From Acidaminobacter sp. (GTDB lineage: Bacteria > Bacillota_A > Clostridia > Peptostreptococcales > Acidaminobacteraceae), in the NCBI GenBank assembly GCA_009881125.1, contig WXFH01000017.1:1-64000 (forward strand): a stretch of DNA of 64,000 nucleotides. The letters are read 5' to 3'. Position numbers and translations under genes: made by a program. Positions 1-64,000 of the stretch are shown here, in pieces. The number at the start of each line of letters is the position of its first letter. Position 1 is the stretch's first letter. Below the pieces are notes generated by a model. The model did no database searches and had not been told where the DNA came from. It saw nothing but the letters and a program-made list of their open reading frames with translations.

Positions 1-298
1 CTAGATAGTAGGCGGTAATCGTGAGATGGATGGGATTGAGCCTCGAAATACTTATCGGGAAGGTTCATGCTTTTACCTGAGCAGAAAACAATATTTGCTT
101 GTTCGCCAAGCGAGAACAAGCGGCTTCCCCGGGGTCGGAGACCGGCGCATGCTAGACATTGATTTGACACAGTCAACTTGGGAGACCCTATTCGCTCTTC
201 TGTCGAAGGAAGAAGGACCAAACCAAGCGATAAGAAAGCAAGGACGTCTATGGCGATTAGGGAGTCGGATGACTGCATAGTACCGAGGAAGTGGGGTA

Positions 299-1693
299 AT
301 GCCCATGGAGGGAAGGCGGTCACGCGACATTGATCTTGTTAGGGAAACATACTCTATACTCAGAGGTAGGGAACGTATGGAAACTAAACTTGCAAGAATA
401 GCGGAAGTAGCAAGAACCAAGCCAAAAGAGAAGTTCACATCACTAGCGCACTTAATCAACGAAGAGATGCTAATCCAATGTCACAGAGAAATGAAAACTG
501 GAAAAGCATCTGGTGTAGATGGACTCACCAAAACCGATTACGAGCAAAACTTGGAAGGAAACCTGGAAGACTTACTGAACAGGATGAAACGACAAGCATA
601 CAAGCCGTTACCGGTCAAACGTGTCTATATTCCTAAACCAGGCACGGATGCGAAAAGGCCACTTGGACTACCTGCGTATGAAGATAAATTAGTACAAGCA
701 GCCCTCGCAAAAATTCTAAATGCCATCTACGAAGAAATATTTCTGGAATGTTCCTTTGGATACAGACCCGGCAGAGGTTGCCATGACGCGATCAAAATGC
801 TACGAAAAATAGTGAATAAAACGCGCATAAATTTCGTAGTGGAAACTGACATCAAGGGTTTCTTTGACAACGTGGATCACGCATGGATGATCAAATTTAT
901 CGAACACAAGATTCAGGACAAAAACATCATAAGACTGATTCAAAGAATGCTCAAAGCGGGCATTGTTGAAGCGGGGATAAAGAAAGACACACCACAAGGT
1001 ACTCCACAAGGCGGTGTTGCATCCCCAATTTTCGCCAATATTTATCTTCACTATGTTCTGGATTTATGGTTCGAGAAGTTGTTCAGAAAACACTGCAGGG
1101 GAGAAGCCTACATGGTGAGGTACGCAGATGACAGCGTATTCTGCTTCGAACATAGGGAAGACGCCATCAACTTCTACAACGCATTCATAGAAAGACTGGC
1201 TAAATTCAAGTTGGAAGTCGCCGAGGACAAAACAAGAATCATCGAACTTTACCAACGTAAAGATGATAAAGATGACACTGATCCATTTGACTTCCTAGGG
1301 TTCACATTTTATGTAGACAAAAACCCAAACAAATTTGGGTTCAAAGAGATCAAGTTAAAAACGAGCAAGAAGAAGTACAAAGCCAGTCTCAAAAGATGCA
1401 AAGAATGGATGCGAGACCATAGGACATTACCGACAAAAGAATTTATGAAAATCATGAAAAGCAAGGTGCAAGGGCACATCAATTACTACGGAGTCATAGG
1501 CAACAGACGAAGCGTAGGTAATTTTGTGACAGAAGTACGAAAACTGCTATTTCGTTGGTTAAACCGTCGGAGCCAGAGAAGAAGTTTCAACTGGGCGGGC
1601 TATGTCAGGTTTCTTCAGAAATACCCGCTCCCTAAAGTGCAAACTAATGTGATGATTTATAATCTTGGTGCTGGTGCTAGTTATCTGAAGTGA
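299..1693 (+). CDS. ltrA: Group II intron reverse transcriptase/maturase
   Basis: This 464-residue protein binds its intron RNA, helps it splice and reverse-transcribes it during retrohoming. Visible features are the N-terminal RT blocks (SGVDGLT near residue 70, RPLGLPAYEDKLVQ near 120, FGYRPGRGCHDA near 153), the catalytic YADD motif in MVRYADDSVFCF near residue 275, and a maturase (domain X) region from about 370. It ends shortly after the maturase region (LGAGASYLK), so no HNH endonuclease domain is present. Introns of this kind usually home to single-stranded or hairpin targets. The ATG at 299 follows a purine-rich GAGGAAGTGGGG. The frame is intact, so the intron may be mobile. Confidence 0.93.
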   Translation: MPMEGRRSRDIDLVRETYSILRGRERMETKLARIAEVARTKPKEKFTSLAHLINEEMLIQCHREMKTGKASGVDGLTKTDYEQNLEGNLEDLLNRMKRQAYKPLPVKRVYIPKPGTDAKRPLGLPAYEDKLVQAALAKILNAIYEEIFLECSFGYRPGRGCHDAIKMLRKIVNKTRINFVVETDIKGFFDNVDHAWMIKFIEHKIQDKNIIRLIQRMLKAGIVEAGIKKDTPQGTPQGGVASPIFANIYLHYVLDLWFEKLFRKHCRGEAYMVRYADDSVFCFEHREDAINFYNAFIERLAKFKLEVAEDKTRIIELYQRKDDKDDTDPFDFLGFTFYVDKNPNKFGFKEIKLKTSKKKYKASLKRCKEWMRDHRTLPTKEFMKIMKSKVQGHINYYGVIGNRRSVGNFVTEVRKLLFRWLNRRSQRRSFNWAGYVRFLQKYPLPKVQTNVMIYNLGAGASYLK

Positions 1694-1706
1694 ATAATGA
1701 AGCGAA

Positions 1707-1740
1707 GAGCCGTGTGCGTTAGTTGCGCATGCACGGTTCT
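1707..1740 (+). ncRNA. Group II intron domain V hairpin
   Basis: The arms GAGCCGTGTGCG and CGCATGCACGGTTC pair around a GTTAGTTG-like cap, matching the most conserved catalytic domain of group II ribozymes. It sits 14 bases after the maturase stop codon, the normal position. Domain VI would follow up to 1777. Confidence 0.8.
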
Positions 1741-1777
1741 GTGAGGGTGAAAAGCCGCGAGGCTTGAACTACTCGAC

Positions 1778-1798
1778 CGGGAAAATGAAGTTATTCAG
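1778..1798 (+). repeat. Right-end fragment of the ~120-bp R1 repeat
   Basis: CGGGAAAATGAAGTTAT is identical to the right ends of the full copies at 2494-2618 and 10553-10683. It begins exactly where the intron appears to end. The left part of this copy would lie before the intron, outside the window. Confidence 0.65.
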
Positions 1799-1800
1799 CG

Positions 1801-1833
1801 TTTACGTCATATTCACTGCGTGATATAATATGA
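1801..1833 (+). promoter_or_regulatory. Promoter and operator candidate of the toxin-antitoxin pair
   Basis: TTTACG (1801-1806) and TATAAT (1824-1829) are separated by 17 bases. The inverted arms TCATATT (1807-1813) and AATATGA (1827-1833) overlap the -10 box. This would suit autorepression by the antitoxin complex, which is usual for this class, but binding is inferred. Confidence 0.55.
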
Positions 1834-1860
1834 CTATAACAAATGAAATGAGGTGATCTA

Positions 1861-2139
1861 ATGGAAACCATTATCAGACCATCGGCCGATCTTAGAAATC
1901 ACTATAATGAGATCTCCAAACTTGTCAGGGAATCACGAAAAGCTGTCATTTTGACGGTAAACGGCAGAGGTGATACAGCTATTCTAAGCCTGCAGGAATT
2001 CAATCAAATGTCCGCTGAATTGGAATTATTAAGGACGCTCGCAGAAGCGGAAGATGACGTGAAAAATGGGAGAATCGAACCTATAGAAAATGTGTTTAAG
2101 GATCTTCGAGCAGAACTCCTCGAAAGGAACAATCGATGA
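1861..2139 (+). CDS. Type II antitoxin, Phd/YefM family
   Basis: This 92-residue protein is the probable antitoxin of a two-gene toxin-antitoxin module. It neutralises the downstream toxin by binding and represses its own promoter as a complex. The N-terminal half (SADLRNHYNEISKLVRESRKAVILTVNGRGDTAILSL, split over residues 8-45) has the Phd/YefM fold signature, in which the N-terminal domain binds DNA and the C-terminal tail wraps the toxin. The start has a good GAGGTGATCTA ribosome site. The gene overlaps the toxin start by four bases (ATGA), giving translational coupling. Codons 6-9 contain ACCATCGGC, one of the window's dispersed motif copies. Confidence 0.87.
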   Translation: METIIRPSADLRNHYNEISKLVRESRKAVILTVNGRGDTAILSLQEFNQMSAELELLRTLAEAEDDVKNGRIEPIENVFKDLRAELLERNNR

Positions 2140-2447
2140 CATACACTATTTTGAGAACGGATAAAGCTGAAGATCAGCTTAGAGATCTGATTTTTTATAT
2201 TGCGGACGACTCAGGTGATATTCAAATAGCTCTTGACTATCTGGAGAAACTGGAATCAGCGATTAACAGGTTGAAGGATTTTCCTGAATCAGGAAGTTTG
2301 CCAAGATACTCGATTTTAAAAAAGCAAGGTTACCGAGTCTTGATCGTTGAAAGGCATCTCATATTTTATAGGATATTTGTTGAGCAAGAAGAAATCATCA
2401 TATATGGAATTGTAGATGCACGAAGGGAATATCGAAATTTATTGTAA
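2136..2447 (+). CDS. Type II toxin, RelE/ParE family
   Basis: This 103-residue protein is a RelE/ParE-superfamily toxin. ParE members poison gyrase and RelE members cut mRNA on ribosomes, and the sequence alone does not say which. Supporting features are the early helix AEDQLRDLIFYIADDSGD, the LEKLESAINRLKDFPESG segment typical of ParE-like proteins, the central YRVLIVERHLIFYRI strand pair, and the C-terminal IYGIVDARREYRNLL, which resembles the usual ending VLHxRRD. The spacing and overlap with the antitoxin confirm the module. A motif-pair hairpin with a T run follows directly and probably ends the transcript. Confidence 0.87.
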   Translation: MTYTILRTDKAEDQLRDLIFYIADDSGDIQIALDYLEKLESAINRLKDFPESGSLPRYSILKKQGYRVLIVERHLIFYRIFVEQEEIIIYGIVDARREYRNLL

Positions 2448-2491
2448 AAGGCTGCAGATGGCGCTTCAAATGACCATCGGCAGCCTTTTTT
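2446..2491 (+). terminator. Terminator hairpin built on the ACCATCGGC motif
   Basis: AAAAGGCTGC-A-GATGG (2446-2461) pairs with CCATC-G-GCAGCCTTTTTT (2474-2491), with one A/G mismatch. The right arm contains the exact motif copy 2473-2481 and the left arm a degenerate one. It starts at the toxin stop codon. Confidence 0.75.
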
Positions 2492-2493
2492 CT

Positions 2494-2618
2494 GTACCTG
2501 GCACGTTTTTCGGAACACCAACGTGCAATTATTTTGTCAAGACTGATATTGCTTGCTTTCACGAAAAGTAACTTCATTAACTTCACTGGCGTTACCAGGT
2601 ACGGGAAAATGAAGTTAT
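2494..2618 (+). repeat. R1 repeat, copy A (~120 bp, inverted ends)
   Basis: GTACCTGG at the left and CCAGGTAC (2595-2602) at the right form inverted ends. The interior GCACGTTTTTCGGAACACCAACGT and ACTGATATTGCTTG blocks recur at 8697-8821 and 10553-10683. A motif hairpin (2619-2647) follows directly. No coding capacity is evident. It could be a MITE-like element or a structured RNA repeat. Confidence 0.75.
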
Positions 2619-2647
2619 GCCGATGGTGAATTATAACAACCATCGGC
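2619..2647. terminator. Inverted motif pair GCCGATGGT...ACCATCGGC
   Basis: Exact motif copies at 2619-2627 and 2639-2647 form a 9-bp stem around an 11-base loop. It lies between the convergent toxin-antitoxin and DUF362 genes, so it may end either transcript. There is no strong T run on either side. Confidence 0.5.
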
Positions 2648-2671
2648 CAGCTTTATCATTTTTGATCTTTC

Positions 2672-3694
2672 CTAATCCAGCGCAACCAATTCATACGCCA
2701 TAGTCCCCAGCCCAATCTTTTCAGCGTGCTTCAAAGACACTCGACCATTCTCAAAGAGCTTCTTGCGGCTGCGCTGCTGAAGCAGGTCCAGGCAGGCGGT
2801 ATCCAGCGCTACAGGATCTTTCGAGGCTAGAACGCCAATATTATCCGCAATGGGCTTCATGTGGATGCCGGTGCAGTCGCATTCCTCGGTGACATTGCTG
2901 ATGAAGGAGATGTAGATGATGTCCTTGTCTTTGGCTGCACCCAGGGCGTATTCTGATAGCTTCTCCAGGAAGTTGGAGCCCGACCAGGAGTTGCGGATGG
3001 CGCCTTCCGGGCAGACAGCAATACAGCCCGCGCAGCCCACGCATTTGTCCGGATCAATCACCGCAGTATTAATCATTTCAATGGCATCAAAGTCACATTT
3101 TTCGATACAGAGTCCACAGGACACACATTTTTTTGCAGACACAACCGGCGCGATGCCGGCATGCTGCTCCAGCTTGCCGCCTCTGGCCGCAAAGCCCATG
3201 GCCAGCTGCTTCAAAGCCCCGCCAAACCCAGCTTGAATATGGCCTTTGAAATGGCTCATGACAATAAATTGGTTAAACCTGCCGTAACCTTTTCCAATTT
3301 TACACTTTTTTATATACTCTCCAGGGATCTCTACCTCAACATACTCTGTACCGAGGTCACCGTCCGCAATGATAATTGGAATCTGGGAGAAGCCGTGGGC
3401 TTTCGCGGTTTCCAGGTGCTTATCCGTGGTGGTTCGCGATCCTCTGTAGAGAACGTTGGTTTCTATGTAGGAAGGGGAGACCCCCATCTCTTTCAGATAT
3501 TGAATGGTTGGGTCGTAGCATTTGGCTGACAGAAAGGTCGTATTACCTTTTTCTCCAAAATGCACTTTGAGCGGGACCTCCTTTTCAAAGGTATGCCCGG
3601 ACGCCGCGACCACTGTCTTAAGCAGCTTCAATGCATCTGATCCCAGCTGATCGTCATTGAGGCTTTCATTTTTTATGAAGTAGACTTTGCTCAT
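2672..3694 (-). CDS. DUF362 protein with two [4Fe-4S] motifs
   Basis: This is a cytoplasmic iron-sulfur protein of the DUF362 family, about 340 residues. Family members are common in anaerobes and are thought to act in electron transfer, but the exact reaction is unknown. The N-terminal DUF362 part (VHFGEKGNTTF, YVEVEIPGEYI, FIVMSHFKGHIQAGFGGALK) is followed by two ferredoxin motifs, CVSCGLCIEKC and CVGCAGCIAVC. The ATG at 3694 (MSKVYFIKNES) is preferred over an upstream in-frame start at 3760 because GAGGGGATCAAAC precedes it. It stands alone, convergent with the toxin-antitoxin genes. Confidence 0.85.
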   Translation of the reverse strand: MSKVYFIKNESLNDDQLGSDALKLLKTVVAASGHTFEKEVPLKVHFGEKGNTTFLSAKCYDPTIQYLKEMGVSPSYIETNVLYRGSRTTTDKHLETAKAHGFSQIPIIIADGDLGTEYVEVEIPGEYIKKCKIGKGYGRFNQFIVMSHFKGHIQAGFGGALKQLAMGFAARGGKLEQHAGIAPVVSAKKCVSCGLCIEKCDFDAIEMINTAVIDPDKCVGCAGCIAVCPEGAIRNSWSGSNFLEKLSEYALGAAKDKDIIYISFISNVTEECDCTGIHMKPIADNIGVLASKDPVALDTACLDLLQQRSRKKLFENGRVSLKHAEKIGLGTMAYELVALD

Positions 3695-3870
3695 GTTTGA
3701 TCCCCTCGCTTGTTGGTTTGACTTTAACGGGTAATAAATGGCCAGATCCCCGTCAGCCATATAAAAGCTTTGTCTAATTATACAACATTTGGGAAGGGAA
3801 GGGGTAGAGTTTGGACCTGCGTTCGTTATTAGTTTTTGTGTACACTACAAGAAAGGCATGAAGATATTAG

Positions 3871-3912
3871 CTGCCGATGGTCATGTGATGTACGCCATCT
3901 GACCATCGGCTA
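3871..3912. repeat. Inverted motif pair hairpin
   Basis: GCCGATGGTCA (3873-3883) pairs with TGACCATCGGC (3900-3910), an 11-bp perfect stem. The loop itself holds GATG/CATC arms. It is followed by TAAAATCTT, so the T run is poor. It lies between the divergent DUF362 gene and the riboswitch operon. Confidence 0.7.
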
Positions 3913-3979
3913 AAATCTTCTGGGCTTCAAGTCTCGAAAGCCCATTCCTCCAAATTCTCCCTCGCAGCCGCGAAGTCCC

Positions 3980-4008
3980 TTTAACCCCTATCAAGAGTAT
4001 GTTATACT
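3980..4008 (+). promoter_or_regulatory. SigA-type promoter of the riboswitch operon
   Basis: TTTAAC (3980-3985), a 17-base spacer and TATACT (4003-4008) lie about 30 bases before the riboswitch aptamer. This is inferred from consensus only. Confidence 0.55.
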
Positions 4009-4035
4009 CTAGACATGTCAAAACTGCCAACTGAA

Positions 4036-4195
4036 TATCGCGCTCATTTCGAGTTGAATGACCTACGGCTTACTTTTTGCTATGGTCACCAACCTGGGTT
4101 AGGGGAGAAATCCCACAGCCTCCCGTTTTGGAAAGAAAGAGTCTGACGTGTCTATGGGATCACCGCTGTTTTTGTGATGACTCATAGGCAATAAC
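4036..4195 (+). promoter_or_regulatory. Molybdenum-cofactor (Moco/Tuco) riboswitch candidate
   Basis: The leader contains CACCAACCTGG...GGGGAGAAATCCC followed by GCCTCCCGTTTTGGAAAG (about 4088-4135). This closely resembles the conserved core of the E. coli moaA Moco RNA as I recall it (CACCAGG...GAAGAAATG...GCCTCCCGTATCTGGAAAG). A closing stem CTATGGGATCAC/GTGATGACTCATAG follows, then a rho-independent terminator at 4200. The downstream genes encode a BtuCD-type importer of the class that includes the H. influenzae molybdate transporter MolBCA, which fits oxyanion sensing. Family assignment is from memory of the consensus and needs a covariance-model search. Confidence 0.75.
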
Positions 4196-4199
4196 CGGT

Positions 4200-4228
4200 A
4201 CACTCGACTTTCCGAGTGTCTTTTTTTG
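4200..4228 (+). terminator. Riboswitch expression-platform terminator
   Basis: ACACTCG (4200-4206) pairs with CGAGTGT (4213-4219) around ACTTTC, followed by CTTTTTTTG. It lies between the aptamer and the first gene, as expected for transcriptional control. Confidence 0.85.
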
Positions 4229-4293
4229 TCCAAAAACCAGCGCGCCTTTCCTTTAGCTGCTGCGACACATCAAATTGTAAAGGGGTCGACATC

Positions 4294-4983
4294 ATGAAAA
4301 AAGTTTCAGTCCTTGTAAGCATTGCATTAGCCCTCCTGTTTATGCCCTTGATCATTTCCTCCGCAGACGGTTCTGGCGGTGGAACTGGCGGTGGAACCGG
4401 GGGAGGCACCGGCGGCAACAGCTCAGAGCCGCTCACGCTAGTTTCCTCAACGGTCACGGATGGACAAACCGAAGTAGGTCTGACCCCGTCTGTCACCATG
4501 GTGTTCAGCAAGAACGTGACGGACCTCAGTGTCAAAGAAGCCAACCTGGCGTGCTTCAAGCTGGAGAAGAAAGACGGCGGTGAAGTCGCCTATGAAGTGC
4601 TGATGGCAGATTCGCAGGTTGAGCCTGATAAGAAGAATGATGTGGTGGTGAAACCATCGGCAGAACTGGAAGCCGGAACGGAATACATAGTGACGATCAG
4701 CAAAGCTCTGACTTCAAAGAGCGGGGCCAGCCTGGCAGAGGACATTGTCATCAGCTTCACGACAGCCGCCGCCGGCGGGGAGACTCCAATTACGACTGAA
4801 GCGCCGGCAACGACTGAAGCACCTGCTGCTGAAGCGCCAACAGCCGAAGCACCAATAGCCGAAGCGCCAGCCGCAGAGGAAGCTGGCACCGACAGCGCGC
4901 CATCCTCCATGATCTATGTCATGGCCGGCATTGCAGCTGTGATGCTGATCGCCGGGTACTGGATGAAGAAAAAGCGTTCATAA
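4294..4983 (+). CDS. Secreted, membrane-anchored Ig-like (Big_5) domain protein
   Basis: The protein has a signal peptide (MKKVSVLVSIALALLFMPL...SSADG), a glycine-rich GGGTGGGTGGG spacer, and one bacterial Ig-like domain of the SbsA type (VSSTVTDGQTEVGLTPSVTMVFSKNV to ITVSFTT-like end, residues about 50-155). It continues with an alanine/threonine/proline/glutamate-rich stalk of TEAPA repeats and a C-terminal membrane helix followed by KKKRS. The start at 4294 follows AAAGGGG and excludes an upstream in-frame ATG inside the terminator. It is the first gene after the Moco-type riboswitch and directly precedes the importer permease, so a role in surface binding of the same ligand is possible but unproven. 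Codons near 121 carry an ACCATCGGC copy. Confidence 0.7.
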   Translation: MKKVSVLVSIALALLFMPLIISSADGSGGGTGGGTGGGTGGNSSEPLTLVSSTVTDGQTEVGLTPSVTMVFSKNVTDLSVKEANLACFKLEKKDGGEVAYEVLMADSQVEPDKKNDVVVKPSAELEAGTEYIVTISKALTSKSGASLAEDIVISFTTAAAGGETPITTEAPATTEAPAAEAPTAEAPIAEAPAAEEAGTDSAPSSMIYVMAGIAAVMLIAGYWMKKKRS

Positions 4984-4986
4984 AGT

Positions 4987-6009
4987 ATGAAGCTGACTCT
5001 GAAATTGATCTTGAGACTATTGATCTTCGTGGTCCTGCCAATCCTTATGGCCGTGATTTCCATGAGCACCGGCAGGTTTGAAATCCCGGCCGGCACAGTT
5101 TTTGAGATTCTATTTCGTGCGGCGACAGGCCAGTCCGCCCTGGTCGTGAAGGATCTGTATACCATTGTCATGGAAATCCGCTTGCCAAGGACATTTCTGG
5201 CCATGGCAACCGGGAGCGCGTTAGCCGTGTCTGGTGCGGCCTATCAGGCGCTGTTTCGAAATCCCCTCGCCAGCCCCGGAATCCTTGGCGTGTCTTCGGG
5301 GGCGGGCTTTGGGGCAGCTATTTCGATTTTGCTGTTTGGGACCCTGTGGACGCCGGTGTTCGCCTTTGTCTTTGGCATCGTGGCCGTTGGGGCCAGTTAT
5401 CTGGTGGGCAGAGTCTACAAATCGTCCTCGACCTCAACCATTATGCTGGTTCTGGGCGGTACGGTGATCTCCTCCATTTTTTCCGCGCTGCTGCAGCTGG
5501 TGAAATACGTCGCGGATCCGCTGAATAAGCTGCCGGCGATCACCTTCTGGCTCATGGGGAGCCTCAGCGCTGCCAGGAGTCAGGACATTCTGATGAGCAG
5601 CATCCCAATGGGACTAGGACTGGTTGGACTGCTGCTGCTCAGCTTCCGGCTCAACATCATTTCCATGGGCGACAGGGAGGCCAGGAGTCTTGGCATCAAC
5701 GTCAAAGTCGTCAAGTTCTTTCTGATTGGCTTCGCGACTTTAGCGACGGCCGGAGCGGTCAGCGTCAGCGGTGTGGTGGGCTGGATTGGCCTTGTCATCC
5801 CCCATGTAGGGCGGATGCTGGTCGGCAACGACAACAGAAAGCTGATTCCTGCCTCTATTTCCCTGGGCGCAAGCTTCATGCTCCTGGTGGATACTCTCTG
5901 CAGGACCCTGACCGGCGCGGAGATTCCGCTCGGTATAGTCACGGCGCTGGTTGGCGGGCCATTTTTCATCTATCTTTTGAAACGGACCAAAGGGGAGAAT
6001 TGGGCATGA
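4987..6009 (+). CDS. ABC importer permease, FecCD/BtuC family (MolB-like)
   Basis: This 340-residue membrane protein forms the channel of a type II ABC importer. It has about ten hydrophobic segments and the family motifs RLPRTFLAMATGSALAVSG (near 60), the FRNPLASPGILGVSSGAGFGA turn (near 88) and GWIGLVIPHVGRML (near 265, the ATPase-contact region). The family carries iron siderophores, cobalamin, haem or, in H. influenzae MolBC, molybdate/tungstate. The Moco-type riboswitch upstream favours an oxyanion substrate here, which is inference. The start lies three bases after the preceding stop and the end overlaps the ATPase gene by ATGA. Confidence 0.9.
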   Translation: MKLTLKLILRLLIFVVLPILMAVISMSTGRFEIPAGTVFEILFRAATGQSALVVKDLYTIVMEIRLPRTFLAMATGSALAVSGAAYQALFRNPLASPGILGVSSGAGFGAAISILLFGTLWTPVFAFVFGIVAVGASYLVGRVYKSSSTSTIMLVLGGTVISSIFSALLQLVKYVADPLNKLPAITFWLMGSLSAARSQDILMSSIPMGLGLVGLLLLSFRLNIISMGDREARSLGINVKVVKFFLIGFATLATAGAVSVSGVVGWIGLVIPHVGRMLVGNDNRKLIPASISLGASFMLLVDTLCRTLTGAEIPLGIVTALVGGPFFIYLLKRTKGENWA

Positions 6010-6824
6010 CATTATTGAGTATTGACAACCTTAATTTTTCTTATGGGACAGAGCATACGCTTCGCGGGATCAGCCTGAAAGTCGCCCCGGGGGAGATTTA
6101 TTGCCTCCTCGGCCCCAATGGCTGCGGCAAGACAACGCTGATTGACTGTGTCCTGGGCCAGCATCCGCTGAAGTCCGGTGACATCAGCCTCGGCAGCCGG
6201 TCTATTCATACCCTTAAGCCCGCTGAAGTCGCGTCGCAGATCGCCTTTGTGCCTCAGCTGCACGCCAAGACGTTTCCTTATTCTGTTTTTGAAATTGTGT
6301 TAATGGGGCGGACTTTTGCGACAGGCACCTTTTCGAGTCCTGACAGGCGCGACCGGGAAATCGCCCGGGAGGCCATTGCTATGACGGGCCTGGAGGCGAT
6401 CTCCCAAAAGCCCTACACCCAGATCAGCGGCGGCGAGCTGCAGCTCGTCATGATCGCCCGGGCGCTGGCCCAGAAGGCAAAGCTGATCATCATGGACGAG
6501 CCCACTTCGCATCTGGATTTTAAGAACGAAAATGAAATTTTGAACCTGATCTGCGCCCTCACCCGGACCGAGGGCCTTTCCTTCATGCTGACAACCCATG
6601 ACCTGAATCATCCGCTTTACTTTGAAAACAGCGGCATGCCGGTCAGAGTGGGCATTATGGAGCAGGGCCAGCTGATTGCGCAGGGCAAGCCGTCGAAGGT
6701 CTTGACCAGCGACACGATTGAACGCCTGTATCATACCAGAGTCGTTACCCATACTGGGGTCATGGACGGGCTTCCTTTCAGCTACATCATGGCGGTTCCA
6801 GACAAGAGGAGGGACGCAAATTGA
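6006..6824 (+). CDS. ABC importer ATPase (MolC/BtuD-like)
   Basis: This is the cytoplasmic ATPase that drives the importer encoded just upstream. Visible motifs are Walker A GPNGCGKTT near residue 38, a Q-loop at FVPQLHA, signature ISGGELQLVMIARALA, Walker B LIIMDEPTSHLDF and H-loop LTTHD. The ATG at 6006, in an ATGA overlap with the permease stop and after AAAGGGGAGAA, is preferred over the in-frame TTG at 6000. It runs to about 272 residues, and the C-terminal extension is typical of FepC/BtuD relatives. It overlaps the following lipoprotein gene by four bases (TTGA), so the three genes are translated as a coupled unit. Confidence 0.92.
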   Translation: MTLLSIDNLNFSYGTEHTLRGISLKVAPGEIYCLLGPNGCGKTTLIDCVLGQHPLKSGDISLGSRSIHTLKPAEVASQIAFVPQLHAKTFPYSVFEIVLMGRTFATGTFSSPDRRDREIAREAIAMTGLEAISQKPYTQISGGELQLVMIARALAQKAKLIIMDEPTSHLDFKNENEILNLICALTRTEGLSFMLTTHDLNHPLYFENSGMPVRVGIMEQGQLIAQGKPSKVLTSDTIERLYHTRVVTHTGVMDGLPFSYIMAVPDKRRDAN

Positions 6825-7933
6825 AACGTCATTGGCGTGCCACTTTACTCTCAGCAGTGCTTTTTCTGCCGATGGTCCTCTTACTCACCGCCTGCGCGCC
6901 ACAAACAAAGCCGGTTGAAGCCACTCCGCCAGCTCTGGAAGAGGCGGCCGCCACCCGAAGCATTGTTGACTGTGATGGCAGAACAGTTGAAATACCAGAA
7001 GGCGAGCTGAAGATCGCATGTCTTTACGCCTACGCCGGCCATGGCATGACTCTCCTTGACACCCAGGATCAGATCGTCGCCCTGGTGGAGGGACTCAAAC
7101 GCGATCAGCTGATGCGGATGAAACGCGCTGACATTGATAGGCTGAGTGTCCCTTCGGCGACCGGCGTCATCAATGTTGAGGAACTGATCGCTTCAGGCGC
7201 TGAGATCGCGCTGATCCGCCATTCCATAGCCCTCAGCGGGGCAGAAACGGAAAAGTTGGACAAGGCCGGCATCCCCTATGTTGTCATTGATTACACCAAC
7301 ATTGAGGAACAAAAGCGTTCCATTCAAGTACTGGGCGAGGTCCTGAACCGTCAGGAGGCTGCACAGGCTTATCTGGATTTTTATGAAGCTGCCATTGCCA
7401 TGGTCCAGGCGCGCATCAGCGACATTCCTATGGAAGAACGCGTCCGCGTCTATCACTCTGTCAATGAAGCGACCAGAACGGATGCCATGGGCAGCATTCA
7501 GGAAGAAGTGACCACCCTGGCGGGTCTGATCAATGTCTCCGCGGAGGCTGGCGCTGCCATGGCTGATGAAAAAACCTTTGTGACCCTGGAAGAAATCTAC
7601 GGCTGGAAACCGGAGGCGATCCTGGCCAATGAGTATCTGGTGGCAGACTATATCCGGACGGATGCCAAGTGGCAGGGCCTTGAGGCAGTCCAGTCCGGGC
7701 AGGTGTTTACGCTTCCTGTAGGCATTTCCAGATGGGGCCATCCCGGCTCCATAGAGACACCTATGGCTGTCCTGTACATGGCTCAGCTCTTTTATCCTGA
7801 AAAATTTGAGGATCTGGATCTGGTTCAGTATACAAAGGATTACTACGGGACCTACTTTGGACTTGAATTTGACTCTGAAGAAATCGAAGAAATCCTGTCC
7901 GGCGTCGGCATGCGCGCGGCAAAATCTTCATGA
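6821..7933 (+). CDS. ABC importer substrate-binding lipoprotein (peripla_BP_2 family)
   Basis: This 370-residue extracellular binding protein delivers the ligand to the permease. A signal peptide ends in the lipobox LLTAC (Cys near residue 25), so it is lipid-anchored. The mature part has the two-lobe FeB12-type fold: STRSIVDCDGRTVEIPE strand start, VEELIASGAEIALI and YVVIDYTNIEEQKRSIQVLGEVLN in lobe one, then VTLEEIYGWKPEAILANEY in lobe two. It starts with TTG after AGGAGGG. The substrate is not readable from sequence; molybdate or tungstate is inferred from the riboswitch. Codons in the signal peptide (LPMV) contain GCCGATGGT. Confidence 0.88.
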   Translation: MKRHWRATLLSAVLFLPMVLLLTACAPQTKPVEATPPALEEAAATRSIVDCDGRTVEIPEGELKIACLYAYAGHGMTLLDTQDQIVALVEGLKRDQLMRMKRADIDRLSVPSATGVINVEELIASGAEIALIRHSIALSGAETEKLDKAGIPYVVIDYTNIEEQKRSIQVLGEVLNRQEAAQAYLDFYEAAIAMVQARISDIPMEERVRVYHSVNEATRTDAMGSIQEEVTTLAGLINVSAEAGAAMADEKTFVTLEEIYGWKPEAILANEYLVADYIRTDAKWQGLEAVQSGQVFTLPVGISRWGHPGSIETPMAVLYMAQLFYPEKFEDLDLVQYTKDYYGTYFGLEFDSEEIEEILSGVGMRAAKSS

Positions 7934-7957
7934 GCCCTATGAGGCAGAGGTGATGAG

Positions 7958-8692
7958 ATGAGAGTATTGATAGCTATAGATGACACCGACAGTCTGGGCA
8001 CCCCAGGCACAGGCCACCACGCGGAGGCGCTGCGGCAGAAGATTGAAGCCCTCGGACTGGGAACGACCCGCTATATTACCAGGCACCAGCTCTATGTCCA
8101 TGAGGAGGTGCCTTACACCTCCCATAACAGCGCCATGTGTTTTGAAGCAGAACTGGTATGCGGCGCTCTGGCGCAGGTGATCGCGCTGGCCCAGGAGCAT
8201 CTGCTGGAGGTCAGCGAAGAAGGGTCAGACCCAGGCCTGTGTGTTGCGGTTCGGGATCAGATTCAGGGTCTGGAGCGGCTGATTGCCTTTGGTCGGCAGG
8301 CAAAAGCGGGTTTGGTGACGAAAGCCATGGCTTATGAGCTGGCAGAATCCACGAAGGTTCATTTGTCCGAGCATGGCGGGACAGGTGGCGGGGTGATAGG
8401 CGCTATTGCTGGCGTGGGGCTTCGACTGAATGGCCACGACGGCAGGATCAAAGGCAAGATTTATGCCGGCGCTGCCGGAGATAGCCTCAAAGCGGCTGAG
8501 TTGAAAAAAGTTACAGGCGCAGAGCGCGTCTGCGGCCTGGATGGTTCCCATGTCGATGATTCGGATCAGGTCGGGCTGTGTGAAGACATGGTCAAGATGG
8601 TCTATTTGAACTGGGAACGGACGATTCTTGTGCATCAAGATGAAGCGCGCGGTTGGATGACGCTGCCTAAGAATGCTTATAAATGCTATTAA
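7958..8692 (+). CDS. Short TiaS-like protein (tRNA-Ile2 agmatinylcytidine synthetase-related)
   Basis: The protein opens with MRVLIAIDDTDSLGTPGTG, the hallmark of the catalytic N-terminal domain of archaeal TiaS, which attaches agmatine to tRNA-Ile2. At 244 residues it is much shorter than TiaS (about 420), so it lacks the zinc-ribbon and OB-type RNA-binding parts and probably does something else. LSEHGGTGGGVIGAIAGVGLR near residue 135 is a second glycine-rich conserved stretch. The ribosome site GAGGTGATGAG is strong. It is the last gene of the riboswitch operon, 24 bases after the lipoprotein, suggesting a link to molybdenum/tungsten or to another regulated cofactor. Function unknown. Confidence 0.7.
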   Translation: MRVLIAIDDTDSLGTPGTGHHAEALRQKIEALGLGTTRYITRHQLYVHEEVPYTSHNSAMCFEAELVCGALAQVIALAQEHLLEVSEEGSDPGLCVAVRDQIQGLERLIAFGRQAKAGLVTKAMAYELAESTKVHLSEHGGTGGGVIGAIAGVGLRLNGHDGRIKGKIYAGAAGDSLKAAELKKVTGAERVCGLDGSHVDDSDQVGLCEDMVKMVYLNWERTILVHQDEARGWMTLPKNAYKCY

Positions 8693-8696
8693 GAAC

Positions 8697-8821
8697 GGGT
8701 CCCGTACCTGGCACGTTTTTCGGAACACCAACGTACAAATATTTTGCAAAGACTGATATTGCTTGTTTTCACGAAAAACAACTTCATTATCTTCACTTTT
8801 ACTACCAGGTACGGGAAAATG
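8697..8821 (+). repeat. R1 repeat, copy B
   Basis: Begins GGTCCCGTACCTGG four bases after the TiaS-like stop codon and ends CCAGGTACGGGAAAATG (8805-8821). The 11-bp ends CCCGTACCTGG and CCAGGTACGGG are perfect inverted repeats. It is followed within ten bases by a motif hairpin, as in copy A. Confidence 0.8.
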
Positions 8822-8823
8822 AA

Positions 8824-8870
8824 AAAGCTGCCGATGGTCGTCATATACACAAGCGACCATCGGCAGCTTT
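8824..8870. terminator. 17-bp hairpin with two motif copies
   Basis: AAAGCTGCCGATGGTCG (8824-8840) pairs perfectly with CGACCATCGGCAGCTTT (8854-8870), loop 13 bases. It probably ends the riboswitch operon (T-rich CAGTTTTTG follows) and perhaps the converging yitT-type gene. Confidence 0.75.
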
Positions 8871-8941
8871 CAGTTTTTGATTTAGGTTTTATCCGATCTA
8901 TTCAACAATCCATCCATTCTACATCATACATTTTAATGAAG

Positions 8942-9625
8942 TCATGCTTCATTCACAGAAATTTCCACAGAGCTTGTTTTGTTTGATTTACCAGCAGTAA
9001 AATTTTTAACATAATCAATCAGCAAAGATGAGATCACAACCGTCACTATTGAAAAACCAATACGTCCGAACGGAATATAGGTCAGTGAAAGCAGCAGCAC
9101 TGTCAAATCTGTCGCCAGGTAAGCGAGGGATAAGCGGCAGCCTGTGAGTTTTGAGAGTGTCAGCGCCAAGGCGTCATCCCCACCTGTGGTGCCACCCTGG
9201 CGAATCACCAAGCCCGCGCCGACCCCTACAAAGAGGCCTCCAATTATGGACGCCAGCAGCGGCATCTCAGTGAGGTTCGGCAGCAGGGGTGGAAACTGCG
9301 TCCACAGCATAAAAAATCCCCCTAGGCTAACCGCCGAAACCGCGGATATTTTGAGAAAGTCTTTGCCAAGAGCCTTAAACGCCATCGCGTAGCACAAAGC
9401 ATCGAGCGCGGGAGACACGAGGCCAGGCGTTAATCCAAACCAGTGGTCAAGCAGCAATATCAACCCCAGCACACCACCTTCAGAGAGTGAAGCCTGCCGA
9501 TGGACGTTATACAAACCAAAGGACAGCAACGCCGTCCCAATTATAATGACCAATAGTTTCTTAGGGGTAAGTAAGTTGGCATAGGAATTATTAACTGATA
9601 AAGATGTGTTATGAATCGTTGTCAT
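8942..9625 (-). CDS. YitT/DUF161 family membrane protein
   Basis: This 227-residue integral membrane protein has five to six hydrophobic segments. Characteristic YitT-family features are LLSFGLYNVHRQASLSEGGVLGLILLL near the N terminus and the loop VIRQGGTTGGDDALALTLSKLTG. The transport or signalling role of the family is not established. The ATG at 9625 follows AGAGAGGTTAACC and is preferred over an upstream in-frame start at 9703 that would run into the promoter. It is divergent from a MerR-type regulator, and its promoter has the 19-base spacer and dyad typical of MerR control, so the two genes probably form a ligand-induced unit. The family's usual C-terminal DUF2179 domain is absent. Confidence 0.85.
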   Translation of the reverse strand: MTTIHNTSLSVNNSYANLLTPKKLLVIIIGTALLSFGLYNVHRQASLSEGGVLGLILLLDHWFGLTPGLVSPALDALCYAMAFKALGKDFLKISAVSAVSLGGFFMLWTQFPPLLPNLTEMPLLASIIGGLFVGVGAGLVIRQGGTTGGDDALALTLSKLTGCRLSLAYLATDLTVLLLSLTYIPFGRIGFSIVTVVISSLLIDYVKNFTAGKSNKTSSVEISVNEA

Positions 9626-9672
9626 GATGGTTAACCTCTCTTTTTGACTGGAACAATTTGTATCACATCCTA

Positions 9673-9703
9673 AGTGTAAACCCTGGTATAATACTAGGGT
9701 CAA
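9673..9703 (-). promoter_or_regulatory. MerR-type promoter with operator dyad
   Basis: Reading leftward, TTGACC (9703-9698) and TACACT (9678-9673) are 19 bases apart, the over-long spacing that MerR-family activators correct by twisting DNA. The spacer holds the near-perfect dyad ACCCTGGTATAATACTAGGGT (9680-9700) except one base. It lies between the YitT gene and the MerR gene. Confidence 0.72.
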
Positions 9704-9742
9704 GTGATGTTCTTAAGTTTTAATAATGAGGTGATCCTTTTA

Positions 9743-10549
9743 ATGAAAGACTATTACAAGATCAATCAGATATCAAAGCTCTACAAGATTGGCATTGATT
9801 CGCTGCGATATTATGAGAAACTCGGGATATTGACCCCTAAACGGGACGATAACGGCTATCGCCTTTACAGCCTAAAAGAAATTTATAAGCTGAATATCAT
9901 TCGGGATCTTAGAAGTCTCGATTTTTCTTTTAAGCAGATCAAGGCCTATTTGGATGATCAATGCATCACAAATTCTTTGGTGTTGATTCAGGAAGAACAG
10001 GCCCTTATTGAAACACAATTGGAGACCCTTCGTGCTGCCAAAGCAGCCCTTCACTCCCGCATGGAAATGTTGAACTATTTGTCTTCTGTTCAGGTTGGAG
10101 AATGCGTCGTCAGAACTTACTCAGACAGGTTCTGCCTGCGCCTCAACGCTGAGATTACCCGAGATGAGGAAACTGATTTTGCCATCAACAAACTCCACAT
10201 GAAGCATGACGCCATACTTTGTGAGCTGGGCAACTTGTCCATTGGAGCTGTTCCCTCCATGGAAAACTTTTATAAGGGCGGCAACGGGGTGTTTAATTCT
10301 GTATTTATTATTTTGGAGAATGAAACTGACCACTTCGATTTTATGCTTCCAGCAGGACGGTATCTCAGCGTCTATTACCGCGGAACGTATGCGCAAAGTT
10401 CGGATCAAATCCGGAAGATACTGAATTACGCGAATACGCGTGATATGGACGTGCTGGGTGACCCATTTGAGCTGTACCATATTGACAATCGTTATACCGT
10501 TCAGCAAGAGGAATTTTTGACAGAAGTTCAAATGAGGGTAGCTGATTAA
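9743..10549 (+). CDS. MerR family transcriptional regulator
   Basis: This 268-residue regulator has an N-terminal winged helix (MKDYYKINQISKLYKIGIDSLRYYEKLGIL then DDNGYRLYSL), the canonical MerR DNA-binding region. A coiled coil follows (QALIETQLETLRAAKAALHSRMEML), then a C-terminal ligand-binding half of about 150 residues resembling the BmrR/GyrI-type effector domain. Such proteins sense hydrophobic drugs or other small molecules. The start at 9743 follows GAGGTGATCC and is preferred over an upstream in-frame ATG at 9704. It is divergent from the YitT-type gene, the likely target. R1 copy C begins just after its stop. Confidence 0.88.
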   Translation: MKDYYKINQISKLYKIGIDSLRYYEKLGILTPKRDDNGYRLYSLKEIYKLNIIRDLRSLDFSFKQIKAYLDDQCITNSLVLIQEEQALIETQLETLRAAKAALHSRMEMLNYLSSVQVGECVVRTYSDRFCLRLNAEITRDEETDFAINKLHMKHDAILCELGNLSIGAVPSMENFYKGGNGVFNSVFIILENETDHFDFMLPAGRYLSVYYRGTYAQSSDQIRKILNYANTRDMDVLGDPFELYHIDNRYTVQQEEFLTEVQMRVAD

Positions 10550-10552
10550 GCG

Positions 10553-10683
10553 GGGTCCCGTACCTGGCACGTTTTTCGGAACACCGACGTACAAGTATTT
10601 TGTAAAGACTGATATTACTAGATTTCACGAAAAGCAACTTCATTATCTTCACTTTTACTACCAGGTACGGGAAAATGAAGTTA
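10553..10683 (+). repeat. R1 repeat, copy C
   Basis: CCCGTACCTGG (10557-10567) and CCAGGTACGGG (10661-10671) are perfect inverted ends. Internal sequence matches copies A and B closely. It starts four bases after the MerR stop and is followed by a motif hairpin at 10705, the same order as in the other two copies. Confidence 0.8.
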
Positions 10684-10704
10684 AATCCAAATAAATACTA
10701 AAGG

Positions 10705-10754
10705 CTGCCGATGGGTGAAAATGACCATCGGCAGGCATTTTTTTTGGGGGGGGG
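10705..10754 (+). terminator. Motif hairpin with T8 run, then G9 tract
   Basis: CTGCCGATGG pairs with CCATCGGCAG (right motif copy 10724-10732), followed by T8 (10738-10745) and an uninterrupted G9 (10746-10754). It probably terminates the MerR transcript. The G tract could be length-variable. The rest of the spacer up to gdhA (10755-10973) is AT-rich and shows no clear feature. Confidence 0.7.
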
Positions 10755-10973
10755 AATTCGAAATTTCTGGCACCGCTTGGTTAAGAAAAATATGAATAAT
10801 TATTTATGCGATGGGTAAAAATCCTCAATAAGTTGTTTTAGGATAACGCTTCGAATAAATCTTGTTAAGCAATAAATTAACTAATTCGAACACGTTCATG
10901 ATCATTCGGTTAATTTTATCAGCGTTATCAATTGGTTTTTAAATGTATGAATATCCGTTTGGGAGGGATCACC

Positions 10974-12311
10974 ATGACGTACTTGGAAAAAGCCATTGAA
11001 AACATCAAAGCAAGAAACGCAAATGAACCGGAGTTTATCCAGGCGGTAGAAGAGGTGTTTACCTCTTTGGCGCCGGTCATCAAGCAGCACCCGGAGTTTG
11101 AAAAGGCCAATATCCTTGAGCGAATAGCAGAGCCGGAGAGGACGATCATTTTCAGGGTTCCGTGGGTCAACGACAAAGGGGAACTCATTGTCAACAGAGG
11201 CTTCCGAATTCAGTTCAACGGGGCCAGAGGACCGTACAAGGGCGGTTTCAGATTCCATCCTACCGTGAATCTCAGTATCCTGAAGTTTCTGGGCTTTGAG
11301 CAAACCTTCAAGAATTCCCTGACCGGACGGCCAATTGGCGGTGCCAAGGGTGGCGCGGATTTTGACCCGAAAGGTAAGAGCGACGCGGAGATCATGCGCT
11401 TTTGCCAGAGCTTTATGAGCGAGCTTTACAGACACATAGGACCTGATATTGACGTGCCTGCGGGAGACATAGGTGTGGGCTCCAGGGAAATCGGGTTCCT
11501 GTTCGGCCAGTACCGGCGTCTGACCGGGGCGCATGAGAGCGGCGTCCTGACCGGCAAACATATTATTTATGGCGGCTCCCACGGCCGCAAGGAAGCGACG
11601 GGATTCGGGCTGCTCTATTTCACGAAGGCCATGTTTGAGGAGAACAACATTGAGCTGACGGGTAAGACAGCGGTCATTTCCGGCTCGGGCAACGTGGCTT
11701 TGTATACGGCGGTGAAAGCGACAGAGTTTGGCATCAAGGTGCTGGCTATGAGCGATTCCAGCGGCTACGTCTATGACCCGGACGGTATAGACGTCCCAGC
11801 CATGATAGAACTGAAGGAAGTCCGGCACGGACGGATCAAGGAGTACCTGAAAGATCATCCAAAGGCAGAGTTCGTCGAAGGGCTCAGAAACATATGGAAT
11901 CTCAAGTGTGATATCGCGTTTCCGTGCGCGACGCAGAATGATATTGATCTTAAGAGCGCGGAGAAGCTGGTAACCAATGGGGTCTTGGCCGTCTGTGAGG
12001 GCGCCAATATGCCAACGACTTATGACGCCATGAAATTCCTGATGGACGAGGGCATCCTGCTGACGCCTGCGAAGGCCAGCAATGCGGGCGGCGTGGCGAT
12101 TTCCGCGGTGGAAATGACCCAGAACTCCATGCGCCAGAGCATGACCTTCGAGGAAGTCGACGCGATCCTAAAGGTGATCATGAACAACATTTACAAGGAT
12201 TGTCTGGCCGCTTCCAGGAAGTACGGCTTTGGCCATGATCTCGTGGCTGGCGCGAATATCGCGAGCTTTATTAGGGTTGCGGAGGCCATGATGCTGCAGG
12301 GGGATTATTGA
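10974..12311 (+). CDS. gdhA: NADP-type glutamate dehydrogenase
   Basis: This 445-residue enzyme interconverts glutamate and 2-oxoglutarate plus ammonia in the cytoplasm. It has the hexameric class I pattern: GPYKGGFRFHPTVN, then the catalytic-lysine region GGAKGGADFDPKGKSD near residue 125, VPAGDIGVGSREIGFL near 165, and the nucleotide fold around VISGSGNVALYTA. Length and motifs agree with bacterial GdhA. The ATG at 10974 follows GGGAGGGATCACC and is preferred over upstream in-frame ATGs. It stands alone, flanked by repeat-rich spacers. Together with the 2-oxoacid oxidoreductase at 50.5-53.3 kb it could feed glutamate into ferredoxin-linked energy metabolism. Confidence 0.96.
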   Translation: MTYLEKAIENIKARNANEPEFIQAVEEVFTSLAPVIKQHPEFEKANILERIAEPERTIIFRVPWVNDKGELIVNRGFRIQFNGARGPYKGGFRFHPTVNLSILKFLGFEQTFKNSLTGRPIGGAKGGADFDPKGKSDAEIMRFCQSFMSELYRHIGPDIDVPAGDIGVGSREIGFLFGQYRRLTGAHESGVLTGKHIIYGGSHGRKEATGFGLLYFTKAMFEENNIELTGKTAVISGSGNVALYTAVKATEFGIKVLAMSDSSGYVYDPDGIDVPAMIELKEVRHGRIKEYLKDHPKAEFVEGLRNIWNLKCDIAFPCATQNDIDLKSAEKLVTNGVLAVCEGANMPTTYDAMKFLMDEGILLTPAKASNAGGVAISAVEMTQNSMRQSMTFEEVDAILKVIMNNIYKDCLAASRKYGFGHDLVAGANIASFIRVAEAMMLQGDY

Positions 12312-12386
12312 TAATGGTAAGGAATATGAAGCTGGAAATTGGTGTCTGCGGCTAGCGCCTGTCAACCCCGCCTTCCACTATAATTG

Positions 12387-12428
12387 AATTTCTGCCGATG
12401 GTTGATTATGTGACCATCGGCAGAAATT
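12387..12428 (+). terminator. 16-bp motif-pair terminator after gdhA
   Basis: AATTTCTGCCGATGGT (12387-12402) pairs perfectly with ACCATCGGCAGAAATT (12413-12428), followed by TTTCTTG. Both arms contain exact motif copies. Confidence 0.82.
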
Positions 12429-12562
12429 TTTCTTGTGGAGGTATTTGAAGTCCTCAAGAGAACTTGAAAGATTGTCATGTCGGACAAGTGGTATATAGAT
12501 AATGAATTAGAATAATAGTGGGCAGCACCAGACAACGTTTTCGTATGAGAGGTGGCCATAAC

Positions 12563-13033
12563 ATGAAATCAAGGAATGTCCTTAAAGCTGCGTTGACGAT
12601 TCTGGCGTTATTGGCCATGATCCTTTCTCTCCCAGGCTGCTCAGCGGATGACTCCAGCCTGACCATCAAACCGGAACTCTTTGAATACTCTCCATACATG
12701 TCCACAACGCCTGGAATCCCTCTGGTTGCGGTGTTTACCCGGGAACTCAAGAATAAAAATTATGTCTACCACTGGATCGCGGAGGAGGGTGCTTTCCTCA
12801 AGTGGCACGGCAGCGCCAGTGGGATGGGCCGTATAGAGGTTCTGGGGCGCGACGTGATGACGAACGAGCACAAAATTTACTGGACGGTGGATCCTGATCA
12901 CGAAATTAAGGCGGAATCCTTTGAGGTGCATTTAACTGTTGAAGAACTCGACACCGGCAAAGTGATGTTTGAGACGAGTCTTGAGATTGAACAGAGAGAC
13001 CCGTTGTACTTTGTGATTGAGAATGGGGATTAG
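12563..13033 (+). CDS. Predicted lipoprotein of unknown function
   Basis: This 156-residue protein has a signal peptide (MKSRNVLKAALTILALLAMILSLPGC) ending in a lipobox-like LPGC, so it is probably anchored to the outer face of the membrane. The mature part (ADDSSLTIKPELFEYSPYMST then FKWHGSASGMGRIEVLGRD-type segments) looks like a beta-rich single domain, with no family I recognise. The start follows GAGAGGTGG. It is monocistronic, between gdhA and an MFS gene, with a motif terminator on each side. Confidence 0.7.
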   Translation: MKSRNVLKAALTILALLAMILSLPGCSADDSSLTIKPELFEYSPYMSTTPGIPLVAVFTRELKNKNYVYHWIAEEGAFLKWHGSASGMGRIEVLGRDVMTNEHKIYWTVDPDHEIKAESFEVHLTVEELDTGKVMFETSLEIEQRDPLYFVIENGD

Positions 13034-13141
13034 CAACGTTTTTGGTTTCAAGAAGCAAGCATTTTGGTGCTAAATGGAAGGAAGAAGGGGTTGATAGATG
13101 CTAGCAGCTGACACCGTCTTCCTTCTTTTAATCCAAAATTA

Positions 13142-13187
13142 AAAACATCTGCCGATGGTGGGTTAAGTGACCATCGGCAGACGTTTT
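13142..13187. terminator. Motif-pair terminator
   Basis: AAAACATCTGCCGATGGT pairs with ACCATCGGCAGACGTTTT with one mismatch; exact motif copies at 13151-13159 and 13170-13178. It is placed between the convergent lipoprotein and MFS genes, with A-rich left and T-rich right flanks, so it can work on both strands. Confidence 0.8.
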
Positions 13188-13229
13188 GGGTTTTTGGGAA
13201 ATTTCCATTGTAAGAGCTGCTGAATCGAC

Positions 13230-14402
13230 TCATTCTTGCCTGTGCTCATGTCTTCCATAAAACAGATGATAAAGCACCGCCGCGACCACGATGACGCCTG
13301 ACATGCTCAGATACATAACGCGGTAGCCGGTCAGCGAGATCAGGGTGCCGAGGAGGTACGGGCCAAGGCCGAGGCCCAGCTCCAGGAAAATGAAATACGT
13401 GGTCGTGGCAACAGAGATGCGCGCGCTTGGGACCCTGCTGATGGAGAGGGTTTGGGCGACGGAGTTGAAGTTGCCGTATCCCAAACCTATAATGGCGGCG
13501 GCGAGGAGGAGTACAATCCCGTGACGGGACTGGCTCAGCAGGACCATACCAGCGACGTAGGTCAGGAGGGTGGGGTAAGCGACGAGATTGGCGCCCCTCT
13601 GGTCCATCAGGCGGCCGGTGAAGGGCCGGGTTAGGATGATGGTGATGGCATAAACGACGAAATAAAAGCTGGCGGCCCAGACGAGGTCTACGGCTTTGGC
13701 GTAGAGGGTGATGAAGGACAAGATGCTGGAGTAGGAGAAGCCTAACAACATTGTGATCAAAGAGATGGGGAGCGCTGTGATTTCAAAGGTGTCGGAGAGT
13801 CTGAAGCCTTTTTGGGTGGGGCTGGAAGCGGCATCCGCTGCCGGTGCGCTGATCCTCAGGGACAAGACGAAGCTGATGAGGCTGATTGCCAGGCAAAAGC
13901 CAAATATGAAATGGAGGCCGGCTTTTTCCAGCAGAAAGATGCCGAGAAACGGCCCGAGGGCTGTAGAAAGGACGGAGGCTGTGCTGAAGTAGCCAATCCC
14001 CTCGGCCCGCCTGGCGAAGGGGATCATGAGGGCGACCAGGGTCGCGGAGGCATTGAGGGTGATCCCCGTCGACATGCCGTGGAAAAAGCGAATGGTCAGC
14101 AGCAGCGGAATGTTGACCGCGAAAAAATAAAGCCCTGAACCTGTTGTAAACAGGCCAAGCCCTATCAGCAGGGTGCGTCTGCTGCCAATTTGGGACATGA
14201 GTTTGCTGGTGAAGATCCTGCCGGTCAGGGCGCCTATGATGAAAATGCCCGTGACGAGGCCCGCCATGCTTTCAGTGACGTTGAAGGCCGTGGCGGCGTA
14301 GGAGGCCATGGTTACCATGAGAAGGTAGAAGACCAGGGCGACTAGGAAAAAGACTATGGAAATAGTGATGAAGTTTCGTGTCCAAAGGGGTTCTCGTGTC
14401 AT
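13230..14402 (-). CDS. MFS transporter (12-helix, drug/sugar efflux type)
   Basis: This 390-residue membrane protein is a major facilitator exporter, with about twelve hydrophobic segments. The first half shows GLVTGIFIIGALTGRIFTSKLMSQIGSRR, which holds the loop 2-3 motif (G..GR..D/S..G.RR), and the second half the related FTGRLMDQRGANLV. Substrate is not predictable. The ATG follows AGGAGCGCAAG. It is transcribed alone, converging on the lipoprotein gene. GC content appears higher than that of the flanking spacers, like the rest of the core genes. Confidence 0.87.
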   Translation of the reverse strand: MTREPLWTRNFITISIVFFLVALVFYLLMVTMASYAATAFNVTESMAGLVTGIFIIGALTGRIFTSKLMSQIGSRRTLLIGLGLFTTGSGLYFFAVNIPLLLTIRFFHGMSTGITLNASATLVALMIPFARRAEGIGYFSTASVLSTALGPFLGIFLLEKAGLHFIFGFCLAISLISFVLSLRISAPAADAASSPTQKGFRLSDTFEITALPISLITMLLGFSYSSILSFITLYAKAVDLVWAASFYFVVYAITIILTRPFTGRLMDQRGANLVAYPTLLTYVAGMVLLSQSRHGIVLLLAAAIIGLGYGNFNSVAQTLSISRVPSARISVATTTYFIFLELGLGLGPYLLGTLISLTGYRVMYLSMSGVIVVAAVLYHLFYGRHEHRQE

Positions 14403-14552
14403 CTTGCGCTCCTGAAAAATGTCGTTGTGGGGTTGGGGATTGATTGCCGGTCATGGGTTTAATGGGCCGGGCTCAGGCCGATTTTGGCTTAGGGTCAGTA
14501 TAGCATATCTAGGGGTCAAAGTTCGAGAGTGTTGTTGGATGGGCGGGGATGG

Positions 14553-14620
14553 ATGTGAAACTGGGTGTCTGACACCAAGTTTCACAACACCAAGTTTCAC
14601 ATGACACCAAGTTTCACATT
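14553..14620. repeat. GTGTCTGACAC palindrome with CCAAGTTTCAC repeats
   Basis: GTGTCTGACAC (14565-14575) is followed by three copies of ACACCAAGTTTCAC-like sequence. A GTGAAACTGG before the palindrome is the complement of the repeated CCAAGTTTCAC. It is related to, but less regular than, the 24-bp phased arrays elsewhere. Confidence 0.6.
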
Positions 14621-14621
14621 T

Positions 14622-14664
14622 ACATAACCGCTGATGGTGGGTGGGGTGACCATCGGCATATGTT
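14622..14664. terminator. Degenerate motif-pair hairpin
   Basis: ACATAACCGCTGATGGT pairs imperfectly with ACCATCGGCATATGT; the right copy (14649-14657) is exact and the left has one change (GCTGATGGT). TTTTAAAATCTTTTT follows. The spacer 14403-14834 otherwise holds only the repeat above and an AT-rich stretch. Confidence 0.6.
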
Positions 14665-14834
14665 TTAAAATCTTTTTCAATCGATAATTATTCTCAATTG
14701 ATTGTTTTCCGCGCAGCCATTCTGGGTATCAATAGGCTATCAGAGGAATTGAGCTGCAGCTGCATTTGGACGCTTTGGCTGCAGGGATCCAGTGGCGTAA
14801 CCGGCTGATCATTTTCTAGTTTGGGGATGAGGTT

Positions 14835-15137
14835 ATGCCGAAATCTATGGAACGTTTGCTGTGGCTGCAGTTGATTGGAATTGCGGCGTTTAATAAAGTG
14901 GACTACCTGATGACTCTTGAAGCTTTGGAGCGGGGGTTTAAGGAAGCCAATCCGTTTTTGGCGCCTATGGTGGGCACATTCGAGTTTCCGCTTGTGAAGC
15001 TGTTTCTTGTGCCGCTTCTTCTCGTGCTCCTGTGGCAGCTGCGGCATAAGATCGGACGGTCTTTGGTGACGCTGGCCTGGGTGCCGTTTGCAGCGTATTC
15101 GACGGTGGTGCTGTATCACCGAATGATTTTGTTCTAG
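14835..15137 (+). CDS. DUF5658-like small membrane protein
   Basis: This 100-residue protein has three hydrophobic helices. The order LLWLQLIGIAAFNKVDYLMTL, then EANPFLAPM, then a long hydrophobic segment and a final helix matches the small DUF5658 group of Firmicutes, whose function is unknown. The ribosome site GGGGATGAGGTT is adequate. A 33-codon hydrophobic peptide gene follows 14 bases later and may be co-transcribed. Confidence 0.7.
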   Translation: MPKSMERLLWLQLIGIAAFNKVDYLMTLEALERGFKEANPFLAPMVGTFEFPLVKLFLVPLLLVLLWQLRHKIGRSLVTLAWVPFAAYSTVVLYHRMILF

Positions 15138-15151
15138 AGAGGAACAAACCC

Positions 15152-15253
15152 ATGAAAAAAAGAAAATTTCTTCTTTTTGCTATGTTGATCGCGAATCTGC
15201 TCTTTCTCTTGTTGAATCTCTTTTTGCTGCTCAGTCAGCGAGATGTTATTTAA
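15152..15253 (+). CDS. 33-residue single-helix membrane peptide
   Basis: A short open frame starts at ATG 15152 after AGAGGAACAAACCC and encodes MKKRKFLLFAML followed by a leucine-rich helix and the end SQRDVI. The layout of positive residues, one hydrophobic helix and a short polar tail is that of a small membrane peptide. It lies 14 bases after the DUF5658-like gene and before a motif terminator, which supports real expression. No function can be assigned. Confidence 0.5.
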   Translation: MKKRKFLLFAMLIANLLFLLLNLFLLLSQRDVI

Positions 15254-15288
15254 TATGAAGGTGAAGTAATTTATAGGAAAGCGAAACT

Positions 15289-15333
15289 ACTGCTGCCGAT
15301 GGTCTGTAAAATGACCATTTGCAGCAGTTTTTT
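15289..15333 (+). terminator. Motif-pair terminator with T run
   Basis: ACTGCTGC-CG-ATGGTC pairs with GACCAT-TT-GCAGCAGT, then TTTTTT. The left motif (15295-15303) is exact and the right is mutated to ACCATTTGC, leaving an internal mismatch. It closes the small membrane-protein unit. Confidence 0.78.
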
Positions 15334-15382
15334 GATTCGGTGGACCGGGAATGCCTCACGAATTGTGTCTGAATTGTAGTGA

Positions 15383-15489
15383 GTGCCTGACACCAAGCTT
15401 GACTGAGTGTCAGACACCAAACTTGACTGAGTGTCAGACACCAACCTCAACTCAGTGACTGGCACTAAATCAAATTCTGTCCGCGTCAC
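15383..15489. repeat. 24-bp phased palindrome array 1
   Basis: Units start at 15383, 15407, 15431, 15455 and 15479: GTGCCTGACAC, GTGTCAGACAC (twice), GTGACTGGCAC and GTCCGCGTCAC. Each 11-base core is separated by about 13 bases of CAAxCTTGACTGA-like sequence. It lies between the terminator at 15289-15333 and pepP. Confidence 0.75.
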
Positions 15490-15591
15490 CAACTTCTTCT
15501 AACCATATAAAAAATGTGATATGATAGGGATGGCATTTAAATCAATGACACATCAGCCAACAACAAAAATCTCACAAAGCAGGTGACGTCC

Positions 15592-16656
15592 TTGTCTAAT
15601 CATCTCTTAAGCAGTTCACGTAAGCTTTTATCCAGTTTGAACGCAGATGCACTCCTGTCTTTTAAACCTGAAAACCGTCGCTATTTTTCGGGTTTCACCG
15701 GTACCAGCGGATACGTTTTAATCCTTCCTGAGACCCAGTGGTTCATCACGGATTTTAGATACACAGAGCAAGCCAAAGCACAGTGTCCTGACTTTGAAGT
15801 CCAGCTCCACAATGCGGATCGACCCCTTGAAGCAGTTTTGAAGGAAGCTGGAATTCAAAAACTGGCCTTCGAAGATAACTATGTGACCTATCAGTTTTAC
15901 AAAAATCTGTCAGAAAAACTGCCTGAGATCACCCTGATCCCTGCAGGCGCGGAAATAGAGGCACTGAGACTCATTAAGGAAGATTGGGAGATCGAGAAGA
16001 TCGCGAAAGCTGCTGAAATTGCAGACAAGGCTTTTGAGCACATTACAGGCTACATCCGGCCAGGGGTTTCTGAGCGTGAAGTAGCACTGGAGCTGGAAAT
16101 TTACATGAAAAAACTTGGGGCCAGCGGGTTGTCTTTTGAGACCATCGCGGCGTCCGGGCTGAGGTCTGCAATGCCTCACGGCGTTGCCTCAGACAAGCTC
16201 ATTGAGGACGGCGATTTTCTTACGCTCGACTTTGGCTGCGTCTACGAAGGCTACTGCTCAGACATGACCAGAACAGTGGTGGTCGGCAAAGCCTCTGAAA
16301 AGCAGAAAGAAATTTACAATACGGTTCTGGAAGCCCAAGAGAAAGCTTTGGACGCAATTCGTGAAGGGATTAACGGCATAAACGTTGACAAAATAGCACG
16401 AGATGTAATATCATCTAGGGGATATGGAGAATATTTCGGTCACGGCCTCGGTCACGGGGTGGGGCTCGAAATTCACGAAGAACCAAGACTGTCGCCAACC
16501 GGCACGAAGACGCTGCTGGAGAACATGGTAGTGACAGATGAGCCGGGGATTTATATTCCTGGCTTCGGCGGTGTCAGAATCGAGGACCTGGTCGTTGTGA
16601 AAAAAGACGGCTGCGTGGTCTTGAGTCATTCGCCAAAACAATTGATGGAACTTTAA
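15592..16656 (+). CDS. pepP: Xaa-Pro aminopeptidase, M24 family
   Basis: This roughly 354-residue cytoplasmic metallopeptidase removes N-terminal residues preceding proline. It has an N-terminal creatinase-type domain (residues 1-125) and a C-terminal pita-bread catalytic domain. The metal ligands are visible as D and D in [20 protein letters not shown] in [15 protein letters not shown], and E in [12 protein letters not shown] and [12 protein letters not shown] start at 15592, six bases after AGGTGA, is preferred; an in-frame GTG at 15583 is the alternative. It directly precedes efp, as in many Firmicutes where PepP-type genes adjoin EF-P. Confidence 0.93.
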
Positions 16657-16678
16657 TTTTTCAGAAGGGGAAATGTTC

Positions 16679-17236
16679 ATGGTATCAGCAAGTGAATTTA
16701 GAAAAGGAATGACCTTCGAGATCAACGGCGAGCCGTTTGTCGTCGTGGATTTCCAGCACGTTAAGCCTGGCAAGGGCGCAGCTTTCGTTCGCACGAAGTA
16801 TAAGAGTTTGATTACTGGCGCGATCCGCGAGGAGGCGTTCAATCCATCGGAGAAATTCCCGAGAGCGCATATCGAAACGAAAGAGATGCAGTTCCTTTAT
16901 TCAGACGGCGAGCTGTACTACTTCATGGACAATGAAACCTTCGATCAGATTCCGCTTCACCACGAAGAAGTTGAGGACGCCATCCGGTACCTTCGCGAGA
17001 ACGACTCTGCTACCCTTAAGTTTTACAAGGGCAAATGCTTCCAGGTTGATGCACCTAACTTTGTCATTCTAGCAGTTATTGAAGCTGAGCCGGGTGTCAA
17101 AGGCGACACGGCTTCCAATACAACTAAAAAGGTCAAAGTTGAAACTGGCGCTTACATTGACGTTCCGCTATTTGTAGAGGAAGGCGACAAGATCAAGATC
17201 GACACACGATCTGACGAGTACCTCTCAAGAGCGTAA
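16679..17236 (+). CDS. efp: Translation elongation factor P
   Basis: EF-P enters the ribosomal E site and relieves stalling at consecutive prolines. The 185-residue length and three OB-like domains fit. Domain I holds [23 protein letters not shown] with the loop KPGKGAA, whose lysine is the usual modification site. The last domain is [37 protein letters not shown]. The ATG at 16679 sits eight bases after AAGGGG; the in-frame ATG at 16673 is too close to that site. It follows pepP by 22 bases. Confidence 0.97.
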
Positions 17237-17341
17237 CCTATAAACACCGCACTGCGCAAGCACGTGCAAAAGCAACAAAGCAAAAGCACCAAAGGCATTT
17301 GACGTCCACCACTTATCCATTTCACAGGGAGGTTTATGAGC

Positions 17342-17788
17342 ATGCTGTTTGAAAGAGTGTCATACTTGAAAGGACTCGCGGAAGGCCTCGAAATCGAGAA
17401 GAATTCGAAGGAAGGCAAGCTCCTGAAGGAGATCATAAGCGTCCTTGAGGACATCGTCTACGAACTTGACGATATCCAGGAAAACGTCGACGAGATCGAC
17501 GAGTTTGTCGAAGCGCTGAGCGATGACGTTGCGGACATCGAGGAAACCCTCGAGGACTATGATGACGAATTCGACTCCTTCGAATGCCCGGACTGCGGCG
17601 AGGAAATCCTGATCGCTGAGGAAGAGTTCGACGACAATGGCTGCGCAGAAATTGTCTGCCCAGGCTGCGGCAACGAATTTGTTGTCTGTGACGAAGACGA
17701 GTGCGACAGTTGCTGTGGCTGCGGCTGCGACGATGACGAAGACGAAGACGACGACATGGAAGAAATCGATGAGGTGGAAAGCGAGTAA
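17342..17788 (+). CDS. CD1247-type protein with zinc-ribbon and acidic tail
   Basis: This 148-residue acidic protein is typical of Clostridia, where it lies between efp and asp23. The N-terminal MLFERVSYLKGLAEGLEI is the family signature. It continues with a predicted long helix or coiled coil (residues 25-75), a CPDCGEE...CPGCGNEF four-cysteine zinc-ribbon, and a DEDECDSCCGCGCDDDEDED tail. Database names such as AraC regulator for this family look unfounded, since no such DNA-binding domain is present. The ATG at 17342 is nine bases after GGGAGG; the one at 17336 is too close. Function unknown. Confidence 0.8.
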   Translation: MLFERVSYLKGLAEGLEIEKNSKEGKLLKEIISVLEDIVYELDDIQENVDEIDEFVEALSDDVADIEETLEDYDDEFDSFECPDCGEEILIAEEEFDDNGCAEIVCPGCGNEFVVCDEDECDSCCGCGCDDDEDEDDDMEEIDEVESE

Positions 17789-17888
17789 TTTCGCTTGATC
17801 CATTCCAACAGATTCACCAGATCCCAGGGAATGTCACAAAAGGACGTCGAACTCGACGTAAGAAAGCATTTGCAAGATTAAAATCTTG

Positions 17889-17919
17889 GGGCCGTGGGCT
17901 GATGCGCCGCGGCCTTTTT
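17889..17919 (+). terminator. Rho-independent terminator after the CD1247-type gene
   Basis: GGCCG (17890-17894) and CGGCC (17910-17914) close a GC-rich stem followed by T5. Confidence 0.7.
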
Positions 17920-17921
17920 GT

Positions 17922-17951
17922 TTGTACTTCTTTATGCGTTTTTGGTATAAT
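17922..17951 (+). promoter_or_regulatory. SigA-type promoter of asp23
   Basis: TTGTAC (17922-17927), an 18-base spacer and TATAAT (17946-17951) lie 28 bases before the asp23 start and directly after the terminator. Confidence 0.65.
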
Positions 17952-17979
17952 GAGGACGTATACGATTGGAGGTTTGAAC

Positions 17980-18369
17980 ATGACTGAAAACACTCAGCTT
18001 GACGAACTTGAATATGGCAATGTCAATATATCGGATGACGTTATAGGCATCATTTCATCCATTGCAGCAGCAGAAATCACCGGCATCAGCGGCCTCAGCG
18101 GCAAGATCACCGAGGACCTCGTGGAAATGCTAGGCAAGAAGAATTTTTCCAAAGGGGTCAAAGTCGAGGTCAAAGACGACAAAGTCGAGATCGACCTCAA
18201 CCTGATCGTCGATTACGGCGTCAAAATTCCGGATGTCTCCTGGAGGGTTCAGGAAAACGTCAAAACGGCCGTTGAATCCATGACCGGACTCAAGGTCCTG
18301 GCTGTCAACGTTCACGTCAACGGCATCAACCTCAAGAAAAAAGAAGAAGCACCGGCGAAAGCCGAATAA
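17980..18369 (+). CDS. Asp23/Gls24 family envelope stress protein
   Basis: This 129-residue cytoplasmic protein contains one Asp23 domain (residues 12-118): GNVNISDDVIGIISSIAAAEITGISGLSG, then VEVKDDKVEIDLNLIVDYGVKIPDVSWRVQENVK. Family members coat the inner face of the membrane through partner proteins and support envelope integrity. The ATG follows GGAGGTTTGAAC; an upstream in-frame ATG at 17902 lies inside the terminator and promoter. In Clostridia it precedes nusB, as here, with a 257-base spacer in which I see no clear element. Confidence 0.93.
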   Translation: MTENTQLDELEYGNVNISDDVIGIISSIAAAEITGISGLSGKITEDLVEMLGKKNFSKGVKVEVKDDKVEIDLNLIVDYGVKIPDVSWRVQENVKTAVESMTGLKVLAVNVHVNGINLKKKEEAPAKAE

Positions 18370-18626
18370 GAAAATACATGAAGCTTGATCACCGGGTAGG
18401 CAGCAGCGGATCAGTTACAACACACTGATGTCCGCTGCCAGACAGAAGTCGACATACTGCAGGCGTGCAGAACACGTACAAAATTCGCCATAGTTTCCCG
18501 CAAATCAGTAAAAGGAAGCTTCAGGCGAATTTTTGCCGCCATACTTTGACGATCCTTATCGCCGTTATCGCCGCAGATTCAGCGGCGTCCCAACTCGTGT
18601 GACAATACGGAGGGCTTAATCAGCTT

Positions 18627-19046
18627 ATGAGCAGAAAACTCGCGCGTGAAATCGCCATGAACGTCCTGTATCAAATGGCCATTCATGAGGATTTCGCGTC
18701 AAAATCTTTTGAAAACTATATCAGCGACAACATGACGGAGTCTGACGACCTCAGATATGTCCACAGTGTCGTCAATGCTTTTGCCGATAATCGTGAAACC
18801 ATCGACATCGCCATAGGCAAATACCTCAAGGGCTGGACATTTGACCGCCTCGCGAAGCTCGACGTCTCTATTCTGAGACTCGCCACCACCGAGATCTTAT
18901 TTATTGAGGAAGTCAGCACGGCAGTCGCCATCAACGAGGCCGTCAATCTCGCCAAGCGCTTTTCTGACGACGAGACGCCGGGTTTTGTCAACGGGGTCCT
19001 GGGAGAAATGGTCCGTCACGAAGAAGTGACACCTCATGAGCACTAA
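18627..19046 (+). CDS. nusB: Transcription antitermination factor NusB
   Basis: NusB binds boxA RNA with S10 and supports antitermination in rRNA operons. The 139-residue length is standard. MSRKLAREIAMNVLYQMAI is the N-terminal signature. WTFDRLAKLDVSILRLATTEILF and VAINEAVNLAKRFSDDETPGFVNGVLG are the conserved C-terminal helices. GGAGGG lies 12 bases before the ATG, rather far. The gene overlaps the next by 11 bases and starts a long operon through recN. Confidence 0.96.
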   Translation: MSRKLAREIAMNVLYQMAIHEDFASKSFENYISDNMTESDDLRYVHSVVNAFADNRETIDIAIGKYLKGWTFDRLAKLDVSILRLATTEILFIEEVSTAVAINEAVNLAKRFSDDETPGFVNGVLGEMVRHEEVTPHEH

Positions 19047-20058
19047 ACAATTCTTCCTGGGCATCGATACCAGTGCTTATACAACCTCTGTCGCAGTCGT
19101 GGACGAGACAGGGGTTTGCCTTTCTGACGCGCGCAGACTGCTGGACGTCAAAGACGGCGAACGTGGGCTGAGGCAATCCGAGGCTTTTTTTCAGCATGTC
19201 AATCACTTCCCTGAGCGACTTGAACACGCACTGACTGAGGCCGGCCATCCAAAGCTGTCTGCCATAGCCGTCAGCGCCGCTCCAAGAGACGTAGAGGGCA
19301 GTTATATGCCAGTCTTTCAAGCTGGCGTCCGTCTGGCAGAAAACTTATCTGTCGCCCTGGGCGTTCCGCTCTATAAGACGACCCATCAGGACGGTCATAT
19401 TATGGCAGGCTGCCAAACGCACCCGACGCTTCTGGAACGGCCGTTTCTCGCTGTCCATCTGTCCGGAGGGACCACGGAAATCTTAAGCTGCCGCTTTCTG
19501 GGCACGGGATTTCAGGCAGTGCTCATTGGGGGCACTAAAGACCTCAGCTTTGGACAGTTGATCGACCGGATCGGCGTTCACCTCGGCCTGTCTTTTCCCG
19601 CTGGCAAACCACTGGAAGCCTTGATTCTGGATGCTGAAGACAAGAAAACGCTCAAGCCCTGCACCTTTCCCAAAGTTAAGTCCGCTGCCTGGTTCAATCT
19701 CTCCGGCCTTGAAAACAAGGCTTACAGTCTGATCGAAGCAGGAAAACAGCCCGCAGATGTGGCGGCAGGCCTGATAGACTGTATGGCCAGAACACTCCTC
19801 GAGGCCGTTAAGACCCTTGAAAGCGATCCGGATCCAGAACTGACTGCCATAAAAGATATCCTGATCATAGGCGGCGTTGCCTCTAACCTGAGACTCAGAG
19901 CTGCGCTTGAGCAGGGCTTTAACGCACTGCCGCAGCCTTTAACCGCTCGTTACGCCAGCGTGGCGGATTCCAGCGACAATGCCGTTGGCGTCGCGCTGAT
20001 CGCGAAGGCATGCTATCAGCAGGGGAGCCGGAACAGCGGCCAGACTGCTGTTGAATAG
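19036..20058 (+). CDS. TsaD/Kae1-like (glycoprotease family) paralog
   Basis: This 340-residue actin-fold protein is related to TsaD, the enzyme for the t6A tRNA modification. GIDTSAYTTSVAVVDETG is the first phosphate loop, THQDGHIMAG keeps the HxxxH metal pair, LSGGTTEIL and IGGVASNLRLRAAL are later nucleotide motifs. It diverges from canonical TsaD, and this position between nusB and xseA is the known place of a second copy in Clostridia. It may therefore not make t6A. Start overlaps the nusB end by 11 bases. Confidence 0.8.
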   Translation: MSTKQFFLGIDTSAYTTSVAVVDETGVCLSDARRLLDVKDGERGLRQSEAFFQHVNHFPERLEHALTEAGHPKLSAIAVSAAPRDVEGSYMPVFQAGVRLAENLSVALGVPLYKTTHQDGHIMAGCQTHPTLLERPFLAVHLSGGTTEILSCRFLGTGFQAVLIGGTKDLSFGQLIDRIGVHLGLSFPAGKPLEALILDAEDKKTLKPCTFPKVKSAAWFNLSGLENKAYSLIEAGKQPADVAAGLIDCMARTLLEAVKTLESDPDPELTAIKDILIIGGVASNLRLRAALEQGFNALPQPLTARYASVADSSDNAVGVALIAKACYQQGSRNSGQTAVE

Positions 20059-20206
20059 CCAAATGGACCAGACTATCAAGCGCCAGCTTAAACCCCGGCA
20101 GAAAACCTGCTTATAACGCAAGCCTGACTTCTCACGAGTTTCCACGATATCTCGCTAGTTCCCATGATTTCCTGATCCACATTCAGACGGAGGTGGCCAT
20201 TCCCCT

Positions 20207-21418
20207 ATGAAGCTCAGACCCCTTAAGGTCGCTGAAGTCAACAATTACATCAAGCAGCTCATGAACCGTGATCCCATCCTGCACCACCTGACGGTGGAAG
20301 GGGAAATCTCCAACTTCAAAAAACATTCCAGCGGACACCTTTACTTTACGCTGAAGGACGGCGAGGCCCGCCTCAGCTGCGTGATGTTCCGCTCAGATAC
20401 GATTCTCAGCCAGATTGACCTCTCAGACGGCATGATGGCATCCTGCACAGGCAACATTTCCATATACGAACGCGACGGCCGCTACCAGCTCTATGTCAGA
20501 AGCGTCGAGCGCCTGGGCGTAGGCGACCTCTATCAGCGCTTCGAAGCCTTGAAGACAGAACTGGCAGCCCTTGGCTATTTTGACCCAAAACACAAAAAGC
20601 CCATTCCCGAGCTTCCGGAGCGCATTGCCGTGGTCACATCACCTACCGGCGCCGCCATCCAGGACATTCTCAACGTGGGCTTCAGGCGTTCCCGCCTCCC
20701 AGAGGTCATCCTTCTGCCGGCAGCGGTTCAAGGTGAAGGCGCTGCTGCGTCCATTGCCAAAGCTATCCGCTATGCCAACGAAAAGAAGTTGGCCGATGTT
20801 CTTCTGATCGGCCGAGGCGGCGGTTCCATTGAAGAGCTCTGGGCCTTCAATGAGCGCGTCGTGGCGGAAGCCATCCATGATTCTGAAATTCCAGTTGTCT
20901 CGGCCGTAGGGCATGAGACGGACTTTACCATATCGGATTTTGTGAGCGATCAGCGGGTGCCGACACCATCGGCAGGGGCTGAGCTTTTATTCCCCAGCGA
21001 CAAAATGCTGGTCAGCGAACTCGCAGGCAGCTTAAACCGCATGCACGCCAAAATTGCCGCAAGGCTCATGACACTGCGGCATGAAATTGAGCGTCACTCG
21101 CCCCAGTCCGAGTTGAAGCGGCTGCAGGACGGCCTGAATCAGAAACGCATGACCCTGGACTACGAACGGGATCACCTGGATCAGAGCCTTCAGAACCGCC
21201 TCAGGCGCGAAAAAACCGCTCTGTCAGAGCTTGGGGCAGCGCTGAACGCGCTGTCGCCGCTGGGTGTCCTGGGAAGGGGCTACGCAGTCTTGACGGATGC
21301 GTCCGGACATGCTGTGGATGAGGTTTCCAAAGCTAAACCCGGCCAGAAACTGAAGGCCAAACTCAGAGACGGCGTCCTGGACGTCACCGTCGAAGCCATT
21401 ACAAAGGAGGCTCTCTAG
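20207..21418 (+). CDS. xseA: Exodeoxyribonuclease VII large subunit
   Basis: With XseB this subunit degrades single-stranded DNA into oligonucleotides. An N-terminal OB domain (VAEVNNYIKQLMNRDPILHHLTVEGEISNFKKHSSGHLYFTLKD) is followed by the catalytic domain with PTGAAIQDIL, IGRGGGSIEELWAFNE and SAVGHETDFTISDFVSDQRVPTPSAGAE, then a coiled-coil region. The length of 403 is normal. GGAGGTGG precedes the start. The codons for TPSAGAE contain an ACCATCGGC motif copy in a conserved segment. Confidence 0.96.
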   Translation: MKLRPLKVAEVNNYIKQLMNRDPILHHLTVEGEISNFKKHSSGHLYFTLKDGEARLSCVMFRSDTILSQIDLSDGMMASCTGNISIYERDGRYQLYVRSVERLGVGDLYQRFEALKTELAALGYFDPKHKKPIPELPERIAVVTSPTGAAIQDILNVGFRRSRLPEVILLPAAVQGEGAAASIAKAIRYANEKKLADVLLIGRGGGSIEELWAFNERVVAEAIHDSEIPVVSAVGHETDFTISDFVSDQRVPTPSAGAELLFPSDKMLVSELAGSLNRMHAKIAARLMTLRHEIERHSPQSELKRLQDGLNQKRMTLDYERDHLDQSLQNRLRREKTALSELGAALNALSPLGVLGRGYAVLTDASGHAVDEVSKAKPGQKLKAKLRDGVLDVTVEAITKEAL

Positions 21419-21423
21419 AAGCC

Positions 21424-21663
21424 ATGCCTAAAGCAGCGAAAGCCAACCAAACCCTAGAGGAAAAACTTGAGACTCTGAGAAAAATTACCGCGACACTGGA
21501 AAAAGGTGACCAACCTCTTGACAAAGCTTTGGCGGAGTTCGAGTCGGGTGTCGCCCTTTACCGTGACTGCCTCAGCATGATTGAAGACGCTGAGCGCCGC
21601 GTCAGGATTCTCACCGGGGAGGAACTGAAGCCCTTTGATCAAACCTCGGAGGTGGAGGAATGA
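21424..21663 (+). CDS. xseB: Exodeoxyribonuclease VII small subunit
   Basis: A 79-residue helical subunit that pairs with XseA. LEEKLETLRKITATLEKGDQPLDKALAEFESGVALYRDCLSMIEDAERRV is the whole conserved domain. It lies five bases after xseA, which carries the usual AAGGAGG near its end, and its stop overlaps the ispA start (ATGA). Confidence 0.95.
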   Translation: MPKAAKANQTLEEKLETLRKITATLEKGDQPLDKALAEFESGVALYRDCLSMIEDAERRVRILTGEELKPFDQTSEVEE

Positions 21664-22556
21664 CTCAGTTTTTGAAACAGTTTGAATTGAAGGCGGAGCA
21701 GATGGACGCCTACCTGAACGGCTATTTCATCCGCAGTGACAATAAATTTATTGAGAAGATCAACAAGGCCATGCGATACAGCCTGACGGCTTCCGGCAAG
21801 CGGCTTAGACCGCTGCTCCTCATGGAGTTCTGCAAGCTTTTTGGAGGCACTGAGGAGGATGCTGTGGACTTCGCGGCTTCCATTGAGATGATCCATACTT
21901 ATTCCCTGATTCACGACGACCTCCCTGCAATGGACAATGATGACCTGCGCCGGGGCAAACCGACGAATCACATTGTCTTTGGTGAAGCAACGGCCATTCT
22001 GGCAGGGGACGCGCTTCTGAACTACGCCTACGAGAATATGCTCAGCAAGGCACTACAGGATCCGGCCAAAATGCAGCGCTACGTTCACGCGGCAAAAATC
22101 ATTGCGGAGAAATCCGGGTGCCGGGGGATGATCCTGGGACAGGTAGCGGATATTATGTGCGAGGGTGAGGCTATTGGCGTCGAAACCCTGGACTACGTTA
22201 ATTTACATAAGACGGGGGATCTGATCAAGGCAGCCATGATGGCGGGCGCCATTATTGGCGGCGCCGGAAAAGAAGCCCTGGGCAAGGTGGAAACCATAGG
22301 ACTTAATATTGGCATGGCCTTCCAAATCGTGGATGACATCCTCGATATTGAGAGCTCCTCAGCCGCAATGGGCAAGCCCCGGGGCAGCGACCTGCGAAAT
22401 GACAAGACCACCTATCCTATGCTGCTTGGTTCTGATGTCTCAAAGAAAATTGTCAAAGAGCGGGTAGATCATGCCATTTCAATTCTGAATGAATTCGAAG
22501 GCGATACGGCGTTCCTTGAGGCGCTGTTCAAATATCTGTGTTACAGGGACAAATAA
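21660..22556 (+). CDS. ispA: Farnesyl/geranyl diphosphate synthase
   Basis: This trans-prenyltransferase condenses IPP with DMAPP/GPP to give FPP, the precursor of undecaprenyl and quinone chains. The 298-residue protein has the first aspartate-rich motif in IHDDLPAMDNDDLRRGKPTNH (two extra residues, the FPP-type DDxxxxD form) and the second in QIVDDILDIESSSAAMGKPRGSD. LTASGKRLRPLLLMEF is the IPP-binding region. Four-base overlap with xseB. Dxs, three genes on, makes the MEP-pathway precursor, so the operon groups isoprenoid steps. Confidence 0.95.
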   Translation: MTQFLKQFELKAEQMDAYLNGYFIRSDNKFIEKINKAMRYSLTASGKRLRPLLLMEFCKLFGGTEEDAVDFAASIEMIHTYSLIHDDLPAMDNDDLRRGKPTNHIVFGEATAILAGDALLNYAYENMLSKALQDPAKMQRYVHAAKIIAEKSGCRGMILGQVADIMCEGEAIGVETLDYVNLHKTGDLIKAAMMAGAIIGGAGKEALGKVETIGLNIGMAFQIVDDILDIESSSAAMGKPRGSDLRNDKTTYPMLLGSDVSKKIVKERVDHAISILNEFEGDTAFLEALFKYLCYRDK

Positions 22557-22655
22557 AGGGAACTATTGAGTCATCAGGGAAGCGCCAAGAGAACAATTAA
22601 CGAAAAGTGTAAACTAAAGCGTGACAACTGAAAAGTGACAAAGAGGGGTGAGTCC

Positions 22656-23099
22656 ATGTCCTTTTTTCCAGGCATCGTCAACAACCGAATGTTCCAGGTG
22701 GCATTTATCAGCTGGTTCATAGCTCAGGCACTGAAGGTCATATTGACGCTGATCACCGACCGTAAACTCAACTTGTACCGGATGATCGGATCCGGGGGCA
22801 TGCCAAGCTCCCACAGTTCACTGGTAATGGGACTTTCCACTGCGGTGGGACTTCATATGGGCTGGGATTCGCCATTATATGCTGTAGCGCTGGTCACCAG
22901 CCTGGTGGTAATGTATGATGCCAGCGGCGTCAGGCGCTCGGTGGGCATACAGGCAGCTATACTCAACCAGATCATCGAAGACGCTTACCAGCATAAGCCC
23001 TTCAGCCAGGACAAGCTGAAGGAACTGATCGGACACACGCCTTACGAAGTCTTTGCCGGTGCCATACTGGGCATTGTCGTGGCAAATGTGATGATTTGA
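22656..23099 (+). CDS. Divergent PAP2 (DUF212) family membrane protein
   Basis: This 147-residue protein has four or five hydrophobic segments. MIGSGGMPSSHSSLVMGLSTAVG is the family hallmark, and YDASGVRRSVGIQAAILNQI and ELIGHTPYEVFAGAILGI follow. The domain is distantly related to acid phosphatases of the PAP2 type, here plausibly acting on prenyl phosphates given the ispA and dxs neighbours, which is inference. The ATG at 22656 after AGAGGGGTGAG is preferred over an in-frame GTG at 22635. Confidence 0.88.
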   Translation: MSFFPGIVNNRMFQVAFISWFIAQALKVILTLITDRKLNLYRMIGSGGMPSSHSSLVMGLSTAVGLHMGWDSPLYAVALVTSLVVMYDASGVRRSVGIQAAILNQIIEDAYQHKPFSQDKLKELIGHTPYEVFAGAILGIVVANVMI

Positions 23100-23172
23100 T
23101 GAAAACTATTCAACCTCAAGCCAGGACCTCTCGTCCTGGCAAATTCTGTCTTATCTGAAAGGTCGGAAGTCC

Positions 23173-25116
23173 ATGCGACACCTGGATCACATCCAGTCCC
23201 CGGCGGACTTGAAAAAGCTCTCCGAGGCGGAACTCAAAATTTTAGCTATAGAAATTCGTCAATTTCTACTCGAATCCCTGTCGAAAACCGGCGGCCACCT
23301 GGCCTCCAACCTGGGCATTGTCGAGCTGACCATAGCACTGCACAAGGTCTTTAACTCCCCGGAGGACAAGATCATTTTTGACGTTGGCCACCAAGGCTAT
23401 GTCCACAAGCTGCTGACCGGACGACGGGACCAGTTTCCAACTCTGCGTCAGTTGGACGGAATGAGCGGCTTTTTGAAGCGCTCAGAATCCGAGCACGACG
23501 CCTTTGAAGCCGGTCACAGCAGCACTTCGCTGTCCGCAGCCCTCGGCTTTGCCAAGGCGCGCTCGCTGAAAGGCACTAAAGAGAACGTTATAGCGGTAAT
23601 CGGTGACGGCGCCCTCACCGGCGGCATGGCCTTCGAAGCCTTGAACCACATTGGCCACGACCGCGAAAAGGTCATCATTATTCTCAATGACAACGAAATG
23701 TCGATCTCCGAAAACGTCGGGGGTCTGTCAAAATATCTCGATCGAATTCGTACCAGCAACAACTACTATTGGCTCAAAGGCGAGACCGAATCCATCCTGG
23801 GTAAAGTCCCGGGTGTCGGTGAAGCTATGGCCCGAGGCCTCAAGCGCCTAAAAGGCTCCGTCAAATATTTCTTTGTGCCTGGTATGTTGTTTGAAGATCT
23901 TGGCATCACCTATATTGGACCGGTAGACGGCCATGACCTCAGGGCACTGACCCTTTCACTGAATCGCGCCAAGGAAGCCCATGACGGCCCCATCCTGATC
24001 CATGTCCTGACTAAGAAGGGCAAGGGCTTTCTGCCTGCTGAGCTGGATCCGGACAAATACCATGGCGTTGGAAAGTTTTCACTTTCCAAGGGGGTCTCCG
24101 AGCTTCCTGCAGTCAAAACTTTATCGCAAACCTTTGGGGACACATTGACGCGCCTTGCGGCCGATGATCAGCGCATCGTCGCCCTCACAGCCGCCATGTG
24201 TGACGGCACCGGCCTCGAAAGCTTCAGAGCCCGGCATCCTAAACGGTTTTTTGACGTTGGCATTGCAGAACAGCATGCCGTAACCCTGTCTGCGTCACTC
24301 GCTGCCGCCGGCATGAAGCCGGTGTTCGCGGTCTACTCCACCTTCCTGCAGCGCGCTTATGACCAGGTTCTCCACGATGTGTGCATCCAGAACGCCAACG
24401 TAACCTTAGCGGTGGACCGCGCTGGTCTGGTCGGCCAGGATGGTGAAACCCATCACGGGATGTTCGATCTGTCCTTCCTGCAGCCCCTCCCAAATATGGC
24501 CATTTATTCCCCTAAGGACGCGGATGAGCTGGAAGCGACACTGGCCTTTGTCATGAAACGCGAATCCGGCCCGGTGACTGTCCGCTATCCAAGGGGCGCC
24601 GCATCAACTTTGCTGCCTTTCAAAGGCAGCGTGGACGAGCCATTCGTCGAACGGTACGAAGGTGACGACTTTGCCCTGATCGCCGTAGGCAACGTCTTCT
24701 CCAATGCCCTCGAGGCCTTTGAAACCCTCACCGCGCAGGGCTATCGCGGCAAACTCATCAATCCTAGGCGCTTAAAGCCCTTATCTGTGGATGCTGTAAC
24801 CCAATGTATAGGAGAAGCGCGGGCGGTTTTCACTTTGGAAGACAACGTCCTGACCGGCGGATTCGGCGAACGGATTACACTGGCGCTGGACGCCGGACAC
24901 TATAAAGTCATCAACTTTGCAGTGCCTGATACCTTCGTGGGGCATGGCGCCATACCTCAGCTGCATGAACAACTGGGGCTATCCGGCAAAAGGGTCGCCG
25001 CGCGCATTGGCGAAGCTTTGATCAAAGAGCGGGGAATAACTCAGGAGCCGGATCAGGGAACTACGGGAAAAATCTCATCGCATCCGGCGGAGGCGAACGG
25101 GGTGGACTATGAGTAA
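23173..25116 (+). CDS. dxs: 1-deoxy-D-xylulose-5-phosphate synthase
   Basis: This thiamine-diphosphate enzyme condenses pyruvate and glyceraldehyde 3-phosphate, the first step of the MEP isoprenoid pathway. The 647 residues cover GGHLASNLGIVELTIALHKVF, the ThDP motif VIGDGALTGGMAFEALNHIG...ILNDNEMSIS, the transketolase pyrimidine domain (FDVGIAEQHAVTLSASLAAAG) and C-terminal domain. A longer C-terminal tail (ITQEPDQGTTGKISSHPAEANG) extends past the usual end. It overlaps the tlyA start by eight bases. Confidence 0.97.
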   Translation: MRHLDHIQSPADLKKLSEAELKILAIEIRQFLLESLSKTGGHLASNLGIVELTIALHKVFNSPEDKIIFDVGHQGYVHKLLTGRRDQFPTLRQLDGMSGFLKRSESEHDAFEAGHSSTSLSAALGFAKARSLKGTKENVIAVIGDGALTGGMAFEALNHIGHDREKVIIILNDNEMSISENVGGLSKYLDRIRTSNNYYWLKGETESILGKVPGVGEAMARGLKRLKGSVKYFFVPGMLFEDLGITYIGPVDGHDLRALTLSLNRAKEAHDGPILIHVLTKKGKGFLPAELDPDKYHGVGKFSLSKGVSELPAVKTLSQTFGDTLTRLAADDQRIVALTAAMCDGTGLESFRARHPKRFFDVGIAEQHAVTLSASLAAAGMKPVFAVYSTFLQRAYDQVLHDVCIQNANVTLAVDRAGLVGQDGETHHGMFDLSFLQPLPNMAIYSPKDADELEATLAFVMKRESGPVTVRYPRGAASTLLPFKGSVDEPFVERYEGDDFALIAVGNVFSNALEAFETLTAQGYRGKLINPRRLKPLSVDAVTQCIGEARAVFTLEDNVLTGGFGERITLALDAGHYKVINFAVPDTFVGHGAIPQLHEQLGLSGKRVAARIGEALIKERGITQEPDQGTTGKISSHPAEANGVDYE

Positions 25117-25924
25117 AGCGCGATTGGATGTGCGACTTGTCGAAGACGGGTTTTTCGAGTCCAGAGAAAAAGCTAAGGGCGCCATTATGGCAGGGATCAT
25201 CCTGGTGGATGGCCAGGTCGTGGACAAGGCAGGAACGCTGATTAAAGAAACCTCTGTGGTGGAAATGAAAGGCGCTGCACTGAAGTATGTAAGCCGGGGC
25301 GGACTAAAGCTTGAAAAAGCGGTTGAAGCTTATGGCCTCGATCTGACAGGTAAGCGCTGTATGGATATTGGCGCTTCCACAGGCGGATTTACAGACTGCA
25401 TGCTGCAAAACGGCGCGTCATTGGTTTATGCTGTAGACGTCGGTTATGGCCAGCTGGACTGGAAACTTCGCAGTGACGAACGGGTTGTGAATATGGAGCG
25501 AACCAATGCCCGGCATCTGACCCTGGAAAGTATCGGGGGCAACCCGGTGGATTTCATCTCCGTCGATGTTGCTTTTATTTCACTGAAACTGATTTTTCCT
25601 GTCATGAAAGTGTTGTTGGCTGACCAGGGTGAAACCGTGTACCTGATTAAACCCCAGTTTGAAGCCGGACGGGAATCCGTGGGCAAGCACGGGGTAGTGA
25701 GAGATCCTGAGATTCACAAACAGGTGCTGCTGAGCGTCATTCACGAGGCTGAAAAAGCGGGTCTTTATACGGTCAAACTCACCTACTCGCCTATTAAAGG
25801 GCCTAAGGGAAATGTTGAGTTTTTATGCTATGCGACCCGCGACGAAGCAAGAGAAGACCGTCTGATTGTTGATGATATTTATGTTTCAAACCTAGTGGCT
25901 GAAACGCATCAGTCTCTTGGCTAA
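25109..25924 (+). CDS. tlyA: TlyA family rRNA 2'-O-methyltransferase
   Basis: This 271-residue protein has an N-terminal S4 RNA-binding domain (ARLDVRLVEDGFFESREKAKGAIMAG) and an FtsJ-like SAM methyltransferase domain with motif I DIGASTGGFTDCMLQNGA and AVDVGYGQLDWKLRSD. TlyA enzymes methylate 16S and/or 23S rRNA; the exact site here is not readable. The C-terminal region ends near the DUF-like VKLTYSPIKGPKGNVEFL segment. The position between dxs and argR is standard in Clostridia. Confidence 0.94.
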   Translation: MSKARLDVRLVEDGFFESREKAKGAIMAGIILVDGQVVDKAGTLIKETSVVEMKGAALKYVSRGGLKLEKAVEAYGLDLTGKRCMDIGASTGGFTDCMLQNGASLVYAVDVGYGQLDWKLRSDERVVNMERTNARHLTLESIGGNPVDFISVDVAFISLKLIFPVMKVLLADQGETVYLIKPQFEAGRESVGKHGVVRDPEIHKQVLLSVIHEAEKAGLYTVKLTYSPIKGPKGNVEFLCYATRDEAREDRLIVDDIYVSNLVAETHQSLG

Positions 25925-26192
25925 AAAAAAATTACAAAAAAATTAAAAAATATTTTATGCAAAAGAAGGAAAATTATACGTTAATAGCGAATATCCAATT
26001 GCATCCTGAAACCACTGAAGATGTCGACGACCAACGACACCGCTGAAAACCTGAGCTGTCAAAGGCCGTCCGGATCAGCATCACCGGAAAAAGTCACCGG
26101 TGACGCAGGCCATCTTAAGGTTGTAAAAGCTTTCCATAAAAAGCGGAGTTTTCAGAGGTTTTTGTGTGACACACTGATAGGGGGGCCTTGAA

Positions 26193-26642
26193 TTGAAATA
26201 TTCAAGACATGCTAAAATTCTGGAATTGATCGAAAACAACGAAATTGAAACCCAGGAGGATCTCGCCAACAGTCTGAGACAGTCCGGCTTCAATGTCACT
26301 CAGGCTACGGTATCCAGGGACATCAAGGAGCTGCGGCTGATCAAAGTGCTCACCCGCGAGGGCAAGTACAAGTACGCTACTATCAAGCAGCAGGAGAGCG
26401 TCGTGACAGATCGTTTTATGAAGCTGTTCAAGGATTCTGTCCTCTCTATTGATCATGCCGGCAATATGATCATCATCAAAACACTGATAGGCGCTGCCAA
26501 TGCAGCTGCCGCTGCCATTGACGCTGTGGATCTCAAAGAGGTCGCCGGCACCATAGCCGGGGATGACACTATTTTCCTCGTCATCAGAGATGGCTTTGAA
26601 ATGGACGAAGCCCTGGAAGTTTTTAGAAATATGACAAAGTAG
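26193..26642 (+). CDS. argR: Arginine repressor
   Basis: This 149-residue regulator of arginine genes has an N-terminal winged helix (ILELIENNEIETQEDLANSLRQSGFNVTQATVSRDIKELRL) and a C-terminal oligomerisation and arginine-binding domain ending in GTIAGDDTIFLVIRDG. It starts with TTG, seven bases after AGGGGGG. The preceding 268-base spacer is AT-rich with no clear terminator. In Clostridia argR sits before recN, as here. Confidence 0.95.
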   Translation: MKYSRHAKILELIENNEIETQEDLANSLRQSGFNVTQATVSRDIKELRLIKVLTREGKYKYATIKQQESVVTDRFMKLFKDSVLSIDHAGNMIIIKTLIGAANAAAAAIDAVDLKEVAGTIAGDDTIFLVIRDGFEMDEALEVFRNMTK

Positions 26643-26652
26643 AGGTTTTCAG

Positions 26653-28317
26653 ATGCTGAAACAGCTCTATCTGGAAAATTTTTTGATCATAGAACAAGCC
26701 TCCGTCAACTTTGGCGAAGGCTTAAATGTCATTACGGGCGAAACCGGCTCCGGCAAATCCATGATTTTTGAAGCGATTGGACTTTTGCTTGGCGGCAAAG
26801 GCGGACGTGACTTTCTCAGAACCGGAGCTGACAAACTCCTTCTGGAAGGTGTGTTTGAGGTGCGCTCTGAGGGCTTTGCTGAACAAATCAAGTCCCTGGG
26901 TTACAGCCTTGAGGAAGGGGATCTCTTTCTTTCCAGAGAAATCACTGATTCCGGAAAGTCGGTCTACAGACTTGGCGCGCGCATGGTGCCCGCTGCTGTA
27001 GTCAGAGAGCTGGCGGCTGGTCTGGTGGATATTTCCGGCCAGCACGAACATCAGATGCTGCTCACGCCTTCTAACTATCTGGGACTCATTGATGAATTTG
27101 GTCACAAAGAGCTGAGTACACCTTTGAACGAGGTGGCTTCCGCTGCCAAAGCGGTGTTTGCCCTCGAGGAAAGCCTTGAAAAGTTTGCCATGGATCCTGC
27201 TGAAGTGGCCCGGCGCATGGATTTTCTCCAGTTTCAGCTGGATGAACTGGATGACGCTGCTTTGAAAGACGGCGAAGAAGAAACCCTTGAAGAGACTTAC
27301 AGCGCACTTAAGCATTTTGAACGCATTGCAGCCTTGGTTTCCCAGATTGAGGCAGATGCTCTATCTGAAGACGGTTATTTAAGCCAGATCTCAAAGACGC
27401 GCCGTCAGCTTTCTGAACTTTCCCAGCTTCAGCACCGCTGGGGCACTTTGGCGGATCAGCTGGAGGAAGGGTATCTGACTTTGGAAAGTGCCATTCATGA
27501 CCTTGTAGGCAGCTTTGATGCCTCAGATCAGCCAGATGAACACGAAATCGCGAAAATTGAAGCGCGAATGGCGTTGATCTTCGATTTGAGACGTAAATAC
27601 GGCGGAACGATTCCGGATATTCTGGCACATTATAAGTCTATGAAAAAAGAGCTTGAGTCCCTGGCAAGCTATACAGAAGAAAAAGAAGAGATCAGCGGAC
27701 GACTTGACAAGGCGCTGGCAGCCTATCATCGGCAGGACAAAGTACTTTCAGAGGCCCGTCAGGAGGTTGCCAACCGTTTCGCCGCAGTTCTCCATAAAGA
27801 ACTCTCCAGTCTGGGCTTTGAAGGCCTTAAGCAGGCGCTCACTGTGGTTGAAGGGACTTCTGTAAGGCTTGAGGGCAGTGCTCACATCCAGTGGCTGATC
27901 TCCACCAATCCGGGGGAGCCTATGAAGGAGCTCAGGAAAATTGTTTCCGGCGGCGAGTTGTCCCGCATCATGCTGGCGGTGAAGCTCATCAACCGCCGCG
28001 CCCGCTATGCCAGCACTCAGATATTTGACGAAATCGATTCCGGCATCAGCGGCAGAACGGCGTCCCGTGTGGCTGAAAAGTTGGTTCAGATCGCGGATGA
28101 CAACCAGGTGATTCTGGTGACCCATTTGCCTCAAATTGCCTCTAAGGGCAGCTGTCATCTTGTTATAGAAAAAAGAGTCGATCAGGATCGTACTTATACA
28201 GAAGTTCTGAGCGCCTCTGGCGATCGCCGCGTGGAAGAGATCGCGCGCATGATTGGCGGCGGCGAAATCAACGAGACCGCACTTGAACACGCAAGATCCT
28301 TGCTTACTGAACCTTAA
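26653..28317 (+). CDS. recN: DNA repair protein RecN
   Basis: This SMC-like ATPase acts in double-strand break repair. The Walker A loop GETGSGKSMIFEAIGLLLGGKGG lies near residue 33. Two coiled-coil arms flank a central region. The signature and Walker B part is VSGGELSRIMLAVKLINRRARYASTQIFDEIDSGISGRTASRVAEKL. Length 554 is usual. Starts 10 bases after argR. Confidence 0.97.
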   Translation: MLKQLYLENFLIIEQASVNFGEGLNVITGETGSGKSMIFEAIGLLLGGKGGRDFLRTGADKLLLEGVFEVRSEGFAEQIKSLGYSLEEGDLFLSREITDSGKSVYRLGARMVPAAVVRELAAGLVDISGQHEHQMLLTPSNYLGLIDEFGHKELSTPLNEVASAAKAVFALEESLEKFAMDPAEVARRMDFLQFQLDELDDAALKDGEEETLEETYSALKHFERIAALVSQIEADALSEDGYLSQISKTRRQLSELSQLQHRWGTLADQLEEGYLTLESAIHDLVGSFDASDQPDEHEIAKIEARMALIFDLRRKYGGTIPDILAHYKSMKKELESLASYTEEKEEISGRLDKALAAYHRQDKVLSEARQEVANRFAAVLHKELSSLGFEGLKQALTVVEGTSVRLEGSAHIQWLISTNPGEPMKELRKIVSGGELSRIMLAVKLINRRARYASTQIFDEIDSGISGRTASRVAEKLVQIADDNQVILVTHLPQIASKGSCHLVIEKRVDQDRTYTEVLSASGDRRVEEIARMIGGGEINETALEHARSLLTEP

Positions 28318-28334
28318 AAGGAGTCCTGGCGCGT

Positions 28335-29126
28335 ATGACAGAAAAAGTTAAAGTCCTCTTGGTAGACGACAATCAAAATTTCATAGAACTTCTGAAAGAC
28401 AGGATTGAATTCAGCGATACTTTTGAGGTTATTGGTGAGGCCAATAATGGTGAGAAAGCGCTCGAACTGATGCTCTCCATGCGGCCTGATCTTGTCATTC
28501 TGGATATGATCATGCCTATGCTGGATGGCCTTGGGGTTCTGGAGCGGTTTAACCAGTCCGGGGTCAAAGATTATCACCCTAAAATCATCATTCTTTCTGC
28601 CATAGGTCAGGATTCACTGACCAGCCAGGCAATTGGTCTTGGTGCAAAATATTACATGGTCAAGCCTATTGATTTTGACCTTCTCATTGAACGTCTGGAG
28701 CAAATCATCCAGGAAGAGTCAAAGAACCTCTCTGTCACACCATCGGCTTCGCCAGGAGATGATTTCGCAGTGCAGCGCGTCATCACCGAGGTTCTGCAAA
28801 TGCTTGGGGTGCCGCCTCACATCAAAGGCTTTGTCTATCTCCGCGACGCGGTGGCCATGGTCTATGAGGACGAGAGCCATCTTATGAGAATTACGAAGAC
28901 CTTGTATCCCGGCATTGCGAAGCGGCACGATTCTACCTCTCAGAGAGTGGAGCGCTCGATCCGAAACGCGGTGGAGCTGACTTTCCAGCGTGGCTCCAAA
29001 GAGCTGTTCGCCAATTTCTTCAATTTGAATATGCCACTCAGCGAGGGCAGGATCACCAATGGCGAATTTATTGCCTATATTGCCCACCATGTTCGAAATG
29101 AGGTCAATCACGAGGCCAGCAGTTAA
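28335..29126 (+). CDS. spo0A: Sporulation response regulator Spo0A
   Basis: Spo0A is the master switch for entry to sporulation. The receiver domain (residues 1-125) has the acidic pair DD at 11-12, phosphoacceptor D57 in PDLVILDMIMPMLDG and the conserved lysine in YYMVKPIDF. The C-terminal DNA-binding domain holds the recognition helix TSQRVERSIRNAVELTFQRG. The linker (NLSVTPSASPGDDFAVQR) contains an ACCATCGGC copy. AAAGGAGT precedes the start. Normally spoIVB lies between recN and spo0A; here only 17 bases separate them. Confidence 0.97.
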   Translation: MTEKVKVLLVDDNQNFIELLKDRIEFSDTFEVIGEANNGEKALELMLSMRPDLVILDMIMPMLDGLGVLERFNQSGVKDYHPKIIILSAIGQDSLTSQAIGLGAKYYMVKPIDFDLLIERLEQIIQEESKNLSVTPSASPGDDFAVQRVITEVLQMLGVPPHIKGFVYLRDAVAMVYEDESHLMRITKTLYPGIAKRHDSTSQRVERSIRNAVELTFQRGSKELFANFFNLNMPLSEGRITNGEFIAYIAHHVRNEVNHEASS

Positions 29127-29181
29127 AGGGCGTACGGTAGTTCACTGTGATCAAATATCCGGGGAAAAAGCGCCTGGGCTA

Positions 29182-29210
29182 TTGAACTCGACGGTTTTGA
29201 GGGCTATACT
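29182..29210 (+). promoter_or_regulatory. SigA-type promoter upstream of xerD
   Basis: TTGAAC (29182-29187), 17 bases, TATACT (29205-29210). A small dyad CTATACTGGTATAG overlaps the -10 box. The remainder of the 338-base spacer up to xerD shows no terminator or other clear element. Confidence 0.6.
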
Positions 29211-29464
29211 GGTATAGTACGCTAAAACGTTTCATAAAGGTTTGTTTAGTTTCTTAACTTTAGGTTTTGTGCAGCACATAGACAGGTTCTGAAAAGGAAC
29301 CAAGGCATCAACCCCTTCAAACATCCGGAAATTGAAGTATTATGATCCCGTCATTTGCATCTGGGCAGCTTTAGGTTGCCCAACACAGCAAAAAATTTTA
29401 TGTCATACACACTATGTCGCTTTATCCAATTCGTCGCCGTCAGCGACAGGTCTGAGGGGTAGCT

Positions 29465-30352
29465 ATGAAAAAATATGTTCAGCACTTTATCCATCATATT
29501 GAAAACGAACGGCAACTTTCCCGCAATACTCTGGAAGCCTACACCCGTGACCTTAGGGACATGGTGGACTATCTTGAGACCAAAGGCGTAAGTGAAATCT
29601 CCGAGGTCAGAACCCACGACATGCAGACCTTCATTCAGCATCTGGATCAGATGGGCAAGTCCGCTGCAACACAGTCACGTGTTTTGGCGACGCTGCGCAC
29701 CTTTTTTGACTATCTACAAGATCAGAAGATTGTGGAGCACAATCAGGCAAAAAAGCTGAAGCGTCCCAAATTTGAGAAGAAGCTCCCGGAAATTATGACG
29801 GTAGATGAGGTTGAACGGCTGCTGGCAGAACCGTCGGATCATTCTCCAATTGGCCTCAGAGACAAAGCCATGCTTGAAGTCTTGTATTCGACCGGCCTCA
29901 GGGTGTCTGAGCTCGTGTCCCTGAATATTGAGGACATCAATCTCAGCCTGGGTTACATACGCTGCAGCACCGGAAATTCAGTACGGGTGGTCCCTATTGG
30001 GAAATCCTCCATTGAAGCCCTTGAGCATTATTTGAAAGTCGGCCGCGAGAAAATCTGTCGCCGGGGTGTAATTTGTGATGAATCCGCTTTCGTCAACAAC
30101 GCCGGACAGCGTCTGACGCGTCAAGGCTTTTGGAAGCTGATCAAGAAGTACACAGAGCAGGCGGGCATCAAAAAGACCATCACGCCGCATACGCTGAGAC
30201 ACTCGTTCGCTGTCCACATGATCGAAAGCGGTGTGGAGCTCAAGGCGGTCAAGGAGATGCTGGGCCATTCGGATCTGACGACGACGCACCTGTATACCGC
30301 CGTCAAGCAGGATATGGCGAACACCGCGAGGAAGAATGCGAGGAAGTCGTAG
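29465..30352 (+). CDS. xerD: Site-specific tyrosine recombinase XerD
   Basis: This 295-residue recombinase resolves chromosome dimers at dif. An N-terminal SAM-like core-binding domain (FIHHIENERQLSRNTLEAYTRDL) precedes the catalytic domain with R in YSTGLRVSELVSL, HxxR in TPHTLRHSFAVHM, H in LGHSDLTTTHLYTAV and Y at its end. The context next to spo0A and deoB is that of chromosomal XerD in Clostridia rather than an integrase. GAGGGG precedes the ATG. Confidence 0.93.
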   Translation: MKKYVQHFIHHIENERQLSRNTLEAYTRDLRDMVDYLETKGVSEISEVRTHDMQTFIQHLDQMGKSAATQSRVLATLRTFFDYLQDQKIVEHNQAKKLKRPKFEKKLPEIMTVDEVERLLAEPSDHSPIGLRDKAMLEVLYSTGLRVSELVSLNIEDINLSLGYIRCSTGNSVRVVPIGKSSIEALEHYLKVGREKICRRGVICDESAFVNNAGQRLTRQGFWKLIKKYTEQAGIKKTITPHTLRHSFAVHMIESGVELKAVKEMLGHSDLTTTHLYTAVKQDMANTARKNARKS

Positions 30353-30415
30353 TCTTTGACTTTGGAATTAAGCATATGTAAAAATTAAGATTATGAGATC
30401 GAGATTGAGACTTAA

Positions 30416-30443
30416 GGCCCGCGCGGTGTGCGGGTCTTTTTTA
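30416..30443 (+). terminator. Rho-independent terminator after xerD
   Basis: GGCCCGC and GCGGGTC pair around GCGGTGT, followed by TTTTTT. A single motif copy (30526-30534) lies further on in the spacer before deoB. Confidence 0.8.
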
Positions 30444-30642
30444 ATGGAAGAAGAAAAAGGGGTGGAGATAGGGGCTGCGTGGAAAGGTGTGTCTCCAGCC
30501 AGCGCTTGTCACCCCCATTCCCGCCACCATCGGCATCATTTTTTTGCAGTTTCAAGTCTTCATTCGACGTTTTATGGGTATGATTAAAAGTGTCCAGTTA
30601 ACACCAAATGGATTCAATCTCAAAATGAGGTGATTTGTTTAG

Positions 30643-31860
30643 ATGACTAATTCTGCGAAGACCAATAAGCCTGTCCCGCCGGGACCCATTAAGCGGGTGA
30701 TTCTTTTCGTCCTGGACAGCGTTGGCATAGGCGAGCTGCCGGACGCAGCTGAGTTTGGCGACAGCGGGGCGAATACCCTGAGAAGTATTCTGAGCTCAGG
30801 GTCGACCGTGAATCTGCCTAATCTGGTACAGCTGGGTCTGGGGCACATTGAGGGCATTGATTATGTTCCCAGGACGGAAGCGCCGCGCGGTGCATATGGC
30901 CGCATGAGCGAGATTTCGAACGGCAAGGATACCACAACCGGCCATTGGGAAATTACGGGCTTAAAGATTTCAGAGCCCTTCCAGACTTATCCCGATGGTT
31001 TCCCGCCCCACATCATCGACGCCTTCGAAAGTCAGACCGGACGTAAAGCACTGTGCAACAAGCCGGCTTCCGGCACCGAGGTCATAGAAACCTATGGCAA
31101 GGAGCACATGGAAACCGGCAATCCCATAGTCTACACCTCCGCGGACAGCGTCTTTCAGATCGCCGCTCACGAGGAAGTCGTGGGACTGGACGAGCTCTAC
31201 CGCATGTGCGACATTGCCAGAGAAATTTTGAGGGGCAAGGATCAGGTGGCGCGGGTTATCGCGCGGCCATTTATTGGGACGCCCGGCGCCTTCACCAGAA
31301 CCTCCAACCGCCGGGATTACTCCATAAACCCTTTTGAACCTACAGTACTGGACAAGGCCAAAGAGGCGGGTTATGACGTTCAGGCGGTGGGTAAAATCTA
31401 CGACATTTTTAACGGCCAGGGCATCACAGAGGAGGTTCACACCAAGGACAACATGGATGGGGTGGACAAGACGCTGGACTACTTGAAAACGGACTCGACC
31501 GGCATCCTCTTCACAAATCTGGTGGATTTCGACGCAAAGTTTGGCCACCGAAGAGATGCTGAGGGTTACCGACTGGCTCTGGAGGCTTTTGATCAACGAC
31601 TTCCTGAACTCATGAACACCATGAGGTCGGACGATCTCTTAATCCTGATTGCCGACCACGGCAATGATCCGGGCTTCAAGGGTTCGGATCACACCAGGGA
31701 ATATGTGCCGCTCCTTGTGGCGGGGCATTATGTCAAAGAAGGGGTGTCCTTAGGGACACGCGAGACTTTTGCCGATATTGCGCAGACGACCGCTGAGCTT
31801 CTGGGTCTGACCCCCATGGATCACGGACGCAGCTTTGCCGGGGAGATCTTTAGGGCGTAA
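30643..31860 (+). CDS. deoB: Phosphopentomutase
   Basis: DeoB interconverts ribose or deoxyribose 1-phosphate and the 5-phosphates. The alkaline-phosphatase fold shows FVLDSVGIGELPDAAEFGDSGANTL (metal Asp), MSEISNGKDTTTGHWEITG (phospho-Thr region), NLVDFDAKFGHRRDAEGY and LIADHGNDPGFKGSDHTREYVPLL. Length 405 fits. AATGAGGTGATTTG precedes the start. It opens a nucleoside salvage operon with punA and pdp. Confidence 0.97.
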   Translation: MTNSAKTNKPVPPGPIKRVILFVLDSVGIGELPDAAEFGDSGANTLRSILSSGSTVNLPNLVQLGLGHIEGIDYVPRTEAPRGAYGRMSEISNGKDTTTGHWEITGLKISEPFQTYPDGFPPHIIDAFESQTGRKALCNKPASGTEVIETYGKEHMETGNPIVYTSADSVFQIAAHEEVVGLDELYRMCDIAREILRGKDQVARVIARPFIGTPGAFTRTSNRRDYSINPFEPTVLDKAKEAGYDVQAVGKIYDIFNGQGITEEVHTKDNMDGVDKTLDYLKTDSTGILFTNLVDFDAKFGHRRDAEGYRLALEAFDQRLPELMNTMRSDDLLILIADHGNDPGFKGSDHTREYVPLLVAGHYVKEGVSLGTRETFADIAQTTAELLGLTPMDHGRSFAGEIFRA

Positions 31861-31930
31861 TGGGATGGGGGCTTTTGGGTGACCATCGGCTAAAAAAAAG
31901 TTTTTGAACTTTTTATGAGGGGGATTTTTT

Positions 31931-32755
31931 GTGAAACTGACATACGACGTGATGACCGCTGCGGCGGAGGCGCTGAGGGGTAAGATCAGCAAGGCGCCGG
32001 AAGTGGGTCTGATTCTGGGCAGCGGACTCGGGGGACTGGCGGACGAAATCTCGAACCCGGTCTACGTCCCTTATGACACCCTGGAGGGCTTCCCGGTTTC
32101 GACGGTGGAGGGCCACGCCGGGCGGTTCGTCATTGGGGAATTTGAAGGGCGCAGCGTCATTGCCATGCAGGGGCGGTTCCATTATTACGAGGGCTACGAC
32201 ATTGGGTCGGTGGCCATGCCGGTTTACGTCATGAAGCTGCTGGGTGTGACGCACCTGCTGCTGACGAATGCGGCAGGCGGGGTCAACACCGGGTACGAGC
32301 CGGGGGACTTGATGCTGATTGAGGACCATTTGAACCTGTCCGGCCACAATCCGCTGATTGGGCCAAATGATGAGCGGTTTGGGCCGAGGTTCCCGGATGC
32401 GTCAGAGGTCTATGACAGGGCCTTGAATGCCGAGATCCGCGCCCTGGCAAAGTCCATGGGGATTCGCCTCCAGCGGGGGGTCTACGCCATGTCGCCGGGG
32501 CCGTCCTACGAGACGCCGGCAGAGGTGCGCATGGCCCGGATTATTGGCGCGGACGCGGTGGGCATGTCCACGGTGCCGGAGGCGCTCGTTGCCAATCACT
32601 GCGGTATAAAAACGGTAGGAATTTCCTGTATTACCAACATGGCTGCCGGCATTCTGGATCAGCCGCTGCATCACAGCGAGGTTGTCGAGACCGCGGAGCG
32701 TGTAAAATCAACGTTTACAGCATTGGTTAAGGCTGTGGTACCGATACTGAAGTAA
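31931..32755 (+). CDS. punA: Purine nucleoside phosphorylase
   Basis: It splits inosine, guanosine and deoxy forms into base and pentose 1-phosphate, supplying DeoB. The 274-residue trimeric-class protein has VGLILGSGLGGLADEI, VEGHAGRFVIGEFEG, QGRFHYYEGYD, LLLTNAAGGVN and VGMSTVPEALVANHCGIK. It starts with GTG after AGGGGG. A motif copy (31882-31890) followed by TAAAAAAAAG lies in the spacer before it, perhaps a remnant terminator. Confidence 0.96.
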   Translation: MKLTYDVMTAAAEALRGKISKAPEVGLILGSGLGGLADEISNPVYVPYDTLEGFPVSTVEGHAGRFVIGEFEGRSVIAMQGRFHYYEGYDIGSVAMPVYVMKLLGVTHLLLTNAAGGVNTGYEPGDLMLIEDHLNLSGHNPLIGPNDERFGPRFPDASEVYDRALNAEIRALAKSMGIRLQRGVYAMSPGPSYETPAEVRMARIIGADAVGMSTVPEALVANHCGIKTVGISCITNMAAGILDQPLHHSEVVETAERVKSTFTALVKAVVPILK

Positions 32756-32774
32756 GTAGCAAGGAGGATTAACC

Positions 32775-34100
32775 ATGCGCATGTATGACATCATTCACAA
32801 AAAGCGCGACGGCGGGACGCTGACCAGGGAGGAAATCCGGTTTTTCGTCGAGGGCTACACCAATGGCCAAATTCCGGATTACCAGGTTTCGGCGCTTCTG
32901 ATGGCCATATTCCTCAATAAAATGGATCGCCGCGAAACGGTGGATCTCACCGAGGCCGTCATGCATTCCGGGGATACGGTGGACCTCTCCAGCATTGCCG
33001 GCATCAAGGTGGATAAGCATTCCACCGGCGGCGTAGGGGACAAGACCACGATCCTCCTTGGGCCGATGGTCGCGGCTTGCGGCGTACCGGTCGCCAAGAT
33101 GTCCGGCAGGGGGCTCGGTCACACGGGGGGCACGCTGGACAAGCTGGAGTCCATCTCCGGCTTAATGGTCGAGGTGTCTTCAGATGACTTTATCCGACAG
33201 GTCAATGAGGTGGGGCTGGCAGTTATTGGCCAGTCGAAGAACATTGCGCCGGCGGATAAAAAGCTTTACGGACTGCGGGACGTCACCGCGACGGTTGACA
33301 ACGTCAGCCTGATTGCGGCCAGTGTCATGAGCAAGAAGCTGGCGGCGGGCAGTGACGCCATTGTCCTGGATGTCAAAGTGGGCAGCGGCGCCTTTGTGAA
33401 AACCGTGGACGGCGCTATTGAGCTGGGGCAGATTATGGTGGATATTGGCGATGGTATGGGCAGGGAAGTCATTGCAGTGGTCACCGGGATGGATCAGCCG
33501 CTGGGCTACGCGATTGGCAATGCCTTGGAAGTCAAGGAAGCCATTGCGACGCTGAGGGGAGAGGGGCCGCAGGATTTGCGTGAACTTTGCCTGAGACTTG
33601 GCGGCATGATGGTGTACCTGGGCGGTAAGGCCAAATCTCCGGAGGAAGGCTCAGAACTTGTCCTGGATGCCCTGCGCAGCGGTGCGGCTTACGAGAAGCT
33701 GAAGGCTTTTGTGGCTGCCCAGCACGGCGAGGTGTCACAGATTGACGCGCCGGAGACGCTTCCGGGGGCCCGGATCATTGAGCCGGTTCTGTCTGTGCGC
33801 GGGGGGCACATTGCCCATATACAATCTGATGAGGTCGGCATCAGCGCCACTATTTTAGGTGCGGGTCGCGAGACCCTGGACAGCGTTATTGACCACGGCG
33901 CCGGCATAGTGCTGGTCAAAAAGGTCGGGGACGCGGTGAAGCAGGGCGAGGTCCTGGCTTATCTCCACACCAACAGCGACGCGCGGCTGGAGGAGGCCAG
34001 GGAGAGACTTCTGGGGGCTTATCAGATCCAGGAGGAGGACGTAACCGTACCGAAGCTGATTCACGCTGTGGTGAGCAAGGATGGGGTTGTGAGGTACTGA
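32775..34100 (+). CDS. pdp: Pyrimidine-nucleoside phosphorylase
   Basis: It cleaves thymidine, deoxyuridine or uridine by phosphate. The 441-residue length and VDKHSTGGVGDKTTILLGPMVAA (phosphate loop), KMSGRGLGHTGGTLDKLES and a C-terminal PYNP domain (RETLDSVIDHGAGIVLVKKVGD) are family-typical; I cannot separate Pdp from DeoA firmly. AAGGAGG precedes the start. With deoB and punA it completes nucleoside breakdown. The LGPMVAA codons contain GCCGATGGT. Confidence 0.94.
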   Translation: MRMYDIIHKKRDGGTLTREEIRFFVEGYTNGQIPDYQVSALLMAIFLNKMDRRETVDLTEAVMHSGDTVDLSSIAGIKVDKHSTGGVGDKTTILLGPMVAACGVPVAKMSGRGLGHTGGTLDKLESISGLMVEVSSDDFIRQVNEVGLAVIGQSKNIAPADKKLYGLRDVTATVDNVSLIAASVMSKKLAAGSDAIVLDVKVGSGAFVKTVDGAIELGQIMVDIGDGMGREVIAVVTGMDQPLGYAIGNALEVKEAIATLRGEGPQDLRELCLRLGGMMVYLGGKAKSPEEGSELVLDALRSGAAYEKLKAFVAAQHGEVSQIDAPETLPGARIIEPVLSVRGGHIAHIQSDEVGISATILGAGRETLDSVIDHGAGIVLVKKVGDAVKQGEVLAYLHTNSDARLEEARERLLGAYQIQEEDVTVPKLIHAVVSKDGVVRY

Positions 34101-34103
34101 GGC

Positions 34104-34151
34104 AGTGGGTAGTGAGGTAGTGGGGTAGTGAGGTAGTGAGGTAATAGGGTC
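34104..34151 (+). repeat. GGTAGTGA microsatellite-like tandem repeat
   Basis: Just after the pdp stop, GGTAGTGA/GGTAGTGG-like units of eight to nine bases repeat about five to six times, then fade (GGTAATAGGG). The array has no coding role and no obvious hairpin. The region to 34246 holds nothing else visible except the ribosome site of the next gene. Confidence 0.6.
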
Positions 34152-34246
34152 ATAAAGCAATAAGATAAAAGGTAAGGTTATCTAAGAAAAAGAAATAGTT
34201 GGAATTAATTTGTTTATAGATCATACACCATAGGGAGGGTTCAACT

Positions 34247-34738
34247 TTGAAGGATCAGGAGCTTAAAATCATTCAAACGGCAATCATCAACGAGCTTGAA
34301 GGCTATGAGTTTTACAAAATGGCCCACGAAAAAACCACAGATCCTGCTGTCAAAGAAGCTTTTTCGACTTTGGCAGAGGAAGAAAGAAAGCACATTGAGT
34401 GGCTGAAAGAGCTGTTTGAGAAGGTTAGAGACAGCGAAGAAGACGTCATCAAGCTTTCCATGATGGATAATCCGCCAAGTCCAAATATCTTTCAGTGGGA
34501 AAATCTCGACAGAACCAGCGCGAGCCTGGCCGTTTCCGTCTTTGGCATTGGCATCCAAATGGAGCGCATGTCTGTAGAATTTTATGAGAATGCTGCCAAG
34601 CGCTCTGAGATCACTGCGGCTCGCTCGCTGTTCGGCACTCTGGCCAAATGGGAGCAGGTCCACCTGGATATGTTCTCCAAGGAGTATGATAAACTCCAGA
34701 ATACCTGGTGGGCGGATCAGGGGTTTGCGCCGTTTTAG
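34247..34738 (+). CDS. Ferritin-like/rubrerythrin-fold protein
   Basis: This 163-residue four-helix protein has two metal-binding repeats: IINELEGYEFYKMA...LAEEERKHIEWL and GIQMERMSVEFYENA...LAKWEQVHLDMF. They provide the E and ExxH ligands of a diiron site, although the second repeat has EQVH. There is no rubredoxin domain, so it is not classic rubrerythrin. Such proteins guard anaerobes against oxygen or peroxide. It starts with TTG, seven bases after AGGGAGGG. Confidence 0.82.
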   Translation: MKDQELKIIQTAIINELEGYEFYKMAHEKTTDPAVKEAFSTLAEEERKHIEWLKELFEKVRDSEEDVIKLSMMDNPPSPNIFQWENLDRTSASLAVSVFGIGIQMERMSVEFYENAAKRSEITAARSLFGTLAKWEQVHLDMFSKEYDKLQNTWWADQGFAPF

Positions 34739-34771
34739 GGCTTGCTGAAAATTGAAGAGATAAAAAGGAAA

Positions 34772-34823
34772 CGGACAGGGGCATCTCGGTTGCAGAATCG
34801 AGATATCTCCTGTCCGCTTTTTT
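34772..34823 (+). terminator. Terminator of the ferritin-like gene
   Basis: CGGACAGG (34772-34779) pairs with CCTGTCCG (34809-34816), with a further CTCG/CGAG inner stem, then CTTTTTT. Confidence 0.85.
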
Positions 34824-34961
34824 GTAAGTATAGGAGCGGACTTGTTTTGCTATGGAGGGGCAACGCCAGAGCAACTTACAACCAGTGCGTTTTTCACCCA
34901 CCTCCATTAAACCTCCACACCATTTTGCTAAACTAAAAGGAGAATAAGGGAGGGATCGATC

Positions 34962-35180
34962 ATGATGATCATCTTTTGGGGTATAATTGGCTATGTTATT
35001 TATCTCGCGTTAAAAGGCAATGACACTTCAGGCAGACAGACTGTTTTTCAGACCGGCTTGTCGGGATTAGGCTACAACGATTCAAAATACAATGCCGAGG
35101 CGACGCTGAAGAACAGGTATGCTAAAGGCGACATTGACGAAGACACTTATTTGAGGATGCTGCGCAATTTGCGTGGTTGA
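34962..35180 (+). CDS. Small SHOCT-domain membrane protein
   Basis: This 72-residue protein has one N-terminal membrane helix (MMIIFWGIIGYVIYLAL) and a C-terminal SHOCT motif (LKNRYAKGDIDEDTYLRMLRNL), the short domain often found at the ends of Gram-positive proteins with unknown binding role. GGGAGGGATCGATC precedes the ATG, and a strong terminator follows. Confidence 0.75.
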   Translation: MMIIFWGIIGYVIYLALKGNDTSGRQTVFQTGLSGLGYNDSKYNAEATLKNRYAKGDIDEDTYLRMLRNLRG

Positions 35181-35195
35181 GAAAATTGAAAAATT

Positions 35196-35234
35196 CAAGC
35201 AAAAAACCGCCTCTTTTTGGCGGTTTTTTGCTTG
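35196..35234 (+). terminator. Strong terminator of the SHOCT gene
   Basis: CAAGCAAAAAACCGCC and GGCGGTTTTTTGCTTG pair over 16 bases around TCTTTTT. The symmetric A and T runs let it act on both strands. Confidence 0.9.
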
Positions 35235-35284
35235 TGTGCGTGGTGTTGGATGACTCACCAATAAATTGTTCGAGAATTGTGTGA

Positions 35285-35415
35285 AGCTCTGGCACTAGTT
35301 TTGGGTTGGTGTCTGACACTCACTCTACTTCGGTGTCTGACACTCACTCTACTTCGGTGTCTGACACTCACTCTACTTCGGTGACTGTCACTCACTCAAC
35401 TTTGGTGACTGTCAC
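35285..35415. repeat. 24-bp phased palindrome array 2
   Basis: A lead unit AGCTCTGGCAC at 35285 is followed at exact 24-base steps by GTGTCTGACAC at 35309, 35333 and 35357, then GTGACTGTCAC at 35381 and 35405. Both core forms are perfect palindromes around a central T. Spacers are TCACTCTACTTCG-like. It lies between the SHOCT gene terminator and the stop of the response-regulator gene. Confidence 0.85.
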
Positions 35416-35442
35416 TCACTTGAAGTTTCCCCATCCATAAAA

Positions 35443-36273
35443 TCACCCTCGAAGTTTAAAAACAAGCCAATCGGTATTTTCTTCAATCACGACCCTTACC
35501 TCTTCCAAAGAAGCGGACACCTTCAGGTGATCCGCTATCAGCGCTTCAAAACGTTGCTGATAGCCCGTATACAAGGACTTCCTGAGATAGGGCACGACGC
35601 CTGAATGCTCCTTGAGCCCCAGCAGTGAGGTCTCAAAAGGCGACTGGACTTCCGTCGCCCAGATTTCCAAATCATGGGCGCCCAGTGAGACGTGTACTTC
35701 TCTGGGGCCTTTGCCCGTCAGCGACTTCAGTAAATGGGCGAAAGCGCTTTTCAAAGCCTTTTCGGCTTCAAGGCGCTGCTGACGGTCCATCAGTCGGCCT
35801 GTAGCTTCCCCGGAAGAAGACAGCTTGTCCTGGGCTATTCGGCAGAGGCTGTCCAGGAGTTCATCGGCTTCTATGGGCTTGACGCAGTACTTGACTATGC
35901 CCAGATCAATCGCTTTCAGCACCGTTTCCAGATCCGAGAACGCGGAGGTGATGATGACCGGGGTCAAAACGGCTTCTTCACGAAGGGTCTGAATCAGCGT
36001 GAAGCCGTCCATCTTGGGCATCCAAAGGTCGCACAGGATGACATCAAAGGTCTGGCGCCTGCACAGCTCCAAAGCTTCCAAGCCATTGGAAGCCACCGCC
36101 AGGGAGGCGACGCGTTTCTTGAGAAAATGCGCCAGCTCTTCCAAGGCTTCCTGGTCGTCCTCCACATAAAGCAGGCGCAGGGTGTTCAAGAGCGCCTCAG
36201 GTCTCGGCGCTTCCGGGCTCCCGGGCACACCGGCTTCACTAACATCAGTCTTTCTTTCGGCATTCATCCTCAT
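35443..36273 (-). CDS. Response regulator with C-terminal DUF2294 domain
   Basis: This 276-residue protein pairs a receiver domain (residues 30-150: LLYVEDDQEALEEL, phosphoacceptor D in DVILCDLWMPKMDGF, TSA and KP in KYCVKPIEADEL) with a C-terminal region resembling DUF2294 (LTGKGPREVHVSLGAHDLEIWATEVQSPFE). It has no DNA-binding domain, so its output is probably protein interaction. Its ATG overlaps the kinase stop (ATGA), so it is the cognate partner of the sensor kinase upstream. Confidence 0.85.
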   Translation of the reverse strand: MRMNAERKTDVSEAGVPGSPEAPRPEALLNTLRLLYVEDDQEALEELAHFLKKRVASLAVASNGLEALELCRRQTFDVILCDLWMPKMDGFTLIQTLREEAVLTPVIITSAFSDLETVLKAIDLGIVKYCVKPIEADELLDSLCRIAQDKLSSSGEATGRLMDRQQRLEAEKALKSAFAHLLKSLTGKGPREVHVSLGAHDLEIWATEVQSPFETSLLGLKEHSGVVPYLRKSLYTGYQQRFEALIADHLKVSASLEEVRVVIEENTDWLVFKLRG

Positions 36274-38822
36274 TCACCAACCTTTCCACTAACCGGTACC
36301 TCAATTTCAAACGCACAGCCGGCTTCAGCAGGCACCAGGGTGAGGCGTCCGCCAAAAGCGGTTTCTATGATGGATCTGGCCATAGGCAGTCCAAGTCCGG
36401 TTCCGCCCTGGGCTTCTTTGGTCGTATAGTACATTTCAAAAACGCTGTCCGCATCTGTTGACGGTATCCCCGGTCCTGAGTCCTCAATGCGCACGGTCAG
36501 CAACATCTCACGCTGTTCCCCAGCGACGCGGATGGTACGCGGCTTCCCGGGCGGGTTGTGCTTCAGGGCATCTATAGCGTTGGAGATCAGGTTGAAGAGA
36601 ACGTGGGAGAATTGGTTGTCGAAACCGACCATCGGCTGAAGGCTCTCTAAATTCTCGGTCGAAAGGGTGATGCCGGACACGCGCAGCTGCTCGTCCACCA
36701 GGCCCTGGACCAGCCGCACCGACTCCGCCACAGTGAAGGCGCGGGGCTCAGTTCGGGGATTTGAGAAATACCGGAAGTCGTCAATGGTCTCCGACATGCG
36801 GCGGATCAGCGCGTTCGCCTTGAGGTAGCAGGATTCCACGTAATCCGGATCGTTCCCGGGATCCCTGAGGTTCATGAGGACCAGGCGCAGGGTGTGCAGG
36901 GGCTGGCGCCACTGGTGGGCTATGCTGCCAATCATCTCGCCCATGGCCGCCATGCGGCCCTGATAGCGGATCAGCGCGTCTTTTCGCCGGTTTTCCTCCA
37001 GCTCGCGGGTGAAAAGCCGTTCCAGCTCGAGGTTGATCTCCTCCAGGTTCATGGACAGCTCGCCGGCCACCGGACTTCCCATGAGGGTCAAGGCTGAACC
37101 GCCTATTTCCTGAGCGACTTGACCAATGATCTTCCGAAAGCGCTCTTCCGCCCGGCGCACCGCCTGGGCATCTCTCACTTCCTTGGTGATGTCCGTCACC
37201 ATACTCATATTCAGCATGGCGTCAGCGCCGGAATCCCAGATGCGGGTGAGAACCATGCGGCCGTGGAAGTGGTCTTCCTGGTCAGGATTTTGGGGATCTG
37301 GCTTTCTGAGATACTTTTTCTCCATGGAATAGCTGGAAATGCGGCCTTCCATAAGGTCGCGGTGCAGGCCGGCGTCCAGGTCCCTGCTGTCGGCTGCGAT
37401 CAGCTGGTTGATATTCATGCCGCTAAGCTCATCCGCTGTATACCCGGTCATGCTGCACCAGGCGTCGTTCACGTGGCGGATGTTGCCCTCCGAATCCGTC
37501 ACAGTGATCCCCAGAACGGAGCTGCGGAAAATGGTTTCATAACGCGCGTTGCTGAGAACCAGCTGGCGCTCGGCGAGCTGGCGGTCGTCGATCTCCTTGA
37601 GAAGGAGGGTATTGCGGCGCTTGAGGTAAACGACGAAAAAAAAGGTAATTAGGGCAGTCAGGATAAGAAAGGCATAGGCCAGGTTTTTACGGGTGTTTTC
37701 AAGCTGAGTCATCTTGACCTGATCGTAGTCAAAGATCATGGCGTCCAGGTCCGGCACTTCCTCAATCATGCCCAGGCTCTTCATGGCCTCTGCCATTTTA
37801 ATCCACCGGAAGGGGTTGATGTTGCCGACCTCGACAATGGGATAGTGGGTCAGCTCCAGGACCTTCCCGGCCTGGTAAAGGTTGAAGTCGAGGAGGGCGG
37901 CTTGCCTCTCCGGAGCCGCGTCCGGGGCTGCCAGCTGCGTCACGATCAGCTCCGAGATCTCCAGGGGATGCTCCAGAGCATAAAACCAGCCCTTGATGCT
38001 CGCGCGCCGGAACCGCTCAACGAGCTCCGGATTGCTCCGGGCAAGTTTCCCTGATGTAAAAAGCGTGTCCCCATAAAAATCAATGCCGTGCTCCGCCGGC
38101 CGGATCACCTTAACGGGAACGCCGGCCTTTTCTGCGGCGTAGGGAATCTGGCCCAGGAAGTCTGGAACGACGTCAAAGGTTTTGTTGATCAGGTCCTCCA
38201 GGGTGAAGTCCCTGGTGATGTCCGTGGTGCGGGTGGCATAGGGCGCAATGCCCTCACTCGCGAGGAGAGCCTGAAGCTCCAGGTCCAGAAGATCCCCCGG
38301 CCTTCTGGCGATATGCAGCTGGGACAGGTCGAACACGGTGTTGCCTCGGTCTTCCAGCAAGGTGACGTATTCGACAGCGCTGCGCTGAAAGATGGAGGCC
38401 ACAAGGATCAGATCCATGCTGTCGTCCTGTGCCATCATGAGGTTCGCGGCACCCACGCCAAAGTCCGCGCGTCCTTCCTCGACCTCAAGGGCAGCATCCA
38501 GGATGTCCGGACTCTGCGCCGTGAAAGCAGATCGAATATCGACGTTCAGGCCTTCCTCTTCATAGTAGCCCATCCACTGGGCGGCGTAATAGCCGGCGAA
38601 CTGGAACTGGTGGTCCCAGCGCAGCTGCAGAACGAGCTTTGTCAGGCCGGGCTCGGAATGCGTATAAGACGGTGCGCTGCCGATGGTCCCTTCACCCACC
38701 TCCGCAGCCGGTGCGGATGCAAAAGCGGGGAGACAGTTCCATCCCAGGGCAAAGAGCAATGCAAAGATCAATGAGAAAAGGACAGAGATAGAAAACCTCA
38801 ATCTATTGAAACGCTTAGTCAT
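36270..38822 (-). CDS. Sensor histidine kinase with THI5/NMT1-like sensor domain
   Basis: This 850-residue membrane kinase starts with a signal or TM segment, then a periplasmic-binding-type NMT1/THI5-like sensor (residues about 60-365: LVLQLRWDHQFQFAGYYAAQWMG is typical of pyrimidine-precursor binders). A TM helix follows at 381-400, then PAS (425-550), dimerisation with the His in GSIAHQWRQPLHTLR near 636 and an HATPase domain (NLISNAIDAL, DSGPGIP, GGTGLGLPMARSI). A thiamine-pyrimidine-like or other small ligand is likely, unproven. The ATG at 38822 follows AAAGGAAA. Two motif copies lie in the gene: 36628-36636 and 38679-38687, the latter in the linker after the signal. Confidence 0.88.
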   Translation of the reverse strand: MTKRFNRLRFSISVLFSLIFALLFALGWNCLPAFASAPAAEVGEGTIGSAPSYTHSEPGLTKLVLQLRWDHQFQFAGYYAAQWMGYYEEEGLNVDIRSAFTAQSPDILDAALEVEEGRADFGVGAANLMMAQDDSMDLILVASIFQRSAVEYVTLLEDRGNTVFDLSQLHIARRPGDLLDLELQALLASEGIAPYATRTTDITRDFTLEDLINKTFDVVPDFLGQIPYAAEKAGVPVKVIRPAEHGIDFYGDTLFTSGKLARSNPELVERFRRASIKGWFYALEHPLEISELIVTQLAAPDAAPERQAALLDFNLYQAGKVLELTHYPIVEVGNINPFRWIKMAEAMKSLGMIEEVPDLDAMIFDYDQVKMTQLENTRKNLAYAFLILTALITFFFVVYLKRRNTLLLKEIDDRQLAERQLVLSNARYETIFRSSVLGITVTDSEGNIRHVNDAWCSMTGYTADELSGMNINQLIAADSRDLDAGLHRDLMEGRISSYSMEKKYLRKPDPQNPDQEDHFHGRMVLTRIWDSGADAMLNMSMVTDITKEVRDAQAVRRAEERFRKIIGQVAQEIGGSALTLMGSPVAGELSMNLEEINLELERLFTRELEENRRKDALIRYQGRMAAMGEMIGSIAHQWRQPLHTLRLVLMNLRDPGNDPDYVESCYLKANALIRRMSETIDDFRYFSNPRTEPRAFTVAESVRLVQGLVDEQLRVSGITLSTENLESLQPMVGFDNQFSHVLFNLISNAIDALKHNPPGKPRTIRVAGEQREMLLTVRIEDSGPGIPSTDADSVFEMYYTTKEAQGGTGLGLPMARSIIETAFGGRLTLVPAEAGCAFEIEVPVSGKVGE

Positions 38823-38900
38823 AGGCGATTTCCTTTCTTGCGGTGGCGTAGAAAGACAGGGACACAGCAACTGATAACCTAATTGAGAACTATTCACGCA

Positions 38901-38959
38901 TGCTCTGGCACCGGATTGAAAGTTGTCCGAGTCACCAACTCTGAAGTTGTCCGCGTCAC
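38901..38959. repeat. 24-bp phased palindrome array 3 (degenerate)
   Basis: TGCTCTGGCAC (38901), GTCCGAGTCAC (38925) and GTCCGCGTCAC (38949) follow the same 24-base step and share the lead unit with arrays 2 and 4. It lies about 80 bases upstream of the sensor kinase start, where it could affect its expression. The rest of the spacer to 39182 shows nothing clear. Confidence 0.65.
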
Positions 38960-39182
38960 AAACTCAAAATTTTGCCAATGCGCCTCGAAGCCTGTTTTCA
39001 GAGTCCATTTATCTTTGTAAATTTTATCACAATGTCAATGCCCAAACAATGTAACGACTTCACAGAGAGGGCGTGGGCTTAAATTACAGCCAAAACGTAA
39101 ATTGGTGTCAGAGAGACCTCCTTCCATCTCAACCCGTTTGTAATCATTGGCAAAAAATTCGGTGGGAGACGCTTCCAAGAAG

Positions 39183-39232
39183 AAACGCCTGAAGCCGCCT
39201 TTCGCGGGCGCGAAAGGGGGCTTCAGGCGTTT
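39183..39232 (-). terminator. 24-bp stem hairpin, terminator candidate of the permease
   Basis: AAACGCCTGAAGCCGCCTTT plus CGCG (39183-39206) pairs with 39209-39232 with a single mismatch, leaving a two-base gap at the tip. On the minus strand it lies 38 bases after the permease stop and ends in GCGTTTCTTCTT. It is the longest stem in the window and could also be a repeat. Confidence 0.65.
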
Positions 39233-39270
39233 ACCTTTGATCATTGTCGTTTTAAACCAATCCCCAACAC

Positions 39271-40629
39271 CTACGCGATTTGATTTGCTTCCTGGGTGTT
39301 GTAGTCGTGACCATCGGCAGAGTCTTGCTCTTCGACCTCTTCTTTGAGGAAGATGTTGAGGAGGAGCGCCGTGATGGTGCCCGCGCTGATGCCGGAGGAG
39401 AAGAGGCTCTTGACGAAGTCAGGAAGCTGGCTGAGGAACTCCGGACGCACCGTGACGCCGAGGCCGAGACCGATGGAGACCGCGATAATAATCATGTTTC
39501 TGTTGTTGAGCGGCACATCCTTCAAGGTCTTGATGCCCGCGGACGCTACCATGCCGAACATGATGATGCCAGCGCCGCCCAGAACCGGGTTCGGGATGAT
39601 CGCGATCAACGCGCCGACTTTAGGGAAGATGCCGAGGAGAACCAGCACAATGCCCGCCAGGGAGACCACGTGGCGGCTGGCGACTTTGGTCATTGGGATC
39701 AGACCGACGTTCTGGCTGAAGGAGGTGTTCGGGCCTGCGTTGAAGAAACCGGCGAGGAAGCTGCCCACGCCATCCGCCAGAATCCCTGCCGATAGTTGTT
39801 CATCCGTCAGCTCTTGCTCCGCAGCTTCACCCACGGCCATCAGGCAGCCCACGGTTTCAATGGTCGTCACGAGGTAAGCGGTGATGAAGGGGATCACGGC
39901 AGCCATACTGAACGTAATGCCGAACTTGAGCGGCGTTGGGATGGCGAACAAAGAAGCGTCCGCAACGGCCTGCATATTGAGAAGTCCGAGTGGCCAGCAA
40001 ATGATATAGCCAATGACGAGGCCAATAATGACGGAGGCAGAGCTGATGAAGCCTTTGCCATAGCGGTTCAGCAGGACTGTGATGACCAGCACTGCCATAG
40101 CAATCGAAATGTTGAGGACACTGCCGTAGTCCGCCGCGCCGTAGCCGCCTGCTGCCCAGTCAATGGAGACAGGAAGTAGCGTCAGACCGATGAGCGCAAC
40201 GACAGTACCAGTGACAATCGGCGGGAAAAATTTTCTGAGGGGCTTAATAAAACGGCTAAGGATGATTTCAATGAAGGAGCCGAGCACCGTGGCACCGAAG
40301 ATGCCTGGAAGCCCCAGCATGGAGCCAACCGCGATGGAAGGTCCCACAAACGTAAAGTCCGTACCCATGACGCATGGCACTTTCGCGCCGATTTTCCAGA
40401 TGCCGCGGGCCTGAATCCAAGTGGTGACGCCGGCCATGAAGATCGCCGCGCTGACCAGGTAAGCTGTGTCTGCGGTGTTGACGCCCAGAACGCCGGAGAT
40501 GACGAGCGGCACGGCCACGATCCCGCCGAAGGCTGCCAGAATGTGCTGAAACGCAAGGACGAGGCTGATGTGCATAGGTGGTTTGTCATTGATCTTGTAA
40601 AGGATTTCAGAAGTTTGCTTGACTCTCAT
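39271..40629 (-). CDS. Xanthine/uracil permease, NCS2 family
   Basis: This 452-residue membrane protein belongs to the nucleobase:cation symporters. MHISLVLAFQHILAAFGGIVAVPLVISGVLG is the N-terminal signature, and FFPPIVTGTVVALIGLTLLPVSIDWAAGG and GPNTSFSQNVGLIPMTKVASRHV are typical of xanthine/urate-type members. PbuX is likely but uracil cannot be excluded. The C-terminal tail (EEVEEQDSADGHDYNTQEANQIA) is acidic and holds a motif copy (39310-39318). GAGGAGGAACACAC precedes the start. A long leader with a terminator suggests riboswitch-type control. Confidence 0.9.
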   Translation of the reverse strand: MRVKQTSEILYKINDKPPMHISLVLAFQHILAAFGGIVAVPLVISGVLGVNTADTAYLVSAAIFMAGVTTWIQARGIWKIGAKVPCVMGTDFTFVGPSIAVGSMLGLPGIFGATVLGSFIEIILSRFIKPLRKFFPPIVTGTVVALIGLTLLPVSIDWAAGGYGAADYGSVLNISIAMAVLVITVLLNRYGKGFISSASVIIGLVIGYIICWPLGLLNMQAVADASLFAIPTPLKFGITFSMAAVIPFITAYLVTTIETVGCLMAVGEAAEQELTDEQLSAGILADGVGSFLAGFFNAGPNTSFSQNVGLIPMTKVASRHVVSLAGIVLVLLGIFPKVGALIAIIPNPVLGGAGIIMFGMVASAGIKTLKDVPLNNRNMIIIAVSIGLGLGVTVRPEFLSQLPDFVKSLFSSGISAGTITALLLNIFLKEEVEEQDSADGHDYNTQEANQIA

Positions 40630-40696
40630 GTGTGTTCCTCCTCAAAAAGTAGGTGAGTAGCGCCGCCTGAAAAAATTAAGGTTGAATCCCTCCTTG

Positions 40697-40748
40697 TGAA
40701 ATAAAAAAGGCCGGCAAACAGAGGTTTGTAAACCCCTGACTGCCGGCC
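40697..40748 (-). terminator. Leader terminator (attenuator) of the permease
   Basis: On the minus strand GGCCGGCAGTCAGGGGTTT pairs with AAACCTCTGTTTGCCGGCC, then TTTTTTATTT, all before the ribosome site of the permease. Termination here would stop the transcript before the gene. Confidence 0.8.
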
Positions 40749-40794
40749 GTATGAAGCTTGAATGCGATTCATCTTCACGATTGCCTACGTGTAT

Positions 40795-40905
40795 GAAGTT
40801 GTGGTGTCTGGTATGTAGTGCGCTATTGTTTCGCAGCGTCTCAATGCCGTCAGTCTGGCGAACCCATGGTTTCCGGACTGCGTGCAGGCACTTTGATCTG
40901 TTGCT
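40795..40905 (-). promoter_or_regulatory. Structured leader of unknown class upstream of the permease
   Basis: On the minus strand AGTGC...GCACT would close a junction with a CAGTC/GACTG hairpin and a CGCT/AGCG hairpin, so a three-way junction is possible. I do not find the conserved core of the guanine, PRPP or c-di-GMP-I aptamers. A ligand-sensing role is inferred from the following terminator and the permease. The region 40906-41159 has a GACAGCT...AGCTGTC dyad (41090-41112) and nothing else clear. Confidence 0.35.
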
Positions 40906-41159
40906 GGTTACAAATGTATCACAAAATTAAAAGTCTGACTATTTGTAAAAGTTCACAAAAGTTGAGCGAAAAAAGTTTGTATTGAAGTGACATTTTAATA
41001 GAAATTGACTTAATTCATGGAAGGTTCAAAGCATGATCCCACATAAAGGAAGTTTTAAAGGGGAAATGGGTGAGGCGACTTTTGACAGCTCGACAAATTA
41101 TCAGCTGTCCATCCTTTGTCTATCTGCATCCATTTCCCACCTTGCTTTAAATTACATAT

Positions 41160-43223
41160 TCATCTGATAAGTGTAAATGTATGAATGTTATCAGCTGGTG
41201 TAATACCATCCCAAATGCAGCCTGGGGCGCTAATATTGGTAACTGTTGTAATATAAGTACCCGCTTTGATGTTTGTAAGTGTGAAGGTGACTTGACCTGT
41301 ATTGGAGATTTTGGTTGAAGTTAATACTGTTTTTCCATCACGCGTCACTTTACAGGAGACAGAGGTGTTGTTAACAACAGGACTTAACAAAACAGTAATC
41401 TCCAGATTGGTCTTGCCTGCGCGGGCCGGTACCTCATTATAGAGGATCTTTGTGGCACCAATGGTAATCGCTTGAAGCTCTTCAACGGTGAACTGAATGA
41501 TGCCTTCCCCGACTGCTGAGTTAGAATCTGCTACTGTTGCGATCGCAGTGTAACTGCCTGCAGAGAGTGTAAGATCATGATCAGGACCCTCGTAGAACAC
41601 TAAGTTGGTGCCATCATATATAGACCAGGTAATATTCGGGGTCAAGGTTCCTTCTTCAGCATCTGAAGCGGTTGCCCTAAAGTTAATCACCTCATTGGAA
41701 TAGAAATGGTCTCCATCCGCTGGCGAATGGATTGTTACCAACGGTGGCGTGTTCTCAGCGGTCGATGATACTACAGTGATACTGACCAGGTCTGACCCCG
41801 TCTGTTCGTTAGAGTCGGTGACTGAGGCTTGGATCTCGTGGGCTCCTATAGTCAATGTTGACAAATTGAATGAGCCGCCACTGCCAATATTCCCATTAAG
41901 GCTGGACGTCCAGACGATCGAGGAAGTCAGATTCCCATCCTCAAGATCCGTCGCAGAAGCCGTGAAGGTGATATTCTGGCCGATGGTGAAGGTTTCACCA
42001 TCCATCGGCGAAGTAATAGTCACTGAAGGTGGGGCATTAAGTGGCGGTGTGCCAAGGACGGCTTCGTCCGCGTCGACAAGGCCATAACCATAATCACGGT
42101 CTCGGCCTAAAGCACCGAGGTCATCCGCAGTGGCCTGAAGTCGGCTTCTCACTGCCGAAGCGCTGGTGATGCCTGATTTCATAACCAGAGCTGCCGCACC
42201 GACAACATGCGGCGTCGCCATAGAGGTGCCACTCCAGGTCGCGTAACCGCCTGGAATAGTGGATTCAATGGAAACGCCAGGGGCGGAGAGTTCCACAGAT
42301 GGACCGAAGCTTGAAAATGAAGCGACTTTGTTGGCACTGTCAGTGGCTGCAACGGCTACGACGGAGCTATACCAGGCAGGGTAGCTGACGATGTCAGTGA
42401 AAAAGAGTGAATACCATTTGGTTCGGTCATTTCCGGCGGCAGCGATCTGAAGGAGCCCTTCCGCATAGGCCGCGTCAAAGACGGCTTTGAAGGTGCTGCC
42501 TGGATCTGTCATGACGCCATAGCTGTTGTTGGTGATTTGAATGCCATTGTCTACACACCATTCGACTGCTGCCATAATGTTGCCCAGGGAACCTGAGCCG
42601 TTGGCATCAAGAACTTTCAAGGCATAGAGGGAAACGCCCGGGGCTGCGCCTGCGAGACCTTGTCCGTTCATGACTGCCGCAATGGTGCCTGCGACGTGGG
42701 TGCCGTGGCCGTGGTCGTCCATAGGGTTGGCGTCGTTGTTGACAAAGTCATAACCGGTAACGTATTTGCCGGCAAGATCAGGGTGGGTGTAGTCGAGGCC
42801 GGTGTCGATGATGCCGACTTTAATACCGGCGCCAGTATTGCTTTGCTGGTGCACCAGGTCAGCGCCAATGCGCGTAATGCCCCATGGGTAGGTGTCTGCC
42901 AGCGCTTGAACGGTAAGATCGGGCTCGATCAGGGCGATTTTTGGATTGTGTCGCAGCGCTTCGAGAGCTGCGCGCGGAAGGGTTGCGGCCATGGCAGGAA
43001 CAAGGTGGTATGTATGGCTGACAGCGCCGCCATGGGCGCGGATCAGAGCTTCTTCAGAAGCGCCAGGTTGTTGGTGGAAGGCAATGAGCACCGCTGCTTT
43101 TTCGGTTCCGGACGCTGAATCTGGCTCAGACGCGAAGACCGTCCCAGACAGCAGGGAGGTGAGGACCAGGATCAGGGTAAGCAACAGGGCAGTGTGACGT
43201 TTGACATTAGACTTTGATTTCAT
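41160..43223 (-). CDS. Secreted subtilisin-like serine protease (S8) with Ig/PKD-like repeats
   Basis: This 687-residue protease has a signal peptide (HTALLLTLILVLTSLLSGTVFA), an I9-like propeptide segment (VLIAFHQQPGASEEALIRAHGG), and an S8 catalytic domain with D in GIIDTGLDYTHPDL, H in GHGTHVAGTIAA, N in NNSYG-like oxyanion region and S in GTSMATPHVVGAAAL. Two Ig/PKD-like repeats follow (NAPPSVTITSPMDGETFTIGQNITFTASATDLEDG and the similar ENTPPLVTIHSPADGDHF), then a beta-rich end. The ATG at 43223 follows AGAGGTGATCCAC. Probably nutritional: peptide supply for amino-acid fermentation. The first repeat contains an inverted motif pair. Confidence 0.93.
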   Translation of the reverse strand: MKSKSNVKRHTALLLTLILVLTSLLSGTVFASEPDSASGTEKAAVLIAFHQQPGASEEALIRAHGGAVSHTYHLVPAMAATLPRAALEALRHNPKIALIEPDLTVQALADTYPWGITRIGADLVHQQSNTGAGIKVGIIDTGLDYTHPDLAGKYVTGYDFVNNDANPMDDHGHGTHVAGTIAAVMNGQGLAGAAPGVSLYALKVLDANGSGSLGNIMAAVEWCVDNGIQITNNSYGVMTDPGSTFKAVFDAAYAEGLLQIAAAGNDRTKWYSLFFTDIVSYPAWYSSVVAVAATDSANKVASFSSFGPSVELSAPGVSIESTIPGGYATWSGTSMATPHVVGAAALVMKSGITSASAVRSRLQATADDLGALGRDRDYGYGLVDADEAVLGTPPLNAPPSVTITSPMDGETFTIGQNITFTASATDLEDGNLTSSIVWTSSLNGNIGSGGSFNLSTLTIGAHEIQASVTDSNEQTGSDLVSITVVSSTAENTPPLVTIHSPADGDHFYSNEVINFRATASDAEEGTLTPNITWSIYDGTNLVFYEGPDHDLTLSAGSYTAIATVADSNSAVGEGIIQFTVEELQAITIGATKILYNEVPARAGKTNLEITVLLSPVVNNTSVSCKVTRDGKTVLTSTKISNTGQVTFTLTNIKAGTYITTVTNISAPGCIWDGITPADNIHTFTLIR

Positions 43224-43385
43224 GTGGATCACCTCTTGTATCTAAATTATTGTTGCCTTATATTTATACCCTGCGTTGCAGTTTTTTGTCGAATTTTGTC
43301 TGGTTTACATAAATGTTTTATGTTATCTTTGTGGATTGAAATTTTACATTGAAACATGAAGGAATAGGGGCAGACTTGATCAAAT

Positions 43386-43419
43386 AAAAGGCTGATGGGA
43401 TACATTCCCATCAGCCTTT
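43386..43419 (-). terminator. 14-bp hairpin terminator of the second subtilase
   Basis: AAAGGCTGATGGGA (43387-43400) and TCCCATCAGCCTTT (43406-43419) pair perfectly around TACAT. On the minus strand a TTTTATTTG run follows, placed just after the stop at 43441. The arm GCTGATGGG resembles a degenerate motif copy. Confidence 0.82.
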
Positions 43420-43440
43420 GAACATTTATTCAGTTTGATG

Positions 43441-44943
43441 TTATTTTGTTGGTTTAGCAATGGTAATATTTGTTGAAGAAGGGGGCGAATAGGTATAGCC
43501 ACTTAAGGTGACCGAACTAAGCTGAAATACTATTGAACTAGTCTGTGCACTGATATTTCCAGAGTTTAAGGTACAATTTCCAGATCCATCTGTTGTTCCT
43601 GAAACGGTTAAACTTCCAAATGAGCCTGTTACGACGGCGCCTGAAAATGCTGGATCAACAGTGACAACTACTTGAGCATTCCAGAATTTTTTGTTGACGA
43701 TTGAGGAACTTTTTTCAAGCGATGAAACTGTTATTGATTTTGTATCCGGCGGTGGCGTTGAGGTACCAACAGCTTTTTTTGCGTCTACCAGTCCAAAGCC
43801 ATACCATGGATCTCTTCCGATAACTCCAAGATCTTTGGCTGTATCATTTAGAAGAGTTCTAACTTGAGTATTTGTCATTGATGGATGAGCCGCCATTACA
43901 AGCGCCGCAACACCCGCGACATGCGGAGAAGCCATTGACGTACCATTATACGTCGCGTAAGCCCCTCTAAGGACAGTTGAGTAAATGCCATAACCCGGAG
44001 CAGACAATTCTACGGTATTACCTGTGCTTGAAAAATATGGTCTAATATTATCGCTATTTGTTGCCGCTACTGCGACTACGGAATTGTATTTAGCAGGATA
44101 GCCAACTGTGTCACCGGTACCAGCCAAATCACCTTCGTTACCAGCTGCAGCTATGTGAAGAATTCCGGCATTATAGGCTGCAACAAATGCTTTTTCCATA
44201 GTATAACCGTAAATATCAGGATTAGCAGATGAACCATAACTGTTGTTAGTGATTCTGATGTCATCTGCGTTGTCAGGGTCGTTGTTATAAGCAATACACC
44301 AGTCAAGGGCTGCGATAATATTGCTGAAATCTCCACTGCCTTTTCTGTTTAAAACTTTTAAAGCGTATATTTTCGAGTTTGGAGCGACACCAACAATACC
44401 AGTTCCATCCAGCTCAGCCGCAATAGTGCCAGATACGTGAGTCCCGTGGCCGTTATCATCCATCGGATCATTATCTTTATTGACAAAATCGTAACCACCG
44501 GCATAATTTGCAGCCAAGTCAGGGTGAGAATAATCCATGCCAGTATCGATGACTGCAACAGCAACACCATTACCAGTAACATTTGAATCAATGTGTACGC
44601 TTTCCGCACCGACCTTTGAAATACCCCATGGATAACTGTCAGCCAGTGCATGAACCTCCCCATCAAGTTCAATTAACTTAATCTTCGGATTCCTGGATAA
44701 ACCCTCCAGAGCCGCCTGCGGCAACGTCGCCGCAATTGCCGGCACAATATTATATGTAAACTTGACTGATCCGCCGAAAGCCCTTATTAACGCCGCTTCT
44801 GCCGGACCGGGCTGCTCGTGGAAAGCTATGATGACTTTGACCTTTTCTGTTCCAATACCTGCGGAAGCTGCACCTGAAAGCAGGGTAGAGACCAGCATAA
44901 TCAGGATGAGCAACATAATGCTGAATCTTTTATTTCTTCGCAT
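43441..44943 (-). CDS. Secreted subtilisin-like serine protease (S8), second copy
   Basis: This 500-residue paralog of the neighbour has a signal peptide (MRRNKRFSIMLLILIMLVSTLLSGAASA), propeptide (VIIAFHEQPGPAEAALIRAFGG) and catalytic D in VAVIDTGMDYSHPDL, H in GHGTHVSGTIAAELDG, S in GTSMASPHVAGVAALVM. It lacks the Ig/PKD repeats and ends in a short beta domain. The gene appears clearly AT-richer than its neighbour, suggesting different history despite the tandem arrangement. GAGGAGGGTTTGG precedes the start. Confidence 0.93.
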   Translation of the reverse strand: MRRNKRFSIMLLILIMLVSTLLSGAASAGIGTEKVKVIIAFHEQPGPAEAALIRAFGGSVKFTYNIVPAIAATLPQAALEGLSRNPKIKLIELDGEVHALADSYPWGISKVGAESVHIDSNVTGNGVAVAVIDTGMDYSHPDLAANYAGGYDFVNKDNDPMDDNGHGTHVSGTIAAELDGTGIVGVAPNSKIYALKVLNRKGSGDFSNIIAALDWCIAYNNDPDNADDIRITNNSYGSSANPDIYGYTMEKAFVAAYNAGILHIAAAGNEGDLAGTGDTVGYPAKYNSVVAVAATNSDNIRPYFSSTGNTVELSAPGYGIYSTVLRGAYATYNGTSMASPHVAGVAALVMAAHPSMTNTQVRTLLNDTAKDLGVIGRDPWYGFGLVDAKKAVGTSTPPPDTKSITVSSLEKSSSIVNKKFWNAQVVVTVDPAFSGAVVTGSFGSLTVSGTTDGSGNCTLNSGNISAQTSSIVFQLSSVTLSGYTYSPPSSTNITIAKPTK

Positions 44944-45257
44944 ACCAAACCCTCCTCATGAATGAGTTTTTTAATTGAATTGTTTATACCCTAAAATGTA
45001 TAGTTAAAAAGCATCACAAGATTTATTAAGCTCATAGAGGCGCATAATTAAACAAAAAAAGAATAATTACATTTACATTTCTGCATCCTTTACTTACCTT
45101 CAGCAGAAAGTAAACTACATTGTATACAACCTAATCCACTTTCTCCATGATGTACCCTGACAACCCCAACACCTCGTCAATCAAAATTTCCAGCCCCGCA
45201 CTATGACCAAGGCAGGCTTTTTGTTATAATAATTGAGTTAAAGAAGGAGGGGTCCCG
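44944..45257. other. Spacer between divergent units, no clear element
   Basis: AT-rich 314-base gap. TTGTTATAAT before 45231 gives a plausible -10 box for the fusion gene, but no convincing -35 or hairpin is seen. Confidence 0.4.
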
Positions 45258-47363
45258 GTGACCGACCTAATCACTCAAACTCAATCGCTGCTGGCACTGC
45301 CGCTTGAAGAACTCATTGCGCACCTTGAAGAAAGAGTCAACGCGCTGAATCGCGCCCACGACGGCATTTTGACCCAGCTTCTGCTCGCAGCTGAAGATTA
45401 TAAATCCGAAACTCCAAACGCCACCCTCAGAGTCTTCCTCGTCGGCGGCGCTGTCCGCGACTTGATCCTCGGCCGCGACGTCCGCGACCTGGACGTGGTC
45501 ATAGAAGGCGAGATCACCAAACTAACCGACCGCCTCACTAACATTGACTGGCAGTACTACGACCGCTTCATGACCGCCTCAGGCATCCTGGACACAGGGG
45601 AGATCGATCTGATCACCGCCCGCAGCGAACGCTATGAAGCCCCCGGACAGCTCCCTACAGTCACGCCAGGAACCATTGAGGACGACCTGAAACGCCGGGA
45701 CTTCACCGTCAACGCCATGGCCCTTGAGCTGGAACTTCTGGACTACGTGGCCTCTGAAACTTGCGACTTAAGCACCGCCCGCACGATCCTGATCCAGCTG
45801 CTGGATCCCCTAAAAGGCCTCGATGACCTGAAAGCCAAAGACCTCAGAGTCCTTCACGACCAGAGCTTTTACGACGATCCCACCCGTCTGTACCGCGCGG
45901 TCCGCTACATGGCCCGAGTAGGTCTGACCCCGGTGGACACAACAGAAAAACAAATGAAAGAAGCCATAGAAGCGGGTGTACTGAAAACCCTGACCAATGA
46001 CCGCATTATGCGCGAGCTGTTCCTCAACTTCAGTGACGGCCACTGCGAGGAGGCTGTTCGCTTGATGCTCGACCTAGGTCTCCTGATCACAACAGAGGAC
46101 AACACCGCACCAACCTCTGAGGCCCTGATCCAGGCCATAGCCTTTGCCCGGGTCGTCGAGCACGCCCCCGGTCTCTGCGGTGACGACAAGGCGAGTCACC
46201 TGTTCGGTTATTTTTCCCAAACCTCCCCGGACTTCGCCGAGCGCTTCCGTCAGTGCTCGCTGCCCCGCAAACTCAAAAATGCGGCCCGCGCACTTAACAC
46301 CACGTCCCCAGACGCCCTGGCCCAGCAGCTGAACCTCCACGAGGTCCCGCCACTTAATACCCAACTCGCTTCGCCCCCCAAAAACCAATCAGATTCTGAT
46401 GATCACCCAGCCCAATCCGAATCCCTACCAATCACCTCCGCTTACTCCGTCAAGCTGGACGCCTTCGAAGGCCCCATGGACCTCCTGCTCCACCTGATCC
46501 AGGACAACGAAATCGATATCTACGATATCCCTGTGGCCACCCTCTGCACCCAGTACCTCGACTACCTGATCCATATGGAAACGGCACGCGTCGACATTGC
46601 CGGCGAATTCCTGGTCATGGCCGCCACGCTCCTTGAGATCAAGTCCATGATGCTGCTGCCGGACCGTGAAGCGGGCATTTTCGAAGCCTGGGATGTGGCC
46701 GAGGACCCGCGTACGGAGCTCGTCACCAAACTCGTCGAGTACAAGCGCTACAAGGAAGCCGCAAGGCTCCTCAGTGGCCTCGAGCTGCAGGACGGCGCTT
46801 ATTTCACTCGTGAGGCCTCAGATCTCTCTGAAATCCTCCCTCAGAATCCGGAAACCCTCAACGAGCCTACCGAGATTGATCTTCTCACAGAAGCCCTAAA
46901 ACGGGTGCTCACCAAACTGGATCGCACCGATACCCACAGAGAGCATTTTTTCTCCACCCTGAACCGTGAGCCCTACGCTGTGGAGGACGCCATCAAGGCG
47001 CTGACGGCCCGCCTCAAGGAAGTGAACGACATTTCCTTTGAAGCCCTGTTCGAGGGCGGCGCAACCCGCAACGTCGTTGTAACCACGTTTCTGGCCCTTC
47101 TTGAGCTTTTGAAGCTGAAGCGCGTTCGTGTGGTTCAGGACGAGATGTTCAGCGGCATCCTGATTCGGCGCAGGGAACCATCGGAAACTGAAGAGGAATT
47201 GATTCAGGAGTCCCTGCTGGAGCACTGGTATGAGACGTCTCAGTCCCAAGACACCAATGCCGCTGCCGATGGTTCCCAGGTCCAAAACCCTCAAAGCCGC
47301 GGCAATAACCACAACGAAAACCATAACGAAGACCACTACGATGAAGAAGGGGAGACCGACTGA
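45258..47363 (+). CDS. scpA: tRNA nucleotidyltransferase-like/ScpA fusion protein
   Basis: This 701-residue frame joins two families. Residues 57-205 are a poly(A)/CCA polymerase-type head (FLVGGAVRDLILGRDVRDLDVVI with catalytic D77 and D79, EDDLKRRDFTVNAMAL, YDDPTRLYRAVRY), followed by a partial neck to about 345. A low-complexity linker (350-390) leads to ScpA at about 397-655 (YSVKLDAFEGPMDLLLHLIQDNEIDIYDIPVATLC), the kleisin that bridges SMC in chromosome condensation. The DNA before ScpA has no ATG or ribosome site, so ScpA is made only as the fusion. The body and tail domains of CCA enzymes are missing. The tail AADGSQ carries a motif copy. scpB starts on the stop codon. Confidence 0.88.
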   Translation: MTDLITQTQSLLALPLEELIAHLEERVNALNRAHDGILTQLLLAAEDYKSETPNATLRVFLVGGAVRDLILGRDVRDLDVVIEGEITKLTDRLTNIDWQYYDRFMTASGILDTGEIDLITARSERYEAPGQLPTVTPGTIEDDLKRRDFTVNAMALELELLDYVASETCDLSTARTILIQLLDPLKGLDDLKAKDLRVLHDQSFYDDPTRLYRAVRYMARVGLTPVDTTEKQMKEAIEAGVLKTLTNDRIMRELFLNFSDGHCEEAVRLMLDLGLLITTEDNTAPTSEALIQAIAFARVVEHAPGLCGDDKASHLFGYFSQTSPDFAERFRQCSLPRKLKNAARALNTTSPDALAQQLNLHEVPPLNTQLASPPKNQSDSDDHPAQSESLPITSAYSVKLDAFEGPMDLLLHLIQDNEIDIYDIPVATLCTQYLDYLIHMETARVDIAGEFLVMAATLLEIKSMMLLPDREAGIFEAWDVAEDPRTELVTKLVEYKRYKEAARLLSGLELQDGAYFTREASDLSEILPQNPETLNEPTEIDLLTEALKRVLTKLDRTDTHREHFFSTLNREPYAVEDAIKALTARLKEVNDISFEALFEGGATRNVVVTTFLALLELLKLKRVRVVQDEMFSGILIRRREPSETEEELIQESLLEHWYETSQSQDTNAAADGSQVQNPQSRGNNHNENHNEDHYDEEGETD

Positions 47364-48031
47364 TGGAAGAACGTTCCTACCGAAGCGCCATAGAATCCAT
47401 TCTGTTTGTCAGCGGCGAGCCCGTGGCAATCGACCGCCTGGCGGCAGCCCTGGACCTGCCCATGAGCTGGACCGTGGAACTGCTGGAAACCCTGCGCAAG
47501 GAATACGAGTCCGGGGAGCGGGGGATGCGCCTGCTGTTCATCCGCGACGCCGTTCAGATGGCCAGCGCACCGGAAAATGCAGACTTTATCGAGCGCGTCA
47601 TGAAGACCACTAAATCCAGAGGCTTGTCCCCGGCGACGCTGGAGACACTCGCCATTATCGCCTACAAACAGCCTGTGACCCGGTCGGAGATCGATTACAC
47701 CCGGGGCGTCAAGTCGGACAAGCCCCTGCAGATTTTGATCGAGCGCGGGCTTATTGAAGAAAAGGGCAGGCTGGAGAAGATTGGCCGACCGATGCTTTAC
47801 GGCACGACGGACGAGTTTCTCAGAACTTTTGGTCTGAGGTCCCTGGAAGAGCTTCCGGATCTCACGACCTTTGACGGCGCCGAGCGTCTGATCAACCTGC
47901 TTGAGGCCCGTGAAGCGGATGAAACGGATGTGACAGATGAAGCGGTGGCAGAATCGACTGCAGCTGAACCGAGCGCTTTGTCCGAAGAGGATGACGTTAC
48001 CATCCCCTACGAAAGGGACGAAACACTATGA
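47363..48031 (+). CDS. scpB: Chromosome segregation/condensation protein ScpB
   Basis: ScpB is the winged-helix partner that binds ScpA in the SMC complex. The 222-residue protein shows YRSAIESILFVSGEPVAIDRLAAALD, SRGLSPATLETLAIIAYKQPVTRSEIDYTRGVKSD and GRPMLYGTTDEFLRTFGL. The C-terminal acidic tail is longer than usual. It overlaps the fusion gene by one base (TGATG) and rluB by four. Confidence 0.96.
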   Translation: MEERSYRSAIESILFVSGEPVAIDRLAAALDLPMSWTVELLETLRKEYESGERGMRLLFIRDAVQMASAPENADFIERVMKTTKSRGLSPATLETLAIIAYKQPVTRSEIDYTRGVKSDKPLQILIERGLIEEKGRLEKIGRPMLYGTTDEFLRTFGLRSLEELPDLTTFDGAERLINLLEAREADETDVTDEAVAESTAAEPSALSEEDDVTIPYERDETL

Positions 48032-48753
48032 CCACTGCAACCGATTCGAAGACAATGATGCGGCTTCAGAAATATATGGCCCACTGCGGCGTCGCCTCCC
48101 GCAGAAGTGCGGAGGGGATGATCCTCGACGGCAGGGTCAAGGTCAACGGTGAGGTTGTCCGCGAGCTTGGCACCTCCATTTCACCCGAGAGTGACCGGGT
48201 TGAAGTCGACGGCACCCTGATCCAGACAGCCGCCGATCACGTCTACATGATGCTCAACAAGCCCACGGGCTACATCACCTCCGTCAAGGACAACTTTGGC
48301 CGGCCCACCGCACTGGATCTGGTCCGGATTGACCGCCGGGTTTATCCCGTTGGCCGACTGGACTATGACTCCGAAGGCCTGATCCTCTTAACCGATGACG
48401 GCGCCCTAACCCACCTCCTGACCCACCCGAGCCATGAATTCGAAAAGCGCTACTACGTTGAGACTGATCGCTTACTGACGGATACCGAGCTTGCAAAGCT
48501 GCGTGACGGCGTTGATATTGGCGACTACGTCACTCAGCCGGCTTTCGTCGAAAGACAGAAGGGCAAAGGGCTGATTGTGGGGATCCGCGAAGGAAAGAAC
48601 CGTCAGATCCGCAGAATGGTCGAAGCGCTCAGTGCCAATGTCAAACGCCTTCGCCGCCTGTCCATAGGTCCGCTGGAACTCGGAGATTTAAAGTCCGGAG
48701 CCTGGCGCCACCTGACCCCGGAAGAAGTAGCAGCGTTGAAAGCTCTTCAATAA
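48028..48753 (+). CDS. rluB: rRNA pseudouridine synthase, RluB/RsuA family
   Basis: This 241-residue enzyme isomerises uridine in rRNA. An S4 domain (MRLQKYMAHCGVASRRSAEGMILDGRVKVNGE) is followed by the RsuA-type catalytic core with GRLDYDSEGLILLTDDGALTHLL containing the catalytic Asp and GKNRQIRRMVEALS. RluB (23S U2605) is most likely in this scpAB context. It overlaps scpB by ATGA. A phased repeat array follows. Confidence 0.94.
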   Translation: MTTATDSKTMMRLQKYMAHCGVASRRSAEGMILDGRVKVNGEVVRELGTSISPESDRVEVDGTLIQTAADHVYMMLNKPTGYITSVKDNFGRPTALDLVRIDRRVYPVGRLDYDSEGLILLTDDGALTHLLTHPSHEFEKRYYVETDRLLTDTELAKLRDGVDIGDYVTQPAFVERQKGKGLIVGIREGKNRQIRRMVEALSANVKRLRRLSIGPLELGDLKSGAWRHLTPEEVAALKALQ

Positions 48754-48780
48754 CGACATTTATTGAGAAACATTCTCGCA

Positions 48781-48935
48781 AGCTCTGGCACCGAAACGAT
48801 TTCGGTGTCAGACACTCACTTCAACTCAGTGTCAGACACTCACTTCAACTCAGTGTCAGACACTCACTTCAACTCAGTGTCAGACACTCACTTCAACTCA
48901 GTGTCAGACACTCACTTCAAACTGGCGCCTGTCAC
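48781..48935. repeat. 24-bp phased palindrome array 4 (most regular)
   Basis: Lead unit AGCTCTGGCAC at 48781, then GTGTCAGACAC at 48805, 48829, 48853, 48877 and 48901, and a degenerate GCGCCTGTCAC at 48925. Spacers are TCACTTCAACTCA, nearly invariant. It lies between rluB and the acetyltransferase gene. An open frame through the repeats (SVSDTHFN repeated) is a by-product of the 24-base period and is not called as a gene. Confidence 0.9.
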
Positions 48936-48986
48936 CTACCATCAAAACCGTTCGAAAATTTCAAAACACAAAGGAGCCTGACTATC

Positions 48987-49427
48987 ATGATGCTTTTAAA
49001 AACCGCTGAAAAAGAAGATTTCGCAGATCTTCAGAAATTCATAGAGGAAGAGGGGATCACCGTCCCTGCGAATTTCCCTCAAAACCTCGAAGTTGTCGTC
49101 GCACGGGAAAAGGAAAAGGTCCTCGGCTTTGTCACCGCGGAGCTCGTCATTCTGGATCCCACCATCCGCCACCTCTATATGACGCCTGCCCTCAGAAACA
49201 AAAAGTTTGCCGATGGTCTCCTGAGAGCCATTATGTTCTACATGCTCAACCGCGGCTTCGGCTGGGTTTATGCTGACAACAATACCGAAATCTCGGGCTA
49301 CCTGACCCGCTTTGGCTTTGAAGCAGATCCGGAGGTTAAGGACCGCCTCGCCCTCGAAATCGACCCGTTCTTCGACAGAGGCTGCCAAGGCTGCAACAGC
49401 GCTAAAAAAGCCCCTGTCCAGCTATAA
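48987..49427 (+). CDS. GNAT-like acetyltransferase domain protein
   Basis: This 146-residue protein has the GNAT fold outline: VVVAREKEKVLGFVTAELVI strand pair, then IRHLYMTPALRNKKFADGLLRAIMFYMLNRGFGWVYADN in the cofactor-binding region and SGYLTRFGFEADPE at the end. The acetyl-CoA loop (normally R/Q-x-x-G-x-G/A) is only weakly matched (RNKKFADG), so activity is uncertain. The FADGLL codons contain GCCGATGGT. The C-terminal CQGCNSAKK stretch is unusual. AAAGGAGCC precedes the ATG. surE follows 46 bases later. Confidence 0.65.
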   Translation: MMLLKTAEKEDFADLQKFIEEEGITVPANFPQNLEVVVAREKEKVLGFVTAELVILDPTIRHLYMTPALRNKKFADGLLRAIMFYMLNRGFGWVYADNNTEISGYLTRFGFEADPEVKDRLALEIDPFFDRGCQGCNSAKKAPVQL

Positions 49428-49473
49428 CAACATAAACAGAAACAGTCACATCTCGAAAGGCAGTGATCCCTCT

Positions 49474-50229
49474 ATGAACATCTTCATCAGCAACGACGAC
49501 GGCATCCAGGCCGCGGGTTTGAAAGCCCTCGCCGAAGCCCTCATACCCCATCACCAAGTCTATATCGCTGCGCCGGAGTATCAGCAGAGCGCCAAAAGTC
49601 ACGCGCTGACCATGCACGACATCGTCCATGCCCGCCGGACCCACCTCTATCCGGGAAGCGCAGCAGAGTGGGCCATCAACGGCACCCCGGCGGACTGCGT
49701 CAAAATTGGCCTCGCCAAATTTGAAGAGATCAAGTTCGACCTGGTCCTCTCCGGCATCAACAACGGCCCTAACCTGGGCATCGACGTCATTTATTCCGGC
49801 ACGGTCGCTGCCGCGCTGGAAGGCAGCTTCCACGGCATCCCGAGTTTCGCCATTTCCCATTATTCCGGCGCAGAATCCGGTTTTCGTAAAGCCGCCGAAT
49901 TTATCCGCGACAACCTCGAAACCTTGCTGTCCGCCTTCAAATGGGACTATAACGCCGTCAACATCAACTTCCCGCCGGCAGATGATTACGAAGGCATTTC
50001 CTACTGCAAGCTCGGTAAAATGGTCTACGAAAATTCCGTCCAGCGCCGCACCAGCCCCCGAGGCGGGGAGTACTACTGGATCGCCGGCGACCTCCTGATC
50101 CCGCCGGATCAGATCGACACGGACGTCTACGCCATTTCCCGGAACCGGGTGAGCCTCACGCCTATCCGCTTCAATTTCAACGACTTCCACGAGCCGTTGA
50201 TAGACAGCGATCAATTTAAACTGGATTAG
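49474..50229 (+). CDS. surE: 5'/3'-nucleotidase SurE
   Basis: This 251-residue phosphatase hydrolyses nucleoside monophosphates. MNIFISNDDGIQAAGLKALAEAL holds the metal-binding DD, followed by APEYQQSAKSHALTMHD, WAINGTPADCVKIGL and LVLSGINNGPNLGIDVIYSGTVAAALEG. The ATG at 49474 gives the family's N terminus; an upstream in-frame extension overlapping the acetyltransferase gene is rejected. AAAGG lies 14 bases before. Confidence 0.95.
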   Translation: MNIFISNDDGIQAAGLKALAEALIPHHQVYIAAPEYQQSAKSHALTMHDIVHARRTHLYPGSAAEWAINGTPADCVKIGLAKFEEIKFDLVLSGINNGPNLGIDVIYSGTVAAALEGSFHGIPSFAISHYSGAESGFRKAAEFIRDNLETLLSAFKWDYNAVNINFPPADDYEGISYCKLGKMVYENSVQRRTSPRGGEYYWIAGDLLIPPDQIDTDVYAISRNRVSLTPIRFNFNDFHEPLIDSDQFKLD

Positions 50230-50244
50230 GCTAAATAATGAATA

Positions 50245-50297
50245 AAAACGCGTTCAATTGTTTGTTAATGAATAGACAAACTGACGCGTTTTTTTCC
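50245..50297 (+). terminator. Terminator after surE
   Basis: AAAACGCGT (50245-50253) pairs with ACGCGTTTT (50284-50292), with an inner TTTGT/ACAAA stem, and the T run continues to 50295. Confidence 0.8.
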
Positions 50298-50305
50298 TTT
50301 TTGGG

Positions 50306-50393
50306 GCCGATGGTTTCCCGCCACCACCAAACCACAGTGAGCATCCCGCCCGAACCCAGATTGGAGAAGGGGATAGAAGATGTGACCATCGGC
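50306..50393. repeat. Inverted motif pair with 70-base spacing
   Basis: Exact copies GCCGATGGT (50306-50314) and ACCATCGGC (50385-50393), in opposite orientation but 70 bases apart, flank GC-rich sequence. They are too distant for a compact terminator, unlike the other pairs. Possible insertion between the two arms. Confidence 0.6.
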
Positions 50394-50493
50394 AGAATCT
50401 CTTTTTGTATACCAAAATACACACGCACAATTATACTTTATGCACGTCAACTTGCGATTTTGTGAAAGATTTCATAATAAGATGAAATCTATC

Positions 50494-50521
50494 TTGCAAA
50501 ATTGTGACTATGTGTTATCAT
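50494..50521 (+). promoter_or_regulatory. SigA-type promoter of the kor operon
   Basis: TTGCAA (50494-50499), a 16-base spacer and TATCAT (50516-50521), 33 bases before the korD start. Confidence 0.6.
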
Positions 50522-50554
50522 TGAAATGTAGTTATTCTTAAGGAGGTCGTTGAC

Positions 50555-50770
50555 TTGAGCAAGAGTAAAGAGCAACTGGAAATCAAGATCAACAAAAATT
50601 GGTGTAAAGGTTGCGGCATCTGTATCGCGTTCTGCCCTAAAAAAGTCCTCGGATTCGACGATAATGGCAAAGTGAACATGAATGATCGTGAGAACTGCAT
50701 CAAGTGCGGTCAGTGTGAACTGCGCTGCCCGGATTTCGCCATTTTTTTGGGAGGTATAGACAATGAGTAA
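50555..50770 (+). CDS. korD: 2-oxoacid:ferredoxin oxidoreductase delta (ferredoxin) subunit
   Basis: This 71-residue ferredoxin with motifs CKGCGICIAFCPKKVL and CIKCGQCELRCPDFAI carries two [4Fe-4S] clusters and passes electrons within the 2-oxoacid oxidoreductase. TTG start after AAGGAGGTCG. It overlaps korA by eight bases. The four genes together match the KorDABC type, for which 2-oxoglutarate is a common substrate, but branched-chain 2-oxoacids remain possible. Confidence 0.88.
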   Translation: MSKSKEQLEIKINKNWCKGCGICIAFCPKKVLGFDDNGKVNMNDRENCIKCGQCELRCPDFAIFLGGIDNE

Positions 50771-51899
50771 ACGCATCGTCAAACTCATGCAGGGCAATGA
50801 AGCTTGCGTCGCTGGCGCACTCGCTGCCGGCATGAAGTTCTTCGCCGGCTATCCAATCACACCGTCCACAGAAATTGCTGAGGGCTCAGCGGAAAAGCTC
50901 CCTGAAGTCGGCGGTAAATTCATCCAAATGGAAGATGAGATTGCAGGTATTGCTGCAGCGATCGGCGGAAGCATCGCCGGCTTCAAATCCATGACGGCTA
51001 CAAGTGGTCCCGGTTTCTCACTGAAGCAGGAAAACATTGGCTACGCGGCGCTTGCTGAGATTCCGCTCGTCATCGTCAACGTCATGCGCGGCGGCCCGTC
51101 TACAGGTCTTCCTACGTCACCTGGTCAGGGCGACGTCATGCAGGCTATGTGGGGTACTCACGGCGACCATCCGGTCATCGCCATTTCACCGCAGTCCGTC
51201 ACTGAAATGTACTACGAAACAGTTCGCGCCTTTAATCTTGCTGAAAAATATAGAACACCTGTCATCCTCATGCCGGACGAAGTCGTCGGTCACATGCGCG
51301 AGCGCATCGAGATCCCGAACGCGGACGAGCTTGAGATCTTTGACCGCTTAAAGCCGGTTGAAGGTGAAGATTACATTCCTTACGGCGTTCGCGAAGGCGA
51401 CCTCGTGCCTCGTATGGCTGGCTTCGGTGAAGGCTACCGTTACCACATCACCGGCCTCTTCCACGACGACATGGGCTTCCCAACGAACAGCACCGTCAAG
51501 GCTGGCGTTAAAATCAACCGCCTCATGGCTAAAATCACGGACAACCTCGAGGACCTGATCTCTTATGACGAGTACCTCATGGACGACGCTGAAATCATGA
51601 TCGTGGCTTACGGTTCTACAGCGAGAACTGCAAAAAATGCCATCAACAAGCTTCGCGCTGAAGGCATCAAAGTCGGCATGCTGCGACCTATCACCATCTG
51701 GCCGTATCCGGTAGAGGCGACCCTCGCCCGCGCCAAGCAAGTCAATAAAGTTCTCGTCGTTGAGCACAACCTTGGCCAGCTGATGCTGGAAGTCGAGCGC
51801 GTCGTCAAATCGGAAGCTGAGCTTCACTTCCTCGGACGTGCTGATGGCGATGTCTTTGTACCTGCAGATATCGTGAAAAAAGTCAAGGAGGTTTTATAA
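50763..51899 (+). CDS. korA: 2-oxoacid:ferredoxin oxidoreductase alpha subunit
   Basis: This 378-residue subunit has the pyrimidine-binding fold of ThDP-dependent oxidoreductases: QGNEACVAGALAAGMKFFAGYPITPSTEIAE, QMEDEIAGIAAAIGGSIAGFKSMTATSGPGFSL and the domain III end VVEHNLGQLMLEVERVV. It oxidatively decarboxylates 2-oxoacids to acyl-CoA with KorB. The start follows GGGAGG and overlaps korD. Confidence 0.94.
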   Translation: MSKRIVKLMQGNEACVAGALAAGMKFFAGYPITPSTEIAEGSAEKLPEVGGKFIQMEDEIAGIAAAIGGSIAGFKSMTATSGPGFSLKQENIGYAALAEIPLVIVNVMRGGPSTGLPTSPGQGDVMQAMWGTHGDHPVIAISPQSVTEMYYETVRAFNLAEKYRTPVILMPDEVVGHMRERIEIPNADELEIFDRLKPVEGEDYIPYGVREGDLVPRMAGFGEGYRYHITGLFHDDMGFPTNSTVKAGVKINRLMAKITDNLEDLISYDEYLMDDAEIMIVAYGSTARTAKNAINKLRAEGIKVGMLRPITIWPYPVEATLARAKQVNKVLVVEHNLGQLMLEVERVVKSEAELHFLGRADGDVFVPADIVKKVKEVL

Positions 51900-52724
51900 G
51901 TGAAGAACAGCGAACTTGTCAGCAAGTATATGCGCGACTCGCGCCTTCCACATATCTGGTGCCCGGGCTGCGGCCACGGCATCATCATGCACTCCATCAT
52001 CCGTGCCATTGAAAACCTCGGTCTTGACAAAGACAAGGTCACAATTGTATCGGGTATTGGCTGCTCTTCCAGAGCCCCTGGCTACATGGACTTCAACACG
52101 CTTCACACGACCCATGGCCGTGCGCTCGCGTTTGCTACAGGCATCAAGCTTGCGAAGCCTGACATGAAAGTCATCGTCATCTCCGGTGACGGCGACGCGT
52201 CTGCTATAGGCGGCAACCACTTGATCCATGCTGCCAGAAGAAACATCGGCATCACGACGATCGTCTTTAACAACAACATCTACGGCATGACCGGCGGTCA
52301 GTACTCACCAACGACGCCGCATGGCGATTTTGGCACCACCGCGCCTTACGGCAACATCGACCGTCCGTTTGACATCGCGAACCTCGCTGCTGCTGCCGGC
52401 GCAACTTACGCTGCCAGAACTACAGCGTTCCACGCGACTCAAATGACGAACTACATCCAGAAAGCGATTGCACACGAAGGGTTCTCCCTCGTTGAAGCGA
52501 TTTCCGTCTGCCCGACTTACTACGGCCGTAAGAACAAAAAAGGCTCTGCTGTCGCTATGATGAACTTCCTCAAAGAGTCCTTCGTCGACGTCAAAGCCGC
52601 TGAGCGTATGACGCCGGAACAGCTCCAGGGCAAGTTCCTGATGGGCGAGTTCAAGCACAACACGCAGCTGCCTGAATACTCGGCTGAGTACCAAAAAATC
52701 GTAGACCGCTTGAGGAAGGAGTAA
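51900..52724 (+). CDS. korB: 2-oxoacid:ferredoxin oxidoreductase beta subunit
   Basis: This 274-residue ThDP-binding subunit shows CPGCGHGIIMHSIIRA, GIGCSSRAPGYMDFNTLHTTHGRAL and the ThDP motif ISGDGDASAIGGNHLIHAARRNIGITTIVFNNNIYGMTGGQ. GTG start directly after the korA stop, with AAGGAGG at the end of korA. The TPTTPHGDF-like segment is typical of 2-oxoglutarate members. Confidence 0.94.
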   Translation: MKNSELVSKYMRDSRLPHIWCPGCGHGIIMHSIIRAIENLGLDKDKVTIVSGIGCSSRAPGYMDFNTLHTTHGRALAFATGIKLAKPDMKVIVISGDGDASAIGGNHLIHAARRNIGITTIVFNNNIYGMTGGQYSPTTPHGDFGTTAPYGNIDRPFDIANLAAAAGATYAARTTAFHATQMTNYIQKAIAHEGFSLVEAISVCPTYYGRKNKKGSAVAMMNFLKESFVDVKAAERMTPEQLQGKFLMGEFKHNTQLPEYSAEYQKIVDRLRKE

Positions 52725-52729
52725 TTGTC

Positions 52730-53266
52730 ATGGGAAACCAATTTGAACTCAGACTCTCCGGATCCGGCGGACAAGGCCTGATCCTGGCAGGAATCATTCT
52801 GGCGGAGGCGGCCATCAACTCCGGCCTCAATGCCATTCAGACACAAAGCTACGGCCCTGAAGCCCGCGGCGGCGCTTCCAAGGCTGAAGTCATCATCAGC
52901 GACGCTGAGATCGACTTCCCTAAGGTTCAGGATCTCAACTTGTTCCTGGCCCTTACACAAGACGCTTGCGACAAGTATATCAAAGGCATCAATCCAAATG
53001 GTATTGTCGTCGTTGACGACTCCATCACGCTTCCTGCGGATCTGAAGGCTGGCAAGATTTACAGCCTTCCAATCATCAGCACGGCGACAGACAAGCTCGG
53101 CAAAGGCATTGTTGCTAATATTGTCGCCATCGGCGTACTCACTGAACTGATTGACGTTCTGACCAGAGAGCAAGTTGAAGGCGCAGTCCTCGCCCGCGTT
53201 CCAAAGGGCACCATTGACCTCAACCGCTCAGCCCTCATTGAAGGCTATGCATTGGTCAACAATTAA
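52730..53266 (+). CDS. korC: 2-oxoacid:ferredoxin oxidoreductase gamma subunit
   Basis: This 178-residue subunit begins ELRLSGSGGQGLILAGIILAEAAINSGLNAIQTQSYGPEARGGASKAEVIIS, the gamma-subunit signature, and completes the korDABC complex. It lies five bases after korB, whose end supplies GAGGAAGGAG. The next gene is an RpiR regulator 26 bases on. Confidence 0.93.
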   Translation: MGNQFELRLSGSGGQGLILAGIILAEAAINSGLNAIQTQSYGPEARGGASKAEVIISDAEIDFPKVQDLNLFLALTQDACDKYIKGINPNGIVVVDDSITLPADLKAGKIYSLPIISTATDKLGKGIVANIVAIGVLTELIDVLTREQVEGAVLARVPKGTIDLNRSALIEGYALVNN

Positions 53267-53292
53267 TTATCCCAGGAAGGGCGGTCTTGGCC

Positions 53293-54153
53293 ATGGCCGA
53301 TCATAATGATTTACTCAATCGCATAGAGAAAAATTATATTAAACTGAGTAAAGGTCAAAAGCGGATTGCTGACTTTATCCTCCAGAACTACGACAAAGTG
53401 GCGTTTATGACAGCTTCCACCCTGGGTGATTCCACGGGCGTGAGCGAATCCACGGTCGTACGCTTTGCCAACGCCCTGGGCTATGACGGGTATCCCAAGC
53501 TGCAGAAGGGTCTTCAGGAATCCATCAAGACCAAGCTGACCACAGTTCAGCGCTTTGAGCTTTCCAAGGATTTGGAGAAGGAATCCAGTTATACGAAAAA
53601 GGTCATGAACGCGGACATGGACAACATCCGGCGCACGCTGGACGGCGTGGATGAAGAGACCATGACCCAGATCGTCGAGGAGATTCACAACGCCCGGCGC
53701 GTTTATATCCTGGGCATGCGCAGTTCCTCCGTTCTGGCCAATTACCTCGGCTTTTACCTCAACTTCATCCTGAAGGATGTGGTCGTGGTCACTGCCGGCG
53801 CGCTGGATGTCTTTGACCACCTCGTCAATATCACCAAAGACGACCTGCTCATCACCATTTCCTTCCCGCGCTACGCGAAGCGGACCTTTGAGATCGTTGA
53901 GTTTGCGACGACTCAGGGAGCGACTATCATAGGCATCACAGACAGCCCTATGGCGCCCCTTGTGCCTATGGTCAAGCACTCACTCTTCGCCCGCTACGGC
54001 ATGAACACCTTTATCGACTCCCTGGTCGCGCCTATGAGCCTCATCAACGCGCTGATCCAGATGGTTTCGATCAAGGAAATGGAACGTGTGGAAGAAAACT
54101 TCGAGAAGCTCGAGAATATCTGGAACGAATATAAGATCTACAACCCTAAGTGA
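53293..54153 (+). CDS. RpiR/MurR family regulator with SIS domain
   Basis: This 286-residue regulator has an N-terminal helix-turn-helix (LNRIEKNYIKLSKGQKRIADFILQNYDKVAFMTASTLGDSTGVSESTVVRFANALG) and a C-terminal SIS domain (ARRVYILGMRSSSVLANYLGFYL...LLITISFPRYAKRTFEIVEFA) that would sense a phosphosugar or similar. Lying 26 bases after korC it is probably co-transcribed. ATG at 53293 is chosen; an in-frame TTG at 53287 is close to AGGAAGGGCGG. Confidence 0.88.
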   Translation: MADHNDLLNRIEKNYIKLSKGQKRIADFILQNYDKVAFMTASTLGDSTGVSESTVVRFANALGYDGYPKLQKGLQESIKTKLTTVQRFELSKDLEKESSYTKKVMNADMDNIRRTLDGVDEETMTQIVEEIHNARRVYILGMRSSSVLANYLGFYLNFILKDVVVVTAGALDVFDHLVNITKDDLLITISFPRYAKRTFEIVEFATTQGATIIGITDSPMAPLVPMVKHSLFARYGMNTFIDSLVAPMSLINALIQMVSIKEMERVEENFEKLENIWNEYKIYNPK

Positions 54154-54206
54154 TTCTGTGACCGCCTGTTCAGGCCGGTGCGCATGTCATCCAAGAAATG
54201 CAGGGG

Positions 54207-54237
54207 GGAGGCCAGCCAAAGACGCGGCCTCCTTTTT
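54207..54237 (+). terminator. Terminator of the kor-rpiR unit
   Basis: GGAGGCC (54207-54213) pairs with GGCCTCC (54226-54232), then TTTTT. Confidence 0.85.
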
Positions 54238-54374
54238 GTGTTGGTTCAAGAAGCTTTTTGTGAAAATTTTTCGGTTCCCCTGGCGGTTTAGGCAATTTAC
54301 GCGCTTTAGTCAGTATAGGTGGTTTAATTCAGACACGCGCTGATGGGTTCCTTGCAAACTATGGACCGCCGGCC

Positions 54375-54403
54375 TTGCGACGCTTTTTATATTGTATTAT
54401 AAT
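54375..54403 (+). promoter_or_regulatory. SigA-type promoter of cmk
   Basis: TTGCGA (54375-54380), 17-base spacer, perfect TATAAT (54398-54403), 37 bases before the cmk start. Confidence 0.75.
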
Positions 54404-54440
54404 GAGATGATAAGCATTTTCAACGAAGGAGTTTTGCCAT

Positions 54441-55196
54441 ATGGAATCAGATTCGACTAGTAAAATCCAGATTGCGCTGGACGGGCCCGCCGGCTCGGGC
54501 AAGAGCACTGTTGCCCGCAGGGTGGCCAAAGCGCTGGGCTGTGACTATATAGACACCGGCGCCATGTACCGGGCCATTGCCCTGAAGTTCATTGAAACCG
54601 GCCTCTTTCAAAAGCTGGATGGATATGCCGATGGTCGCGAAAACACACCCCCAAGCACCCCCGAACTGACCCCTGAACTCGACCTCGAAATTGATCACCT
54701 TCTGGATACCACCGGCCTGGAGCTCTACACTGAACAGGTCATTCTGGACGGAAGGGACGTCTCAGAGGCCATCCGGACTCAGGAAGTCACCCGCCGGGTC
54801 TCTCAGGTAGCTGCCATGTCGGCAGTGCGCAGGCACCTGGTCAAAATGCAGCGCGCCCAGGCAGAGGGCCGAAGCGTCGTCATGGACGGCCGCGATATTG
54901 GCACCGTGGTGCTCCCTGAAACGCGCTACAAATTCTTCCTGACAGCCTCCCTTGAAGAGCGGGCACGCAGGCGGTTCCTGGAGTTTGAAGCCCGGGGCTT
55001 TTCCGCAGACTTCGACACGATCCTTAAAGACATTGCCCACCGGGATCAGGTGGACAGCAGCCGCGAGGATTCTCCGCTGGTCATGGCGGAGGACGCGTTT
55101 CGCATTGATACCACGGGAAAGAGTATTGACCAGGTCGTGGCAGCTATCTGCGACGCTGTAGAAAAGTTGCGAAGAGGGGAGGCGCCTCCGTGCTGA
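54441..55196 (+). CDS. cmk: Cytidylate kinase
   Basis: Cmk phosphorylates CMP and dCMP. The P-loop is ALDGPAGSGKSTVARRVAKALG, then YIDTGAMYRAIAL, MDGRDIGTVVLPETRYKFFLTA and RDQVDSSREDSPL. At 251 residues it is about 25-30 longer than usual. Part of the extra length is the segment GYADGRENTPPSTPELTPELD near residue 60-80, which contains a GCCGATGGT copy and lies in the variable NMP-binding region. It overlaps plsC by seven bases. Confidence 0.95.
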   Translation: MESDSTSKIQIALDGPAGSGKSTVARRVAKALGCDYIDTGAMYRAIALKFIETGLFQKLDGYADGRENTPPSTPELTPELDLEIDHLLDTTGLELYTEQVILDGRDVSEAIRTQEVTRRVSQVAAMSAVRRHLVKMQRAQAEGRSVVMDGRDIGTVVLPETRYKFFLTASLEERARRRFLEFEARGFSADFDTILKDIAHRDQVDSSREDSPLVMAEDAFRIDTTGKSIDQVVAAICDAVEKLRRGEAPPC

Positions 55197-55780
55197 AGGT
55201 ATTTATCAAATTCATTTTCAATGTGCTTTACCGGGTGATCTACCGGGTAGAGGTCGTTGGACGCGAAAACTGGGACCCCGCTCAGCCCAAAGTCGTCTGT
55301 CCCAATCATATCGATTACAAAGATCCGCTGGTGTTTGGCACCTTTATCCCGGACTACATCCGCTTCATGGCTAAAAAAGAGCTGTTCAGCAACCGGCTTT
55401 TCGATTGGTTCTTCAGGGGCTGCGGCGGGTTCCCCGTGGACCGGACCGGCAACGATATTGGCGCGGTCAAGGCGGCGCTGCGGTTTCTCAAAGGTGGGGA
55501 AAGCGTGCTGATTTTTGCGGAAGGAACGCGTAATCCGGGTCTGACCCCGCTGCCGCCCAAAGCGGGTGTGGGCATGATTGCACACAAGGCTGGGGTACCC
55601 ATTCAGCCGGTGACCATAGATTCAACCTATAAATTTTTCTCAAAAGTGCGGATCATTATCCATCCCTTGGTAACCCTTCAGTTTGAGGGCAAACCCACCG
55701 GTCCGGATTATGAAAATGCGGTGTTTGAGATTCTAAAAAATGTCTATGCTCACATTGAGCTTTACAAGGGGAGGGCATAG
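55190..55780 (+). CDS. plsC: 1-acyl-sn-glycerol-3-phosphate acyltransferase
   Basis: PlsC makes phosphatidic acid at the membrane. The 196-residue protein has the HX4D-type motif in CPNHIDYKDPLVFG, RGCGGFPVDRTGNDIGAVKAAL and the FAEGTRNPG motif. GTG start overlaps the cmk stop after GAGGGGAGGCGCC. Between cmk and ispH, the usual order in Clostridia. Confidence 0.94.
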   Translation: MLKVFIKFIFNVLYRVIYRVEVVGRENWDPAQPKVVCPNHIDYKDPLVFGTFIPDYIRFMAKKELFSNRLFDWFFRGCGGFPVDRTGNDIGAVKAALRFLKGGESVLIFAEGTRNPGLTPLPPKAGVGMIAHKAGVPIQPVTIDSTYKFFSKVRIIIHPLVTLQFEGKPTGPDYENAVFEILKNVYAHIELYKGRA

Positions 55781-55784
55781 GTCC

Positions 55785-56657
55785 ATGAATATCAGAATAG
55801 CCTCTGCCTCCGGATTTTGCTTTGGCGTCAAGCGTGCACTGGAGCTGACTTTGGATGCCAGGAAGGCTCCTGCAGGCGCGGTCACCTATGGCGAGCTGAT
55901 TCACAACCGGGATGTGGTTCGAAAGCTGGAACAAGAAGGCGTCAGCGTCATTGAGGATCTGAAGGAGGTTCAGGGTACCGGCAAAACCGTGGTCATCCGT
56001 TCCCACGGTGTCCCCAAGTCCTTTCACGATGAGGCGGCTTCCCTTGGAATTCCATTGGTGGATGGCACGTGTCCTTTCGTAAAAAAAATCCACAGACTCG
56101 TGGACGGCTTCAGTCAGGATGGTTCAGCAGTAATGATTGTAGGCACTGCCACGCATCCGGAGGTTGTCGGCATTGCCGGCTGGTGTCATGGTCCGGTGTT
56201 TGTGGTGGATTCTCTGGAGGCGCTTGTGGCTTGGGAGAGCCAGAACATATCTGCCGATGGTCACTTCTCCCACCCCCTCATGCTGGTGGCACAGACAACC
56301 ATACGCCTGTCTCTGTGGGACTCGGTTTACGCACACCTATCTGAGCGCGCCATGCATCTTGTCGCACACAACACGATCTGCAAAGCCACCTCCGAACGAC
56401 AGGCGAGCGCAGAGACCCTTTCTTCCGAAGTCGACTGCATGCTGGTGGTAGGGGGTCCCCATTCGTCAAATACAAAGAAACTCTACGAAATTTGTAAAAA
56501 AAATTGTGAAAATACCTATTTTATTGAATCTGCGGCAGATTTACAGATGATAAATTTGTTGAACTGTGATAATATAGGAATAACGGCTGGAGCATCCACA
56601 CCGGATTGGGTGATGGATGACATCTTGAATCAGTTAAAAAAAATTTCAAATAGTTGA
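55785..56657 (+). CDS. ispH: 4-hydroxy-3-methylbut-2-enyl diphosphate reductase
   Basis: The last enzyme of the MEP pathway, a [4Fe-4S] protein. Cluster cysteines lie in SGFCFGVKRALE, VDGTCPFVKKIH and HNTICKATSERQ; HGVPKSFHDEA and GGPHSSNTKKLYEIC are conserved. Normal length of 290. The start at 55785 follows AAGGGGAGGGC and is preferred to an upstream frame reading back into plsC. The segment SADGHFSHP near 155 contains a motif copy in a variable loop. It pairs with dxs and ispA elsewhere in the window. Confidence 0.95.
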   Translation: MNIRIASASGFCFGVKRALELTLDARKAPAGAVTYGELIHNRDVVRKLEQEGVSVIEDLKEVQGTGKTVVIRSHGVPKSFHDEAASLGIPLVDGTCPFVKKIHRLVDGFSQDGSAVMIVGTATHPEVVGIAGWCHGPVFVVDSLEALVAWESQNISADGHFSHPLMLVAQTTIRLSLWDSVYAHLSERAMHLVAHNTICKATSERQASAETLSSEVDCMLVVGGPHSSNTKKLYEICKKNCENTYFIESAADLQMINLLNCDNIGITAGASTPDWVMDDILNQLKKISNS

Positions 56658-56673
56658 AGGCGAGGTAACCTAC

Positions 56674-57840
56674 ATGGAAAACAACTCAATGGAACAATTC
56701 ATGGATCAGATTGACGAGTCTTTACGCGCTCCGCGCAGCGGATCGATCGTAAAAGGCAAAGTTGTCCAGGTCAAAAGTGACGAGATCATCGTCAACATTG
56801 GATATAAAGCGGATGGCGTCATTCCTCTCGAAGAGATCTCAAGCGCAGCAACACCAGCTGATCTCAGCGTTTTCGAAGAGAATCAGGAAATCGAAGTTTA
56901 TGTCATCAAAAATGACAATGGCGACGGCAACGTCCTCTTGTCCCTCAAGCGCGTCAGCATGTACGCAGACTGGGGTCTTCTCGAGGAAGCTTATGCTGCT
57001 GAGCAGGAGATTGAAGTCAAAGTCACTGAAACCGTCAAAGGCGGCGTCGTCGCTTACTATCAGGAAGCGCGCGGCTTTATCCCTGCATCCCAGATTTCTA
57101 CCCGTTATGTCAACGATCTCAAGGAATACGTTGGCAAGACAATGATGGTCAAAATCATCGAGTTCAACCGCGAAAAGCGCCGCGCTGTCTTCTCACGAAA
57201 GACTGTTCTTCAAAAAGAGAACGCTGCGAAGAAGGAAGCGGTTTGGGAAAAAGTCTTTGAAGGCGCTGTCGTTCAAGGCGAAGTCAAGCGCATCACAAGC
57301 TTTGGCGTCTTTATCGACCTCGGCGGCATCGACGGCATGGCACACATTTCAGAACTCACTTGGGGCCGCATCAACAAGCCGCAGGAAGTTGTCAAAATTG
57401 GTGATGTCGTAGAAGTCAAAGTTATTTCTATCGATAAAGAAACTGAGAAGATTTCCCTCAGCATTAAGCAGCTCAAAGGCGACCCTTGGACGACGTTCAT
57501 GGATCACTACACAATCGGCGGCATCTTCGAGTCCAAAGTCGTCAATCTGACTGACTTTGGTGCATTCGTCGAGCTCGAGCCGGGTGTTGAAGGCCTTGTC
57601 CACGTTTCTCAAATCGCGCGCAAGCGTGTAGAGAAGCCTTCTGACGAGCTTAAAGTCGGCGAGAAGCGTCTCGTCAAGCTCCTGGATGTGGATCTCGAAA
57701 ACCGCAGAATCAAGCTTTCCATGAAGGAAGCTGAAGAAGAAGCGGCTGAGGAAGCGGAAGAAGCAGAAGTTGTCGAGACTATCGAAGCAACTGTTGACGG
57801 CGCGTTCTCTGATGATGTTGAGGCTTCTGAGGAAGAGTAA
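56674..57840 (+). CDS. rpsA: 30S ribosomal protein S1-like, four S1 domains
   Basis: This 388-residue RNA-binding protein has four S1 repeats: SGSIVKGKVVQVKSDEIIVNIGYKADGVIPLEEI; a second at about 100-165; VVQGEVKRITSFGVFIDLGGIDGMAHISELTWGRI; and GGIFESKVVNLTDFGAFVELEPGVEGLVHVSQIARKRV. An acidic tail follows. Firmicute S1 proteins of this length occur after ispH and may help translation initiation. The start follows GAAGGCGAGG. Confidence 0.94.
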   Translation: MENNSMEQFMDQIDESLRAPRSGSIVKGKVVQVKSDEIIVNIGYKADGVIPLEEISSAATPADLSVFEENQEIEVYVIKNDNGDGNVLLSLKRVSMYADWGLLEEAYAAEQEIEVKVTETVKGGVVAYYQEARGFIPASQISTRYVNDLKEYVGKTMMVKIIEFNREKRRAVFSRKTVLQKENAAKKEAVWEKVFEGAVVQGEVKRITSFGVFIDLGGIDGMAHISELTWGRINKPQEVVKIGDVVEVKVISIDKETEKISLSIKQLKGDPWTTFMDHYTIGGIFESKVVNLTDFGAFVELEPGVEGLVHVSQIARKRVEKPSDELKVGEKRLVKLLDVDLENRRIKLSMKEAEEEAAEEAEEAEVVETIEATVDGAFSDDVEASEEE

Positions 57841-57866
57841 TTAAGCGAGTTTGGAGATTATAATGA

Positions 57867-57890
57867 AGGGGTTGCTGCAACGCAGCCCCT
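57867..57890 (+). terminator. Terminator hairpin 1 after rpsA
   Basis: AGGGGTTGC pairs with GCAGCCCCT around TGCAAC, followed by CAAAAATAG; no T run, so weak by itself. Confidence 0.5.
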
Positions 57891-57892
57891 CA

Positions 57893-57937
57893 AAAATAGA
57901 CAGATGGAAATCACATTGATGACCATCTGTCTATTTT
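57893..57937. terminator. 15-bp perfect hairpin between convergent genes
   Basis: AAAATAGACAGATGG (57893-57907) and CCATCTGTCTATTTT (57923-57937) pair perfectly. The right arm is GATGACCATCTGTC, close to the GACCATCGGC motif but altered. It may serve both strands. Confidence 0.75.
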
Positions 57938-57955
57938 AATGCAAAAAACAAATCA

Positions 57956-57990
57956 GAACCGGCGCGAAAAAGACGCCGGTTCCTGTTTTT
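57956..57990. terminator. Bidirectional terminator between rpsA and the GPH symporter
   Basis: GAACCGGCG (57956-57964) and CGCCGGTTC (57974-57982), then TGTTTTTTTC; an A-rich flank on the left provides T residues for the opposite strand. Confidence 0.82.
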
Positions 57991-57999
57991 TTCTCACCT

Positions 58000-59424
58000 T
58001 TAAAGTTTGACTCTGCCTTCAGCTATGCGCCGCTGCAGCTCACGATGCACGTCGTTGACTTTGTCGCGATCAAGAGAATAGGGTTTGAATGCCCAATACG
58101 CGAACACAAAGAAGAGAATGCCGCCAAGGGCCAGCACCAGCCCGAGCACCAAGCCTGTATTCGGCGACTGGGCGCCCAGCTCTGCATTGAATCCGGATAA
58201 TTCGAGTACAAAACCGAGCAGAAAAATAGCTACGGATTGCGACAATTTATAGGAAAGGGTCATGCAGCCAAAGAAGACGCCTTCCTGACGCATTCCCACT
58301 TCCAGGGCGTTGACGTCCACCGTGTCAGCAATCATAGACTGGGGCAGGGTATAGAGACCGCCGGTGCCAAAACCAGCCAATAAGCTAAATGGAATTAAGT
58401 GATAAAATTGAAAGTCAAAATAATTTCTGAAAATGACCATAAGCATAAAATATAAGCAGCCAACTATTGAAATCTGAAGACCCAGCTTGATCAATTCACG
58501 TTTTTCCATTTTGTCTGACAGCATTGCCCATACAGGCTGACTCAAGATGCTGATCAGGATCTGGGCGCCTATAATCATAGCTATTCCTGAGCTGTTGAGT
58601 GAAAAGGTGTAGGTGAAGACATGGAGGCCTATGGTATTGATTAAGGCACTGGAGAGGTTGGTGAACAGATAGCCTATGACAACGGCAGTGTAGTCTTTGT
58701 TGGTGAAAGCGTGTCGGATCGATTTTACAAAGTGCTTTATGCCAACCTGTCCTTCAGAGAGAATCCGTCCATTCAAATAGGGGATCATGCGCTTTGTTGT
58801 CAGGATAACACCTGCCATGGAAATCAACATGAGGATCGAGGTTGCCGTACCCATAGCCTGGTAGCCTGCCGGGTTCAGCTGTCCTACCGGGTATTCAGCG
58901 GTGGGCTTGAAAAAGAGGACCAAACCAAGTGCTGCTGTGAAGAAGATTCCCATCAGAAAAAAGGCTGTCTTCACTGCTTGAATCTTCGTGCGCTCCTCGT
59001 AGCCTTCTGTCAGTTCGGCGGAAAGGGCAGTGTAAGGGGTGATATAAATGGTCAGAAAGGTCTTAAGTACGAGGATCCAGGTAGCCATGGAAATAAGTTT
59101 GACCGTTAGGCTCATCTCCGGCTGGATGTACCATAAGAGCGCGTTGCTGAGGGCAATGCCAATACCGCCAATCCAAAGGTAAAGGTGTCTCCGGCCAAAG
59201 CGCTTTGAGCGTGTCTGATCAGATAAATAACCCATGATTGGATCCGAAACGGCATCCCAGATCACGCCTATACTCACAATCATCCCAACCCAGGCGCCGT
59301 TCATGCCGAGAACTGCTGTGGCATAAAACATCAAAAAAGTAGAAACGGCCTGGGAGATTACCCCATAGCCAAAATTTCCAAATCCATAACCCCATAATGT
59401 GTTTTGCTTCAGAGTCGATTGCAT
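58000..59424 (-). CDS. GPH/MelB-type sodium:sugar symporter family protein
   Basis: This 474-residue membrane protein has twelve hydrophobic segments in the glycoside-pentoside-hexuronide symporter layout. VIWDAVSDPIMGYLSDQTRSKRFGRRHLYLWIGG is the family's first loop with the cation-binding Asp. Substrate is unknown. ATG 59424 is chosen; GTG 59442 is an alternative but lies in the likely ribosome-binding stretch AGGTGAGGG. Opposite strand to its neighbours. Confidence 0.88.
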   Translation of the reverse strand: MQSTLKQNTLWGYGFGNFGYGVISQAVSTFLMFYATAVLGMNGAWVGMIVSIGVIWDAVSDPIMGYLSDQTRSKRFGRRHLYLWIGGIGIALSNALLWYIQPEMSLTVKLISMATWILVLKTFLTIYITPYTALSAELTEGYEERTKIQAVKTAFFLMGIFFTAALGLVLFFKPTAEYPVGQLNPAGYQAMGTATSILMLISMAGVILTTKRMIPYLNGRILSEGQVGIKHFVKSIRHAFTNKDYTAVVIGYLFTNLSSALINTIGLHVFTYTFSLNSSGIAMIIGAQILISILSQPVWAMLSDKMEKRELIKLGLQISIVGCLYFMLMVIFRNYFDFQFYHLIPFSLLAGFGTGGLYTLPQSMIADTVDVNALEVGMRQEGVFFGCMTLSYKLSQSVAIFLLGFVLELSGFNAELGAQSPNTGLVLGLVLALGGILFFVFAYWAFKPYSLDRDKVNDVHRELQRRIAEGRVKL

Positions 59425-59586
59425 ATGGACGGGATCCCTCACCTAAATAAGATTTTTTGCATCATCTGTTTTGAATGACTCAGTAATAGTATTATACACC
59501 TAAAAGGAGAAAAAGCGTCATGGTGTTCACACATTGTTTACATATAAAATCTTTCACTATTTCTTCTGACTTGAAAAGCGTTCAGG

Positions 59587-59615
59587 TTGGTGCCATCTAA
59601 AATTTCTGATATAAT
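59587..59615 (+). promoter_or_regulatory. SigA-type promoter of miaB-mutS-mutL
   Basis: TTGGTG (59587-59592), 17 bases, TATAAT (59610-59615), 62 bases before the miaB start. Confidence 0.68.
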
Positions 59616-59677
59616 AAAGGGATGAAATTTTATCGCTTCAAATAGCTGATTTTAAGTTTTTATGAGGAGGAAACACA

Positions 59678-61150
59678 TTGAAACGCACTGAAAGGCCGCC
59701 ACTTTCTGCGTCTGCTTACGCAGACCAGTCCTATTATATTCAAATACAACGAAATCTGAATGCGCAGTTCGAGGTCGACCACGACCGGAAGCGGCGGTTC
59801 ATGATCATGACCTATGGCTGTCAGATGAATGAGCACGACTCTGAAAAATTGACGGGCATGCTCGGAGAAATGGGTTATGTGGAAGCACTGAAGAAGGAAG
59901 ATGCTGATCTCATAATTTTCAACACCTGCTGTGTCAGAGAAAACGCTGAGCTCAGAGTCTATGGCAATCTTGGCGCGCTGAAACCGCTTAAAAAAAAGAA
60001 TCCGGATCTGCGTATTGTTGTCTGCGGCTGCATGATGCAGCAGCCTCACGTGGTTGAGGAAATCAAGGCTAAGTATGCCCATGTATCCCTGGTTTTTGGG
60101 ACGCACAATCTTCATCAGTTCCCGCATCTGCTGTCACAGACCTATACGTCCTCACATCTGCTGGTGGATGTTTGGGATTCGGAGGGCGAAGTCATAGAAG
60201 GCCTTCCGGTGACGCGCAAAGTGGGCATCAAGGCGTATGTCAACATCATGTACGGCTGCAATAACTTCTGCACCTATTGTATTGTGCCTCATACACGGGG
60301 TCGGGAACGGAGCAGGACGCCGGAGTCCATAGTCAGGGAAATCGAGGGACTGGTTCGGGACGGCGCCAAAGAAGTGACGCTGCTCGGGCAAAATGTCAAT
60401 TCTTATGGGCGGGGGCTGGAACCATCGGCAGAAAGCACTGGAGAAGGCTTTGAGGCTGTAAAAGACTTCCCGTCACTCCTGGAGCGCGTCAGCAAAATTG
60501 AAGGACTAAAACGGATCCGGTTTATGACCAGCCATCCTAAGGACATTTCAGACGAGCTGATCGAAGTCATGGCTCGCTGTGAAAACATCTGCGAGTACCT
60601 GCACCTGCCGGTTCAGTCTGGGAGCGACCGGGTGCTGAAGGCCATGAACCGGCACTACACCAAAGGGCAGTATCTGGACATTCTGGAGCGGGCGCGAAAG
60701 CGCATCCCTGGACTTGCGGTAACGACGGACATTATTGTCGGTTTTCCCGGGGAGACGGAGGAGGACCACGAAGAGACCATGTCACTGATCGAGCAGGCCC
60801 GCTATGATTCGGCGTTTACGTTTATGTATTCCATCCGGACGGGCACGCCGGCTGCGGAGCGTGAGGACCAGGTGCCGGAGGACGTGAAGCACGCGCGGTT
60901 TGACCGGATGCTGAAGCGGATGAACGAAATTGTGATCGAGAAGAACAAAGTCCACGTGGGTGAGACATACGAGGTTCTGGTTGAGCAGCAGGGCAAGGAT
61001 GGGGAAGGCACGCTGATTGGCCGCACCCGCCATAATCATCTGGTGGCGTTTGAGGGACCCCTGGACTTAGTCGGGGCCTTTGCCATGGTCAAGATCACGA
61101 AGTCTAAAAATTTCTCCCTGGTTGGGGATATAGTGGAAGTGCTGGCTTAG
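59678..61150 (+). CDS. miaB: tRNA-2-methylthio-N6-dimethylallyladenosine synthase
   Basis: MiaB adds a methylthio group to i6A37 in tRNA using radical SAM chemistry. The 490 residues show the N-terminal UPF0004 cysteines (TYGCQMNEHDSEKL, FNTCCVRE, VCGCMMQQ), the radical SAM motif YGCNNFCTYCIVPHTRGRERSR and a C-terminal TRAM domain (GETYEVLVEQQGKDG...). TTG start after GAGGAGG. The segment RGLEPSAESTGEGFEAV carries a motif copy between core blocks. Confidence 0.96.
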   Translation: MKRTERPPLSASAYADQSYYIQIQRNLNAQFEVDHDRKRRFMIMTYGCQMNEHDSEKLTGMLGEMGYVEALKKEDADLIIFNTCCVRENAELRVYGNLGALKPLKKKNPDLRIVVCGCMMQQPHVVEEIKAKYAHVSLVFGTHNLHQFPHLLSQTYTSSHLLVDVWDSEGEVIEGLPVTRKVGIKAYVNIMYGCNNFCTYCIVPHTRGRERSRTPESIVREIEGLVRDGAKEVTLLGQNVNSYGRGLEPSAESTGEGFEAVKDFPSLLERVSKIEGLKRIRFMTSHPKDISDELIEVMARCENICEYLHLPVQSGSDRVLKAMNRHYTKGQYLDILERARKRIPGLAVTTDIIVGFPGETEEDHEETMSLIEQARYDSAFTFMYSIRTGTPAAEREDQVPEDVKHARFDRMLKRMNEIVIEKNKVHVGETYEVLVEQQGKDGEGTLIGRTRHNHLVAFEGPLDLVGAFAMVKITKSKNFSLVGDIVEVLA

Positions 61151-61167
61151 GTTGAGGGGGTTCTGAA

Positions 61168-63834
61168 GTGGACTACGACAAGTTGACGCCCATGATGCGG
61201 CAGTATTTTGAGATTAAGAACAGCTATCAGGACTATATCCTGTTTTATAGGCTCGGCGACTTTTATGAGATGTTTTTTGATGACGCTGTCACCGCTTCCA
61301 GGGAGCTGGAATTGACGCTGACCGGCCGCAACTGCGGTCTGGAGGAACGGGCGCCGCTATGCGGCGTCCCTTATCATGCGGCGGATGTGTACCTCTCAAG
61401 ACTGGTGGAAAAGGGCTACAAAGTTGCCATCTGCGAGCAGGTGGAGGATCCGGCCCTCGCCAAGGGGCTGGTCAAGCGTGAAGTGGTGCGGATCCTGACG
61501 CCGGGTACGGTCATTGATCCGGCCTTTTTGGATGAGAGGGAAAATAACTACGTCCTGGCGCTGAATGAGAGGAATGCCTGGTCTGTGGCCTACGCGGATA
61601 TTACGACGGGCGAGCTGAAGACAACCCTTTTTGATCCCGAAAAAGGCGTTGACCGGGTGCTGGAAGAAATTCTCAAAGTTAAGCCAAGTGAGATTATTGT
61701 GAGTAAAGGGTTTGACGGTTTACATAATAATATTATGTCAACCTTGACGGCCGAAGGCTACACTATGACCACAGTACCGGATGCTTATTTCGACCCTAAT
61801 CAAGCTGCACCATTGATTCGTCGGGTTTATAGTGTTTTGTCCCTGGAAGGGCTGGGCCTCGTTCCTGACAGTGCTCAGCTGGGCGCTGTGGGCGGCTTGC
61901 TGGCTTATATTGAAGAAACCCAAAAGGTGGATCTCCGGCATTTTGAGCAGATCCTGGTCTATCAGACCGGTCAGTTCATGATGCTGGACAAGTTTGCCTG
62001 GCGCAACCTGGAGATTGTAGAGACCCTTAGGGATAAGCGCAAGCGCGGTTCACTCCTTTGGGTTCTGGACCATACGGCCACCAGCATGGGCGGCCGCAGG
62101 CTACGCCAATGGCTCGAACGGCCACTGCTGGATACAGAGGCTATTGAGCAGCGCCTGGAAACCGTTGACCTCTTCGTCAACGATCTGATCCTCCGGAGTG
62201 AGGTCCGGGAGCTCCTCAAGTCCGTTTACGACCTGGAACGACTTTCTTCGAAGCTGGTCTTCGGGACTGTCAATGCCAGGGACCTTCTGGCGCTGAAATC
62301 CTCCCTGGCTATTCTGCCGGACCTCAAGGCCATCCTCAGCGACGCGGACGCGACTCTGCTCAATCAACTCAGGGGCGAGATTGATCCTCTTGAAGACGTT
62401 TATGATTTAATAGACCGTTCCATCGCGGACGAGCCGCCCATCTCTGTCAAAGAGGGGGGCTTGATCCGCTCTGATTACAACGCCGACCTGGCTGAACTGA
62501 GGGATATTGTCCAAAACGGGAAGCAGTGGATCCTGGATCTGGAGACCCGCGAACGTCAGCGTACCGGCATAAAATCCCTTAAAGTGGGCTTCAATAAAGT
62601 CTTTGGCTATTATCTGGATATCACCCGCACCAACAGTCACCTGGCCCCGGAGGATTACCAGCGCAAGCAGACCTTGGCCAATTCCGAGCGCTATATTACC
62701 CCGGAACTGAAGTCCCTGGAGGAAAAGGTTTTGGGTGCCGAGGAGCGCATCACCGGCCTCGAATATGAGCTGTTCAGCGAGATTCGTACTTTAGTGCTGG
62801 CCGAAGTCTCACGGCTGAAACGAACTGCAGATGCAGTGGCTTCCATTGATGTCCTCACGGGTCTGGCGGAGCTGGCCTATGTGCAGAATTACTGCCGCCC
62901 CCTCACTGGAGAGCCCGGTGCTTTAACCATTGAAGGCGGACGACATCCGGTGATCGAAAAGATGTTCCCCAAGGTGCCGTTCATCCCCAATGATGCGTCC
63001 CTGGACCAGGATGAGCAGCAATTTCACATCATCACCGGCCCCAACATGGCCGGTAAGTCGACCTATCTGCGGCAGGTAGCGCTGATTACGCTGCTGTATC
63101 AGATTGGCTCCTTCGTCCCAGCCCACCGGGCATCACTGTTCCCGGTAGACCGGATCTTTACCCGCGTAGGCGCCTCTGATGACCTCTCACAGGGCCAATC
63201 CACCTTTATGGTGGAGATGATCGAGCTGTCCCACATCCTGCGCCACGCGACGTCACAGTCGCTCATTCTGCTGGATGAAATAGGCCGGGGCACCAGCACT
63301 TATGACGGCCTCAGTATTGCCTGGGCCGTGGTAGAGCACCTGTCACGACGCAGCGGCATCCGCGCAAAGACTATGTTTGCGACCCATTATCACGAGCTGA
63401 CGGAGCTGGAAGGGAAGTTCAGCGGTGTCAAGAACTTCTGCATTGCCGTTCGGGAGCAGGGAGAGGATATTGTGTTCCTTCGCAAAATCGTCCGCGGCGG
63501 CGCCAATCAGAGCTTCGGCATTCAGGTGGCTCGGCTGGCGGGCCTGCCGGAGGCTGTGGTGACGCGGGCAAGACAGATTCTGAAAAAGCTTGAGGAAAAT
63601 GATATCAATAATAATATTCAGCAGCTAAATGACCTCGACCCGGTTATGCCTTCTGAGCCAACGCCTGTGATGCAGCAGCTGAGCTTTCTGACGTCCGGCC
63701 AGGCCGAAAACCTTGTGTCAGAGATGGCAACCCTGGACGTGCTGAAAATGACACCCCTTGAGGCTATGGGCGCGCTGGACCGCCTGATCAATGAGGCGCG
63801 AAGAATTAACGGCAGCAGCGGAAAGGGGAGATGA
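61168..63834 (+). CDS. mutS: DNA mismatch repair protein MutS
   Basis: MutS binds mismatches and starts repair. The 888-residue length is usual for MutS1. Domain I has the mismatch-contact region LFYRLGDFYEMFFDDAV, and the ATPase domain has Walker A GPNMAGKSTYLRQ, LSQGQSTFMVEM and Walker B LILLDEIGRGTSTYDG. GTG start after GAGGGGGTTC, 17 bases after miaB. It lies in the miaB-mutS-mutL order found in most Firmicutes. Confidence 0.97.
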   Translation: MDYDKLTPMMRQYFEIKNSYQDYILFYRLGDFYEMFFDDAVTASRELELTLTGRNCGLEERAPLCGVPYHAADVYLSRLVEKGYKVAICEQVEDPALAKGLVKREVVRILTPGTVIDPAFLDERENNYVLALNERNAWSVAYADITTGELKTTLFDPEKGVDRVLEEILKVKPSEIIVSKGFDGLHNNIMSTLTAEGYTMTTVPDAYFDPNQAAPLIRRVYSVLSLEGLGLVPDSAQLGAVGGLLAYIEETQKVDLRHFEQILVYQTGQFMMLDKFAWRNLEIVETLRDKRKRGSLLWVLDHTATSMGGRRLRQWLERPLLDTEAIEQRLETVDLFVNDLILRSEVRELLKSVYDLERLSSKLVFGTVNARDLLALKSSLAILPDLKAILSDADATLLNQLRGEIDPLEDVYDLIDRSIADEPPISVKEGGLIRSDYNADLAELRDIVQNGKQWILDLETRERQRTGIKSLKVGFNKVFGYYLDITRTNSHLAPEDYQRKQTLANSERYITPELKSLEEKVLGAEERITGLEYELFSEIRTLVLAEVSRLKRTADAVASIDVLTGLAELAYVQNYCRPLTGEPGALTIEGGRHPVIEKMFPKVPFIPNDASLDQDEQQFHIITGPNMAGKSTYLRQVALITLLYQIGSFVPAHRASLFPVDRIFTRVGASDDLSQGQSTFMVEMIELSHILRHATSQSLILLDEIGRGTSTYDGLSIAWAVVEHLSRRSGIRAKTMFATHYHELTELEGKFSGVKNFCIAVREQGEDIVFLRKIVRGGANQSFGIQVARLAGLPEAVVTRARQILKKLEENDINNNIQQLNDLDPVMPSEPTPVMQQLSFLTSGQAENLVSEMATLDVLKMTPLEAMGALDRLINEARRINGSSGKGR

Positions 63835-63836
63835 GG

Positions 63837-64000
63837 ATGACCCAACCAAACAAATCAATGAATGAAGAACAGCTCGCTGGACATGAAGGTGATGATGTCT
63901 TGACTTCATCCGTACCAGAACAGATTCATCCAGTGGTCACCGAAGCCCATACCCTCCCCGAGCCCAAACGGATCCAAAGACTGTCACCTCAAGTATCGGA
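63837..64000 (+). CDS. mutL: DNA mismatch repair protein MutL, N-terminal fragment (cut by window end)
   Basis: The frame starts at ATG 63837, two bases after the mutS stop, with GGGGAGATGAGG before it. It runs off the end after 54 residues. The last visible residues RIQRLSPQVS match the beginning of MutL, just before the usual NQIAAGEVVERP. About 44 residues precede this point, so the protein has an unusual acidic/polar N-terminal extension (MTQPNKSMNEEQLAGHEGDD...). An alternative internal start ATG at 63858 would not remove it. The call rests on this match and on the mutS neighbour. Confidence 0.75.
   Translation, partial: MTQPNKSMNEEQLAGHEGDDVLTSSVPEQIHPVVTEAHTLPEPKRIQRLSPQVS

What the first reader, a model, noticed from the sequence alone, without database searches (positions are those of the whole stretch)
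1878..60429. Uptake-sequence-like 9-mer ACCATCGGC spread through the window
I counted 33 exact copies of ACCATCGGC or its complement by eye: 1878, 2473, 2619, 2639, 3873, 3902, 4653, 6868, 8830, 8856, 10724, 12394, 12413, 13151, 13170, 14649, 15295, 20965, 28739, 30526, 31882, 33062, 36628, 38679, 39310, 41979, 47265, 49209, 50306, 50385, 54627, 56253, 60421 (first bases). A random 9-mer should appear about 0.5 times on both strands of 64 kb. The flanks agree further (about GACCATCGGCAG). Copies in both spacers and genes, with inverted pairs serving as terminators, are the known pattern of Neisseria and Haemophilus DNA uptake sequences. To my knowledge no such system is described in Clostridia. 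The sequence shows the enrichment; an uptake role is inference.
Basis: partly seen in the sequence, partly recalled or inferred. Interest (0 to 1): 0.93.

Follow-up and report, generated by a model that had tools for sequence, protein, structure and literature searches.

The report
DNA self-uptake tag in Clostridia
Two anaerobic bacteria of the genus Acidaminobacter each carry one nine-letter DNA word about 800 to 1,000 times, far above chance and kept while the DNA around it changes; it likely works as a tag by which the cells would recognise and take up DNA of their own kind, a habit best known from two families of a very different bacterial group.

Summary
The word is genome-wide: 1011 copies in G001, 99.86% identical to the window over 11 kb, and 819 in Acidaminobacter hydrogenoformans (reversed control word: 10 each). 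No other of the 391 further genomes sampled from the order comes near (at most 120). It is not mobile: in 410 kb aligned between the two species the 9-mer is kept at 33 of 83 and 33 of 55 sites (background 12.8%) although its flanks are less conserved than average, and unmatched sites are mostly gapless substitutions. It is not polar and not a by-product of codon use. The core sits in a ~28-bp asymmetric consensus; inverted pairs in the window fold as hairpins. ComEC, DprA, a ComEA-like protein and type IV pilus genes are present, though in G001 the pilus cluster is cut by a contig end. This resembles Neisseriaceae DUS and Pasteurellaceae USS, in a Clostridial genus, with an unrelated sequence. 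Uptake itself and the receptor are untested. Best reading: an independently evolved uptake sequence (0.8).

The parts
1878..1886 (+). core motif, inside small ORF 1861-2139
2473..2481 (+). core motif, intergenic
2619..2647 (.). inverted pair of cores (2619 -, 2639 +) between convergent genes; hairpin -21.8 kcal/mol, z -5.7
3873..3910 (.). inverted pair (3873 -, 3902 +), upstream of gene 2672-3760(-) and of the Moco riboswitch; hairpin -29 kcal/mol, z -5.2
4653..4661 (+). core motif in ORF 4216-4983
6868..6876 (-). core motif in ABC transporter substrate-binding-like gene 6821-7933 (weak family match below cut-off)
8830..8864 (.). inverted pair (8830 -, 8856 +) between convergent genes; terminator-like hairpin -35.3 kcal/mol, z -8.0, T-rich tails on both strands
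10724..10732 (+). core motif, intergenic, followed by a T-run
12394..12421 (.). inverted pair (12394 -, 12413 +) behind gene 10932-12311; terminator-like hairpin -28.9 kcal/mol, z -7.4
13151..13178 (.). inverted pair (13151 -, 13170 +) between convergent genes; terminator-like hairpin -28.3 kcal/mol, z -6.4
14649..14657 (+). core motif, intergenic, near c-di-GMP-II riboswitch
15295..15303 (-). core motif, intergenic
20965..20973 (+). core motif in xseA
28739..28747 (+). core motif in spo0A
30526..30534 (+). core motif, intergenic, followed by a T-run
31882..31890 (+). core motif, intergenic
33062..33070 (-). core motif in pyrimidine-nucleoside phosphorylase gene
36628..36636 (+). core motif in sensor histidine kinase gene 36270-38897(-)
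38679..38687 (-). core motif in sensor histidine kinase gene 36270-38897(-)
39310..39318 (+). core motif in xanthine permease gene 39271-40629(-)
41979..41987 (-). core motif in ORF 41160-43232(-)
47265..47273 (-). core motif in nucleotidyltransferase-ScpA fusion ORF 45258-47363
49209..49217 (-). core motif in ORF 48987-49427
50306..50314 (-). core motif, intergenic
50385..50393 (+). core motif, intergenic
54627..54635 (-). core motif in cmk
56253..56261 (-). core motif in ispH
60421..60429 (+). core motif in miaB

Best explanation
ACCATCGGC is the fixed core of a roughly 28-bp asymmetric DNA sequence; the core is found 1011 times in G001 (the window's species, judged by identity) and 819 times in Acidaminobacter hydrogenoformans, and it likely serves as a DNA uptake sequence, a tag by which the competence machinery would preferentially bind and import DNA of the genus. 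Shown by calls: genome-wide excess on both strands, in genes and spacers, found in this genus alone among the genomes sampled; conservation of the core within less-conserved flanks; mostly gapless, substitution-type differences at unmatched sites; a longer consensus of about G(-15), G/T-rich -14 to -8, T(-7), G(-3), G(-1), core, A, A/G, A, A; hairpin-forming inverted pairs; ComEC, DprA, ComEA-like and type IV pilus genes. Inferred: a surface protein of the pilus, most likely a minor pilin, reads the core, with the upstream G/T-rich segment one helical turn away as a second contact; the pilus retracts, ComEA and ComEC pass the strand in, and recombination with tagged kin DNA restores and spreads the tags (molecular drive and/or selection for safe sex). 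Closely spaced inverted tags are probably reused as transcription terminators.
For: Enrichment: 33 vs 0.5 in the window; 1011 in G001 vs 10 of the reversed word; 819 vs 10 in G156, which is A. hydrogenoformans DSM 2784; top 9-mer against an order-4 Markov model in window (33 vs 0.59), 598 kb of G001 (133 vs 2.08) and 545 kb of A. hydrogenoformans (110 vs 0.77). Specificity: 2 of 393 genomes sampled from the order, both of this genus; GACCATCGGCA 436 and 438 in the two species, at most 10 in each of 390 other genomes sampled from the class. Conservation: 410 kb aligned at 77.0% identity, each stretch used once; 9-mer kept at 33/83 (window/G001 sites) and 33/55 (A. hydrogenoformans sites) vs 12.8% of ordinary 9-mers; flanks of 102 sites 73.4% identical vs 77.1% (p 1e-5), the pattern Treangen et al. 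report for neisserial DUS (PMC2397512, passages). DNA-level: TIG written ACCATCGGC 60 of 113 (7.1 expected from codon use), ADG written GCCGATGGT 59 of 127 (4.2 expected) in G001 samples; 22 of 67 (3.7) and 20 of 54 (1.6) in A. hydrogenoformans samples. No polarity: 48:39 and 29:24 relative to GC skew. Extended consensus from 156 sites with no complementary 5-mer nearby, reproduced in 141 sites of other contigs, 3 of them also in the window. 54 of 274 one-mismatch variants have site-like flanks (background 5%; control words 5/210, 7/161, 22/374). Machinery.
Against: No transformation, DNA binding or uptake was tested, and the paper searches turned up no report of competence in this genus. ComEC is in 39 of 41 family genomes, so the machinery does not single out this genus. 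No receptor is identified: four pilin-like proteins of the A. hydrogenoformans cluster have acidic globular parts and 0, 0, 0 and 1 cysteines, unlike disulphide-bonded ComP. G001 shows no N-methyl pilin and no canonical PilB; contig C47 ends inside pilO, which makes an assembly gap likely but does not prove presence. The ComEA-like proteins are below the curated cut-off of TIGR00426. Density is uneven: 53 sites in 335 kb of G001 C2 against 141 in 384 kb of contigs C9-C28 and 33 in the 64 kb window. Sites in genes show no orientation bias (92:87 and 39:32) and no bias to gene ends, unlike what van Passel reports for US motifs (PMC2346458, abstract). Nine of 83 and 6 of 55 sites align to gaps. 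Some other genomes of the order have a modest excess of the word over its control (G282 87 vs 14, G179 43 vs 1).
Confidence: 0.8

Rival explanations
1. A HIP1-like abundant short word: a dispersed motif kept by mutation bias, DNA modification or an intracellular DNA-binding protein, with no role in uptake.
For: Such words exist in cyanobacteria (recalled); the enrichment, point-substitution turnover and gene/spacer spread would look alike. No uptake was tested.
Against: HIP1 is a palindrome (recalled); this word is not. It has a long asymmetric flank, is denser in spacers (18 of 33 in 14% of the window) and is paired into terminator-like hairpins, as DUS and USS are (PMC1852404, passages).
Confidence: 0.1
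2. A chromosome-organising or recombination signal such as Chi, KOPS or a nucleoid-protein site.
For: Hundreds of dispersed non-palindromic sites; density varies along the chromosome.
Against: Sites are strand-balanced within long contigs: 48:39 in G001 C2 (p 0.39), 29:24 in A. hydrogenoformans C25 (p 0.58), 17:15 in four stretches of C19; Chi and KOPS are strand-biased (recalled). The excess over expectation (64-fold and 143-fold) is far above what I recall for Chi. A non-polar nucleoid-protein site is less well excluded.
Confidence: 0.06
3. A small mobile or REP-like repeat that carries the 9-mer.
For: Longer interspersed repeats do occur in relatives and in this genus.
Against: Nothing outside the core is fixed; unmatched sites in the congener align without gaps in 41 of 50 and 16 of 22 cases; two thirds of the sampled G001 sites lie in long reading frames (179 of 275).
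Confidence: 0.01
4. Only a transcription-terminator building block.
For: Five pairs in the window fold as strong hairpins, several with T-rich tails.
Against: Of 276 sites examined only 52 have another site within 100 bp, and most sites lie inside genes, on either strand alike.
Confidence: 0.02

Closest known systems
DNA uptake sequence (DUS) of Neisseriaceae, read by the minor pilin ComP
   Same: Short fixed core in hundreds to thousands of copies, both strands, conserved core in permissive flanks, inverted pairs as terminators, type IV pilus and ComEC present.
   Different: Unrelated sequence (GCCGTCTGAA in Neisseria, PMC1852404); Clostridial host; long G/T-rich upstream flank; no ComP-like disulphide pilin found in the A. 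hydrogenoformans cluster.
Uptake signal sequence (USS) of Pasteurellaceae
   Same: 9-bp core (AAGTGCGGT, PMC5031613) with weaker extended flanks to about 30 bp, hundreds of copies, terminator pairs, no confirmed receptor.
   Different: Unrelated core; the flank here is upstream and G/T-rich, whereas the extended USS has AT-rich segments downstream (PMC12616744); no orientation or gene-end bias.
DNA binding by type IV pilins in Clostridia (PilJ and PilW of Clostridioides difficile)
   Same: Clostridial pilins can bind DNA in vitro (PMC9556784, passages).
   Different: The passages read report no uptake sequence there; here a genomic tag is present.

Membership tests
Uptake sequences in general (DUS/USS) | Short core in hundreds to thousands of copies far above expectation, spread over the genome | tested here: met
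   1011 and 819 copies, reversed control 10 each; top 9-mer in the samples
Uptake sequences in general (DUS/USS) | Both orientations, in genes and spacers, enriched in spacers | tested here: met
   497:514 in G001; window 18 in 14% spacer DNA, 15 in genes; 2.1- and 2.3-fold outside long ORFs in the samples
Uptake sequences in general (DUS/USS) | Inverted pairs used as terminator hairpins | tested here: inconclusive
   5 of 5 close pairs in the window fold with z -5.2 to -8.0 and 4 of 5 lie behind gene ends; termination itself not tested, and pairs of the other arrangement, some without T-rich tails, occur in the samples
Uptake sequences in general (DUS/USS) | Core conserved although flanks are more variable than average | tested here: met
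   33/83 and 33/55 vs 12.8%; flanks 73.4% vs 77.1%
Uptake sequences in general (DUS/USS) | Competence machinery encoded (ComEC, DprA, ComEA, type IV pilus) | tested here: met
   A. hydrogenoformans: ComEC, DprA, ComEA-like (below cut-off), PilB/PilT, pilins and the rest of a pilus cluster by reading. G001: ComEC, DprA, ComEA-like, PilD, PilM, PilN; rest of pilus cluster beyond a contig end
Uptake sequences in general (DUS/USS) | DNA with the sequence is taken up preferentially | not testable with these tools
   needs cells
Uptake sequences in general (DUS/USS) | Orientation bias in reading frames (van Passel 2008) | tested here: not met
   92:87 and 39:32; reported for all cases in that paper's abstract; a reported regularity, not what defines uptake
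Uptake sequences in general (DUS/USS) | Absent from recently acquired DNA | tested here: inconclusive
   the syntenic block held only 3 kb and 0 kb of long species-specific DNA
Neisserial DUS with ComP | Core GCCGTCTGAA and a disulphide-bonded minor pilin ComP | tested here: not met
   different word; pilin-like proteins of the A. hydrogenoformans cluster have 0, 0, 0 and 1 Cys; pilins elsewhere in the genome not excluded
Pasteurellaceae USS | Core AAGTGCGGT or the ACAAGCGGTC dialect (PMC1939737, passage) | tested here: not met
   the top word is ACCATCGGC
HIP1 | Palindromic octamer (recalled) | tested here: not met
   ACCATCGGC is not a palindrome
Chi / KOPS | Strand bias relative to replication (recalled) | tested here: not met
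   48:39, 29:24, 17:15
REP or mobile repeat | Larger repeated unit that appears by insertion | tested here: not met
   unmatched sites mostly gapless substitutions; only the core is fixed

The most novel reading that the evidence does not exclude
A third, independently evolved self-DNA uptake code, in the Gram-positive class Clostridia: a two-part tag (9-bp core plus a G/T-rich segment one helical turn upstream) read by a fast-evolving minor pilin of Acidaminobacter, showing that sequence-tagged sex is neither proteobacterial nor tied to an outer membrane.
Probability: 0.7. Interest if true: 0.93.

Novelty: new variant of a known kind. Interest (0 to 1): 0.87.

Why it matters
Reviews read here in passages place uptake sequences in Pasteurellaceae and Neisseriaceae (PMC5031613, 2016: two families; PMC13192263, 2026: 'particularly' these two). 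A Clostridial case would mean that self-tagging for transformation arose again, in a lineage recalled to have no outer membrane, which bears on why tags exist at all (drive, safe sex, or the physics of threading DNA through an outer-membrane pore). It also predicts natural competence in a genus where the papers searched record none, and gives a direct test: a tagged fragment against a scrambled one.

Tried and rejected
Mobile repeat: rejected. Polar signal (Chi, KOPS): rejected by strand balance. Protein or codon effect: rejected. Lack of a type IV pilus in G001: put down to a contig end in pilO, not proven. Dialects in the family: samples of 14 other family genomes (twelve of 60 kb, one of 40 kb, one of 17 kb) gave no comparable word; the two strongest hits, in G074 and G138, are parts of longer repeats, and the rest score at most 6.8. 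In the same test a low-density 60-kb stretch of G001 scored 8.9 and richer ones 18.8 and 26.3, so a sparse code in a relative is not excluded. Named loci around dxs (at most 22 kb each) were too short or distant to judge dialects. A receptor: the PilV-like minor pilin has no relative but itself found among about 5.8 billion proteins, and the cluster's pilins are acidic, so no candidate was singled out; no structure was predicted. A Tad-type cluster was seen in G001 but not tied to the motif. A paper search for the bare 9-mer gave 331 papers, of which the 10 listed titles look unrelated. Literature searches for uptake sequences in Firmicutes, Clostridia or Acidaminobacter showed no report of one in the rows listed; the library holds open-licence papers only.
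Full report
Observation. One search confirms all 33 exact copies of ACCATCGGC at the listed coordinates (expected 0.50; 0 of 100 shuffles reach 33). In one search the commonest words of each length from 8 to 12 in the window are parts of this motif, and each of the 27 one-mismatch variants occurs 0-3 times, so the core is sharp.

Whose genome. The window's own assembly is not held. The nearest, G001 (3.2 Mb, 70 contigs), is 99.86% identical over 11,182 bases, so I treat it as the same species. A congener, G156, is Acidaminobacter hydrogenoformans DSM 2784: locus L035 of that record lies in G394, which has the same counts and listed places as G156. The genus belongs to Clostridia, Peptostreptococcales.

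Genome-wide. G001 holds 497 + 514 copies against 4 + 6 of the reversed word; G156 holds 401 + 418 against 6 + 4. In the sample of 393 genomes of the order these two stand alone. The next highest are G389 with 120 (control 46) and G273 with 112 (control 27); a few others have a modest excess over the control (G282 87 vs 14, G179 43 vs 1), which I did not follow. With GACCATCGGCA the counts are 436 and 438 in the two species and at most 10 in each of 390 other genomes sampled from the class (G156 was not in that draw). Against an order-4 Markov model the word ranks first among 9-mers in the window (33 vs 0.59), in 598 kb of G001 (133 vs 2.08) and in 545 kb of A. hydrogenoformans (110 vs 0.77).

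Anatomy. Among 276 sites, 156 have no close partner and no 5-mer complementary to the core within 30 bp. These give, with core positions numbered 0-8: G at -15 (48%, C only 2%), G/T-rich -13 to -8, T at -7 (50%), G at -3 (61%), G at -1 (62%), A at +9 (69%), A/G at +10, A at +11 (67%), A at +12 (48%). A sample of 141 sites from contigs C9-C28, 3 of them also in the window, gives the same picture. So the element is about 28 bp, asymmetric, with a weak segment about one helical turn upstream. Of 274 one-mismatch variants, 54 have flanks above the background's 95th percentile; three control words give 5/210, 7/161 and 22/374. The variants most like true sites include C3T, C6T and A1G transitions, as decayed sites would be; others, such as T5G and G7C, are at background.

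Genes and spacers. With a hand-made gene list, 18 of 33 window sites lie in the 14% of the window that is spacer (p 5e-8) and 15 in genes. Across the G001 samples 179 of 275 sites lie in ORFs of at least 130 aa, and 71 of 110 in A. hydrogenoformans; both orientations are equal (92:87, 39:32), with no bias to gene ends. The excess is at the DNA level: Thr-Ile-Gly is written ACCATCGGC 60 of 113 times in the G001 samples (7.1 expected from codon use) and Ala-Asp-Gly as GCCGATGGT 59 of 127 times (4.2 expected); the same holds in A. hydrogenoformans (22 of 67 vs 3.7; 20 of 54 vs 1.6). All five close pairs of the window are arranged complement first, and fold at -21.8 to -35.3 kcal/mol, z -5.2 to -8.0. 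Four lie behind gene ends, the fifth (3873/3902) does not. In the samples, pairs of the other arrangement also occur (6 of 12 in G001, 2 of 6 in A. hydrogenoformans). Kingsford et al. describe such use of uptake-sequence pairs as terminators (PMC1852404, passages).

Evolution. In 410 kb aligned between the species (77.0% identity, each stretch used once) the 9-mer is kept at 33 of 83 sites seen from the window/G001 and 33 of 55 seen from A. hydrogenoformans, against 12.8% of ordinary 9-mers (p 6e-10 and 2e-16). The roughly 190 bp around 102 sites are less conserved than background (73.4% vs 77.1%, p 1e-5). Unmatched sites align gaplessly in 41 of 50 and 16 of 22 cases; the rest (9 and 6) meet gaps (on smaller or partly overlapping sets, agree). 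This is what Treangen et al. report for neisserial DUS: highly conserved words in slightly more divergent parts of the core genome (PMC2397512, passages); they also report many DUS facing gaps or unrelated sequence, put down to recombination. It argues strongly against a mobile repeat.

Polarity. Within long contigs the strands are balanced relative to GC skew: 48:39, 29:24 and 17:15 (in A. hydrogenoformans C25 two stretches with skew near zero or of opposite sign were oriented by their own sign). Chi and KOPS, recalled as strand-biased, do not fit.

Machinery. ComEC is in both species (open frames of 768 and 799 aa) and DprA in both. A 172/167-aa protein with an N-terminal hydrophobic stretch and a helix-hairpin-helix domain, ComEA-like but below the TIGR00426 cut-off, is in both. 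A. hydrogenoformans has a type IV pilus cluster that I read as PilD, PilM, PilN, a PilO-like protein with S-layer domains, PilB, PilT, PilC, a pilin and three further pilin-like proteins; PilB and PilT rest on PF00437, three pilins on PF07963 and the S-layer domains on Pfam, the other names on sequence, order and likeness to G001. G001 gave no canonical PilB and no N-methyl pilin, but its contig C47 carries pilD, pilM and pilN (Pfam) in the same order and ends at base 17,943, just inside pilO: most likely an assembly gap. ComEC is nearly universal in the family (39 of 41), so machinery alone does not explain why this genus has the word.

Relatives and dialects. Samples of 14 other family genomes show no comparable dispersed 9- or 10-mer; the strongest hits, in G074 and G138, lie in longer repeats. 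The samples are small, and a sparse code would be missed. Either the tag arose in this genus, or other genera use weaker codes.

Mechanism. The most likely reading is an uptake sequence: a pilus-borne receptor reads the core and possibly the upstream segment, the pilus retracts, ComEA and ComEC pass the DNA in, and recombination with tagged DNA restores tags, giving conservation amid permissive flanks. Shown: the sequence facts above. Inferred: binding, uptake, receptor, drive. The receptor is unknown; a PilV-like minor pilin of A. hydrogenoformans has no relative but itself found among about 5.8 billion proteins, a weak lead only.

Known and new. Reviews read in passages place uptake sequences in Pasteurellaceae and Neisseriaceae (PMC5031613; PMC13192263, which says 'particularly'); the Pasteurellaceae receptor is so far only predicted, a minor pilin (PMC12616744, passages). 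A search of two Veillonella parvula genomes for such words found no sequence of 10 bp or more present 100 times or more (PMC5397411, passages). [quoted passage not shown] Searches listed no report of an uptake sequence in Firmicutes that I could see. I file this as a new variant of a known kind: it meets most tested genomic hallmarks (orientation bias not met; absence from acquired DNA and terminator use inconclusive), its word is unrelated, and uptake is untested.

Noticed in passing
window 14565, 15407-15441, 35309-35367, 48805-48911: A second repeat, GTGTCAGACAC (11 copies), mostly in arrays with a 24-bp period; TGTCAGACA occurs 65 times in 384 kb of G001. Function not examined.
   Followed up: partly
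window 45258-47363: One 701-aa reading frame joins a tRNA nucleotidyltransferase-like part (residues 55-312) and segregation/condensation protein A (394-642), both below the models' full-length cut-offs.
   Followed up: no
window 1-1777: Group II intron with a reverse-transcriptase ORF at the window's left end.
   Followed up: no
L015 10355-11548: PilO-like protein of the A. hydrogenoformans pilus cluster carries S-layer homology domains.
   Followed up: no
L164-L165 (G074): In another genus of the family, a dispersed longer repeat with the core AAGAGCGACTT and partly conserved flanks on both sides.
   Followed up: partly
L158-L159 (G138): A longer, often palindromic stem-loop repeat ending in TGACCTGACACCTTTT in another genus.
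   Followed up: partly
G156 sample: GTCCCCAACCA recurs 39 times in 545 kb of A. hydrogenoformans, a separate repeat.
   Followed up: no
G001 C2:1-335000 and G156 C25:38000-375000: Motif density is about two times lower here (53 sites in 335 kb; 39 in 337 kb) than elsewhere in each genome; density follows GC along these contigs (rho 0.55 and 0.65) but not in contigs C9-C28 (rho 0.21, p 0.37). Unexplained.
   Followed up: partly
window 3873-3910: A strong inverted pair sits between a gene start and a molybdenum-cofactor riboswitch, not behind a gene end.
   Followed up: no
G282 and G179 (same order): The 9-mer is modestly commoner than its reversed control (87 vs 14; 43 vs 1); codon use or a weak code, not examined.
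   Followed up: no
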